This document shows, one piece after another, positions 1-64,000 of a stretch of DNA of 64,000 nucleotides. The notes under the pieces are model-generated. The model had not been told where the DNA came from, made no database searches, and saw nothing but the letters and a program-made list of their open reading frames with translations. The number at the start of each line of letters is the position of its first letter. Position 1 is the first letter of the stretch. The position numbers and the translations under genes are program-made. Source of the stretch: Phoenix dactylifera (Eukaryota; Streptophyta; Magnoliopsida; Arecales; Arecaceae); assembly GCF_009389715.1 (NCBI RefSeq), contig NC_052400.1, positions 1,984,001-2,048,000 of the forward strand, read 5' to 3'.

Positions 1-740
1 TTTTTTTATTTATTTTTTTTCTCATTAGCGTAGACTAAAGTAGAATGCTGCTTTATTGATATATGCTATCTAATTCATGCGATACTCTGTTTTTAAATTT
101 ACAAAATATCATCCAAATTATGCACCTTTTTGATCTATTTATTCTTTCCATTGATGCATCGTTATTTATAGGTAGGTACTGCATTATTTTATTTTTTGAT
201 TTGGTGCATGATTTTTTTTTTCTTACTAAGGTGGGTGGATTGTACTTGACGAGTACAGATGCACCTAATAAAATTAAAAAATAGAATACCTCGGAGTGCC
301 AGGAGCAGCTTCCCATCACCAGCTCACAAGGCGCTACCGGAGTGATTGGCTGCATAAGCAGTCACCCAATCCACAGCTCCATTGGCTTCATGGAAAACAT
401 ACTTGACCTGAAAGGCTTTGCGGTCCCTCACCATTGTCTAGATAATCATTGCTAGTTTTGCCATGTTAAAATTCATTTTGTGGTTTAAGAACTGTAATAT
501 ATAAATATATACTTTAGCCAGTTTTCAATAATTTCAACTTTCTATTACATAAAAAATAATTCTATGTTAAGGTTTGATCGACGATGAATAATTATAAATA
601 TATAGAATGGCCTAGTTAATGGGCACCAACGACCTATTAAATAAAAAAATCGTATCTACTACGTCTTACCCAGTTAATGGGCACCAACGACCTATTAAAT
701 ACTCAGGATAGCACAAGCACAATTTCTTTTAATTAATTTT
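1..740. repeat. Decayed copy of the CAS upstream region
   Basis: Positions 1-280 and 440-620 align by eye with about 42665-43050, and 660-740 with about 42420-42510. Shared phrases include 'ttaaaattcatttt', 'ggtttaagaactgtaat' and 'ttaaatactcaggat'. The order of the pieces differs from the intact locus: the 42420-like piece comes last here. This may therefore be the edge of a further duplicated unit or a rearranged one. A phrase around 'gttaatgggcaccaacgacc' occurs twice, at about 615 and 671. No gene is visible apart from a LINE scrap. Confidence 0.6.
296..430 (-). mobile_element. LINE RNase H-like fragment
   Basis: Read on the minus strand, this stretch gives residues resembling VFHEANGAVDW and AYAANHSG. 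That matches the C-terminal RNase H-like domain commonly found in plant non-LTR reverse transcriptase polyproteins (HEANG..AD.. followed by H.G). Only about 45 residues are recognisable and a stop follows, so it is a dead fragment. It interrupts the sequence shared with 42665-43050. A related fragment lies at 43550-43835. Confidence 0.55.
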
Positions 741-2132
741 ATGCTTGGATACGAGAACTAAATGCGAAATTGAAGTTAGATATAGATTGAAATAGGACAT
801 AAGTTTGTTGAGTAATTATCCTTGGGTATTGGCAGCAGTTGTTGGCTGAAGATTGAAGATGGTTGCTAAATAAACAAGGATTGATTATTTACATGAATTG
901 CCCATTACCTTTGAATTAAATGGATTGAATAGCAAATTTCCAGTCCAAGTTCATGGGCATGCAACTACTGAACTTAATTGTGATGATATGCAAGAATTTT
1001 TTTTTTTTTTGAGTAATGATATTATTTTGAAACTTGATGCAGATAACTTTTTGTAAAAGTTTTAACTTAAGAAATTATCATATCCTGGAGCATTAAAGTT
1101 TTGTTCCTCAATGACTCCACTTTAATAAAAGTGAGTGTTAGGATTGGTTATGTGGAGATGTTGCGAGATCACTCGGGCTATTCAACATATCCAACAAATG
1201 GAATACATTCTGCTGGCATCTATATAAATTGAATTGAAAGGGTTACATTTTGGTCAGAAAGTTACCCGGCCTTTATTTCCTTGTGCACCTGTTGAAGTGG
1301 ATTTTTGCTTTGTTATTGCTTCGGATGGACTTTCTATAACAACAAATTCTTTCATGAACTAATAATTCAGGAAACCATATACCAAGCTGGCAGGAAACCA
1401 CAAATTAGTAGTCGAGGAAACCACAAATGCTTCCCTCAACTATGTGAGTTTTGCTTCACAGATTTGCATCTCCTACATTACATTTTCCGTCAGCGCATTT
1501 TCTCATGCTGGTGCTTGCAACTTGGATTTCTCATGCTGCGTTTTCTTTCTTTCTTTCTTTCTTTCTTTCTTTTTTTCTTTCTTAATTTCTTTCTTTTGGT
1601 ACACCGGCTCCTCATACCACACGTACAGTCAAGAAATGCCGAATTTTCTATCTTTGATATGCCTGAGGTGCTCCTTGTAATGCATCTTCTATTGGTTGGT
1701 TTTTGTGTTGGTGTTGGGGTTGTGCAGATCTACCATAGTCTACCATTGACTCAAGGCACACTATTAGTTTCAAACATTAAATCTGAATGAGAACATCATG
1801 GCAAACATGCAACTCCAGGTCCCCAGCCAAGACATTCATCATAGATGGCATTAGAAATTTTGTACCTGAGCTACTCATACCAAAGGACAGAAAAAGTAGG
1901 GCATATGAACTAGGAGTCTAAAACTTGTAGACGAGGTTAATTCAAATCCCTCACTATATCATTCATCCATGTGGATTATTCTCACATATTGCATTTTAAT
2001 ATCCTTAAGTAACAACATGGTTTCTTGAAGTTTTGCACTAATAAGCTTTTTCTTTCTTGTTTTTTCTTTGATCCGAAGTCATGTTAATTCATAGTAGCTT
2101 GTGAGCTAGATTTCATTCGGTAGTGATATGGA
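741..2132. other. No gene seen; AT-rich spacer
   Basis: No open frame here resembles a known protein on either strand. The one open frame of note (about 1305-1790, plus) spans a CTTT microsatellite and has no coding character. I see no terminal repeats or target-site duplications. It is probably old repeat-derived sequence. Confidence 0.4.
1541..1597 (+). repeat. (CTTT)n microsatellite
   Basis: About 55 bases of near-perfect CTTT/TTTC repeat, seen directly in the sequence. Such tracts are length-variable. Confidence 0.9.
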
Positions 2133-3317
2133 AATATTGAAGAACTTTTATAAGCAACAACTCACACCTTTAGATTAATTTAGGATGCAAAGTTACTGGG
2201 GGTTGAGATATTAAAAACAAATTGAGTGCTCTTAACTTGTCAATTTCTCATTAAAAATAACTAAAAACAGCTTGCATGCAAATCAAACTTTGAGCCATGT
2301 AACATAGCATGCTATTTCATATTGAGTGTTGGTACGATATGTCAAGTCTGACCTACATGGACACAATTTTCAAATGTCACCTCATCCTGTAGGTTATTTA
2401 CATACAACCTTCTGAAGGGAGATCACTTCTTTGGAAATGGGACTCAATTGTACGTTGTGCAATTTGGAAGAAACATAATGCATGCAACTTCAATAGTAGC
2501 AAGCACCTATTATTGCATTGTTTGGCAAAGTTCTTTGTTCTGCAATATAATTCATTAAGTCTTCAATATATTGAAGCTTCAGAACCTCTATGTAACAAAG
2601 GACTGCTATACGAAACTGAGGAGGTTTTTAATTGCGGATGCCTGATGATTGTAGAGGTAACGGCGAATCTCCCGCTGGTGCTCTGGTGATAATACAGCAT
2701 TTAATGCCCCAGTAACAGATAAAACTATAATCTGCAACCCCATAAATCAAGCACATAAAACAATTGTTATCATACAACAAAAAAGTAGGAATATGATGCC
2801 TTTACGTCCCACCAACTAATTCAGCAAGATGAATGAAATGCATATTCTCATATTTCTTTTTCCTAAGACAAGTTGACAGAAGGGCATCAGCCTGTAACTC
2901 AGGAATAATGCAGAAACAGCATGTTCAAGTTAGAGACAGAAATGATCTAAAAATCTTCATTCTGCAGTATTAAGTATCAATGCTGTCTGTCAACATACAC
3001 CAACTGTACAGTATTACGATTCAATATGTTCCAGATGGGAGGAAATACCAAGCCAGGCATAAGGAACATTGGGCCGCCATGCATAGTCCCCAGGCCAGTG
3101 TCCATCATGTGCTTGGAGAGTAGAATAACAGCTAATAGCCCTTCTTAAAGAGGTCAATACAACTTCTTCTGTAACATCTTCATGGTCTTCTAGCTTGATG
3201 TTGGGGAGGTTTATTTCAAGTGGATTCTCCTTTGCAAACTGCATTAAGAAAGCTAAAAAAGAACAATATCGCTACCTTCAAATAAAGGAGATGATCGGAA
3301 GAGAGGTGTGTGTGTGT

Positions 3318-3357
<40 letters not shown>

Positions 3358-3791
3358 GGGGCGGCAAACTCTGGAGTTCTAGAGTCATTCTTATCTATTC
3401 AAAAGCTGGCAAACTTATCTGCTAATGCAGTATCATTTGGCATTTTTAATTATGGAAGACATCCTAGCAGTTAGAGAGTTTTAGCTACAGAACTAGCATA
3501 TATAGGTGACTTAAAGCGAGAGTTAGCAAATTCTACTATCATAACGAGTCACAGTGTAGCAATTTGTGTAATCATCAGAGCAACATTTTGTATCATCAAT
3601 CCTTAAGTCCCATAGCTACCTCTGACATAATTATTTCAACATCAGTTAAGTATCATAGGAGGGAAAACCCATAAATCTCAAAATAATTTCTAAAGTTTCA
3701 GAAACAACTTAAACCCCAAAATAACTGTGCCAGGCATGCTAGATGCTTTCCTCGCAATGATTTTTAATAGCCTAGACATAAATTATGCAAA
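2133..3791 (-). pseudogene. Truncated cycloartenol synthase pseudogene (intron 6, exons 3 and 2, part of intron 1)
   Basis: This is a near-identical copy of parts of the intact synthase. Positions 2133-2539 match intron 6 (about 36139-36542) and 2537-3791 match 39802-41036. The two halves are fused, so exons 4, 5 and 6 are gone except for a few bases of exon 4. The exon 3 copy (2642-2731) is still open, with one visible Ser-to-Thr change. The exon 2 copy (3049-3238) is 190 nt instead of 186, because four extra bases near 3080 break the frame after HWPGDY. Exon 1 and the start codon are absent: homology stops in intron 1, where gypsy-like sequence begins. It cannot make a functional cyclase. 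Confidence 0.93.
3318..3356 (+). repeat. Poly-G tract (39 G)
   Basis: An uninterrupted run of 39 G follows a short GT repeat. It sits in the pseudogene's intron 1, where the intact gene has only seven G (40572-40578). It is either a real homopolymer expansion or an assembly artefact. Confidence 0.85.
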
Positions 3792-6123
3792 ATAATCAAG
3801 ATACGCAGAACCGACCGAACCGATGTATCGGTGGGGACTGGTACCGGTTGGAACAAGTACCGAACCGGCCAACCAAAAAAAAAAAAACAATCCGCGACAC
3901 GCGCACGGACACGTTTTAGCCACAGAGTGGCATTTCTGTAACATTAAATGCCCATGCGGCTCGCGCTCGTGCGCGGTGCTGCGTGGGCTCGCTGCCCCGC
4001 GCGGTTCCTTGCGTGTGGAATCGTGCGGAGGCCGCGCGTGGGCAAGCTGCCCCGCGCGCGGACGCCCTTTTTTTCTTTCCTTTTTTTTTCTTTCCCTTCT
4101 TCTTCCTCCTTCCCGAACTCTCTTCCTCTCCTTTCTTCCCCTCTCTCCTCCTCTCTTCTCCTCTCTTTCACCCCTTCTCCCGCGAGCAAAGAAGGGGCCG
4201 GAACCGCGATGCTTAAGTCAGAGGGGCTTTTGTGGAGAAAGAGAGAGATTGTATGTAGAAATCAAAAATCAAAAGTCCCTCCCTCTAAGAATAGGGAGTC
4301 TCCTTTTTATAGGAGGGGTTCGTGATTACCTGTGATGTAACTATGCGAATTAATAAGTTACCGTCATAATTGGGCGTGATCGTGTGAATTAATGAGTTGT
4401 TGTGGATGATTGAACGTGATTGAGTCAGTCAATGAGTTGCCGTGGATGGCTTGAGATTTCGGGCTGGCTGGAGGTCCGTGGAGATTGTGCACATTTAATT
4501 GTTGACAGTCGCTCAAGCGGAGATTGCGGGATTGGATCCCGGATGAGGAGGAGAGGGGCTTGATTTCCGGTGGAGTGGAGAAGTCTGCTTCGTCCTTTGA
4601 CCGGATCTTCTTTGGACTTGAGGTCGATCGGGTTCGGCTTGGCCGAGATCAAGGCCGCGAGCTCTGAGGTCGGGCATGCTGAGGTCGGGCGCCTTCAGGT
4701 TGGGCCCCCTGAGGTCGGGCGTCTTGAGGGTTGCTGTCGTTGCGCTCGTCGTCACGTGCTGGTGTATCCACGTGTTTTGGGCAATCCATTTTCCCCCCAA
4801 CACTACCCCCGACTTCCGAGTTCGAGCCGCTTACGAGCTCGGGCGAAGGAAGTAATCGTCTTTATCATGCTGGTGGGGCCGTTCCGCGCGCTTCGAGGCA
4901 TTTTTAATGAGAGGCGACGCCCTTTTGCCTTTCGAGGCAGTTTCGAGCCGCGGGCTCATGATAAGGCTCCGGGATCCGACAAGACGCCGTTTCGATTCTG
5001 CTTTTAAAGCGTCGATCCAAGTTAATACGCCGCTTAGGTTTTCGGGGCCGACATGTGGCACGATCTAGACGGAAGGCGGGATCTGGCTCTGTTGATCTGG
5101 GCCGTAAGGGGGTCTATATAAACCCCGGCCTGACCCTAAAAGTTCTCATTTGGCCGCTGCAGCCGTTGCCTTCTTCTTCTTCCATTTTCTTTCCCTTTTT
5201 CTTCCAGTCGTTGCTCAGTTTTTTTCCGGCGGTGCCCCAAGGCGTTTTCTGATGATTGTCTTGATCCCTCACCTTTGGTCGGCGGCATTTCCAGTGAAAC
5301 CCACAGTAGGTCTCTCACCCTCGTTTACTCGGAGGCTTTTGGTCTTTCTGTTTCTTTCTTTCCTTCCTCCTTCTTTGTCTTCCTCTATTTGGTGAGCACA
5401 GCAATGCCAAGCGGTGCCTCGTCCTCCGGTAGGGACCTATCTTGCAGGAGGGAGGTCGCGTCGGAGACGGATCATGGCCCAGACGGAGTTGGGTCCAGCT
5501 TGACCGAGGAGTTGGAGTTGATCCGCGCCCGGTTTTTCCCTCAGCGCGGGTTTTGCCTTGAGCCCGCGAGGCCGGAAGACCGGGTGACGAGACCTCCTCC
5601 AGGTCGGATCGGGGTGTACATAGAGACACTTTGGGCCGGCCTGCGATTTTTCCTACACGGGTTCGTGAACGAGCTCCTGGCGGCGTATCAGCTCGTCCCA
5701 GTACAGCTCGCTCCGAACTCGTGGAGGACCATCATTGGTTTTTTATCCCTTTGCCTCGCACACGGGATACCGGCCTCGGTGAACGTCTTTCGTGGGTGCT
5801 TCATGTTGAAGTCCAACCCGGCGGACGGGGAATGGCTCTACCTCGCCCTTCGAGGCGGTAGGGCCGTTCTTCCGAGGTGCTCCTTCCTCCATTCATGGGT
5901 GAAAGGAGAAATTTTTCTTCCTCTCCTCTGAGTGCACGTGGGAATTTGACCCGAGGTGGGGGCAGCCCCGGTTCAAGGCCATCAACAAGCCCCCCAAGCT
6001 TTCGGTGAGTGAGCAGAAGATTTTCGACGCTCTCCGCAGCCTCGAGGGAGATATTCTTCTGAGCGACCTCCTGAGCGAGGAGGCTCTGGTGAATGTCGGC
6101 CTAAGCTCGACGCGTCCCCAGGG
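3792..6123 (+). mobile_element. Gypsy-like retroelement fragment
   Basis: This block interrupts the duplicated sequence: homology to the intact locus stops at 3791 (41036) and resumes at 6124 (about 43100). It contains GC-rich LTR-like sequence with repeats of 'gaggtcgggc' near 4665-4725, a 'tctatataaacccc' TATA-like signal near 5113, and an open frame of a gypsy-type plant transposon family (5404-5931). I could not define matching LTRs or a target-site duplication, so the element ends are approximate. Confidence 0.6.
5404..5931 (+). pseudogene. Gypsy-type transposon ORF (Transposase_28-like), frameshifted
   Basis: From the ATG at 5404 the frame reads through residues such as GRIGVYIETLWAGLRF and FLSLCLAHGIPASVNVFRG. 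This resembles the 'putative gypsy type transposon' domain (Pfam PF04195, recalled from knowledge) that is common in plant retroelements. The frame ends at 5931, but a related frame continues to about 6122 (reading CTWEFDPRWGQPRFK and DALRSLEGDILL). That indicates a one-base frameshift near 5910. No reverse transcriptase is seen. Confidence 0.6.
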
Positions 6124-6477
6124 TAATGATTGGATAACATAATATGGCTATAATGTTTACCATATCCCATCAATATAAATATGTATCCTATTACCTCTAG
6201 TGCAACAATTTTTATACTTGTTATACTTACATTGCATAATACCAAGATTTACTAAGTATCTAAAAATAATTGATACATGACAGAAAATAATATAATATAT
6301 ACTAAATGATTTATTATATTGTTAATTATTGTATGCATGTTATAATATCATAATATGTACTAAATAATAATTATCATAATATTTTACTAATGAATTATAT
6401 TAAACCTATTGTACTTTGATATATTAAAACGTAAGTCCACGATGTTAGGCCATGGAACTTCCGGTGTTCATATAATT
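6124..6477. repeat. Duplicated AT-rich intergenic piece
   Basis: Positions 6124-6432 align with about 43100-43410, sharing long phrases such as 'aaataattgatacatgaca' and 'aatattttactaat'. Positions 6441-6477 match about 44699-44735 ('acttccggtg.tcatat'). In the intact copy these pieces are 1.3 kb apart, so sequence was lost between them here, or gained there. This is part of the same tandem duplication as the two pseudogenes. Confidence 0.7.
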
Positions 6478-6482
6478 GTTGC

Positions 6483-7409
6483 TGATGGGGGGCACAATGG
6501 ATCGTCCAGCCCACAACAAAAGGGCCACCCAATTTCGGCCCAATAGACACCAACATCGACCAGACATATTCTCGGTCCGGTCCAAAATCAGCTCGACCTT
6601 GGACTCCACCGAAAACTCCTTCAACCTCAGATATTCGCCGACTCGTCCGACCAAGTTCAGGGCACCTTCTGTATTTACCGACTAGCACCGATCGAGCTCG
6701 GAGCGCCCTCTCTAGTAATAGCGCCGACCCTTGAGCTCGGGGCGCTCCACTGAGCACACCTCGGAACCCAAAATGCTAGGCTGGCCTCAGCACCCGTCTA
6801 GCCGACCTGGCCAAATGCCTGATGCGATCTTTTGACGAGCTCGGCCTCGCCAATGGCGTCGCACCCTTGTGCATGCCTACACCCTCCTACATGATCGTAC
6901 ATTGCGATGCCATCACACCATGCTACTCCAGCCATACCCTGCCACGATTGTCAACGCCTTACTATTCCCAAAGACGAACTCCACCGCGCGCCACAAACAT
7001 GCCCTGGCTGCGCGCCACTCCCACTCATGATGGAAATAGGCCATACCCTGCCACGGCTGTCAACGCCTTACCGTTTTCAAGAACGGACTTCACCACGGGC
7101 CACAATCAAGTTCTGGCTGCGCGCCACTCCTACTCATGATAGGAACATGCCATATCACCGTCACCTAAGTGCTCATATCAGAACTATAAAGAACCCCAAC
7201 GGGTAACGCCTAAGGGACTTTTAGCTACACCAAACAAAATTCCACTCTAACTTGATCGTCGGAGGGCCCTCACCGGAATACCGGTGAGGCTTTGTGCAGG
7301 TACATTGCCGTCCTCAGGAGGTGGCTCATTTTCTCTTTCTCCACACTCCGGCAGCTCCCTCGACTTCCCTCCAGCATGGTCACCCTCGAGCCAGATTTGA
7401 ACCACAATA
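6483..7409 (+). mobile_element. Solo LTR with 5-bp target duplication
   Basis: The element starts TGATGGGG and ends CACAATA, and is flanked by GTTGC at 6478-6482 and 7410-7414. The intact locus (about 44735) has the uninterrupted phrase 'attgttgctataaaaaa', which serves as the empty site. A TATA-like 'actataaagaac' lies near 7183. No internal retroelement genes are present. The 3' end is not a canonical CA, so the last bases may have mutated. Insertion happened after the segmental duplication. Confidence 0.75.
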
Positions 7410-7414
7410 GTTGC

Positions 7415-7947
7415 TATAAAAAAAAATAAATTCAAGTCCTTGAATTTTGGAGGAACTTTCGAGTCATCAAAGTGCAGTTAGATGGTGAAATGCCTATTGA
7501 ATCGCATAGAACGCATCAGAATCTAGTCATATGATTCATGTAAAACATAGCCGCAACGGGTGCGATCCTTTCCCACTCCTTTATAACAGCTTCACAAGAC
7601 GGATTACATGCACCGTCTCCAGTGTATCACTATCTCCTTCGACTTCCTCCAACATCCGTCCTTGCCGCCCATTTATTACTAAATACCGCTTCGCTACGTG
7701 CATTAGAGAGAGTTGGAAACCCCACAAACAAGACATTTTAGTATTATTTTTTGGGCTTATTATGGATATTCCACCCGGCAGCTCCAGGACGGAAGCAAGA
7801 AACGGTTCGGACCAAGCCACCGCGCAAGCCAACTCCTCCTCCGTCGCCGTGCCTTTACTACTAAACCATGCATACGCCCGCACCAAATCCATCGTACACG
7901 CCCTACAGAAAAAGTACACAATGCCAATATATACATACCAGCGCTAG
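7415..7947 (+). pseudogene. Truncated DUF3537 (GRL-like) pseudogene, 5' end only
   Basis: Positions 7415 to about 7895 are a close copy of 44740-45195, covering the TATA region, leader and the first 46 or so codons of the intact DUF3537 gene. The start (7762) gives MDIPPGSSRTEARNG, against MDIPPGSSRMDARNG in the intact gene, and the match runs to TKSIVH. After that the sequence is unrelated and the frame stops at 7947. All membrane segments are missing, so no functional product is possible. Confidence 0.92.
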
Positions 7948-7974
7948 ATAGAAGTGTCGGTAATTTTGGCTCCG

Positions 7975-8225
7975 ACGCTTTTAAATAGTGTTGATAGGCA
8001 TGAAAATACGATGATGCTAACTAGCATCATAAAAAACACGACGCTTACTAGCATCGTCGGAGGTCGCAAAAGCCAGAACCTAGAACGACGCTTACAAGCG
8101 TCGTCGGAGTCTCCTAAGATGATGCTTACAAGCGTCGTCAGAGGCCTAGAACTAAGACAATGCTTATAAACGTCGTCGGAAGCCTAGAACTAAGACGACG
8201 CTCATAAGCATCGTCGGAGACCAAC
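7975..8225. repeat. Array of palindromic GACGACGCTT..AAGCGTCGTC motifs
   Basis: At least five imperfect copies of a short palindrome ('gacgcttacaagcgtcgtc' and variants) occur about 40-50 bases apart, separated by a repeated 'gcctagaactaagac' spacer. Dense short inverted motifs like this are typical of subterminal regions of plant CACTA or Mutator DNA transposons. The array abuts the point where the DUF3537 copy is cut off. I found no CACTA terminus or target duplication, so the class is inferred. Confidence 0.55.
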
Positions 8226-8284
8226 ACCCCCTAAAATAAAACTCCAGCGTCCAACCGACCATCCCTCATTTCCCATCAGCCCTA

Positions 8285-8550
8285 GCCCTCTTTTCCTCCG
8301 CCCGAAGTATCTTTCTCCTTCTCCTTCCTCTCCGGCATCGACCGACCAACCCCAACCCCCGATCGACCTCCACCTTCGCCCGAAGTATCTTTCTCCGTCT
8401 CCCTCCTCTTCAGTACCGACCGACCGACCGCAACTCCCAATCGAGCTCCGCCTCCGCTCGAGGTATCTATCTCCTTCTCTCTCCTCTTCGACGCCGACCG
8501 ATCCCAATCTCCCAATCCAGCTCCACTTCCGCCCGTTTTAGGTATCTTGC
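8285..8550. repeat. About 78-bp tandem repeat, roughly 3.5 copies
   Basis: The phrase 'cgcccgaagtatctttctcc' recurs at about 8299 and 8376, and in diverged form at about 8454 and 8531. Between occurrences lie related 'accgaccgacc' and 'cccaatc' segments. The array follows the palindrome array and is probably part of the same transposon. Confidence 0.7.
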
Positions 8551-9049
8551 CCTCCCTCCCTCTCATGTGCCCCTCCTCGTTAATCATTAGTATGCTTTAG
8601 ATTCAATTTACAATTTTTCTTTTTTTCCTTTTAGAGGCCTTAAACCTTAATGTGATTATATTTCTAAGAATCCAAAATCATTATATCATTTAATTCGTTT
8701 TCACTTTTGTCGAGGAAGTTAGACTGTGTGTTAGTTAATTTTTCGAAATAAAACCTCTAAAAGTCCAAAAACAAAAAACAAAAGATTGTAATTTTGATGG
8801 TTCTTATGCATCATCCATTTAGTTGATGTTGGCCTCCAATTGACTTGCTATAATTGACCTTCTTTGTTTTATAACGACACTTTGATGGTTCTTATAGTTT
8901 TAGGAAGCAGATCCAAGATGAGATGAAGATTATAGTTGCTACCATGTGCTCATGCACCATAAAACCAATCTAAAGTTTCACATTTCATAGAAAAGAATAT
9001 TATAATGTACCATAATCTGCTGATGTGCTTCATTTCTTTGATTGCAAAC

Positions 9050-9770
9050 TTCGCCTTTGACCATACTAATTCTTTCATGACAATAAGCAAAAAAGAACAA
9101 AAAGAAAGCCTCTCAAATCCACAAATAAGAGAGCCTATCAATCTGCCGCTACTTACAATAACAAAATGGAGAAGAAAAGTGCATGCTTTCATTGTAGAAA
9201 ACCTGGACATCACAAGGTAGAATGTCATCTTAACAGAAAGACGGGTGCCCCAGTAGCCAAAAAAAACTCTGTTGCAATAATAAAAGACATTGATGATCTT
9301 AAAGATGATGGAGCTTGGTAGACTCACTCTGGTGCAACCAAACACACGCAAGGACAAAAATCTATTCAAAAAGTATGAACCACTAGAAGATGAAACTATT
9401 CTTTATATGGAAAACTAGTCCATTACACAAGTCAATAGAAAAGAAACCATAGAACTTAAATTGGCTTTTGAAAAAAAAATACTTGCTCTTAATGATGTAT
9501 ATTATGTACCAAAATTTAGGAAAACTCTTATGTCTGGTAATCTTCTTAATAACTTTGGCTTCAAATTAGTATTTGAGGCAGATAAATTTATTCTATGCAA
9601 GGGTGAAATCTCTATTGGGAAAGACCATTTATGAGGGCATGTTCAAGCCTAATATTAACAACTTTCTTGTGCTTATATTGTTAAATCTTCTTATTCGTGA
9701 CATCAAAAATTTGATCAAATTGTGCTTGCTAATAGCTATAAAATAAATAAATCTGATAAATATGTAATAT
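9050..9770 (+). mobile_element. Copia gag-protease remnant
   Basis: A broken plus-strand frame shows a CCHC zinc knuckle (CFHCRKPGHHKVEC, from about 9184). It is followed by a protease-like DGAW*THSGATKH around 9308-9340 with an in-frame stop, and then by LNDVYYVPKFRKTLMS and LLNNFGFKLVFEADKF from about 9490. This is the usual order in Ty1/copia polyproteins upstream of integrase. Stops and frame changes mark it as dead. No LTRs are recognised around it. Confidence 0.72.
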
Positions 9771-10348
9771 AGAAAATTTAATAATAGAAAAATGCTATTA
9801 CTCGTTTGGCAAATGATATGCTAATTTTTAGTACCAATTTAAAAACTCAGCCATGGTTTACAAGCTAGAAACTCACCCATGGTTTACAATCTGAGCAGGC
9901 CCTTGCACACATTCAAGATCACTGAAAACTAGGTTTAAATATAGAGCACATTGTTTACATTACTTCCCGTTTTTTAACACACAATTAACAGGTTGAGAAA
10001 GCATGAGCAACCTTTCCACTACAAGAATCATATGCATTTATCAGTCAACAAAATATAAAAAATAAGAAAAAATAAATACGTAATATTTGATTGTCCGATG
10101 CTGTCGCAATAGGAAACATAGCTTGGTGCAATAGTAAAATGCTTGGGCTGACCGGCACAATCATATAGATTAAGTCTTTCATCAGTCACTTTATGCAAAC
10201 AAAAGGCCAAAGATTAGTCTAACAGTCACGCAAGACATTCTTCTATGACCGGTAAAGCAGTAAGATCTGCATTTCTGAATACTTTGATTGAGGGAAAAAA
10301 CATCAACATTCTGACCAAGGATTGCAATATGGCAGAAGAGATTAGCAT
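9771..10348. other. Region downstream of CAS, 3' UTR expected
   Basis: On the minus strand this lies directly 3' of the CAS stop codon, so it should hold the 3' UTR and polyadenylation site. I could not place the cleavage site with confidence. A CACTACAAGAA string at 10017 resembles a CACTA transposon tip, but no partner end was found. Confidence 0.35.
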
Positions 10349-13300
10349 TCAGTTTTTCTTGGTCAGCAGGACTCGGCAGCGATATTCCCCAAGAGCCCAT
10401 ATTGGAAATATGTTTCGGTACTGTGAATAACTAATCATGCAGTTTCTGTTGAAGACTCCCATAATTTCCTGTAAAAAACAGATAGGTAAACAAAGGCAAG
10501 CATTAAGGGAAAAAAACCAGACGCACATAAACAAAGGCAAGCATTAGGAAAAGAAAGTACCCAATATTTAGAAATTTTAATGTGCATATCCATCTAATAC
10601 ACATAACACAAGATGCACCATTTTGTGCCTCTATTGTTTCCTACTTGGAGTTCAGCTTACAAGGAATATTAGAGCAAGTCAGGTCGAGTTACCTTTTTCT
10701 ATTGAGATCTGTTTTGTTAATTAATTCGACTATGTTGGGGCATCATAAAAGAAAACAAAAATGAAGATGAAACTCAGCACAGGACAATGTAATGTAGGGA
10801 AAATATAATCTGATTTGGCATTGAACTTATCAGTCATTATATGAAGAAAGAGAGAAATCTCTCCTGAAACCTGAAAGCCTTTCAATGGACAAAATAAACT
10901 TGCAGATAATAATGGATCAATAGTAGAAGATATATATTACTCTCTTTTGAAAATCCATAATGTTAGAAATAGTCCACATTTTTCAGGTTTTTTTATAAAT
11001 TGCTTAACATGTGCAAAACTATGAGCTCTTTTTCAAGCTGTAAGTCAAGCTTCAACAAATCGTGGGTTAGAGTGACATTTCATAGTTTGCTGAAATTAGC
11101 TGTGACTTACTTGTTGTGGAAACTCGCCACTCTCCATTTGCATATTAATCAACACCTTCGCTGCTCGGTGCAAAGGTTCTGGGTCTCTCTCAGCCTGTTC
11201 CAGATATAGCACAACAAATTTACACGTTAGAAGCAATTTGACCAGTCATCTCAAAAAAAAAATCTTCAACCATCTAGAATTTTTTTAATTAATCTTTGAA
11301 TGTGCTTATTGATAGCATCTAATATTCATATCCCATTTTGGAGTTTCTTCTTCTTTTTGTTTCAACAGCTGGACAAGAAGCTTTATCAAATGACTGACAT
11401 CGACGGCGCCAAAACATGAAGAATCCAACATCAGATCATCCTCACTGCCACTGATATGCTCCTACCAAGCATGACATTTAAAAGGAATTCTTCTGCTAAT
11501 CTTTTATAATTATGACTCATTGTGCAATTAAATTGCAAGAATCTTTGCAACAAGTCATGGTTACCTATTTGATCTACTCGCTTCATTCAAGTTTCATTCA
11601 AGTATCATAATTCACTCTTTCCAGTGAATTTTGTTTGCCAGAGGTTCAATTAAGAAACCTCCTTTTATAAATTTGAAATATTCAAATCAAACTAAACTTC
11701 AATTCATCCAATTGTTAGCTTCGATTCATTGAGATATAAGAGATTAGTAATACATTAATATCACACTTGGAGAATGATGAAGAGATGTTCCACCCTTGCA
11801 GTTAATTGAATAACCTCCTCTTGATTTGCCAACATGTGTTCGCTCAGCTCGTTGGCACCCTTCTCTCTGAATGAGAGGCCTTGGGTTCAAACCTACTGCT
11901 TTGCCCAAGATGGGTCCAGAGAAGGAAGAGCATGTATCAACATCCGTGCAATCACATGTCATGACGAAATCCTACGTAAATAATTTGTTTTGTATTAAAC
12001 CACAAAAGTCTCCAACAAATAGCGTGCAACATCATTTCTAAGGATATGAAGAATTTTGTTAGAGGGAGGACATGTGTGAGTATTGGCCGCCAGATGGGCC
12101 AACCTGGACCAAAGTCGGCAGCCCATCTGGAGGCCACTACCCATTGCTTCGAGGGGGGAGGGGGGGGGGGCAGAAATTGATGTACAGTGGCTCAGTCGTC
12201 GAACCCTCCAGAACCCTTCTATTTTCTGACCCCATGTCACTGTTCCTCCCTCACTGTTCTCCTCCTTCCTCAGACACAGGGCTCCCTGAACGGACGTTTG
12301 TGTCGCCAGAGAAGGTACTCGTGACTCCTCCTCGGAACTAGGTGAGCCTCCCAACCCCCTCGTTTCTTTTCCCGTGTTTTTCTTCCTCCCGATTTACTCG
12401 GGATAACAGAGAGAGAGAGAGAGAGAGAGAGAGGAAGGAAGGGGGGACTCACTCGTGCACATGTCTCCTCCGCAGGAAGAAGGTGAGGGTTGGCCGCCGC
12501 GGGCACCGCCGGTCTCGGCCTGGCCCTCCCAAGCACTCCGGTGAGGGACCACTTTCTTGTGTTCGCGGTAAAGAGGAGGAGAAGGCCGGGGCGCAGGCGC
12601 CGGCGGCCTCGGGCCGTTCCCCTCACGAGCTCCCTTTCCGCCATGGGCTCTTCTCCCGAGCACCCTGGCTTGGGATCTTCCTCCCCTTGTGTTCACAGGA
12701 GAAGAGGGGGAAGGTGAGAGGAAGAAGAGAAGGAAGAAAGATGGGAGGAGAGAAAGCTTCGGGAAAGAAAAGAAAAAGAAGAAAAGAAAAAGAAAAGAAA
12801 AGAAAAAAAAGAAAAGAAGAAAAGAAAAAGGAAAAGAAAAGAAAAGAAGAAATGAAAAAAGAAGAAAAAGAAAAGAGAGAAAAGAAAAGAAAAAAAAGAA
12901 GAGAAGGCCCATCATGGGCTGAACTAGGCCAAGCTTGGGCTCTATTCATTGCGGGCCTAACTTGGGCCCAGTTCAGCCATGTTGGGCCCAATTGGGCCGT
13001 ACCCTTTGTGGGCCCCACTTGGTCCCAGTCCTGCCTTGTTGGATCCTATTTGAGCCATACCTATTGTGGGCCCAACTTGGGCTCAGTTCAGTCGTGTGGG
13101 ACCCTGTTGGACCATGTCCAATAGTATTTTTGATTTTGCTTAGCTCTGAGATTAATAAAGAAATTAATTATATTCTAATGATATTTAAATAGGTGCACCT
13201 GACCCGTTTGTGTGAAGTGAAATTTAAGCGAAAAGAGGTAAGTAACTATACTTCAAAGTGTGTTTTCCAAATTATTTGATAGATTAATTATCAGTGGATT

Positions 13301-16300
13301 AAATTTTGAGATATGTTTTGTACTTAGTAAAATGGGTCGAGCATATTAAATACCATTTGAAAATTTTGTTATATGCTATGAAATATGTAAAATTTGACTG
13401 GACAAGTTATCTATTTTGTATGTATGTATTCCCAGCATAGTTATGTTCTGGCCCCGCCAATGGAAATTATTCGTTAGCTGTGTCAACTTGTATCTGTGAG
13501 AGACTAGTTTCGACACCATTGCCACCGGTGATTAGAATAGTAGTTTTTGGACACCGTTGCCACCGGTGATTAGAATAGTGATTTTTGGACACCGTTGCCA
13601 CCGGTGGTTAATAATAGTGGTTTTTGGCACTTATGCAACCCATGTCATTGGGTTACGTGGTCGTAGCCTATTAATGTTGGAAGTCTGATATCAGAGTTTT
13701 TGTGAAAATGATAATAATTTTTTTTAAAAAAGATATATGCTTATTTGTGACTTAATTTTCAGTCATTATTTTGTGCTTTGATTAAATATCTGATATGCTT
13801 TAGCCACACATTGGGGTATTATATTACTTACTGAGTTAGTGTAGCTCATTATCCTATTTTGTCTATTTTTTCAGATCCAGAGGCTTGATCGCACAGGATT
13901 GGGGAGCGCGATAGATTTTTCGAAGATTTTGCTCAAATCAGAATTTTGATTAGACTAGCTGAAATACTTGAATTATGTTGACATATGCTACTTTGAAACT
14001 TTGTAAAATTGTTTTCAATGTATATAAATGTTTAAGTAAATTTTAAGCATCTGCAATAACTTTGATATGATCAGTTGCCTTGCACGTCTGTACGGTCCGC
14101 CATGCGGGCGTGTGGCATTTGTCGCACCTTGGGCTCAAGGCATGACAACATGTTATTAAGAAATTTCTTTGGTATGTTAATAATCTCATGATCCTACCAG
14201 AGGCCCAAAGTAGAGTGCCAATATCAAGGATATCTTGCCATGAAAAAAGCCTCTAGTTCAAAGGCTACCATTACAATTTATAGCCAAACCATTTAGGCCC
14301 TATATGGGGGAGCTTTTGGAGGGCCCAAAAATACTTTCTGGCCCTCCAAAAGTACTTTTAGATAAAAACGAATGTTTGGTAAAAATTTCAGAAAGCTGTT
14401 TTAGCTTTTCCAAAAAGTTGAAATCAGCTTTTTAGGAGAAGCTCTATTTTGGAGTTTTCTGAAAAAGCACTTTTAGGCCGCGTCGGAAAGCTATTTTTTT
14501 GACCAAAATATCCCCATTTAAAAGTTTCTTTTTCCTTCCAAAACACTCTATCTCGCCACCTCTTCCTCTCCTACCCATCCCCCTCCCTCCCCCTCTTCAA
14601 TGCCACCCTCAAGGCCCTCTCCCTCTCCCCCGCTGCCGCCCCCGACGCCCTCCACCTCTTCTCCATCCTCTGTCGCTCCCTCTCCTCCGACCGCCTCTCC
14701 TTCGCCCCCCCTCCTCAAAGCCACCTCCTTTCTCCCTACCGCCCTGGGCCACTCCGTCCACTCCATCCATGCCCTCACCCTCGTCTTCGGCTTCGCCACC
14801 CACCCTCCCGTCGTCGCACCGTCGGCCTCGGACGGCCCTCCCGGGAGCTTGATCGCCCCTTCCATGACTACGCGGGAGAAGTGGGGCAAGGGAGGAAGAA
14901 GGGCGAGGGGAAGAGAAGAAGGAAGTAAAGAGGGGAGCTTCAGAAAGAAAGAAGAAAGAAGAGAAGACAGAGAAAAGAAAAGGAATAAAAGAAAAATAAA
15001 AGAAGAAAAAAAAGAAAAAATAAATAAAAATATTAGTAATTGTTTAACCAATTTTATCACCTAGCTAGAAAATTTGTTAGAGAGAAAAATGGTCATCAGA
15101 AGGGCAAAAAATTAATTTACACTAATAATTATAATATTTTATACATTTATTATTATATTATACTATAAATATAATATTATATTACATTATATCATAATAC
15201 ATTGATATGCTATGTTAAATAATTTAATATTATATTAAATTATTATGCTATAGTATACAATATTATATTACTATATTATGATATTATATTACATTACAAT
15301 AATATTATACTATATTATATATTCATGTATTAATACATATTTTATTTTATTATGCTTTATTGTATAATACTTTGTAATATCCTTTATGGTCATCTTGTCA
15401 TACCAAAAGTACTTTCTCAATTTGTTTAACAAACGCATGTTGAAATGGCATAGCACTTTAAAAATGTAATTACCAAACAGCAAACAGCTTTTTATAAAAG
15501 CTCTACCTTCAATGGCTCTACTTCCAAAAGCTCTACTGCCAACAGCTCTCCCAAACAGGACCTTTGTAATTCAGTCTCAAGATCAAGGTTCACAGTACCG
15601 TACTGAACCAGACGGTACGGGGCATCCATACTATACCGGTTCAGAACCGGTATATGGTACGAAAGGTATACTGATACTCGGTATGCCGAACCGACCACAT
15701 TAACCGTACTGTACAGACAATGACAGTGTGGCATCGGTAAGGGGTCCGGTACCGAAATGATGTACCTTGCTCAAGATTCTAGTTAATATCAGCATATTGC
15801 AACAAATTGTAGTAACTAATTTCATTGACTTGATTCCCACCCAACTTTGCTTCATGGTTTACTCTTTCTATTAAATTTTAGGTTTGCATGAAGAAAAACG
15901 AGAGTATTCATAATCTCAGATACTGATTTCAGTATTAGAACAAACCTAAATTTTGGTTGCTACAAATGGTAATAAAAGCTACAAATTTTGGTTGCTACAA
16001 ATTTTGTAGTACATATGGTAATTGACTGAAATATCTGCTACAAATATCTTGAAATTGCTTATTTCATATTAGATCATACTTTATTATGAGCATTTTGTTA
16101 CTTCTTTCATACTAATTTACAATAAGATAGCAACTTAGCAAATTAGGTAAAACACAAGTGTGAATATCATTCAAAGGATATGAAGAATCATATTGGGTGG
16201 AAAACATGGCTTAGAAAGTTTTCTTTTTTGTGTTAGTGGTCTGATAGTTCTATCAGAGGACCATAATAAAAGCACCAATATCAAGATTATTTGATATAAA

Positions 16301-19300
16301 CAACATCTTCATTCCAATAGCCACCATCACTAGACATAGCCAGGCTAGTAATTGAGTCTCAAGATGTGATTCTACAGAATTCATATAAATATTCTCAAAA
16401 GAGAGTTTTCTTTCTATATATATCGATAGGTTTGTGAATAGCTGGACAAGTAGTCAAAGAAAATGCCATGTTAAATAGCATTTGGAGCATGGTCGGCAGA
16501 ACCGTCCGGTATGGGACATCCTAAGCCGTACCAGTGGCAGACCAGGACGATTTCGGTAACCAAACCGAGACATCGTCGTCGGAGGGAGAGGAGAAGGAAA
16601 AAGAGCAAAAGAGAGAGAGGGAGACAGGGAGGGAGGGAGAGGAAGAGAGGCCGGCCCGGGGCCGGTTGATGGAGGCCGAGGAGACGCAAAGGCGGGGCTC
16701 CACCTCCGAGGCCCGGAGGGGGCCGTTTTATTTTTGCATTTTAAGTTGAAGTCAGCAAACCCATTGCCGACTTCACTTAATTTTTTGTTAAATAACTTTT
16801 TTTAATTTCACGATATTTAAGTGAAGTCGGCAAACGATTTGCCGACTTCACTTAAAAATCGTTTGTCGACTTCACTTAAAAATTGCGAAATTTTTTAGCG
16901 GCCAGATCCCTGCCCGATCACGACCTCTGCCTCCTGCCCGGGTATCGGCCCTCCGCCGGCATCCTATCTTTCCTGCCTCCTCTGTTGTGTCAGTACAGGC
17001 TCGGCACGGCACGACACGGGCCTGTACTGACTCGTGCCACTAGACAACCGGTATGGTGCTGGTACAGGCACAGCAGACCGTGATTTGGAGGTAAGTCAGG
17101 TAAATAGAATCATACTGATGCTGACAATGCATAACCTCTGTTGATAAATTGTAGTTTTTAGTCTTGCTATATCAACATTTCTCAGATAGACAAAGGTAAA
17201 TGTAGTACAATTAATTACATTGCCCATTGTTGCCAACAGTATCAGCATTATAAAATGCCCTTGCATTTTCAATATTAAAAAGAGATAAGATATACGCAGC
17301 ATACTTCAGATGAGCATGATATGGAAATTTCAACATCTTCCAGAGCAAGATACTCTTCAGAAGTAGAGCATGCATCAAATGAACAATGAAGATCTGAATA
17401 GTTTATAAACCAAAATATCCCTCTGACTGATTGTCAGTTATATAGTATAATTTAGGTTGAACTTGAAGTTGAATGTCATTGATAAACCCATATGAACCCT
17501 ATTAATACTGCATAAAAAATTATTGTTTTAAACATCATGACATACCTCATCAAGTCACCTTCCACAATCACATTCTTGTTATTTTCAGTACATTTTGATG
17601 GAAGAACTGATTACAATATCCATCTCGTAGTGGCAAAAAGTTGAAATCTTTGGGCTTTAGTTTGAAACTTCACTTTATTTAACGTACCTCAGGTTCTTGT
17701 ACAACAAGATGGCCAATCTTAACATCAGTATTTCATTCCATTTGGGTGTTTTTTTAATTTCCTCCAGAAATATCTAGAAATATGCGATGACACAGCATCC
17801 ATACAATTGCTGTCTTAAAGATCTCAAAGCATAATTACTAATAAACCAATGTTTTAATATCCAGTACCAAACTTTGTACCATCTTTCCATCGGAACTGTA
17901 CGGTACAGGTATTGTACCAGTACAGACAGTACATATAGAAACTAATAGCGTCAAAAATAATGAAAAAAAATTGGTACACATCAATAAGGTCAGTCTAATA
18001 CCATCAGTATACAACAATATGGTTGGTACAAACTGGTATACAGGATTTTTGCATCCCGACACCTGTACAAGTACCGATTTCACATTGAAACGGTATGGCA
18101 CTGATGGTACCATCACCCTCTTGTGGTGGTTTCTGAAGCCGTGAATAAAACTGCTCCATTTGGAAGGTCCTAGTTGTCTAATGAGTTATTGTGAAATCTA
18201 ATCCTAACAAGTCTGTGTTGAGAGTGGACATCACCTAATGGAAGTAAGAGATGTTATGTGTCTGATGTGGCAATCAGAATATTTAAGATGTTGGTTAAGG
18301 AAATTAATATTTGAAAAAAATGGAAAAACAACATTATAATTAATCATCAACTGCATCAGTATGAACACAGTGTATCTTGGTGCATAGCTTAGCATTAGGC
18401 AAAAGTAATCTGAGACATAACTGCATCGATATGTATTCTATTATTTTCAGTGCATAGTTTAATGTTGGACACTATTAAGCCAAGACATATCAAGGCACAT
18501 CTCCGTCATATTCATGCCTATTGTATCTTTTGTCACATTCAGATATTTAAACAAACATGGTGCATTTTGACATGACTTTAATGCGTCGTCATGACAAATC
18601 AATAATCATGAATATTAATCAGTTCATAAAAAACGGACCTGTCCAGCATCAATTAGAGCTAACATGGCCCATGCAGTGTTCACTGCATGACATCGGTTGC
18701 CCTCAAGATTTGAATACACCTGTTTATGAGAAAAAAGTTGAGTTTCCAAAATGAATGATTCAAGAGAACCAAATCACAGACTATTAATGACTTTATTTGA
18801 AGCAGATATAAGTATATACTCTGAGGCTAAATCCAACCAGATTGGCATTAAAAATTCATGAGATAGCAACTGGCAAACCAACTGTTTGTAGTAGAAAATT
18901 TAGTAAAAACGTTATAATTGCATTGTAGGATAATTAAGCTTGCATCATGAAGAGGACTTGATAACTTTATTGCATGCCAAACTCTAACTTTATTGCATTG
19001 TCGGATAATTAAGGTCATAGCAAAATAATTTAGAAAATTGGAAATGTAAACCGAGCTTCAAGCTTTTGACCCACTAAGTTTTATCAAAGAAATGATCCTT
19101 TCCTTGTAACTGAAATCTCTTTAAGCAGGCAGTTTCATTGGAAGAGCTTAAGCTTTTCAGCATCTTTTTGAGGATCCCTAAATGATAGGACGTTCTAGAT
19201 ATTTCTTGCAAGAAGACTAGGAAAATATAAGCAGGAGAAGATTAGAAGATTGTGTGGAAAGGCCTCCAAGTTTTCCGCACATTGAATACTTGGCACTCAA

Positions 19301-22300
19301 CTGTAAGCCTCTAACCTACCACGCTTGTACACAAGAATTGCTGAGGTATCGATATCACTCATAACCCCTTAGTGCGAGAGTTTCCTACTCACTCAACGCC
19401 TATTCTATCTGTACGTTTGTGTATGAGAATGGCTGACGCTTTAGCTTGATAAGAGGGTCATACAGAAAGTCCTAAGCTGTGAGGGGAAGGCCAATTCATG
19501 AACAAAGGGGTGTAGGCAAGTGCTACAATGACTTTGGTCACAAGGAAAAGCTAAATAAAAGATACCAAAGCCAAAGTCTTAACTGAGACCCATACGTTGA
19601 CATGCTTAAATGTGTTTCCCTTATCATTCTTGCTTTGCCATCCTCAGTAGATAAAATAAGCTAGTGAGAACACATTTAACAGAAAAAAGTTAAGTTCCAA
19701 AATGAATGATTCAAGAGAGCCAAATCACAGACTATTATTGACTTTATTTGAAGCAGAAGTAAGTATATACTCTAAGGCTAAATCCAGCCAGATTGGCATT
19801 AAAAATTCATGAGATAGCAACTGGCAAACCAACTGTCTGTAGTAGAAAATTTAGTAAAAATGCTATAATTGCATTGTAGGATAATTAAGCTTGTATCATG
19901 AAGAGGACTTGATAACTTTATTGCACGCAAAACAGGTAGACATGCAAACTCTAACTTTATTTCATTGTAGGATAATTAAGGTCATAGCAAAATAATTTAG
20001 AAAATTGGAAATGTAAACCGAGCTTCAAGCTTTTGACCCACTAAGTTTTATCAAAGAAATGAATGTTTCCTCATAACTGAAGTCTCTTTGAGAAGGCAGT
20101 TCCATTGGAAGAGCTTAAGCTTTTCAGCATCCTTTCGAGGATCCCTAAATGATAGGACGTTCTAGATATTTCTTGCAAGAAGACTAGGAAAATTTAAGCA
20201 GGAGAAGATTAGAAGATTGTGCGGAAAGGCCTCCAAGTTTTCCGCACATTGAATACTTGGCACGCAGCTGTAACCCACAACTCTTGTACACAAGGATTGC
20301 TGAGGTATTGATATCACTCATAACGCCTTAGTGGGAGAGTTTCCTATTCACTCAACGCCTATTCTATCTGTACTTTTCTGTATGAGAATGGCTGATGCTA
20401 GCTTGATAAGAGGGTCATGCAGAAAGTCCTAAACTGTGAGGGGAAGGCCAATTCACGAACAAAGGGGTGTAGGCAAGTGCTACAATGACTTTGGTCAAGA
20501 TAAAAAAACTAAAGAAAAGATACCAAGGCCAAAGTCTTAATTGAGACCCATACGTTGACTTGCTTAAATGTGTTTCCCTTATCATTCTTGCTTTGCCATC
20601 GCCAGTAGATAAAATAAGCTAGTGAGAACACATTTAACAGAAACAGCTCATAAAAAGCTGGAAGTCAGATTAGCAAGTTACTCAAAAATAAGAAAAAGAA
20701 GGTGACACTGCATAGGAATAACATTTTTGGAACTCAAAAGAAAGATAAAGTAGGAGAACAGAACTATCCTTATGGGCCTTTACAACACCAAAGTTCAATA
20801 AGGATTTGCTAATATAACGCTCACTTAAAAGCATAAACTGATATGCAAATTATCAACCTGCATACAAAAGATAGCTAGAGACAAGATGAGGAAATGGTTG
20901 GGTGTTAAGATGATGCCTGTTAGAAATGCAACTTATGAGTTACAAGAGAATGTGAAGAAAAGGAAAAAAAATCTCTGAAAGGAATTATGATGTGCCCAAC
21001 AAGAATTAACAATGTCTAGTACCATGAAGCTTCTGACATAAAAATCTCTTATAATCTGAACATGCAAACATAGGATTAGTCATATGATCATGGAAGAGGA
21101 GGAATATCAAAATCTAAATTTTACTTATTTAGTCAGTGTAACATCATCTTGCAGTTTGGATACAGCTCTTCCATGCAGGTGCAGAGGAGAGGTACATTAA
21201 CTGTAATACCATTAATGCTGCATGATAAGAAGTTTGTTCAACTGTCACTATAACAATACAAATAAAGCATTGGCCTTTCAGTTCACCACAGTTCACCAAG
21301 CAGAAAGGCTTTCACAGCAAAATTGGGAAAGTACATGATGTTGGCATAACATATACAGTTTTCTTGGGGTCAGGCAAACTACCAAGATTATCAGATTCTC
21401 CCACCAAAGAACTATAAAATGTCAAATTTATTAGTGAAGTAAAGTTCAACATTTGAAACTCCTCTGTATACGTGATGGAGAAAAGAAATATAAACTCAAA
21501 CATTCACATTAGACTGTCTTAATTCTGTTCAAAAAATTCAACCAGATAACTTATGTTTCCTTTTTAAAATCAGGAACTTCTCAGCTATAAATTAATGTGG
21601 ATATAACATATAGAAAAGCTTCATTCAAAAAAGTGGAAGAAGCAACACCACTATCTGCGTTGATATACTATAATATGGCAGACTCCTGCACAACAATGAA
21701 AATAAAAAATAAAAAAATCCGGAGTACATCTTGTTGGAAATAATTACTTTGTTTTGACATGAAAGATAGCTTTCTCCCCAACCACCTGATGCCAGTTGTT
21801 TTGACAACAGAAATTGACATGCTTTACGGATGCAAGGGCTGTTCTGGTAGGTCCTTCCAGCAGCAATTAATCCCTTTACTCCAAACCATGTGCCATATGT
21901 GAAGCAAACTGCCCAAGAGCCATACCTGCAGAAAAATAATGTTAGCAGGCAACCCAACTCAAAAATTTAATGAATTCTAAGCTGTCTTTCAACAACATTG
22001 GAAGCATTATTGTGGGCTGTCACGGATGAGGTAGCAAGGCAGAAATATGTGCAGGTGATGGTGCCATGAGACAGAATTTTGATGCGAATAGGAGGCACTA
22101 TGGACAAACCATGATCCATCAGGTTGCTGAATCATTTCAATGAAGTTAGATGCTTTTCTAATGCAATTTTCTATATCATCTCTGCGATGTCCAGGGTATA
22201 ATTTTTTAAATGATGACAGTGCCTGTATTGCAGCTGAAGTACATTCAACATATCTGCATGACAACCATATCTTGTTAAATATTGTCTGAAGAGATGGTAA

Positions 22301-25300
22301 TAGAGAAAAAAGACTCTTCTAAAAGAACCTAAGTATTGGAATCTTACGGATAATCGATAACAATGTCCCCAAAAGTTTCAGCAGGATTGATAATCTAATT
22401 AGAAAAAAGAAGCATTTCAGTGTACATCTCAAGAATGTTGCAAGAAGAAAAGATGAGCAAATAACAAATTGCTAGAAGCAATAATGTGCTTAGCTAACCT
22501 AGAAAGTGTAACTTCAAGGGCCACCCAAGGCTCTCAAGTTGGTTGACAAAAGGATTTTGTGCTCCAGTATCTAGTTCGAATTTCAATAATTCTTTTAAAA
22601 GAAACAGAGCTTCATGTTACATGGATACAGTCTTCACTATTATGAATGTAGTTCCTCAAAGTATCCTTCCATATGGGGACATTTTATGAAATCCCTCTAT
22701 GCGATGTAGAGTATCATGCATGCAACAGTTTTTAGAATAAAAATATTAGTTAATGTAATACTTGAATTTGCTAATTGGTGCTTTCTTTATGTTCCAGCAG
22801 AAAAGTATGGGACAAAAATTCAAACTTCTTTTCTTTATATTCAAGATTTTTAGAACATGGCCAATCTCTTTCCAGGAAAATACATCTCATGAACAAGGAG
22901 TGACTTTCCAATTCCAGTTCTATCGAAGATTGACCCAAAGTTCTCAGTCACCCAAGAATGATTTGGATTTCTAGAATGTAATCTGTGGATTTAAGTAGAG
23001 AATAAAGATAAATTCAAGAAAAGTGAATAAATAAACAAGGAGGTGCTCATTAAGATATCACAGAGGAAATTTTGGTGACTGTTAGTGGTCAAAAATTTTA
23101 AGGGGTAAGTTTTACTGTATTTTTCAAGATTATGGACATAAATTAGAGGGGCACACATGGTTAGCATTGGGGGTAACCTGATGTGCACATAAAGCCAAAG
23201 GTCGTTGAGTGAAATATGAATAGTAATTTTTTTTGTAACATAGTTAAGGTGCATGCTGGCTGCTTCTTTATTGTTAACGACATACATGAGGTTAGGTCCA
23301 CTGCTCAAGAACTATAATGCTTGAGAAACCAAGAGAGTTTAACCAAAATCAGAAAGTGCTTGAGAAGAATGCAAATGGGTGGATGATTAAACAGAAAAAG
23401 ATACCTATTGCTTCCAGCAGCTATTATGAAGAATTGCATGGAAATACTAGAAGTAGGTAGGCGGTAATTTGGAATTAAAGATTTGATTGCTTTGGCATAC
23501 TATGTGATGCAAATATCTGGCATTGATATCCTAGTCATCAAGGGGAAACCGATTTCCAGAAAAGTGTTTCCGTAAGTGAGCAAAAGAGATGCGATATGTA
23601 CAATTTTAATATTTCAATTGTTAAAGAATTCAAGTATAATCATGAAAAAGCAAACCTAACATATGTATACTACCATGGGGGCTCTGCCTATGCATAGATC
23701 TCCATTCACCACGTGGACACCCATAGTAATAATATTATTAATGAAGCTCTTTATTTTGGATAATAAGTAGGGCTCTTATTTTAATACAGTTTTTTTATCA
23801 AAACATAAAAATATGATATCATTAATAAGAAACTTATGAGCTTATTAAACCGTATTAAATAAAGAACTTTTCATTAGTACTACTAAATTAATGTAGAAAT
23901 TAATGACGTTATTAATAATCATATTTGCATAATGTATGCTAATATTAATGAAAAACACTTTTTCTTAGTATTATATCTTGCCCATATCATGCACAGTCAT
24001 TATATTAAACTAATATTTTATTTAATTTCAATTATATCTTTATGATCGTGATCTTACTTAAAAGTAAAAGCGGACTCACCAATGATCTCGCTATATTGCA
24101 TTTACATATCCCCTAGATGCAACACTTTCCTATTTCTTATTATACGTAGGTTCGATCATGATCTTATTATTTTACAATAATATATTATTTTCTTATATCG
24201 ATAGATATACATATATTAATAAAATTTTGTATAGTGATATTATTTTAAATTGCATGAACCAAGATCGAAGCTTAGCAACAATATTAATAATATTAGTATT
24301 AGTATTATTGGTAAGAAATACTTACTAAAATGAACGAAAAACCATATTAAATTGTCATAGTCCTATCGATATTATGATATAGATTTTGTGATACGCTAAA
24401 TAAGCTTAATATACTCAGTATTAGCACACTGATAAAAATCTGTATTGATACTCAATGAGGCTCAGCTTATAAGTAGGCCTCTTATTTAATATGATTCTTT
24501 ATTTTTCAAAATAATATGTTCTCTAACAGCTGTTACAATATCGTAATGGCACCATGATGGTTTTGACAAACAATATAATCTATTACACTTCTATATTGCA
24601 TTTTAATAACAATTTGAAAAATGATAAAAAAATTTAACCCTATGCCACCAAATGTTTATCATTCTAGTAGTCAAGCCAATAATAATGGAAACTTGGTGCA
24701 GAAAGCACCATGTATGTGTAATCAACAATCTCTACCTTAACTGATAACAAACAACACAGCTTACACAAAAGCAGAATGTCACTTTTATAACTAATTCATG
24801 ATTGTCCAAATCACTTTCACAATTCATCTCCATTAAGGGTGTCCTTGATTTGCACCATCTCATTTGGATAAATATCGCTGGTCTTCTTGTTGGATGTAAC
24901 ACCACCCTCGGCACCTCTATGTTTTTATAATTAACTATATCATCTATCCTTCATAAATTCTTGAAGCTCACTTTTTCTGTACTTTTTGCAAGGAGGACTT
25001 CATGTGATTTTGTTCAAACCACGAGTTTATGGTTCATAGGGAATTCATGAAATCACCGGGAAAACAAAATTTCAATAGTTCGCCTACAATATCTTGGTAA
25101 ACAAATAAGGCCCTGTTTGGGAGAGCTTTTGGAGGGCCAAAAAGCACTTTCTGGCTCTCCAAAAGTACTTTTAGATAAAAAATAGTGTTTGGTAAAATTT
25201 TCGGAAAACTATTTCAGCTTTTGCGGGAAGCTGAAAACAGCTTTTGGGGAGAAGCTCTAATTTGGAGCTTTTCGAAAACGTTATTTTCAGCTTTGTCGGG

Positions 25301-28300
25301 AAGCTGTTTTTTGGACCAAAATACCCTCATTTAAATCACACTTTTTTCCCCCAAAATCCTCATCCTGCCTCTTCCTCTCTCACCCATCCTCTCCCTCCCC
25401 CTCTCTATCTTCTTTTTCCTCTCAACGCCGCCGCCTCTGTTCCTTCTTCTTCTTCTTCTTTTTTTTTCTTTTTTTTTTTGTTTTGGGAGCTCGTGGCTGC
25501 CCATGGTGGTAGCCACCATGCCGGCCACCACCCATGGCCAGCGACCCCTCTATGTTTCAATGAAATAAAATAATAAATAAACAAATAAATAAAAGAAAAG
25601 AAAAAATAATGAGTGGCAAATAATCTAATCTAAATAAATAAATAAATAAATAAAAATATTAGTAATTAGTTAACCAATTTTATCACCTAGTTAGAAAATT
25701 TGTTAGAGAGATAAATAGTCATTAAAATGATGAAAAATTAATTTACACTAATAATTATAATATTTTATATATTTATTATTGTATTATACTATAAATATAA
25801 TATTATATTACATTATATCATAATACATTGATATGTTATGTTAAATAATTTAATATTATATTAAATTATTATTCTATAATACATAATATTATAGTACTAT
25901 ATTATAATAATATTATATTACATTACATTAATATTATACTATATCATATATTTATGTATCAATACATATTATATTCTATTATGCTCTGTTGTATAATACT
26001 GGTAATGTCCTTTATGGTCATTTTATCACACAAAAGTACTTTCTCAGTTTGTTTACCAAACATATGTTAAAGTGTCACAGCACTTTAGAAATGTAGTTAC
26101 CAAACAGCAAACAGCTTTTTATAAACGCTCTGCTTCAGACAGCTCTACTTCCAAAAGCTCTACTACCAACAGCTCCCCCAAACAGGGCCTAAGTAACATT
26201 CATAAGTATGGTCTGCCTTTACCTGGAGATGCTATCTAGAGTATCAAAAGTACTAGCTTCAAAAAGATACCCTGAAAAAGGAAAAGACCTCACAAACTTG
26301 ACTATAAAAATTAAGGGTGCTTTCTTATTCACCGATTGCATAGATACAAGAGGAAGACGTGCAAATGCGCAAGGTAAATACTTTTATCTGAATAAATTTC
26401 CAAGAAGCTGAAAAGGAATTAGGGGATTATATACAAATGCATCTTCTCAGTTCAAAAATAAGTCAAGATAAAAATGCTATGGAGGAACTGTAAGCAAGGA
26501 AAATATACATTTACAAGTACTCACCTCCAACCAAGCATAGGATCTTGTAAGCTCATAAGTTGCAAAACCACCATCTCTGTTCTACAAAGAGACCAACAAA
26601 GGATAACACAAAAAACCAGGGATTTGTTGCATATAGTAAAAGACTAGCAGATATGAACAAATATTAACGAAAGCCTCGAGTAGAAAATACTAGTAAAAAG
26701 AACAATGTTTATGAGAACAAGCATTGACAGGCTCGGAAGGGCCTCAGAGAAGGCATGCCTTGGCTCATTCCCAGCTCAGGGCCAAAAAGGCATGCTTAAT
26801 AAGGCGGTCACAGTTCATATACTATTGAGTTTGATGGTGCTTCGGCCCAAGAGGTTCCCAAGTCTTATGCAGGCCAAGATTTGGCCTAACCCAACTTGCA
26901 TGCATCACAAGCAACACAAATGCACAGGCATGCATGTATAGGAGCATGGATATGCAGAAGCACATGTTTAAGATAACTTTTGAAGATGCCGAGTCTATAA
27001 ATGTATAGACGCACACATTTCCAAGACAAAGCCAGAATCCGTCTTGAATATAGTTTAGGCCAAGTTGATTAATTCAATCTGTGTCAACATGCCTAACTTC
27101 CCAGCCGAAGCCTATACATTTCATGCTTGGAATTTCATGCCAATTTGTTGGCACAATCCACTCATATTTTATGAGTTAGTAAATTATATAGGTTTGGTCT
27201 TAAGAATTAGGCACATATATAAGCCAATGACACCATATTCAGCAAAACTATTATTTAAATGCTCTTTGAATTATGGTTCAGACAGATTACAACTAAAGCT
27301 AATATTAAAATAAAATTCTTATTTACATGGTTTTGACTTTTTGCATTGTACATGTAACTTTGAAGATTATTTAATTATATGAATATATCAAGGTCTGGAG
27401 TGGGGAAATCTTGCACAGTTTGGTACGCTATCGACACATATATACATTACAATTCTTGAACAATGCTTCTGCAGGTGGAAATGCAACATACTACAGTATA
27501 TTTATATCCAATTCATGGCCAAGTTACCATAAGGGAAAGAATGACATTAACAGCATCATAAATCCGCCCTGCACATAATGGTTCACCAACGATTTCTGGA
27601 GAGCTCTTCGACAACAATAGTGAAGCCTGCACAAGAAGGAAAGGTATAAACAAGAATAGCATCAACAGAAGCAATACATGTAAGATGTACCTTCAATCCT
27701 TCTGCTGTGCAATCTGATATGGGCCATCCATGATCTGCTGTAGAAAAGGGCCATGCACCTTTAGAGATGTGGCGATACCAGAAACTAAGATCACCAGGGC
27801 AGTCTTCAAGAACCTTCAAAAATATGTGGAATAATACAAACACAAAATTATTGGTGAAAGTGTAACAGGCACATCAAAAAGAGGCATTCTGCTAAAGAGT
27901 ATAAACCTGTGAGTCTTTTATGTAGTCATGTGCCCGCTTAAGAGTAGGACCATATTCTTCAGAAAGGTCAGTTGAGATAATTGCTTGAACTGTGAAAGCT
28001 GTATCCCACAATTGGCTGCCATTATAACCCTGCATTTTGCAAATGAGATTTAACAAATATTGACTGCTTAGACAATGCTCTTGGAGATACAATGTACAGT
28101 CAAATCTTGCAGACACCAAGAAGGATGCCAATGAGCACAAATAGAAGGAGAATGCACTTGATAGTATCTTAAAACCTGCATTTTCATGCCATCTTCTGCA
28201 AGCCACAAAAAATCATAGACTCTTGGAAGGTGCAACTTGAATGCTTCTGAATTTGGATCTTCAATCCAGCAGGAAAGCATATTTAGTACCTGCATATATT

Positions 28301-31300
28301 AAAGTTCAGGCAATGAGTGGTTGGTGCTACAATAACTACATGATATAGATAAAAGAAAACACAACATGAAAAACACTAAATAGATTGTAAATTTATACCA
28401 CACTGAATTTTGATCATCTTATGAAATAACCGGAAAATCAAAGGAACTTCATTCGACGATTTCACGTATTTCTATATCAAAAAAACATATTCGTAGGAAT
28501 ATTTGGAAGAAAAAAGGATATTTAACTGCAGTAAAAGCTTTTTCTTTAGCGAAATCGGTTTCTACCGGACATTCAAAAAGTTACCTTAAGGGAGAGGGGA
28601 CCTCATAAAAGGGTAAGGAAATCTAGGCCAAGGGAAGTAAAGGTTTTATTGTCTAATGGATGTCATAGAGAATCATGATTTCCCACTTATATAGCTAATG
28701 ATTTATATTAAACACAGAGTCTTTAGCAAACTCAGGAACAATTCTAGGATGCCATATGATCAAAAGCCTGATAATGAAGCATCAACATACAACTGATAAC
28801 TATTTCTAGGATGTGAGGCACACAGCTCCAAGATTCTCAGAGCGAATAATAACTTACTAGGATGTAAGTCAAAACTTCAAAGTTTAACCACATATCAAGT
28901 CAAAAACAAGCGTGACTCTTGCATACCCAAGTTATTTGCATCTATAAGAATTAAATTAACTCTTTGTCATGATGCATTAACTGGCATCTACTCCATGACC
29001 ATGAGGTTGCAGGTAACCCTGTAACTGAACTATGCTATGGGCTGTGAATTCAACTCAAAGGCCATGAGTTGATCATGAAATTTACTATCAAAAGCCAAAA
29101 AGGCATAAAAATTATACAGCCATATTTCACTAAGAGAAGTGGGAGGCAGGTGCAACTCCTTTGATAGTGTTTGTGAAGTTGAAGATGGTTTTGAAAAGTT
29201 AGGATGCCAATACAATACAAAAAGACACAGGATGGGCAAGACGGCATGGGATTGTTGTGTGATGCACGTGGGATGGTCTCAGATGACAATGGGGCAAAAT
29301 ATTGGCGCAGGATAGGCATAGAATGATAGCAAAGGATGGCATGATGAAGCATGAGAAGTTAGTGGCGGCACAATTTCATGGTCACCGGCAGATAGAGCGT
29401 CAAGTACTGGTTCAAGAACTTGTAATGACCGGCTAACATAGCATGGTCTAGTGGATGGCCAATTTATGCATTTGATGGATGGAGTAATGGCCTGAAGGCC
29501 TCATATCTAGACCTATTCGGGTTCAACTACCAAAAAAAGGAATGAATAATGAATATTCTGAGAGTATAGAAACTTTAAAGTTCACAAGAGAAAGCTAAGA
29601 TCCAAGAGAATATTATGAATTTTATGAGCCCTATGGTTACAACAGTTTAAATGAACAAGTATGGAATGTAAAACAAGTATATGAAAGGGAAAATTTTAGG
29701 TAAGGATCCCTTACATAATTGAACTAGCAAAGAACGTTATCACGGTTCATTATATATTAGAACAGTTGAATGAGTTCTTGTCATTAAGGATGCAAGAGTT
29801 GATTGTCTTCTGATACCTCAGTTAATGAGTTGATAATTTAGGAACTGATGTAGTCTCAGAACTCCATCTTATACATAGTTTATATTTTTTTATTGTTTTT
29901 GTATTTTCCATCCAAAGCCATGTTTAGGCTTGGATTTTCAGTCGAGTCATGTACTAATACTGCCAAGCAAAAAAAGGTCCACCTAGGTGTGATAGGAAGC
30001 CTAAGCCAACACCAAACTACCACACTTAATTGCTTGAGCCTTAGCCTTTCTTCAATGCCCACGGCCATCACTCATCTCTAGGAACGGAGGAGGATGGATG
30101 ATAGTCTTGGAAATACAACTATGCATGTTGAATGTATGAAAGAAGGGAGGAAGTTAAAAAAAAAGAGAGAAAAAAAAGAAAAAAAACACTGTTCACGTGA
30201 ACGGTAATCCGACCTGTTACTGTTCACAGAACAGTAACCCGACCCGATTACTGTTCACGTGAACAGTAACCCGACCCGATTACTGTTCACGTGAACAGTA
30301 ACTCGCCTATAAAAAGAGAAGACAACAGCCAAAGAAGGGAAGAAGAAGAAATCCTACAAAGGTGAGTGTCACCATGGGCGAAGCCCTGAGAGATCCTTTT
30401 CCTTCCACTTTCATCCTGCTTCTTGACCTATTTCTTTTTGGAGCCACCTTCTTGACCCAGTCATCCTTCATCTCGATACTTTGGTGGAGCGCGGCCTGAA
30501 GATTCTTATTGGATTAGAGGGACCAAACTCGCAGAGGTAATTATCCAACTAGTTCTATCACCATCTTTTGCCCATCCCTCGTTTCTTCGACCATCAATCA
30601 TTATCTCCACCCATCATTATTACCATCGTTGCCATCTATCACATCCTTGAAACCCGAGAGTACTGGCAGTATTTATTTTATTGTTCTGTTGTGGCTATTT
30701 TCAGTTTGTTGCACTAGTTATATTTCATTGATTAGACTTCATTAATAAGATATCTATCATGTTTTGTTTTGCGTTCACATATTATGAAATCAATCTACAC
30801 CCGTAGTAATCGATTATAGGTTGCACCAAAGTGGTATCAGAGCAAATAGGTCCTGCATATCTAAAAATCTTTATTATTGTGTTTACATCATAACATTCTT
30901 TTTTTTCTGCACTTTAAATTTCAAGAATTAAATTTCTGCACTTCAAAACAGAGAAATATATTTTCTGGATTAAAAAATAGTAAATTATATTTATGCATTT
31001 AAAACTACAAAAATTTTAATTTTCGGAGTTAAAAATACAGAAAAATTAGTTTAACGCATTTTAAGAAAATTCTGCATTCATTTTCTGCATTTAAAAAAAT
31101 ATAAAAAATATTTCTGCATTGAAATATTAATTTCAGGCAGATCCGGGGAGGATCATTGGAAAATTGTGAAAAGCATTCTCAAATACTTGAGAAGGACTAG
31201 AGATGTTTTTCTGATTTATGGATGATCAGAATTGAAACTAGAAGGCTATTCAGATTCTAGCTTTCAATCTGATCCAGATGATAGCAAGTCAATCTCTGGA

Positions 31301-34300
31301 TATATCTTCACTTTGAATGGTGGAGCTGTGAGTTGGAAGAGTTCCAAACAGCAAACTGTAGCTGTCTCAACTACTGAGGCAGAATACATAGCTGTTAGTG
31401 AAGCTGCTAAGGAAGCAGTCTGGATGAAGAAGTTCATCACAGAGCTGGGTGTAGTTCCTGAGATTGCCGGACCAGTCCCAGTTTATTGCGATAACACTGG
31501 AGCTGTTGCACAGGCTAAGGAACCAAGGTCTCATCATAGATCCAAGCACATTTTGAGACGCTTTCACCTTGTTTGAGAGATAATCGAAAGACAAGACATC
31601 AAGATTGAACGAGTAGACACAAAGAATAATATAGCAGACCTATTTACTAAAGCTCTACCACAGCAGCAATTCAATCGTCACCTCGATTGTATGGGGTTAA
31701 AATATAAGGGCGATTGGCTTTAGTGCAAGTGGGAGATTGAAAGAGTAGATGCCCTATAAGCCAATCATTTGATGGGTTTCTCTTTGTAATCCTCCAAATC
31801 ATGTACTTTGACACTCGATATATATCAATAAAGGCATTGTGTTTCATCATTTGCTACTTATCTGTTTTATTATTGGATGATGAACCCCATAAATTAGGAC
31901 ATTGGTTTTAGGGTTATGATAAGATCATACCAGTGAGACCTAAAATCCTAATTTAGAATATTTCCAGTCAAATTGGTATATTGAGTCGGGGATCAATATT
32001 ACCGGAAAGACTGGCACATCTTATGTATGCTCGATGTAGAGGGTGATTGATCTCACAATCACTTGTGTGAGACACTAATACAAAGATGTGGGTGCTCATT
32101 AGAGGAATGAGTTCACTGAAATGACCAGCCATGAGAACATCTTATGGATTCTTACTTAATTATCAAAAGATGGTTCTCATAGTGGGAGTTGTGCAAGTGA
32201 TCCTTAGACCTGAGATCACCATGGTACCTTGTGCACTTGAAGCTATGTTTTGGTTTACCCTCATTTACGACATTGCGTTGTGTATGGGGTATTCTGGATA
32301 TGGTGGAATTTGTACGAAGATTGTGAGTAGGTCAACAAGGAATCAGTCACTTCTAGTAAGAGAAGGTAACATCCTACTTACTCTAATCTTATAATGATTC
32401 AAGAAGCCTTTGATCAAAGCAAAATGAATATTAGAAAGAGTTTCTAATGTTTCATTGTTTGAATTATCATATAAAAGATTGAGAGAGACATGAATAAGTG
32501 ATTGAGTTTGATATTGATCCATACTCATGCACTTATTCAGGATGTAGTATGACTGAGGGATTGAATTGCACGGTAACTTGCCACTGAAGGGTATGTTTGG
32601 ATTTGTCCAATACATTCCTCATCTTCCGGGTAGACATGATACGTTGCTAGACGTCAATCATGTCTTGTGGGTTGATCAGATCAAAGAGTTTGATTAGATC
32701 AAAGCATCAGAAAGGTTCTGATTGCTAAGTCAGGTTTAGCACTAAATTGAACCTAAATTGGATTAGAGGTATTCTAATCAGGCTAGGTCAACTTGCACCT
32801 GCACCTACTGCTGGCTAAGATAAGGAACCCAATAGGTCACACACAAGGGAATTAATCAAGGGTCTAATTGGATTAGATCATGTTTGCAAGATGAACATGC
32901 TAGCATGTGTTGCAAACCTTAGCTCCTGATTCAAATTAAATTCGAATCTGATTCTTAGATTAGGTTGATCTAATATGATTAGATCATGACCTAGTATGGG
33001 TTAGCCAAGAGTTGGAACCCATTTGGCTTTAATTACACCTGATTTGATTAGGTTTAATGTTTTCTTTAAGTTGGTTAAACCCAATTGGATTGGGTTTGAT
33101 AGGGCCTTCACTTCTGGACCATTGGATCACTCCCTGGATGAAGGATCTGGTCCACTGGTTGGCGCCTTCATCTGGACCATTGGATGGCTTCCTGAATGAA
33201 GGATCTGGTCCACTGCTTGGCGCCTTCATCTGGACCATTGGATGGATTCCTGGATGAAGGATCTGGACCATTGGTCAGCGCCTGAATCTGGACCACTGGA
33301 TGGCTCTCTGGATGAAAGATCTGGACCGTTGCTCAGCGCCTAAATCTGGACCATCGGTGATGGCATCTTGCTTCTGGACCATTGGATAGCACCCTGAATG
33401 ATGATGCCTTGATCTGGACCATTAGATGGCGCCTAGATCTGGACCATTGGCTTTGGTTCACTGCATTTGGGCCCTTGGATCATCAGGATTTAAGAGAGAG
33501 ATGTGAGAAAAAAGTTGATACACCCTTCTCCTTAGCACCTCATCATGATGGGATGCCTCTCTTGGCACATGCCTCATCATGATAAGGTGTGTGGATGGGA
33601 TGCATCCCTCCATCTCTTATAAATAAGGAGGTGCCTTGGGGTTCTAAAGATCATCCAAGAAAAAGCCTCTCCTTCTCTCTCCCTTATCCCTTCTTTCTTA
33701 CAAGCCTCTCTCTTTTGTCCTAACCCAAGAAAAGAGGGTCTTCTTTAGGACAAAAAGGCTAGTGAATGTTTTAGAGGTAGAAAGGAAGAAGCAAGTGAAG
33801 AAAAATCAACCAATTAAATTCTTTGGAAGGATTGAACAATTAGAATCAAGTTTTGGTGGAGCTAGAGTCTTGAACCCATTCCTGTGTGGATCAACATCAG
33901 AGGGTGAACATTTGGGCACCTTAGGACATCTTCAGATATATTGGATATAGCGTGATAGGTATTCTTTTATACCAAGATTATATTTTCTACATTATTTGGT
34001 TATACTATTAAGGTGATCTTGGCTTATTAAGGTTTCATATAATGGGTTTTATAAGAAAATTTTATAATCCCGTATCTTCCGCTGCGCCCTAGGGCACTGG
34101 GAAACCCAACAAAAGATACCTACACAAAAGATTAATAAACCATATAAGATATCCTGCTTTAAGGAGGGAGTTGAGGCGCCAGAGACTAGATTTGTTGCAG
34201 CGCATACAGGAGGCCTACTCGTCGTGAGTCGAGTTCTTCCCAGCTAGGGGAAATTGATGTAGTCTCAGAACTTCATCTTATACATAGTTTATATCTTTTT

Positions 34301-37300
34301 ATTATTTTTGTGTTTTCCATCTAAAGCCATCTTTTGGCTTGAATTTTCAGTTGAGTCATGTACTAGTATTGCCAAGCAAAAAAAGATCCATCTAGGTGTG
34401 ATAGGAAGCCTAACCCAACTCAAAACCACCATACTTAATTGCTTGAGCCTTAGCCTTTCTTCAATGCCCACGGCCATCACTCATCTCTAAGAACGAAGGA
34501 GGATGGATGATAGTCTTGGAAATACAATTGTGCATGTTGAATGTATGGAAGAAGGGAGGAAGTTAAAAAAAAGAAAAAAAGAAAAAAAAAATATTGTTCA
34601 CGTGAATAGTAACGAATAGTAACCCGACCTGTTACTATTCATATGAATAGTAATCCAACCCGGTTACTATTTATGTGAACAGTAACTCGGCCTATAAAAA
34701 GAGAAGACAACAGCCAAAGAAGGGAAGAAAAAGAAATCCTAGAAAAGTGAGTGCCACCGTGGGCGAAGCCCTGAAAGATCCTTTTTTTTTCTACTTTCAT
34801 CCTGCTTCTTGACCTATTTTTTCTTGGAGCCACCTTCTTGACCCCGTCATCCTTCATCTCAATACTTTGGGGGAGCGCGGCCAGAAGATTCTCATTGAAT
34901 TGGAGGGACCTCCGACTAGTTCTAACACCATCTTTTGCCCATCCCTTGTTTTTTCGACCATCAATCATTATCTCCACCCATCATCATTACCATCGTTGCC
35001 ATCTATCACATCCTTGGAACCTGAGAGTACTGGCAGTATTTATTTTATTGTTCTATTGTGGTATTTTCAGTTTGCTGCACTAGTTATATTTCATTGATTA
35101 AACTTCATTAATAAGATATCTATCATGTTCTATTTTGCATTCACATACCTCTATAATGATCTTTTGGGATGATGAGTATTTGCTGAAGTATCTAATCAAT
35201 CGCACCATAATTGATTATTATGAAATCAATCTACACCTATAGTAATCGATAATAGGTTGCACTAGGAACAAACACCATCACGGAAGAGTTTGAGGTCATA
35301 GAGCAGTAGAAGAATAAGATAGTTCCACTTTAAATCCCCATAAATAGCTGAGTCAAGCCGACAGTACAAAGGTACTCATGATCAAGATTCGTCGTACCGA
35401 ACCAAACCAAATGGTACATCCCATACCGCATCGTACTGGTACCGATACGAGAGGCATACCAATACTCGGTACACCAAAAAGAACCCATACCATACTGTAC
35501 CGACACGGTGCCAATGTGGCACCGGTACAGGGTCGGTACCGAGACGACGGAACCTTGCTCATGATAGAAAGCCCCCTGCACTAGATATATACCAAGATCT
35601 GATCACGTATGTGTCTGTGTTAAATCCTAAATTTATCGGCATGCATAAAAGAATCATTTCATATAAGATGATAAAAATTAGCAAATAATCATTTTCTTGA
35701 TAACCGGTAATGAATTTCAAGTCTCATACACCACCACCTATCAATAGAACACAGCAATCAACTCTTAAGTCTACAGGTTAAAGATGCAAGTGGAAACTTT
35801 CATGCTTACCTTGTTAACAGGACCAATACAAATATATCGAGTATTCTCATCTTCATAATGAATATGTTGAATCACGGTATGCAAAGCCTTCTCCCTCAAC
35901 ATGTTACCAGGCGAATGCATTAGAACAGGTTCGACAACTTTATGAAGTGAAGCCCAAATTATATCCTGTATCAGCGGGTGGGGATAGTACAGATCTTCCT
36001 GAAATAAGAAAAAAGTAAGTACCTCAACAAATAAGCATTAGCCCATGTTTACAAGCTTTGAAAGGTCAAGATATGTTTCATCAACTTTAAGAATTTTGCC
36101 AACCAACTCTCAATCTGATGTGAAATCTATGAATTGATGAATATTGAAGACCTTTTATAAGCAACAACTCACACCTTTAGACTAATTTAGGATGCAAGAT
36201 TATTGGAGGTTGAGATATTAAAAACAAATTGAGTGCTCTTAACTTGTCAAGCTCTCATTAAAAATAACTAAAAACAGCTTGCATGCAAACAAAATTTAGC
36301 CATATAACATAGCATGTTATTTCATATTGAGTGTCGGTACGATATGTCAAGCCAAACCTACATCGGCACAATTTTCAACGGTCGACTCATCCTATAGGTT
36401 ATTTACATACAACCTTCTGAAGGGAGATCATTTCTTTGGAAAAATGGGACTCAATTGTATGTTGTACTATATGGAAGAAACATAATGCATGCAACTTCAA
36501 TAGTAGCAAATCATCTATTATTGCACTGTTTGGCAAAGTTCTAAACTGTGCCATGTCGGAAGCTTGCATTGATGATATCATCATGGTAGATACCACCGAG
36601 CCTTAGTTTGGGTGGCACAGACCTTGCCACTTGTGCTGAGGAGCAGGGTTCAATTCTGAAGAGCATCAAAGCTCACTTCAATTACCGCATATATAAATCC
36701 ACCATTTAACAAGCAGTGGCTCAATCTGCCTAGGGGTTGGGCTCCGACCTAGGTGGGAATGGGGTAGTTATAGGGTTGAGGATGGGGAACAGCTCGTCCT
36801 GCTTCTCAAAAAAGAAATTTTAATGGTATATTTCTTCAATAATTTCAGGAGGTGGAAGCCAGATCCACCCACACACCCGTGATCTTCTATTAGCGGTTAC
36901 CCTGCTATAAGGGTTATGGGCTGCCTTTCAAATTGTATTGGGCTAGCAAACAAATTATTTTTTGCACTCACCGTGATGGCCATTTTTCACCAGACTGGTG
37001 TCTCCACCAGCAGTTCTGGTTTATTCTTTCTCTTTTCTTTTTTGCTAATCTAGTAAATTTGTGATACTTGAGCAAAATCTTAATTTTCATGAATATTGAA
37101 AGAGCATGGACATAGTTATGAGCATAGGCTCTTTCATGAATGCCACTTCAAACTTATCCTAACAAATGAGGACATCAATTTGCTAAAACCTACATAAAAG
37201 TTTGTGACTAAATAGATGATGAAGAACGTGAGAGAGCTCCTACATGTAGGATGGGCACAAAGCTGTTTGAGGCATTACGCAACGGCTATATCAAGTTCAA

Positions 37301-40300
37301 GTATTATGTTGTAAAAGAAATAGTGTCTGATCTCCATACATCAAAGGTTCATTTATCCCATGATGACAAGCTAGGCAAAGGTAATTGAGTAATATATACC
37401 CATACAGAAAAGGAAAAAAAAAAGATCATTGCAGCACGCATGTTTCCGAAAAAGAAAACAAGAGATCAATGCAGCATGCATGTTTCCAAATCCAAACACA
37501 GCTCTTCTTAATTTTTTTCAAAATTTCCTTATATATCCCCGTCTGTTTTTTCAAGTAGACTTTCTAAATGCTTCATAATTTTCTTAATTTTCCACTGGAA
37601 CATATTGAAATAGATGGAAGAGAAATGCCCACAAACAAACATGTAACTGCCAAATTTTTGAAAATTTTACCTTCACATATACAATTAAATTACTTGAGTA
37701 TATTCAGAATTCTACAAGGCACGGCCTACACATAAGAAATCTAACTTCACAAGGAAAACATGTTATTAAACACATATCTTACCGACCTTTGCACACTCAT
37801 TTCGAGCCCGATTCCAATCTATTTGCTGATAGGGACAAGCATATAGCTCCTTCCTCAGTGATAAAACTGTAGGTGTAATTGGACCCACAAACCTCTTTCC
37901 ATATATATAGGACATGGGCAAATAAACCATCCGGCAGTGACACCACATTCGTCCTGTGAAGCAAGAGAAGTTAACATGGCAAAACTTGAAGAATTCAAAA
38001 ATTAAACAAGTCAGCATTAGATATTGCACTAAGGAATGGTCCCAATGCAAGGATAACAGTAAAATTTTTGGACAGATATAACAAGCGGCATGCCTTCCAT
38101 TATGAATACTCTTGCCTGCATTATCTAAGGTAGCAGACCTCATTTTTTGTATTAATCAGGAAAGAGAACACTATGAATGCAAACTCAATTCAACTCAACC
38201 AAGCCTTAACCCCAAACTAGTTGGGATCGGCTACATGAATCTTTATCCTCCATTCCGCTCTTTTTGAGGCCACACTTTCTGAAAGATGTAGGGATATCAA
38301 GTCAGCATTCTTTACTATGAATGCAAAGGAAAGGAAAACAAATTTACTGATTTTTTGTTAAAAAAAGAATGATATGTCTATCAATTTCTTCAAGTACAGA
38401 TATTAAATGATATATATTGGATCAAAGAAGAGTTACGAAGAATGGAAAATTCATTAAAGGTTGATAAAATTATAGAATAATTGTCATATATCTTCATATA
38501 TAAAAATTAATTACATGTTCCTGGTTTCTATATTTACTCAAGTGAATTCTTTTTAATTTACTTGATCTTTTGGACAAGATATCAGCTATCACACCAACCA
38601 CTTTGTTAGATCTATGGCCAGTGGCCTATGGAACATACTTAAGAAAAAGTTCGTTCTGATCTATAAGCTATCAGAACAAACAGAAGATATATGTAGACAA
38701 AAGAGCAAAGGAACATGTTGTAAATATCAACACCTTTGGTCCTCAATTTTTATGAAGGAATATTTGTAAACTCGATAATTAATAAGCTGCCTCACAAACA
38801 TTGAAACAAAATGCATGATCTTAAGCAAGGTCCGCCGTACCGGTATCGGTCGGCGTACCGGTGGCGGCCCAGACCGGTCCGTACCGGTGGCGTACCGGTC
38901 CGAACCGGTCCCGTACCGGTTCAGTACCGGTTCTTCAACAATAAACTACCGGTACCGGATTTCACGCTGATCCGGTACCGGTCCCAGGCCGGACCGGTAC
39001 GTACCGGCTGGTACGGACCGGTACGGCGGACCATGATCTTAAGATTTCCGGCTGTAAAAGATGACATAGTATCATACCAACCTTCATTGTGCACAAAGGA
39101 AATAAACTTGTGAATCTAATTACACTACACTGAGACAGTGAACACTTGAAGAGGTGCCCATTCTCTCTGGGAGTGCATAAGAACTCTTAAAATATTACTA
39201 CATTGGTGAGCAATGGCTTCAACACCCAAATCTGGCTTCTCTTGTTGATAAAAAGAAGCCAAGATGTACTACTTATTTTGCATTCCTATACATATAATAC
39301 TAATCTAATACTAATCGAAATTGTCACCAATAACCCCTTCCGGGAGAAATAAAAAAGACAAAAAAAAAAAAAAAATACTAACAACAGATTGGGGGGGGGG
39401 GGGGGGGGGGGGGGGAATTAGAGAGAGAGTACCCGGATGAACAGGCAGAACATATGGGAGTAACCACATCTCTGGGGGTAGTGGGTTGTTGCCAGACCAT
39501 TCAAACACTCCAAGTACCTGCAATTATATCAGCACAAGGACATCAAAAATTGCTCCTTACAACTGAAACCACAAGCTTTGTCAATTAGATGGATGAAAGG
39601 ATCAGATTTATTACAGAGAGCCAAAATTTTCCCCATGATGTTATGGCCGTCGCACCACCATGGTCTAGAATCCAAGTTCGTGCTTTTTGCATTGCACCGT
39701 CTCCATCATCAGGTCCTTCACCCAGCAACCTCAACGTAACATATGTCAAGGCCGAACCAAACATGGTGCTGTGGCCTTCTATATGCAAACCCCAGCCACC
39801 ATCTTTGTTCTGCAATATAATTCATTAAGTCTTCAATATATTGAAGCTTCAGAACCTCTATGTAACAAAGAACTGCTATACGAAACTGAGGAGGTTTTTA
39901 ATTGTGGATGCCTGATGATTGTAGAGGTAACGGCGAATCTCCCGCTGGTGCTCCGGTGATAAAACAGCATTTAATGCCCCAGAAACAGATAAAACTATAA
40001 TCTGCACCACAATAAATCAAACACATAAAACAATTGTTATCATACAACAAAAAAGAGGAATATGATGCCTTTACGCCCCACCAACTAATTCAGCAAGATG
40101 AATGAAATGCATATTCTCATATTTCTTTTTCCTAAGACAAGTTGACAGAAGGGCATCAGCCTGTAACTTAGGAATAATGCAGAAACAGCATGTTCAAGTT
40201 AGAGACAGAAATGATCCAAAAATCTTCATTGTGCAGTATAAAGTATCAATGCTGCCTATCAACATACACCAACTGTACAGTATTACGATTGAATATGTTC

Positions 40301-41577
40301 CAGATGGGAGCAAATACCAAGCCAGGCATAAGGAACATTGGGCCGCCATAGTCCCCAGGCCAGTGTCCATCATGGGCTTGGAGAGTAGAATAACAGCTAA
40401 TAGCCCTTCTTAAAGAGGTCAATACAACTTCTTCTGTAACATCTTCATGGTCTTCTAGCTTGATGTTGGGGAGGTTTATTTCAAGTGGATTCTCCTTTGC
40501 AAACTGCATTAAGAAAGTTAAAAAAGAACAATATCAATACCTTCAAATAAAGGAGATGATTGGAAGAGAGGTGGGGGGGCATTTTCCATCAGAACACACT
40601 TTGCTGTCCAAACTCAGGAGTTCCAGAGTCATTCTTATCTATTCAAAAGCTGGCAAACTTATATGCTAATGCAGTATGATTTGGCATTTTTAATTATGGA
40701 AGACATCCTAGCAGTTAGAGAGTTTTAGCTGCAGAACTAGCATATATAGATGACTTGAAGCGAGTATTAACAAATTCTACTATCATAACGAGTCACAGTG
40801 TAGCAATTTGTGTAATCATCAGAGCAATATTGCGTATCATCAATCCTTAAGTCCCAAAGCTATCTCTGACATAATTATTTCAACATCAGTTAAGTATCAT
40901 AGTAGGGAAAAACCCATAAATCTCAAAATAATTTCTAAAGTTTCAGAAACAACTTGAATCCCAAAATAACTGTACTGGGCATCCTAGATGCTTTCCTCGC
41001 AATGATTTTTAATGGCCTAGACATAAATTATGCAAGACGACCAAATCCAGTCATGTAATTACAAGCGTCAGCTTACATGACCAAATAATTTTCAACCTTC
41101 AAACGTATATGTAGGTCTTCTCGTTCCATTATTTCTTAGTCTTGCATATTCTTCCATGAATTATAACGAGCTTGTGAGGGATATTCTCAAGCCATTCATT
41201 GATGAATTCTAAATTCACAAATATTGAATAAGAAAAACCGCATATTTGGATCTTTTAACTACTTCTGTCAACAATCATAGACAACCAGCACATATTTTTA
41301 CCTGCCCCAGTAAAATAAACATTAAAAAAAAAAGAAGAAAAATAATAGTAACAAACGGGACTTCTTTCTGTTATTATACCTGCAATCGCATGAGGAGATC
41401 AGCACTGTGCTTCATCTCAAAACGATGCTCCCGAAACAGCTCACGGGCCTTCTCGACTGCAGCAATCTCCTCAGCCGTGCCTATATTCGGATCAAATTCC
41501 CACAGCTGCCTCCCTGCATGGTTGTTTGTCGTCTTCAGCCACGGGCTGCCGCCCTGCGCAATCTTAAGCCTCCACAT
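10349..41577 (-). CDS. CAS1: Cycloartenol synthase, complete, 18 coding exons
   Basis: The enzyme cyclises 2,3-oxidosqualene to cycloartenol, the first committed step of plant sterol synthesis, at the ER membrane. Exons in transcript order: 41577-41380, 40503-40318, 40001-39912, 39809-39615, 39517-39433, 37953-37787, 35998-35810, 28289-28176, 28029-27907, 27813-27691, 27626-27528, 26581-26525, 22394-22348, 22253-22110, 21925-21748, 18719-18639, 11194-11111, 10468-10349. They total 2280 nt and encode 759 residues in one open frame. Visible motifs are GHWPGDYGG (112-120), MWCHCR (254-259) and the catalytic DCTAE (Asp483). Tyr410, His477 and Ile481, which specify cycloartenol in Arabidopsis CAS1, are all present, favouring CAS over lanosterol or amyrin synthases. 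All junctions are GT-AG except intron 3, which begins GC. A QW-motif glutamine is Met523 here. The start [10 protein letters not shown] matches the family start. Introns 7, 12, 15 and 16 are 3-7.5 kb and repeat-filled. Confidence 0.96.
11800..11960 (+). mobile_element. Possible tRNA-derived SINE in CAS intron 16
   Basis: The stretch contains 'gctcagctcgttgg', resembling an RNA polymerase III A box, and 'gggttcaaacc', resembling a B box, about 35 bases apart. That spacing suits a tRNA-like SINE head. No clear tail or target duplication was found, so this is weak. Confidence 0.3.
12075..14147 (+). mobile_element. 2.07-kb solo LTR in CAS intron 16
   Basis: The element begins TGTGAGTATT and ends GGCATGACA (TG...CA) and is flanked by the 5-bp direct repeat ACATG at 12070-12074 and 14148-14152. 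Inside are a GA microsatellite (12410-12432), a long purine-rich stretch (12690-12905), repeated 'gggcccaacttgggc' phrases and a 43-bp tandem repeat. No polyprotein remains, so this looks like an LTR-LTR recombination product. The closing sequence resembles gypsy LTR ends. A diverged intron copy near 16190-16210 has the same site without the insertion. Confidence 0.8.
13493..13640 (+). repeat. 43-bp tandem repeat in the solo LTR
   Basis: Three successive units share 'gacaccgttgccaccggtg' (first copy 'gacaccattgccaccggtg'), each followed by 'attagaatagt' or a close variant. Seen directly. Confidence 0.85.
14296..15562 (+). mobile_element. Harbinger-like non-autonomous element carrying a PPR gene fragment
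   Basis: Left end GGCCCTATATGGGGGAGCTT and right end AACAGCTCTCCCAAACAGGACC are inverted repeats of each other. Both ends closely match the second copy at 25109-26189. The flanks are TTA (left) and TTT (right), close to the TWA target typical of PIF/Harbinger; the second copy has a perfect TAA pair. The outer parts of the two copies are homologous, including AT-rich sequence at 15020-15560, but the middle differs. Here the middle holds a GC-rich coding-like stretch (see 14596-14870). No transposase is encoded. It lies in CAS intron 16. Confidence 0.78.
14596..14870 (+). pseudogene. Captured PPR-protein fragment inside the Harbinger-like element
   Basis: The frame reads [20 protein letters not shown] then [18 protein letters not shown]. 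After one extra C in the C-run near 14705 it continues as [20 protein letters not shown] and [11 protein letters not shown]. This is the pattern of plant PLS-class pentatricopeptide repeat proteins (ALxLF...D.xSFAPLLKAxS...G..VHAL.L..GF). The frameshift and the short length make it non-functional. It is absent from the sister element at 25109. Confidence 0.65.
15584..15769. mobile_element. hAT-like MITE, GTACCG-rich, copy A
   Basis: The 186-bp element begins CAAGGTTCACAGTACCG and ends CCGAAATGATGTACCTTG, an imperfect terminal inverted repeat. It is flanked by the 8-bp direct repeat CTCAAGAT (15576-15583 and 15770-15777). Its interior is dense in GGTACCG-type motifs. The 8-bp target duplication and CAAGG tips fit the hAT superfamily. 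It inserted 21 bp beyond the Harbinger-like element. Confidence 0.85.
16488..17082. mobile_element. 595-bp hAT-like element with internal hairpins
   Basis: The ends CATGGTCGGCAGAACC and GGCACAGCAGACCGTG are imperfect inverted repeats, and the flanks are the perfect 8-bp repeat ATTTGGAG (16480-16487 and 17083-17090). The interior contains a GA-rich tract, repeated 'gccgacttcacttaa' phrases in both orientations, and 'gtaccag'/'gtactga' motifs. No transposase is present. It lies in CAS intron 16 and is probably related to the shorter GTACCG-rich hAT elements in the window. Confidence 0.8.
16816..16856. repeat. Perfect 19-bp inverted repeat with 3-nt loop
   Basis: Arms 16816-16834 and 16838-16856 (TTTAAGTGAAGTCGGCAAA and its reverse complement) flank CGA. 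Further partial copies of the same motif lie at about 16741-16778 and 16860-16880. In RNA this would form a stable hairpin. Confidence 0.9.
17850..18115. repeat. Degenerate GTACC-rich repeat in CAS intron 16
   Basis: Phrases such as 'ggtacaggtattgtaccag' and 'acggtatggcactgatggt' resemble the interior of the GTACCG-rich hAT MITEs in this window. I found no clean tips or 8-bp duplication, so this is probably an old decayed member. Confidence 0.4.
18729..20638. repeat. Tandem duplication of about 0.95 kb in CAS intron 15
   Basis: Unit 1 (18729-19680, 952 bp) and unit 2 (19681-20638, 958 bp) are near-identical over their whole length. Each starts 'agaaaaaagtt(g/a)ag' and ends 'cacatttaac'. Small differences are scattered, for example an extra 'aggtagacatgcaaact' phrase near 19936. 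The breakpoint is about 10 bp from the exon 16 acceptor, so the pyrimidine tract and likely branch-point region are duplicated but the acceptor AG is not. Confidence 0.93.
20639..21747. other. Rest of CAS intron 15, no gene seen
   Basis: Unique-looking AT-rich intron sequence between the tandem duplication and exon 15. No coding frame, terminal repeats or tandem arrays recognised. Confidence 0.5.
22395..25105. other. CAS intron 12, AT-rich, no gene seen
   Basis: The part of intron 12 on the exon 13 side. The section 23690-24640 is very AT-rich with many 'attaataata' phrases and may be an old transposon, but I could not find ends or a coding remnant. Confidence 0.45.
25109..26189 (+). mobile_element. 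Harbinger-like non-autonomous element, second copy
   Basis: The ends GGCCCTGTTTGGGAGAGCTT and AACAGCTCCCCCAAACAGGGCC are inverted repeats, flanked by TAA at 25106-25108 and 26190-26192. The TAA duplication fits the TWA rule of PIF/Harbinger elements. Termini and AT-rich interior match the copy at 14296-15562. The middle here is CT-rich low-complexity sequence plus a short GC-rich piece, with no PPR fragment. No transposase is encoded. Intron 12 of CAS. Confidence 0.83.
28290..29840. other. CAS intron 7, part without recognised features
   Basis: Intron sequence between exon 8 and the LTR element. No coding similarity on either strand. Open frames at 29030-29352 are short and lack any family signature. 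Confidence 0.45.
30187..30316 (+). promoter_or_regulatory. Four palindromic CACGTG-type repeats upstream of an LTR TATA box
   Basis: Four units of about 32 bp carry a palindrome. Two (30248-30269 and 30280-30301) are the perfect 22-bp TTACTGTTCACGTGAACAGTAA; the others are near-perfect. The centre CACGTG is the G-box core. TATAAAAA follows at 30308-30315. This arrangement looks like the retroelement's promoter. The 3' LTR has the same array, but its CACGTG centres are mostly mutated. Confidence 0.8.
30832..30843 (+). other. LTR element primer-binding site
   Basis: TGGTATCAGAGC, complementary to the 3' end of plant initiator tRNA-Met, three bases after the 5' LTR. Confidence 0.85.
31143..31723 (+). 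pseudogene. Copia RT end and RNase H fragment
   Basis: Reads as the end of a Ty1/copia polyprotein: [19 protein letters not shown], then [52 protein letters not shown] and the closing [17 protein letters not shown]. These are RNase H landmarks of the family. Two in-frame TGA stops interrupt it (near 31223 and 31575), both explicable by single-base changes. The fragment runs directly into a purine-rich tract and an LTR, as at the 3' end of a SIRE/Maximus-type element. Confidence 0.85.
31738..34111 (+). mobile_element. SIRE-like copia LTR, nested
   Basis: It begins TGAAAGAGTAGATGCCC directly after the polypurine AGTGGGAGA and ends CTGGGAAACCCAACA, giving a 2.37-kb LTR typical in size and edges of SIRE/Maximus copia elements. 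A TATA-like 'cttataaataagg' is near 33617. No primer-binding site follows the right end and no matching second LTR exists. Only a 3' part of the donor element is therefore present, carried inside the outer retroelement. Confidence 0.68.
33105..33470 (+). repeat. About 62-bp tandem repeat array in the SIRE-like LTR
   Basis: Repeated phrases 'tctggaccattggatgg', 'tggatgaaggatctgg' and 'ggcgccttcatctggacc' recur roughly every 62 bases over five to six diverged units, upstream of the TATA-like box. Confidence 0.85.
35383..35557. mobile_element. hAT-like MITE, GTACCG-rich, copy B
   Basis: The 175-bp element begins CAAGATTCGTCGTACCG and ends CGAGACGACGGAACCTTG, with terminal inverted repeats. It is flanked by the 8-bp repeat CTCATGAT at 35375-35382 and 35558-35565. 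It has the same internal character as the copies at 15584, 38826 and 60702. CAS intron 7. Confidence 0.87.
36598..36830 (+). mobile_element. Possible SINE in CAS intron 6
   Basis: 'gagccttagtttgggtggc' (A-box-like) and 'gcagggttcaattctga' (B-box-like) are spaced as in tRNA-derived SINEs, and an A-rich stretch 'aaaaaagaaattt' follows near 36808. No target duplication was confirmed. Confidence 0.3.
38185..38280. repeat. Dispersed plant repeat motif in CAS intron 5
   Basis: The phrase 'ctagttgggatcggctacat' and its surroundings resemble a short repeat seen widely in plant genomes, from memory, possibly SINE-derived. Only one copy occurs in this window, so the call rests on recognition alone. 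Confidence 0.35.
38826..39035. mobile_element. hAT-like MITE, GTACCG-rich, copy C
   Basis: The 210-bp element begins CAAGGTCCGCCGTACCGG and ends CGGTACGGCGGACCATG, with almost perfect inverted termini. It is flanked by the 8-bp repeat ATCTTAAG at 38818-38825 and 39036-39043 (11 bp, ATGATCTTAAG, if the last three element bases are counted as flank). The interior is a dense run of 'accggtccgtaccggt'-type motifs. CAS intron 5. Confidence 0.9.
39391..39415 (+). repeat. Poly-G tract (25 G) next to CAS exon 5
   Basis: An uninterrupted run of 25 G, read as poly-C in the CAS transcript. It starts 17 bp inside intron 5 after a CT repeat. Either a true homopolymer or a collapsed/expanded assembly artefact. 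Confidence 0.88.
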
Positions 41578-41950
41578 TGCCGGATCAGGAGGAAGAACTG
41601 CGGGAATCCATCCATTCAAACAATCAAAACAAAATCCGATGAGAAAAAAGGTTCAATATTAGGGCAAAAACCATATATAAATCCATCGCGCTTCAAGAAA
41701 GAAAAGGAACAAGTAAAATCCTTTCAAGAAACAAGTAAAATCAAGAAATAGAGAGAGCGGGGACCAAGTAAAAATTTCCTGTCCGATTTCAATGGGCAAA
41801 TCAAGGAGAAGATATGCGCGAACACAGTACCACCTTCAAGATCGAGATATTTTGATGGTGATGAGATGGAAAGATTGGAAAACAGAGGAGTGCAGATTAG
41901 GGTTCTTCCGTTCTTGAAGGTATCTTGGAAGCTCTCTCTGGCCCACGGAG
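41578..41950 (-). promoter_or_regulatory. CAS 5' leader with probable UTR intron
   Basis: Twenty bases upstream of the start, 'cccgcag' at 41604-41598 is a good acceptor. Further upstream, 'cttgaag/gtggta' at 41834/41833 could be the donor. Together they predict a 236-bp intron in the 5' UTR, with a non-coding exon above 41833. I could not place the transcription start or a TATA box with confidence. Confidence 0.45.
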
Positions 41951-44900
41951 GTGGCGGTGGCGTGGGAGCTTCCTTCAGTCTTCTCCTCCCATCTCTGTTA
42001 CCGTTCTTGAATGCATCTTGAAAGCGAAGTCATCCAAGGGGAGACTGAAGAGCGAAGTCGGGTGGGAGGAAACATCGGCCTGCGCCCAGGATTGTTTTAT
42101 CTCGCATCCGGGCGGTCCAACTGAAATCGGGCGGTTTGAGGGACATCGCCCGCAGGTGGACTCCCCGCACCCTCGCCGCACTCATCGGATTCCTTCCACG
42201 TGATCCTGTCCCTATCACGTGGACAGCATGGGCCAACGCAATCGAGCATAGAGATGAGCGAAAATAAATGAAGTGTATCGAATAAATTGATAGACGTGAT
42301 ATTACATCCAATGAAAAGGTAAGAAAATTGCGATGCACGACAGCACAAGCATCAAAGTTCGTACCTAATATTACATCGGAGAAAGCTGACAAGTCGGCCT
42401 GTAGCTCTATCATCTTTTAAAGGAACGTCTTACCTACTCGATGGGCACCAAGTACCAATTAAATACTCAGGATGGCACGACCACAATTCCTTTTAATTAA
42501 TTTTACAGCACGGGCGGGCACCGGCTGCCTATTTAATCGTACCTTATATTAAATGAACGATTCTTCTCCTAAACAAATATTGCTCGTCTCTATTTTTTTT
42601 AATTAAATTTAAAAAATAATTAAATTAAAAATATGTGTATTTTAATTATTTTTATTTTCAGCCTCTTATTTATATTTTTTTCTCGTTGATGAAGACTAAA
42701 ATAGGACGGATATATGTTGTCTATCCACTTCTCCATCTTTAAATTTATAAAATATCATCTAAATTATATTTTTTTGATTTATTTGTCCATCATCGATTCT
42801 TTAGTGGTCTTTCTTTTTGTACCTGGTTCTTTGATTCATCATTATTTACAGCTACTGCATTATTTTATTTTTTGATTTGATGCATGGTTATTTTTTCATT
42901 GCTAGTTTTGTCTTATTAAAATTCATTTTATGGTTTAAGAACTGTAATGCATACTTTAGTTATATTTCAATAATATTATCTTTCTATTAGATAAGTTATC
43001 CAATATAAAGATGAGATCTATGGTGAATAATTATAAGTATATAGAACGACAAATATTTTGAATATTTGTAAAGAATATTTTATATAATATACAACATGAT
43101 AGATGAATGATTGAATAATATAGCTATTATGTTTACTATATCAATCAATATAAATATGTATGTTATTACTTTTAGTGCAACAATTTTTATATTTATTATA
43201 TTTACATTGCATAATGCCAAATTTTACTAATTATCTAAAAATAATTGATACATGACAAGAAATAATATAACATATACTAAATGATTTGTTATATTATTAA
43301 TTATCATATACATGCTATAATATCATAATATGTACTAAATAATAATTATCATAATATTTTACTAATAAATTATATTAAACAAAATATACTTTGATATATT
43401 AAAACATCTATTGTAATATAAAACTGCATAACGTAGCATGTGGTATAGAAATTTAACTAAGGCATCCAAGAAAAAAAATTGTTTAAAATGCATTTTACAT
43501 AGTCTGAAAATTATATTATTATCATCTTATCTCGAAATAAAGGGTATGATATACCACAAAAAATATCATGGAGTGTCCTACGTAGCTTTTCCTTCCAAGT
43601 CCACACAGTGCTGCCAGAATGGCAAGCCACATAAGAAGCCATACAGTCTACAACTCCGTTGGCCTTTCTAAATATATATCTGATCGGAAAAGCCACCTCA
43701 TCTCTGCCCATCGTCCAAATATCTCTAGTCAAGGGGTAGTCCTCCATACCGCTCAGGCCACTCTTGATCCATCCGATCACTATGTCCGGGTCACCCTTCA
43801 GTATGATCAAACTAACCTGCAGGATACACCTTGTGATTCCAGTCCCGAGCACCCCTGTCGGAGAGGGCGGAGTGCCAAAACTGCCACCACCCGAGCATAA
43901 ATTGGCATAAATTTTTCTTTCAGTGGACATAAATTGCCATGAATAACTTCGGTTGGGCGAACGGCTTCGACTTTGATGGAAAAGTCATTAGTTATGAAAA
44001 CAATTAGTACGCATCGACGAAAGGTGGACAACTGTAACAATGAACAACTCTAATCAGTTCATAATTATGATAGCCCTATGTTCCTAACTGTATTTGCACC
44101 GCGCTCTGTCCACATGAATTGACTCTCATGCTGAGGACGTACTCAAATAGTTTTTTCATAAGAAAAGTCATAAGTCAATAATTATTAATATTAATTGTAG
44201 GGAATCATCCATCTATAAACTTAGAAATTTTACACGCATGAAATTTTTTGATGCGAAACAGCTGTAGCTGCATGAAAGCTAGAAGATAGCAGTGTAGCAT
44301 GTGACCACGGCTGGAAAGGCAAACCAGAATCCCGTGAATGCGTGGTGGGAATCCGGACGAGCCAAAAATGAGTTAGTTGGAACACGGCCGGAAAGAAGAG
44401 AGGCGACCTGCAGCCGGTCTTTTCCCTTCCACTTCACAGCCACTGGCAGTCGAGCTCACGAGAGGAAGCCAAGGCATTGCCCTTTTGACCGCCTCTTCAC
44501 GATGCATGCCCCTTCGGCCACGATTAATTAATTTGTCGATTTGAAGAAATGGCTCGTCATCGGCTCCTTTAATCTCTCTCTTTCCGTCTTCACAACTTGT
44601 TAAATAATAGGAAGGAGATATTGCAGGGAATGATGTATGATGCGAAATACAAATAATTTGTTTCTGATGGTGCAATCAGGTCCACATGAGTCCACAATCT
44701 TCGGCCATGCGACTTCCGGTGATCATATATAATTGTTGCTATAAAAAAAAAAAAAAAAAATCAAGTTCTTGAATAATTTTGGATGGTGAAATGCCTATTG
44801 AATCAAAAAGAACAGAACGCATCAGAATCTAGTCATACGATTCATGTAAGCTAGTGGGCCGCAACGGGTGTGATCCTTTCCCAGTCCTTTATAACGGCTT

Positions 44901-45058
44901 CACAGGGCGGATTCCATGCACTGCGCCTCCAGTGTATCTCCATCTCCAACATCCGTCCTTGCCACCCATATATTACCAAATACCACTTCGCTACGTGCAT
45001 TAGAGAAAGTCGGAAACCCCACAAAGAAGACATTTTGTTATTATTTTTTGGGCTTATT
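41951..45058. other. Intergenic region between divergent CAS and DUF3537 genes
   Basis: This holds the promoters of both genes. About 42420-43410 and 44699-45058 are duplicated in the 1-7900 region. The part 42580-43420 is AT-rich. A LINE fragment lies at 43550-43835. On the plus strand, 'ctttataacggc' at about 44887 is a TATA-like box for the DUF3537 gene and is conserved in its pseudogene copy. Nothing else coding was recognised. Confidence 0.55.
43550..43835 (-). mobile_element. LINE RNase H-like fragment
   Basis: The minus-strand frame reads LIILKGDPDIVIGWIKSG followed by FPIRYIFRKANGVVDCMASY and VACHSGS. This is the layout of the RNase H-like domain at the end of plant LINE polyproteins (EGDS..VI..W, then IR.IFREANG.AD..AS..A.HSG). 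Part of the intact intergenic region; related to the scrap at 296-430. Confidence 0.6.
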
Positions 45059-46691
45059 ATGGATATTCCTCCCGGCAGCTCCAGGATGGATGCAAGAAAC
45101 GGTTCAGATCTGGCCGCCGCGGAAGTCAACTCCTCCTCCGTCGCCGTGCCTTTGCTACTGAACCCTGCATACGCCCGCACCAAGTCCATCGTGCACGACG
45201 AGCTCCGCAACTTCCGCATCTGCCTGAAATGGTGCGCCCTCGACCACTCCTCTACCGGCGGCAGGGCCGCCTCCTACGCCGTCTTCGTGGCCCTCGCCGT
45301 CGTCCTTCCCGCCGCCACCTCCCTCTCCGTCCGTCCCCCTTCCTCTGCCGCCGCGTTCCACTTCAACCAGCTGGTCCAGCTCCCGGAGTCGGGCCTCGCC
45401 GCCATCTCCTTCCTGACCCTCGCCGCCTTCTTCCGCCGGCACGGCCTCCGGCAGCTCCTCTTCCTGGACGGCGCCCTCCGCGACGATTCCGCCTTCGTCC
45501 GCCGCGGCTACCACCGGGAGCTGGACCGCGCCTTCCGCCGCCTCGCCGCCATCCTCCTGCCTTCCTTCTCCGTGGAGCTCGCCCACAAGATCCTCTTCTT
45601 CTCCTCCGTCTCCGTGTCTGCCCGGCTCCCTTTCCGCGGGCCCGTCCCCTGGAACTCGGTGGCCTTCGTGGCCACACTGGCGTCCTGGGTGTACCGCACG
45701 GGGGTGTTCCTGCTCGTCTGCGTGCTCTTCCGCCTCACCTGCGAGCTCCAGATCCTCCGCTTCGAGGGCCTGTACAAGATGTTCGAAGACGACGAGGAGG
45801 AGAGAGCTGGTCGGAGGAGTGGTAACGCCTGGGCCATATTCAGGGAGCACCTGAGGATAAAGAGGCAGCTGCTGGCGATCAGCCACAGGTACCGCATCTT
45901 CATCATCGGCTGCATGGTCATCATCTCGGTCAGCCAGCTGGGGGCTCTCATGCTCGTCTTGGCTTCCAAATTCCAGAAGAACTTCTGCAACTCGGGTGAC
46001 CTCCTGGTATTATATAAGATTTATTTACCTATATATAATATATGCATGCCATCAAACAGATCACGTAGCTTCGCTAGCTAGAACAACAAGGAGCTGGTAG
46101 GAAAACTAATATCCAAAACCAATTCTACGTACGATATATTATTCCTTGCTCTCCTTATAAATTACAGGTTTGTTCGGCGGTTCAGATCAGTGGCTACTTC
46201 ATGTGCTTGATGGGAGCCGCCAGTATCACGCACAGAGCTCAGAGGGCCGTCTCGGTGGCCAGCCGATGGCACGCGGTCATGTCATGCGCTCCCCGCCGCA
46301 CGTCGGATGCATCGCAGCTGCAGAAGCAAACACGAGCACTGCCCATAAATGAGCTCCATGCATCAGATCGTGACTATGAATGCAACCTATCGAAAGAACC
46401 CATCATGTATTCTTCCTCCCATCAAGATACTTCTTCCGAAAGCCGGCAAGCTTTGGGTGAGAACGGAGCACTCCGAGAACTGCATAATAAATTACACATA
46501 ACAGCAATATTTGATCGACTAATGATTTGAGCTAATGGTTTTGAATGCATGCAGTGACGTACTTGCAGCATAACGGTGGCGGCATCACGTTGTTTGGTTT
46601 CCCGCTGGACCGAGGATTGCTTCACACACTCTTTGCCTTTGAAATGACGCTGGTCTTGTGGATCCTAAGCAAAGTAGTTGTGCTTTCCTGA
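45059..46691 (+). CDS. DUF3537 membrane protein, gustatory-receptor-like (GRL) family
   Basis: Three exons (45059-46006, 46168-46456, 46555-46691) encode 457 residues. The family is plant-wide and has been proposed to be distantly related to insect gustatory receptors; its ligand and function are unknown. About seven hydrophobic segments are visible: residues 70-90, 108-125, 161-185, 200-227, 278-303, 317-336 and 433-457. An acidic DDEEE cytosolic-type loop lies near 244-248. The C-terminal VTYLQHNGGGITLFGFPLD is a family hallmark. I chose the ATG at 45059 (MDIPPGSS) because the in-frame ATG at 44870 lies upstream of the TATA-like box. Exon 1 is very GC-rich. The gene is divergent from CAS, and its 5' end is duplicated as a pseudogene at 7762. 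Confidence 0.9.
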
Positions 46692-48527
46692 TCTCTTCCA
46701 TTGCGTTGGGGAGAAGCTGCAATTTGGGTTAATGAGTATGTACAATATATATGGATGAGAAAAGAAATAATATATATGTATCGGGATACAACAGAAATTC
46801 TTATAACTGGTTCTCAAATATCCGCTTTGGATATCAGAAGATTTATTTTGAGAAGTTTAGAACCTTGGCTTGGAGAAGCTGGTTGCCTGCACAATACCGC
46901 TGCATGCATCCTAACTTGTCGTTGCAAATAGTTAAAAAACGGAAAAGAGCTGTGAAACGGGGGTTCAGGGCTTTGATGAACAACCCCTGCATCGATCTGT
47001 TCCCCTTTCACCTCCCACCAAACAATGGCTATGAGTTTTTGCCCGCTGAAAGGCCTGCAGGTAGCACAAGCACCAGGCTGCTCGGTCCTGGCTTGTTACA
47101 AGCAAGATCAAAACCAGGATGAACTCAACACGAGCTTAATTACAAATTTTCAACCTCAGTTTGTTTCATCGATCCGTTTATTTTTGTGAGCCCAGACTGC
47201 TCCGGCGTGCCTCGTTTGTGAAACCAGCTTTAAATAAGGATTGAGCTTGGGTCATTTCTTAATTAGATAAGCTTAATCAAGCCTCTTCATGAACAGCTTG
47301 ATTCATTTCTACCTAAAAAGATGGCAGATTATTCAGGTTACTCCATCATTATAGAAATGCCCAGGAAAGCAGCATGCTAGCGCATAGACCGTGCATTTAC
47401 TTCTACTGTAAGATGTGATCATGCCTTCGCACCATCCAATAAATGAAAAAGAAATAAATACAAGTACATGGACTAACATGAGAAGTATACATACCAAAAG
47501 TACTTCAGATATCAAGTTTCCAAAAGCCAGACCCCTTATCATTTTCTTTTATAGATATTGGTACCCACTAAGAGTATGCACCTAAAAATGATAAAAAGCA
47601 TAAAAAAATCATAGGTACCAACCGAATGGTAGGTATTATTGGTATACACTATTTTAGCGATGGTAGAATCCAATTTTGATGGCTTTTGCATCCAATGCCA
47701 AACATCATATTTGATAGGATTACAACTATCCATCAAATACTCCTTCCTCCTAGAAAAACCAAATGAATCAAACATACCAAGCAGTAATGCATGTATAAAC
47801 TTGTGGACGAGTGTTTGCACTTATGCCCATAAATGCAATGCTTCATTCATTTGTAAATTCATGAATATTTCTATGTAATATTTGCTAAACCGATCCGAAC
47901 CGCACAATTGGGGACGTATTGAACCAAACTAATAGAGAATTGGATTGTTTTGTGGGTTAGTTTAAAACTTAATACGAAGTGGCCTGAACCATTTGATAGC
48001 AAGTAGAACCATCCAATTCCAATTGATTTCAAGTGTTTCGATTCATTTGGTCAGCCAACTAATTAGTGTTTATAAAAACCCTTTCAATCCTCTATTTAAT
48101 CCCCAATTTCTAACATCCTTGATTCCTAACCCCTCTCTCTCTCTCTCTCTCATTACCATGAAGGATCTTGCTAATTGCCTCTACCTCAAAAACTCTCCTC
48201 ACCTCTCTCTCTCTCTCTCCCCCCGCCCCCTCTCTTGCTCTCGTTGCAATGCAAGATCTCATCGGCACCCATGATAGCCTTGGGCTCCTCCACCAAAGCC
48301 ACCACCACCATCATCTCTCCAGTAGCCTCCTATAAGATGCTAGACCCCCACTCCTCTCTCTCTCCTTCCCTCCCTCTAAATTTAGAGCAAAATTCTGGAT
48401 TGGATGAACTGACACCTAATTAACACCAATGCTCGTACTGTGTTGTACAGACCAAATGCCTGATTAGTACTAGTTTTATGAACCTTATTTATTTGTATGA
48501 TTGCAACGAACGCATGCATGTGTGCAT

Positions 48528-48559
<32 letters not shown>

Positions 48560-49955
48560 CATACACAAGCAAGACTTAAATACACTCAAGTAAATCTCTA
48601 TAAAGATTTGGCCAATGAGCGTCCTACATCAATGACCTGATTCATTGGATACAATCTACTACCTCTAAACTGCTTGACCATCATGAGCAGCGGCCACGAA
48701 TATTTTCACCACAATAACCAAATCGATATCTAATCTACAAAATAAAAATAAAAATGATACTAGATCTGCAAACCAAAAAGGAGGGTGTAATTTTATGCAA
48801 AACCTTTTTCCAGAAACATTTGATGATTTTTCCAAATAATTGCGAAATTTGTTTGGTTGGCACAATGAAACAAAGTTAGATGATTGCAAATATTGGATGG
48901 TTAGATAAATGGGAAAATTAAAGGAATTGAAGTTAATTAATTTTTGGGATTTTCTTTTCATCTCCAACGATGTGAACAACTTGACCTTAATAAGTTATTT
49001 AGCCTCCATTCACAGAACAATCACTTAAGTAAAAGTGCTTATGTATCCTCAGATGAAATAAAACTATGCAAACTAGATAGGAATAATTTGTTGGTGTTTG
49101 GCTGAATAAACCTTCCATTCAATTGGAGCTTTTTCGGCAACTATCAACAAAACAAGGCTAGCAAGATTGCAGCCTTCAAAACACTATACATACAGTTTTA
49201 ACGTATCCTATCAATATTACTTGGATCTTATAATTACCAAATAAAGTTGATCTCTCAGGGGCTTGATTGTTTTTAGATAGTTCATTTTCCAGCCATTATC
49301 ATCCACTATTTGGTACTAATTATAGTATGCTAGCCTTGCCAGACTATTGATACGTGCGCATGCACAATCATGGGCCACACGGCCCACCCAGCACACTTGG
49401 CCCAGCCCGAGATGTAGTAAGTTTGAGCACTAAAAATAGGCCCGTGGAATGGGCCTGGGCAAAAAAAGTAGGCCGGATCTAAACATTTAAAAATGACCCG
49501 ATGCAGAAATATACATATATTATAGGTTAATTATATTAACAAATTATATATTATAATGAAGTAATAATATATTATATTGCCGAGAGTAGGAGGGAAGGAG
49601 GAAATGGTGCCTAGGATTGTTTTTTTTTTTTTTTAATTTTTGATGGACTTTGACTCATACTAGACGAGCATGAATGCACCGAGAACAATCCAAAACAAGA
49701 AGCTGATGCAGAGAGAGAGAGAGGGACAACCTTAATACCCTTCGAAAGAAAACCTCCTAAGTGATGCGCGACGCAATCCGGCCTTTTAAGATTAGACCGG
49801 GCGGCCTGATCTGGAGATAGGCATCGGCCCTAATTTATACTGTAGAGCCCGGCCCGAGCCCCGTGTCTGAACAGCTCGCCGCGAGGTCACGAGGCCGGGC
49901 CCCTATCTTCAGTGCCGGATCGAGGCCACCCACAGAGGGAGAGACGAGGGGCAGC
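46692..49955. other. Intergenic stretch without recognised genes
   Basis: It contains the DUF3537 3' UTR and mixed repeats: a CT-rich microsatellite region (48130-48240), an AT dinucleotide run (about 48529-48556) and T-runs near 49620. The open frame at 46751-47122 (plus) has no family signature, and frames around 47540-47880 likewise. GTACC-like phrases near 47560-47650 may be a decayed hAT MITE. Confidence 0.45.
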
Positions 49956-50501
49956 ATGGTCGTCCTAACCTTCTCTCGTCTTCTCCCCCAAACCCCATCG
50001 CCACCGCGCGCCGCCCTCTCCCGACCGGCGCGCCACGTTCGCGGCCTCATCCAGATCCGGTCACCACCGTCGTGGCCCCCTCCACTCCTCTCTTTCGCAC
50101 CCGTCCGCCGCCCGCTTCGCTCCTCAGCCCAAGAAAACGGCGGCGCATCCGAAACCCTAGAGGAGGAGGATGCAGCGGCGGGGGAGGAGACTTCTGGAAA
50201 GAAGAAAGAGGATGAGAAGCAAGCCGCCGCCGCATCGGCGACGCCGTCGGTGCCAGAGGAGATCAAGGAGATGATGGAGGCGAGGAAGAAGTCGTCGCCG
50301 GCGCTGGATCTGTGGGGAGGGGTGGCGGAGGAGGTGAGGGAGATCGAGTGGCCGGCGTTCGGGAAGGTCCTAGGTACCACCGGCGTCGTCCTCGCCGTCA
50401 TCGCCGGCTCCAGCGTCGCTCTTCTCACCGTCAACGCCATCCTCGCCGAGTTATCCGACCGGGTCTTCGCCGGCAGGGGCCTCCAGGACTTCTTCGGATA
50501 A
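49956..50501 (+). CDS. SECE1: Plastid preprotein translocase subunit SecE1
   Basis: Single exon, 181 residues. SecE partners SecY in the thylakoid Sec translocon that inserts and exports plastid proteins. Residues 1-57 are rich in Ser/Arg/Pro and lack acids, as in chloroplast transit peptides. An acidic/charged linker (59-112) follows. The conserved SecE core starts near residue 117: DLWGGVAEEVREIEWPAFGK, with the amphipathic helix and W-P motif, then one transmembrane segment (142-163) and the C-terminal LSDRVFAGRGLQDFFG. The length is close to that of Arabidopsis SECE1 (177). I chose the second in-frame Met (MVVLTF) because it gives a normal transit peptide; the Met at 49863 would add 31 residues. 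Convergent with ALG13. Confidence 0.92.
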   Translation: MVVLTFSRLLPQTPSPPRAALSRPARHVRGLIQIRSPPSWPPPLLSFAPVRRPLRSSAQENGGASETLEEEDAAAGEETSGKKKEDEKQAAAASATPSVPEEIKEMMEARKKSSPALDLWGGVAEEVREIEWPAFGKVLGTTGVVLAVIAGSSVALLTVNAILAELSDRVFAGRGLQDFFG

Positions 50502-51020
50502 GACTACTCTGGCTCCCTTCGTCCCCACACTCTCTGCTCAAATTTTGATGTTTCCCTCCTTTTTTCCCCACTCCCCTTCTTTCATCCTCCACTTTCCGAT
50601 GTACATTATTATTTTTCCGCTAAAAATTGAAGTTCGTAAGACTAAAATGATCATTTGATCCTCTTCTTACCAATATGAAATAGTATCGTTCACAATTCCC
50701 AAAAGAAAGAAAGAAGGATAGAGTTTGATAAGAAATGGATGGATTGAATTTAATTGCATAAAAACAATGAACGGCATACAATCTTCTCCCACCACAAATA
50801 AGGGATTTACAAAACAGTAGTATATTTTGAATCACAAATGGTGATTACATTATTAATCTTCAGAATCTGAAAAGAGTATTCAAGCAGAGAGAATGCTAAT
50901 ATGATCATACTGGAGCCATTTCCAACAGGGTTTTCGTAGTATGAACAGGGTTCAAAATTTGGCTGCCCACAAGACCAACGATCCCATGAACATTCTTCAA
51001 GGATCAATTTGATAGACAGC
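50502..51020. other. Convergent 3' region between SECE1 and ALG13
   Basis: The 519 bases between two converging stop codons. Both 3' UTRs must lie here. No coding frame or repeat element was recognised. Confidence 0.6.
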
Positions 51021-54000
51021 TCAATCAGCTGGGAATCCAAGAAAATTGTTGAATAGATTAGCAACTGGCGCAGCATCACCTGGTGGGTAAGGAATAAGGG
51101 ACTCCAGATCCATGACTTTGATGGTCTGATGGAGTGTCTGCGGGCGGGCACAGAATAGGTGCTTCCTGTCTGCCAGTTCCTCTGCAAGCTCACTTTGGTG
51201 GTTGTCCATCAAATCCTCATTGACGACCACAATTAGAGGCTTACCCAATCGCAGTGTCTCAAATATGCTCCCGGACCCTGCTTAGCAACTAGAATTATTT
51301 GTCGCATTCTCATCGATAGATCATTGTTACAATCTAAAATCTGCATTAGTAGTATACTAACATCACAATGAGAATAGGGCAATTTTGGTAATCTCTTGTA
51401 TGAAAGAAAGCAGCTGAGAAGGTTCAACTATGATATACAGAATCAAAGTAACAATATGCTATTGATTAAAGCTCTAATGCAGATTTTTTTTTTTTTAAAA
51501 AAAAATCAAGCCATATCAAAACAATAAATGGGTCTCCCAATTTGCCCATTTGTGCCTTGGTTGCCACAGAAAGTGACTGAACATGCCCATTGACTTGGCC
51601 TATAGACAAGAAGGTTGAAGAATGCCATTCTGAACAAATAGAATGCTGTCAATCAGAATCATACACAAAGATTGAAGTTTTCTGAATTTTGTACTGGGAG
51701 AAGAGCAATGCCTCCTTGGACTTGGATCACAAGCAATGGAAGAGGAGGCAACTATCAGAGAGACAAACTTGTTCTCTGACACAATTGCAAACCGGGCTAT
51801 TGCAAGTAATAAGCTGCAGCATCCACGGTCATAACCTAGCTCCCCAACCAAGGGTAATGGCTGCTATATAAGACTAAACTTTAAACCAAAGAAGTTTGGT
51901 TTATTTCACCTACTAGGAATTACTAACTTGGATTTGGTACAACCATAAACCATTTTTACAGAAAAATCTCTGGTATGCAACATCTATAACTACAAAAAAA
52001 ACAAAAAACAAAAAACTGGATGATCAAGCTAGATGGAAATAACCAAGTACATAAGAGACAACAACATGCATCACCAAGCATATCCCCTGGAACATTTTTA
52101 TTTCATATGAGTCATAATGGAAAAATTACAAGCATATTAAGCAATCATTTAGGGGCTGTCTCTGTTCTAGAATGAACCATGGATCACCAGCGAAAACATA
52201 ACTTCTGAATATGCAGTTATCGCTTAAACTACAGAAGTCAATAAACCAGTATGACTGAAACACAGCTGTATCCCGCACTATCAACCATCTTTTTTCTTAT
52301 TTTTTGGCTGCAATATTTCAATCCAACATATTGGAATCTGCCCTTATACCTGTTAAATGAGATTACGACCAAACCTAGAATATTGATGATCTCTAAAAAT
52401 TTGATCATTAACAAAAAAAAAAATTGTACATACAAATTTTTCTAATTTCCATAGAGCATGCTTAAATTAAAATCTCTCTCTCATTTGAAGCCTTGGCAAC
52501 AACGTCCACAAAACTACATAGTCTGCTGTTACTATTGGTAAACAGGTGCTCCTCTTCTTATCTGATGAAGTTGGGAGGTAATAAGTAGAACCATTAAGAA
52601 AGAAGTTTGATAAAAAAGAGATCAAAGCAAGTAATCAGCTAAATATTTTATTTAGGAGATCAAGGATGGTACACAGTTGTCTTATGAGGAAGCATGTGTG
52701 CGGAGTTTTTGATAAGGAAGAGGTAAAAATAGAATATGGAGCCATGTAGAAATCAGTATATAATATATCATGCTACATTCAACAAAATTTTATATATAGC
52801 ATTTTATAAGGTTCTGCCTGTTTATTATATACGAGACTCATAGCATCCCATAATATGATATTAGAATAAGACCTATTACATTGCCCCCAACAAAAAAATA
52901 GCTTTTGTTAGACTCACATCACCATTTTCATCATTCACTTCTTATTCGTTTTATCCAACTATTTTGTCTCCACAAGTCAGCCAAAAGGAGAGAATGATGA
53001 AGAATCTGACAAGTATCTAGAATATACTTCCAGTCTCTTGTTCTTTAGCCTGGACCCTTGTGATCTTGTTACTTTATAAAATCAAAGGCAATGAATCATA
53101 TCAATAGAAAATCTTCCCCTTAAAGTCTTCTCATGGTTTGTGCGGACCATATACATTCCTAATAGATTAGTTGCCAAGAACATTCATTAAATTCAATAGG
53201 GTGTGCCTTGTATCTGTAAAGGAAAAATTTTCCACAATATAGATTACAGCAAAATGTTACCTGCGTGGCTAATGATAAGAGATGCTGATCTAAGGTAGTC
53301 GGCAATGCTCGGTGAGAAAGTGAAATAATCCACGGCTAGAGATCCATCTTCTCCAGAAAACTGTTTTCCAGGTCATATGAGGTTATTCATCTCTATTCAT
53401 GCACTCAGATGAACATGAGCAGAAGGAAAAATATTCATAATACTAATCAACCAGGTTGCTCTCTAGCCTGAACAAAAGTTAACATAAATAAAAAAAGCAC
53501 AGGTGCTTAATTTTATTCAAAGGAAAATTCAATAGTTTATAAAATCAATTTACAGTCAGCTTCATTACACAAGACGTATTCATGATGAACACAAGACATG
53601 TTCATGATAAACACCGGACTCTTTCTTATTGAACTGAAGAAGGTTGCAAATGGAAATGCACAAATTAAAAGCATGCTTATGAGCAAAAGGACATAAATAT
53701 ATGATAGATGTAAAAGAAGATAGAGGGACTAGTGAAGCCAGATAAGATTACTTCTGGCTGTAAGTTACCATGTAACAACTGGTTAGTCAGATGCAGCATG
53801 CATTTAGAAGGATTCTCCAATTTTGTATTTCAATGTTCTTTCTAGGACAGGATCAGCGAAAAAGCTATTAGAAGTATATAAGAGAATTTAAGGCAAGAAG
53901 AGGATTTAAAAGCATTTAATGTCAGGAAAGATTGCCCACTATGAGGTTTGGTGAGAGAACATTGCAAGTGATCGGTAATCTTATTACAACTAAAAAAATT

Positions 54001-55187
54001 CTTTGCTTTGTTCTGAAAAGCAAAGACCAACTTCTCCATATAAACTCAACCACCTTTCAGGTCAACAACCTTTATAAGTGCAAGATGCGTGATAGCATGA
54101 TAATTTAAAGCATTTCAAAGTTCTATTTTGGTAGAAATAAAGCATTCCAGCTCACAACTACCACATTGGACCCTTCCATGTGACGATGATTGCAGCTTCA
54201 TTGCTCTCCTACCATAAGGATCCTTCACAGCATGCAAAATGTATCTAGCTTGAGTTGTTCACTGAACAACAATAGAGTTCTGGCACATGGTCCACATAAT
54301 AATGCCTAAACAAAAGGTTTTTTTTAGTATTCTAATGATATTCTTTAACCATGGAAGTCTTGGCATTGCAAAACATGTATGTTTCCCAAATCCCATAACA
54401 ATACAAATGTAAATAGGCTCCGTGACATTGCTCTAGCTTCACACAAATATCATAATACAGCAGTAGAAAAATGGTGCACCCATTTACAACAAACAACCAA
54501 AAGATACGGCTCCTACCACATATATCATATTGCTTTTTCAGATGAGGCAAACAGAAATCTTGATTGCTTACACCATATAAATTAGACTAATAAATGAGAA
54601 AAAAGGACTTCCATTTGATTCCTTTCTTTGCGATTATTACCCATAAAAGTTTTCTTAGGAATAACCTACCACTCATATAAATCTAGCATGGGCACGTATA
54701 CATCAGCTTGACTTGGTCAACCGTGTCCATCTTAGTTGTGCAGAACATCAAAATGTCAAGACATAAAATAATCTCAAATTCCCTCTAAAATAAAATTGTC
54801 TCTATGTATTGTTTTTCTCATATGGTGATATACAATGTTTTTTCCTATACTAAAATGGCTTAGACAGTACAGGAGCAAAATTATACTTTTAAGGAGTATA
54901 CTGAAAACCAAGAAAAAAGTTTCAAATTCTAAAACACGCATTTGAGCATGAGAGAGCTTATTATCAGAGAAAGCAAAAGATTTGTCTAGCAAGAGAAGAG
55001 GCAAAACCTTGGAGGGTACATATGTCCCACGGCCCACTTGAATGAGGAGATCGGTGTATCCCTTTCTCAATAACTCATCTTTGACCTGCTGAGAGTCTAC
55101 TGCCTTGACGAGAGCATCAAAGCATGTGGTTCCCACTGTCACAAACACCGTTTTCCTTGATTCTATGCCATTACCCATCACACCCAT
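51021..55187 (-). CDS. ALG13: ALG13-like UDP-GlcNAc transferase subunit
   Basis: Three coding exons (55187-55008, 53360-53261, 51277-51021) give 178 residues; the Arabidopsis orthologue is of similar size. ALG13 is the catalytic, cytosolic half of the ALG13/ALG14 complex, which adds the second GlcNAc to the dolichol-linked N-glycan precursor at the ER. Visible landmarks are the N-terminal [33 protein letters not shown], then [18 protein letters not shown] (sugar-nucleotide-binding SHAGSGS spanning the exon 2/3 junction), [20 protein letters not shown] and [18 protein letters not shown] second Met three codons downstream (55178) could also start the protein. The open frame continues upstream of 55187 without an ATG. 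Divergent from APEM9. Confidence 0.93.
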
Positions 55188-55232
55188 TTTTTCCCAGGTT
55201 ATACCCAATGTTCTGATGGAAGCTTTTTCTCT

Positions 55233-58230
55233 CTACAAAATCTACAAAATGATGAGAAAAATCATGGAACTCTGTCAAATTATCATTACATGTGAATAGT
55301 AGTTCGATACTGTAATTTAATTTGAATTGATAGAATATTAAGATTAAGGTTCTGTTCAAGTAATATTCCAATTTATACTATCTTCTTTGTCATGGTGAGC
55401 TCTCCGAGCTTGAGACTCTCCTGTAATTTAGACTATCTTAATGCATGCGATAAAATAGCTCTAATTTAAGTTCCTGTTGACAACTTATCATGAGTTCAGC
55501 ATGGAAATCAAAACTACATATCAGTGGAAAATATCATCAGAAAAAGAAAAAAAGGATTTGTGCAGAGCTTGCAAATGTATAATCAGTAGAAAACTATTGA
55601 ACAGATTGCATGGAACTCATAATTGCATAATCCTCGCAGAGATTAAAGGAAAAATAGGAACCATAACTGCAGCAGTCATACATCATCATTTGATATAAGA
55701 AAACCCCCAAATATGCAAGATTAGAATGCAAGAACAATAAACCCCAGCTCCCCGCTCCTCGGTGATAGGTATCCTAGGAAAAATCTTGTGAGCTAGGATA
55801 GATTTGTGAGCAGAAATACAGATACATAAAAATGACTCCAGCAAACAAAATTAACTCTAAGATGACAAACTCAATCCAATTGTAAAGATATGTCCAGAAC
55901 GCCGTTTAGAAAGAAGGGAAATGTGGGAAAAATGACCACAGCAAAAAGAAAAAGAGAAAATAATAAATTTTTTATTGCGCCTGAGTCCTGACTAAACCCT
56001 AATCTTGAAGCACGTAGGATTAATCTAACAGAAGATAAGACAATTGAAGGGTGGACAAGACACAGAGAGCTCGTTTGGTTCGCGGGAAAAGAAGGAAAGA
56101 AAGTGTGGTCAACGGGAAAGTAAAGAGATGCCTCTTGTTTGGTTGAAGTTTTTAAAGGAGAGAGACGGAAAAGTTATATTCCTGTGGGAATATGATTCTC
56201 ACGTTTCATGAAAAAGTCTTTCCCATGAGAAACATGAGAAAGTTACTTTCCCGTAAGCCGAAAATCAAAACATTTTTATTTTTTCCCAAAAAGGCCCTTC
56301 AGCTATCCTTATTTGATCCAAAGCATTAAAGACCTAATTTTTATTAAGGATATAATAGGAATTACACATAACTTTCCAAAGAAAGTGGATGGTCAACCAA
56401 ACATAAGCACTCTGAAAATCTGTCACTTTTCCATGGTCAACCAAACATACTAAAAGTACTTTCTCGAGCATCCTCTTTCCAGAAATCATATTCCTATGAG
56501 GAAAAATGCTTCTCGCGAACCAAACGAGCCCAGAGTGGAAATACATGGGCTTGGAGATGGCTCTGGATTTGGAAAGGGCAGCGGTCACCATGGATGGGCA
56601 TGAGGAGGAGGCAAGGGAGGGAAGGAAGTAGGAGGGCAACAACATATGGTGCTGTTTGGAATCCTGCAAATGAACTTGCAGTGCAAATCAAGTTACAGTG
56701 TAACTGAGTGGAATGTAATTGCACTGCACTGTAACTGAACTTATGCTGTTTGGAAGGTTGCAGCTATAGAAGCTGTTTACTGTTTACTATATAGTTAACT
56801 GACTTATTTTGTATAATTTTGTGCTATGATACTTCCATATTTGACTAATATAAAATGTTCAATCCACAATTTAAACTAAACCAATATATTTAAACTACAA
56901 ACTACATATTACCAAACAATCATTCAAAGTATCAAACCACCAAAACATTGCAGTATCAAGCATCATAATGCTCTAGCATGAACATGGTCGTATGTTTAAC
57001 CATATTTAGATCATCATACAATAATTAAATCTAATTAAAATCAATGATTGAACATCAATAATTTTCAGTTGCTTATTCATTGTCACAAATGAGCTCTAAC
57101 TAGTCATAATCCTCGATATGCTTGTTATATAGAGAATTAGCCTGTTCATTGTATGTTACATTTTGAGAACAAGATCCTGAAGTTGGAGCTGTTTTGAAAA
57201 AAAAATAGGAACTGAATCCCACCACTTAAACATTGGCTTTTATATGTTCACCTGACCAAATAACTATTGATGATCTGCCATTTTTGTGGGGAAACGTGAT
57301 AGTTCAAAAGTGACTCCAATTAGTAATTATATGCAATATATAACTGGGAAAAGAAAGCTTGCCATCATGTTCAACTAGGATGTATCCAAATAAGCAACAA
57401 AAAATAACCAACTAATATCAACACAAGAAAAAAGATGCATCATCCCGAAAGACAAAACTAGAGGATAGCATGTAGAAGGTTTGGTGCTTGAGACGAATGC
57501 AATTAAACATGTTCAAGTTGCTCAGAATTCACGGTTGGTAAAACTCGCATCAAACAGTCCTGGCAAGTGCCAAATCATGTCACATAATTAATTATCAAGT
57601 CAACATTAAGTACTCCGGTAATTTCAGAACTGCCATATGACTCGTAAAGTCTGGAATAGAACATAAAACTATGATCACCAGAAGAAACAATGAACAGAAC
57701 AGCAAATCCTTGCAAAATCCAAAGTATCGAGCAATGAAACTCCCAATAAAAAAAAGTGATCAAGCAACTAGTTTTGTACGTGGATGCTCTGCTATAATAT
57801 CAGATACTACTCGGCGTATAAAAGCCCCTTCCTCCTGCAATCCTTATTTTTACAGGAGATGATCATCATTCTCGACAAAACATAATCATGAAAAAGTTTA
57901 CCTAACCGAACCGATTAGGGGCATCAACAGTTCAAGTTAAAATTCCTAAAGCCGATCTCCAGCAAATTAAATCATCCAAATCAGATCACCAATTCCAATA
58001 TATGAAATACAAGACCAAAGAATAGTTCAAGCCCGGGCTTGAGAAGTCTTAGAGCTAGGATTGGAGATCTACCTGAGATGCAGAGATTCAGATCCAAAGC
58101 CGAAGAGAACCGAATCCCTTTCCTCCCTTTAATTTCAAGAAAAAAATAAATATAAAAGCTAATCCCGTTGTCCGCTTTAATCCTCTCTCTTCCAAAGTTC
58201 CAGTGGCCGCCGACGCCGACGAGAACTACG
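55233..58230 (-). other. Probable 5' UTR intron and leader exon of ALG13
   Basis: An acceptor-like 'gattttgtag' lies about 45 bases upstream of the ALG13 start, near 55236. A donor 'ctcag/gtagat' lies at about 58073. Together they suggest a 2.8-kb intron in the 5' UTR, with a non-coding exon between about 58073 and 58230. A TIR element sits in it at 56068-56530. Otherwise I saw only AT-rich sequence. Transcript support is needed. Confidence 0.4.
56068..56530. mobile_element. 463-bp MITE with GCTCGTTTGGTTCGCG termini
   Basis: The left end AGCTCGTTTGGTTCGCGGGAA and right end TTCTCGCGAACCAAACGAGCC are inverted repeats of about 20 bp. Candidate 5-bp duplications CAGAG flank it (56063-56067 and 56531-56535). 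There is no coding capacity. I do not assign a superfamily, because a 5-bp target duplication does not settle it. Confidence 0.68.
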
Positions 58231-58599
58231 CTAGCCCCCAGCTCATCGCTTCCACGATTCCCATTCGTCCTCTCGAGCCGACGACCAATCCCTACGCCAT
58301 CCCTGCGCTGCAGGACACCTAGGTTTCCTTTTTTTTGTATTTAGCTTTTCTTTTTTTCATCTTTTCCCGATCATTCTTCCGTTCCGAACCGGTTGACCCC
58401 GCGTCAGACCGGTGGCTCGGCCCTTTTCCCGGTTCGCTCCTTTTTTTTTTTTTTTTACCAAAAAAATAAATAAATAAAAGAAGAGGCGTACCCAACCGAA
58501 AGCGGGTAGAAGCCGTCTCGGCGCAGCTTATAATCCCCGCCTATCGAACAAGCCAGAGAGAGAGAGAGAGAGAGAGCGGAAGAGAAGGCCATAGGAGTG
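58231..58599. promoter_or_regulatory. Shared upstream region of ALG13 and APEM9
   Basis: These 370 bases separate the inferred ALG13 leader exon from the APEM9 start. The region is moderately GC-rich, with a T-run and A-run (58440-58480). A plus-strand TATA-like 'cttataatccc' is at about 58529, and a GA repeat in the presumed APEM9 leader is at 58555-58575. The head-to-head layout suggests a bidirectional promoter, by inference from position. Confidence 0.5.
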
Positions 58600-61500
58600 A
58601 TGGCAGCGGCACTCTCCGAGACCTGGAAAGCGATCGATGTTTCGGAGAGGTAATCGACTCGTTATTTGACTTCAATTCTGCGATTTCGATTCTCTTTCTC
58701 TCTCTCTCTCTCTCTTTGATTGTTGTTGCGGAATTAGTTACTCCCCGATCTTCCTATTCCGTTCTATTTCCAGCAACCGACGATCTTTGACGCGTACCTT
58801 TTGAAGGTTATAGGTTCTTTGATCCTTTAAACACAAAATAGTTTGCTGTAGGTTTGGTGTTGGAAGGAATTATGTTCGTGTTAACTTCGATTTGCTTAGG
58901 AATAAGACAACTTATTTTGTTTCTAGGAATATGTGATTGTATTATGACTCCAATGAGTCCTTTAACTTTCGTCATCTTTAAATTATTTAACTGCATATAT
59001 CTATTGTATCTGACTCGTATGGCCTGGTGAAATTCCTGCGATGTCATACCTAATGAAGGCCAAATTAGGGTTTTTTTCTTTCATGCGTTTGTTTATTAGT
59101 GAATTGAGTGATAAGCTTTTCTCAGAAAAAGAAAAGAAAGAAGAAGAATGGAATTTGATTTCTTGGAAAGCATGTTGTAGGGAGCCTAATCTGTTCGAGC
59201 ATCATCACATTTCTTTTCTTTAAAAAAATTTATGAATGTGTATACTGACAGCAGTCACAGCACCAAGGTCTTAATTGTTACCTATTAATTCATCTATAAA
59301 TAAACCTCTTTGAACCACGAAAAAGGGATTAAAAATATCATCATAAATCCTAATTATAGCTGGTTTAACTTATGGTGTTATCGTTTGACAGTGTTAGATG
59401 CCTCCTTAACTACTTAACTGTTAATCATGAGGCATGATTTTTATTTATTGATTTTTTTTTTTTGGAATGGTTCAGCTGTCTGGTTTGCTGCATGTTTGAG
59501 GAGGCTGCATCTCTGTCTTCTTCTATTCTTCGGCAAATACATACTACCCCATCTTCAGAAGCAATAGATGATGGTGAACTGGCCGAAATGATGGTATCAG
59601 CTGGTATGGTGTTTGTACAATCACTGAGAGAAATGAGGAGGTATCTTATTCTTCTGTTCAAATCCTATCATTTTAATTAGCTTGGTCGCAGAGTTTCGAT
59701 ATCTTATATTATCAATTCTAAAGGAAGTAAATACCTGGAAGTTCTCTAGATCAGTGAACTTATTATCTAGATTTACAAGAACTTGGCATTGGCTGATGAA
59801 CAAGGACTCTATTAACAATCGCACCTTGCTAAAATGGGTTAACTAACTTTGTTTTATAATTATTTGTTATTTTAGGTGTGATATGGTCCTTAAAATATTG
59901 TGTCTTTCTATGTACTGCTTGATGCATTTTGTATGTCGATTACCACATACCGTCATTCTTTCTCTAGGAAGTTAGCCAGTTATGGGAATTACATAATGCA
60001 AAAGTACAGTGACTATAATTTATTACCAAGTCATAAGGAGGCTTGCAAGCTTTGAACCCTGCAGTGTTGTTCTATATGTTACTTCTTGCCATAACCATCA
60101 AGAGTCCATCTAAACTTTTATGTTATCGTAATGAAGATTTTGTCAGAAAAAAAAAGAAACATTCAGAAGAATTTATTGTGATTTATTGAATTAATGTTGC
60201 TTTTCTTGCCTGCAGCCAAACCTGCTGTTTTCAGTGGTTTAGCTCCATGTATCTATAAAGTAAACTGAGATACTAGAACTACAAATGGTGTGATGGATCT
60301 GGTGAATAAAAACATGGTACTCTTTTCAGTGGATTTGTTCCATGTAGCTGTAAGTAGGCTGAGATACTAGGACTACAAATGGTGTAAATGGATCTGGGGT
60401 TTTAAAAAAAGATGTATGCTTAATTTTAAATATAAAGATGATATACAGATTTGTGTTCTTTATAATACTAAACTTGCAAGCCATAATATGAAGTTGTGAA
60501 GATATTGGCAAAACATAGATCATAAAATGTTGCAGCTGTCTATGTATACCAACTGAATGTCAAAAGTCTACCATTTGACATGATGAATTCAAGATGGATT
60601 CATCACAGATATGCAGATGTACCTAAGAGATTTGAAGTGATGAATTCAAGATGTTCTTCTGAAGTGTTATGTGTTGTCTACATCATGGAGAGTGGAGAGA
60701 CCAAGGTTCGCCGTACCGGTACCGAACCCCGTACCGGTGCCGCACTAGTATAGGCGTACCGAGTGTCGGTACGGTACGGTACGCTCGGTACCGACCGTAC
60801 CGATATTGGTGTACCGATACCGGTATCCATCGGTACGGGTACGGTACGCTCAGTACCGACCGGTACCGACCGGTACAGCGAACCTTGGGAGAGACCTAAG
60901 AATGAAAAATATATATCAATTTTCTGAAGAAATACATGAGGGTACCTAAGAGAATTTGAGTAAGGTGGATAATTTCAAGATGTTTTGGAGAGCTTTCTGA
61001 TTACTGCATGCTGGTGAGACTTAATTAAAATATTAAAAGACAACTTAAATCCGACTGTCCCATATGACTACATGCATTTGGTGATAGTTGTGGAGATGGT
61101 CATGTAATATTTTGGTAGCACAAGGAAAGATGTAGCTAGAGTAACATGCATTGAGCAAGCTTAAAAGGTGCACCAGATGGAGATCTAGTGATGCTGAATT
61201 GATTGGATCACATGGTCATGTGCAACATACATTGAAGATGGCCTTCCCAAGGAGAGGGTCATGCATGTGTAGAAGGGTTGGAGAGGGGATGACATGGCAA
61301 GTGGGTATGTGAAAAATTTAAAATCTTGCTTTAGTGTGATGTTTAACTATGTTGTTGATCGGTTCTTTTCAATTTCAAAAATAAACCACGCAATAGCACG
61401 TATCCTGTAGGATAGTGATTACGGGTGTCGGTCCACAGGGATTGGAAAATAAGTTATTTTTCTTTTAAAAACAAATCAAGAAGAAGGATTTGCTAACTTG

Positions 61501-63887
61501 ATTTAACTAAATTAATCTATGAGTACGAATTGAAATTTTATCAAAGTAAATAGATCTAGGGTTTGGAATCCACCACATAGCATTGCATCAAGGATTGTGT
61601 TCTTAATTTTTATCTTTTGGAGAGGCATGCAATTTTGGCTACAAGCCTTTTAAAATAAAAGCATACATAGTGTTAGGAAGATCCATCTTCGATGTAGCAT
61701 GAAGTGTCTACCTAAGTATGCTAATCTAGGATGCAGCACACCTCATCTTCCTAGGCATGGATCATCTTAGACTACTTTAACAAACATGAATAGTAAATGG
61801 CATGCTCAAAGTTTAAACATCATAAAAAGATATTTCATTGAAGATAATAATTTAAACAAGCTCCAAAATAATAAAGAAAATAAGAACTACAATGCCCTGA
61901 TACATTGCTAGGGCTTCATCCAGCCCTAGATTAGATGTTTAGCCGAGCATGGCTTCCGGATGACCTCCCATCTTCAAATGAAATTGATCACCTCCCATTA
62001 TTCCCAAAATATCACAACTATTCTCTTCCCCCCCCCTCTCTCTCTCTTTTTTTTTTTTTTCTTTCTCTCGGCGTTCTTCTTTTTCTTCACCGAAACAGAG
62101 TATCCTCTGTTTCTTTCCTCCCCCGAGCTCTCCCTTCCATCGAACGCCCCCTCCTCCTTATATAGATCCCCTCATCATATCAGCCAGCAAGCACGTGGAG
62201 AGGAGGGGAAAAAACGGACGCGATCTGTGAGGCGGATGCTTGGGATTTCAAATCCGGAAGAGAGCTGGTCTGCGTGGGATGATTGCTCGCGGATGCTGGA
62301 ATTGGGGAAGAGCTGCAGACGGGCGCCGATCCGGAAGGAGGATGGCGTGATTGCTGGGGTGCCGGTTTGATTGCAGGCGGCCGGATCAGTGGAGCTGGCC
62401 GCGGGATTCCGGGAGGTTGACGTGCGGAATGAGCTAGGGCGCGGAAGAAGAAGATCACGGCTTGCTGATTTGGGAAGGAAGGAGATGCTGCAGGATGAGC
62501 TGGAGGAGCCGGGAGCGTTGGGAGGAGCCGAAGAAGAAGGTGGCCGGCCGTGGCGTGATATGCTGGGAGCCTGTCTCGGACGCTCGGAACGGCAGCGCGG
62601 AGGCGAGGATGCAGGCGGAGAAAGAGGCGGAGGAACGGCTGGGCATGATGCTTGGATCCCGCTTGCAGTCGGACGGGCATGGGAGGTTGCTGGATTACCG
62701 GCGTTCACCGTGCGCGGGCTGTTGATGGCCTCATCGCGATGGAGCTTGGAATGGGCTGGGGTTGGCACGGGCGGCGGATCGACGCGGGATCGACGGGAAG
62801 AAGCTGAACGGCCCGGATGCACTGCGGGGGAGGGGGGAAGAAGATAAACAGTGGAGTTATATATATATATATTTATTTTATATTTTTTTTGTAGCACTGT
62901 TCATATGAACAGTGTTTTCACGGGATACTGTTCATATGAACAGTGAATCATGGATATTCAATTATTATTATTATTATTATTTTTGTTTTAAAATTATAAA
63001 TTTTATATGAAGGCAGGTAAGGAATTGGTTGGGAATTGGCTTTGGATTTGAGGTGGATCATGATCGTTGATTTGCTTGAAATTATTCTCGAGCCCAATGT
63101 TATTTAAATTTAATTCTTGCTGAGCTGCTTCAGATCGAACTCGACCAGACAAGACTAAAAACCGGACCGTGACCTAATAAAAAGGGTTAATCAAACTTTT
63201 GCCCCATACATAATTAATTATAACTTTCGATCGAATCAGGACCAAAATCCATTAAATTATAACCTCAGCTTGATTACAACTCCATCAGGTTACCGAATCG
63301 GGTCAACACAATCTCCTCCTTATATGTTTTCATGAAAGATTATAACCAGGAGAGAGACAAGTTTAGAGTCTGTTTTGAGAAAAGAATTATTTACCTCTTA
63401 CCATAATTTAAATTCATTTCAATGTTTATTTAATTTTATGGTAAAATATATATTTATCAGTTTAAAAATATTGATAAGTGCTATGGAAAGATAACTAAAT
63501 TATAGATTATTAAGCACTTATCAGTTGTGAGCATATGACGAAGAAAATATTACATAGTTGGCTGCAAATATTAGGCATAAGTTTTCTAGTTGTTGATTAT
63601 GTATATTCAGTTAGTATCTCAATAACTTTGTATTTTTCAAAAGAAAACAAACAGATTTTGTATATATTGTTTCTTTAAATTCCTGATATTACTTTGTGGA
63701 GCCTTTTATCATGTTTATTTGCATTATGTTTTAAGGCTTCATAATCTTTGCTGTTATGCTGAGACTGAGCTAATTCAACACTTTCACTTGGTTTTGGATA
63801 AAATTGCAGGACATCTGAACTGCTGATTGAACTTAAAACATTGTATGGTTCAGTGGCAGCTATACCTGTTCAAGTTTTCCTAGCATG
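58600..63887 (+). CDS. APEM9: APEM9-like peroxisomal protein, 5' part (runs off the window)
   Basis: APEM9 (also called DAYU) is a plant peroxisomal membrane anchor for the PEX1-PEX6 import-receptor recycling complex. Three exons are visible: 58600-58649, 59476-59640 and 63810-63887, all with GT-AG borders and compatible phases. They give 96 residues starting MAAALSETWKAIDVSESCL, then VCCMFEEAASLSSSILRQI, an acidic variable stretch (EAIDDGELAEM), SAGMVFVQSLREMRRTSELL and LYGSVAAIPVQVFLA. This order matches the N-terminus of Arabidopsis APEM9, which begins similarly with a SESYLVC-type motif and a VPVQV motif. The TM segment and C-terminus would lie beyond the window. Intron 2 (59641-63809) holds a hAT MITE and repeat-derived sequence. 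Confidence 0.82.
60702..60887. mobile_element. hAT-like MITE, GTACCG-rich, copy D
   Basis: The 186-bp element begins CAAGGTTCGCCGTACCGG and ends CCGGTACAGCGAACCTTG, with inverted repeats over 18 bp and one mismatch. It is flanked by the perfect 8-bp repeat GGAGAGAC (60694-60701 and 60888-60895). The interior is rich in 'ggtacggtacgctcggtacc'-type motifs. APEM9 intron 2. Confidence 0.92.
61380..63510. repeat. Repeat-derived block in APEM9 intron 2, class unclear
   Basis: The left part carries 'cacgcaatagcacgtatcct' and 'gtcggtccacagggattgg', phrases I associate with widespread plant retroelement leaders. The middle (62200-62830) is GC-rich, with open frames but no protein-family signature. 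Palindromic GTTCATATGAAC motifs and a 'tatatatata' run follow near 62855-62944. The right part is AT-rich. I could not define ends. Confidence 0.4.
62895..62944. repeat. Two perfect ACTGTTCATATGAACAGT palindromes
   Basis: The 18-bp palindrome occurs at 62896-62913 and 62927-62944, next to a TATA-like run (62856-62870) if read on the minus strand. It differs from the LTR palindrome at 30248 only at the centre (CATATG instead of CACGTG), apart from outer bases. Confidence 0.9.
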
Positions 63888-64000
63888 GTACTACAAATAT
63901 ACCTTTCTATGGCATACATGATATTTTTGGTTTCCCTAATGCTTTTGCTGACCTGTTGAAATCATGCTAATCATAGAGAGTTCATGTTCTAAACTCTAGG

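Follow-up and report, generated by a model that had tools for sequence, protein, structure and literature searches.

Local duplication of oxidosqualene cyclase (OSC) genes has been described in Rosa rugosa, where OSC duplicates are both tandem and proximal and one OSC, which is very short, was regarded as a possible pseudogene (PMC9698161). In maize, the p1/p2 array comprises eleven nearly perfect 12-kb repeats and is associated with end-joining and transposition (PMC2686159). The locus reported here lies in a window of 64,000 nucleotides (the whole stretch of DNA that was analyzed) from a flowering plant, probably a monocot, and contains an intact OSC gene, an intact gene for a DUF3537 membrane protein and, to their left, a broken copy of parts of both. 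The locus has local OSC duplication in common with Rosa rugosa, but its copy consists of a decayed 5′ part of the OSC together with the first codons of a divergent neighbor. With maize p1/p2 it would share local duplication in a head-to-tail arrangement, the involvement of transposition and end-joining, and the occurrence of chimeric genes where the array ends, whereas in place of eleven repeats there is a single old, decayed copy and another that is uncertain. A local duplication that then decays is an ordinary outcome and a known kind of event. A literature search found no paper that describes the locus by its title or the start of its abstract; it was run without the organism name, so we do not claim that the locus is unpublished.

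Comparison of the window with itself, supplemented by a sensitive comparison of 1–10349 with the rest, gave six plus/plus matches in a single order between 2133–7903 on the left and 36140–45200 on the right (OSC intron 6 to DUF3537 codon 46), with identities of ~82–96% and offsets of 34.0 to 38.3 kb. Positions 2133–2534, part of OSC intron 6, match 36140–36542 (91.4%), and 2532–3799 match 39802–41044 (92.0% over 1269 columns, with two cores of 96.4% and 94.4%). Two intergenic pieces, 6126–6430 and 6429–6483, correspond to 43103–43405 (88.5%) and 44684–44740 (82.5%), and the order is continued by 7406–7445 with 44731–44774 (81.8%) and 7478–7900 with 44779–45197 (85.4%). As a control, 1–10349 was compared with the reversed window under identical sensitive settings (E up to 1), which yielded eight chance matches, the best of them AT-rich with 59.7 bits (E 7e-10). 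The four main pieces score 332 to 1509 bits, far above this control; the two smallest (52.5 and 39.7 bits) are inside the chance range by score and were accepted because of their collinear position only. The initial annotation had reported that pieces of 36139–45195 recur at 2133–7895 in the same order and orientation. The self-comparison and the reversed control confirm this, and its coordinates for the pieces are off by no more than about 12 bases. The homology is collinear, in one orientation, and includes introns and intergenic DNA, as in a local segmental duplication. The right border near 7903/45200 is sharp, and the left border at 2133/36140 may be a secondary break. Two other candidate matches were discarded: 6204–6438 with 25759–26010 (66%), whose score is reached by 3 of 300 shuffles and whose AT-rich stretch also matches the reversed window, and 1541–1597 with 12840–12782, which is a pyrimidine-rich tract (41.1 bits, the best reversed match having 34.0). 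Neither ARAGORN nor Rfam at gathering thresholds gave any match.

The right-hand OSC gene, cycloartenol synthase-like, was modeled exon by exon from the window, with stretches of plant OSCs used to find some of the exons. It occupies 10349–41577 on the minus strand and has 18 exons, 2280 coding bases and 759 residues; all 17 introns have AG acceptors, 16 have GT donors and one (intron 3) has a GC donor, and there are no internal stops. Both the SQHop_cyclase_N and SQHop_cyclase_C domains (PF13249, PF13243) are matched far above the cut-off, and the best PDB relative of the protein is 8j5z_A. The protein also contains the DCTAE motif, which we take to be typical of cycloartenol synthase. Tyr410, His477 and Ile481, described as key residues of Arabidopsis CAS1, lie in two regions that are both found in the right OSC (PMC7060231). 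Since the three residues occupy identical numbers in the two proteins, the best prediction is that the right OSC is a cycloartenol synthase. Its exon number falls within the 18–20 given for the OSCs of Rosa rugosa (PMC9698161), while introns long enough to stretch the gene over about 31 kb, and a single GC–AG intron, set it apart from the known cycloartenol synthase group. The initial annotation had placed the end of this gene near 36139; in the splice model it runs on to 10349, and the intact gene, whose ~31-kb length was missed, occupies most of the interval between the copies. Because the OSC extends to 10349, the left copy (2133–7903) sits just past its 3′ end. Several repeats were observed within its introns. 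Intron 15 contains a tandem duplication (18723–20643, about 950 bases, 91.7%) that begins beside the acceptor of exon 16 (18639–18719), intron 7 contains two copies of an ~1-kb repeat (29843–30826 and 34252–35262, 87.7%), one with an array of 32-base units (30188–30302), and a two-part repeat pair (14286–15563 and 25099–26190; 80% and 89%) is located in introns 16 and 12.

The intact DUF3537 gene is located at 45059–46691 on the plus strand and has three exons and 457 residues in a splice model supported by Pfam PF12056 on exons 1 and 2 (1.4e-87 for the exon 1 ORF and 8.8e-20 for the exon 2 ORF); exon 3 was located with a motif. The two genes diverge head to head from start codons that lie 3.5 kb apart, and both are uninterrupted in the 18-exon and 3-exon models, in agreement with the earlier description of the right-hand pair as intact. 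The PF12056 match is shared with the plant DUF3537 family, whose members have been proposed to be related to insect gustatory-receptor-like proteins (PMC7746228).

The left copy is dead and consists of pseudogene pieces. Its OSC remnant (2532–3799, exons on the minus strand) comprises exons 2 and 3, introns 2 and 3, part of intron 1 and, on the exon 4 side, the last 5–6 bases; exon 2 is frameshifted by a 4-base insertion, exons 1, 5 and 6 are missing, and exon 4 is missing almost entirely. At 2532–2534 the left copy lacks 3,262 bases of the right copy, with exons 5 and 6 and almost the whole of exon 4 among them, and the flanks are joined at three shared bases. Introns 2 and 3 are retained whole and introns 1 and 6 in part, which, together with the frameshift, is the pattern of an unprocessed pseudogene; a processed (retro-) pseudogene was rejected because introns are present. 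Downstream on the plus strand, unrelated sequence at 3800–6125 replaces 41045–43102 (OSC exon 1 and its upstream region) and includes a gypsy-type gag-like ORF at 5140–5928 (Transposase_28, PF04195, 2.2e-13). The 1,278 bases at 43406–44683 have no left counterpart between the pieces at 6126–6430 and 6429–6483, which could reflect a gain or a loss. An LTR-like insert at 6483–7409 is flanked by 5-base target repeats (6478–6482 and 7410–7414), and the site is unoccupied in the right copy; a short target duplication and an empty site in the other copy are the marks of a solo LTR. The last part, 7406–7903 on the plus strand, corresponds to ~44731–45200 and contains sequence upstream of DUF3537 followed by its first 46 codons, which start at 7762; the homology stops sharply at codon 46. 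With the exon 1 probe, no DUF3537 residues beyond 46 were found in 1–10348 at E below 1, and the whole OSC protein as probe likewise detected no OSC exons 7–18 in that interval at E below 1. For annotation, OSC and DUF3537 matches at 2–8 kb are a hazard: they come from pseudogene pieces, and the 31-kb gene between the copies is the real OSC.

Divergence between the copies is uneven. Differences per aligned site are 15/418 in introns 2 and 3, 32/516 in intron 1, 30/399 in intron 6, and 30/300 and 27/310 in intergenic pieces A and C (p = 0.008 for heterogeneity, with 3.6% in introns 2 and 3 and 9–10% between the genes). Pooled introns (77/1333) also differ from the two intergenic pieces (57/610; p = 0.005; the 50-base intergenic piece, 6/50, and the DUF3537 codons, 17/142, were omitted). 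Because of this unevenness, conversion or more than one event may have been involved. Exons 2 and 3 of the left OSC carry 4 differences in 276 sites, compared with 47/934 in introns 1–3 (Fisher p = 0.006, post hoc), and the difference is not significant against introns 2 and 3 alone (p = 0.10). Three of the four changes are synonymous and one is non-synonymous; for a left copy unconstrained from birth, 5.4 non-synonymous changes would be expected at the rate of introns 1–3 (p = 0.03, post hoc) and 3.9 at the 3.6% rate of introns 2 and 3 (p = 0.10), at which the deficit is not significant. These divergence and codon tests were picked after the data had been seen and are suggestive only. As exons 2 and 3 differ less than introns 1–3 and few changes are non-synonymous, the comparison weakly suggests that the left OSC functioned for some time. 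The first 45 codons of the DUF3537 copy, with eight synonymous and seven non-synonymous changes, are compatible with an unconstrained left copy. With plant substitution rates between about 2.6 and 6.5 per billion sites annually, K80 distances of about 0.04–0.11 in the longer pieces would date the duplication, very roughly, to 3 to 21 million years ago.

The best explanation, to which we assign a probability of roughly 60%, is that a unit of ~37 kb (7904–45200) was duplicated in tandem and that its left copy then decayed. The unit would begin near 7904, shortly beyond the OSC 3′ end, and finish near 45200 at DUF3537 codon 46, and unequal exchange or end-joining would have duplicated it, leaving on the left a second OSC copy, presumably complete at that time, and an already truncated DUF3537 copy. 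The spare OSC would then have decayed as a short insertion shifted its frame, 3.3 kb was deleted with joining at 3 bases of microhomology, and a gypsy element took the place of exon 1 and the upstream region next to it. The LTR-like insertion would have added to the decay of the left copy, and all of these lesions are presumably later than the duplication. This model is favored by the collinear pieces in one orientation with their introns kept, by the uninterrupted OSC and DUF3537 genes on the right and by lesions that can be read directly. It is also favored by the end point of the left homology, which lies 2.4 kb short of the OSC stop at the place where the tandem junction would fall and where the left unit is predicted to end with the DUF3537 gene cut, as observed at codon 46, with no remainder after it. 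The constraint tests on exons 2 and 3 weakly suggest that the left OSC once worked, as the model would have it. On the other side, the left OSC would continue leftwards beyond 2133, and no OSC exons 7–18 were found in the 2.1 kb of the window on that side, which counts against the model. The proposed start of the unit is the repeat-rich spacer at 7904–10348, between the left copy and the OSC stop, which has no match above the reversed control to 10349–45200 or 45200–52000. The break at 7903 could instead result from a later insertion or deletion, because repeat-rich sequence adjoins it. In this spacer, arrays of 38-base and 78-base repeats were observed at 8004–8227 and 8295–8535.

The missing exons 7–18 and the sharpness of both borders of the left copy, with no further DUF3537 remnant beside them, would also fit a partial segmental copy, in which a copy of only ~9 kb, reaching from OSC intron 6 to DUF3537 codon 46, was placed 2.4 kb beyond the OSC 3′ end and neither left gene was ever complete. 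We consider this rather unlikely, since exons 2 and 3 look constrained relative to introns 1–3, which is unexpected of a copy dead at birth, although that test is weak and post hoc. The initial annotation had proposed that the complete OSC–DUF3537 pair was duplicated and that the left copy later lost both genes through deletion and insertions. The deletions and insertions are real, but prior completeness of both genes is improbable, as no DUF3537 sequence past codon 46 is present anywhere in 7904–10348. The sharp stop at codon 46 and the absence of a remainder in the next 2.4 kb instead indicate that the DUF3537 copy may have been cut short by the duplication breakpoint when it arose, and in the ~37-kb tandem model it would never have been complete. 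Capture of the gene pieces by a DNA transposon is very hard to credit, for although repeat arrays adjoin the right border, there are no paired CACTA-type ends (a single CACTACAAGAA at 10017 has no inverted partner in the window), and collinear pieces over 9 kb including introns are large for such capture. An assembly artefact, with a second haplotype or a misjoined contig placed in tandem, could be suspected from the 39-base G run in the left copy, an error-prone place for assemblies, but is highly implausible given copies that differ by 4–10% with unlike insertions and deletions and a window composed of A, C, G and T only, with no N gap. In biological terms the locus is an ordinary case of duplicate decay through microhomology deletion and transposon insertion next to a sterol-synthesis gene.

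The left end of the window, 1–741, contains on the plus strand a diverged and partly out-of-order relative of the intergenic sequence at 42425–43046. Three stretches match it at 65%, 76.5% and 86%, the last being out of order, with scores of 62, 82 and 59, while 300 shuffles of each reached at most 23, 21 and 14, so the out-of-order intergenic similarity noted earlier at 1–740 exceeds every shuffle for each stretch. In a tblastx comparison, 43616–43714 matched 339–437 over 33 residues. The surrounding 43514–43984 contains no Pfam family at E up to 0.1, and we take it to be RNase-H-like. The interposed ~229–445, with its RNase-H-like similarity to 43616–43714, would fit a retroelement that inserted later. 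In 1–2132, neither OSC nor DUF3537 exon 1 gave a match at E below 1. Positions 1–741 could belong to a repeat family, derive from a third unit or be a piece displaced from the left copy. A displaced piece is conceivable because the matched right part falls in the stretch that is absent from the left copy, and the greater divergence of 1–741 argues against it. A more far-reaching, unlikely reading is that the locus forms the edge of an older leftward OSC array, with 1–741 as an older third unit and the spare OSC selected for a time as a second sterol or triterpene cyclase.

Several other features of the window were observed. The GC donor of OSC intron 3 (39908–39911) is common to the intact and decayed copies. 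Long G runs are found at 3318–3356 (39 bases), where the right counterpart is a short G run, and at 39391–39415 (25 bases). Motifs of the GGTACCGG-like type cluster at 3840, 15746, 35438–35535, 38837–39018 and 60713–60870, with a single match at 45888, and the clusters perhaps belong to one dispersed repeat family. Downstream of the DUF3537 gene, an ORF at 49821–50498 has a SecE match (E 0.0036, below the curated cut-off), and ORFs at 51024–55232 form a glycosyltransferase family 28 C-terminal gene, which we presume to resemble ALG13.
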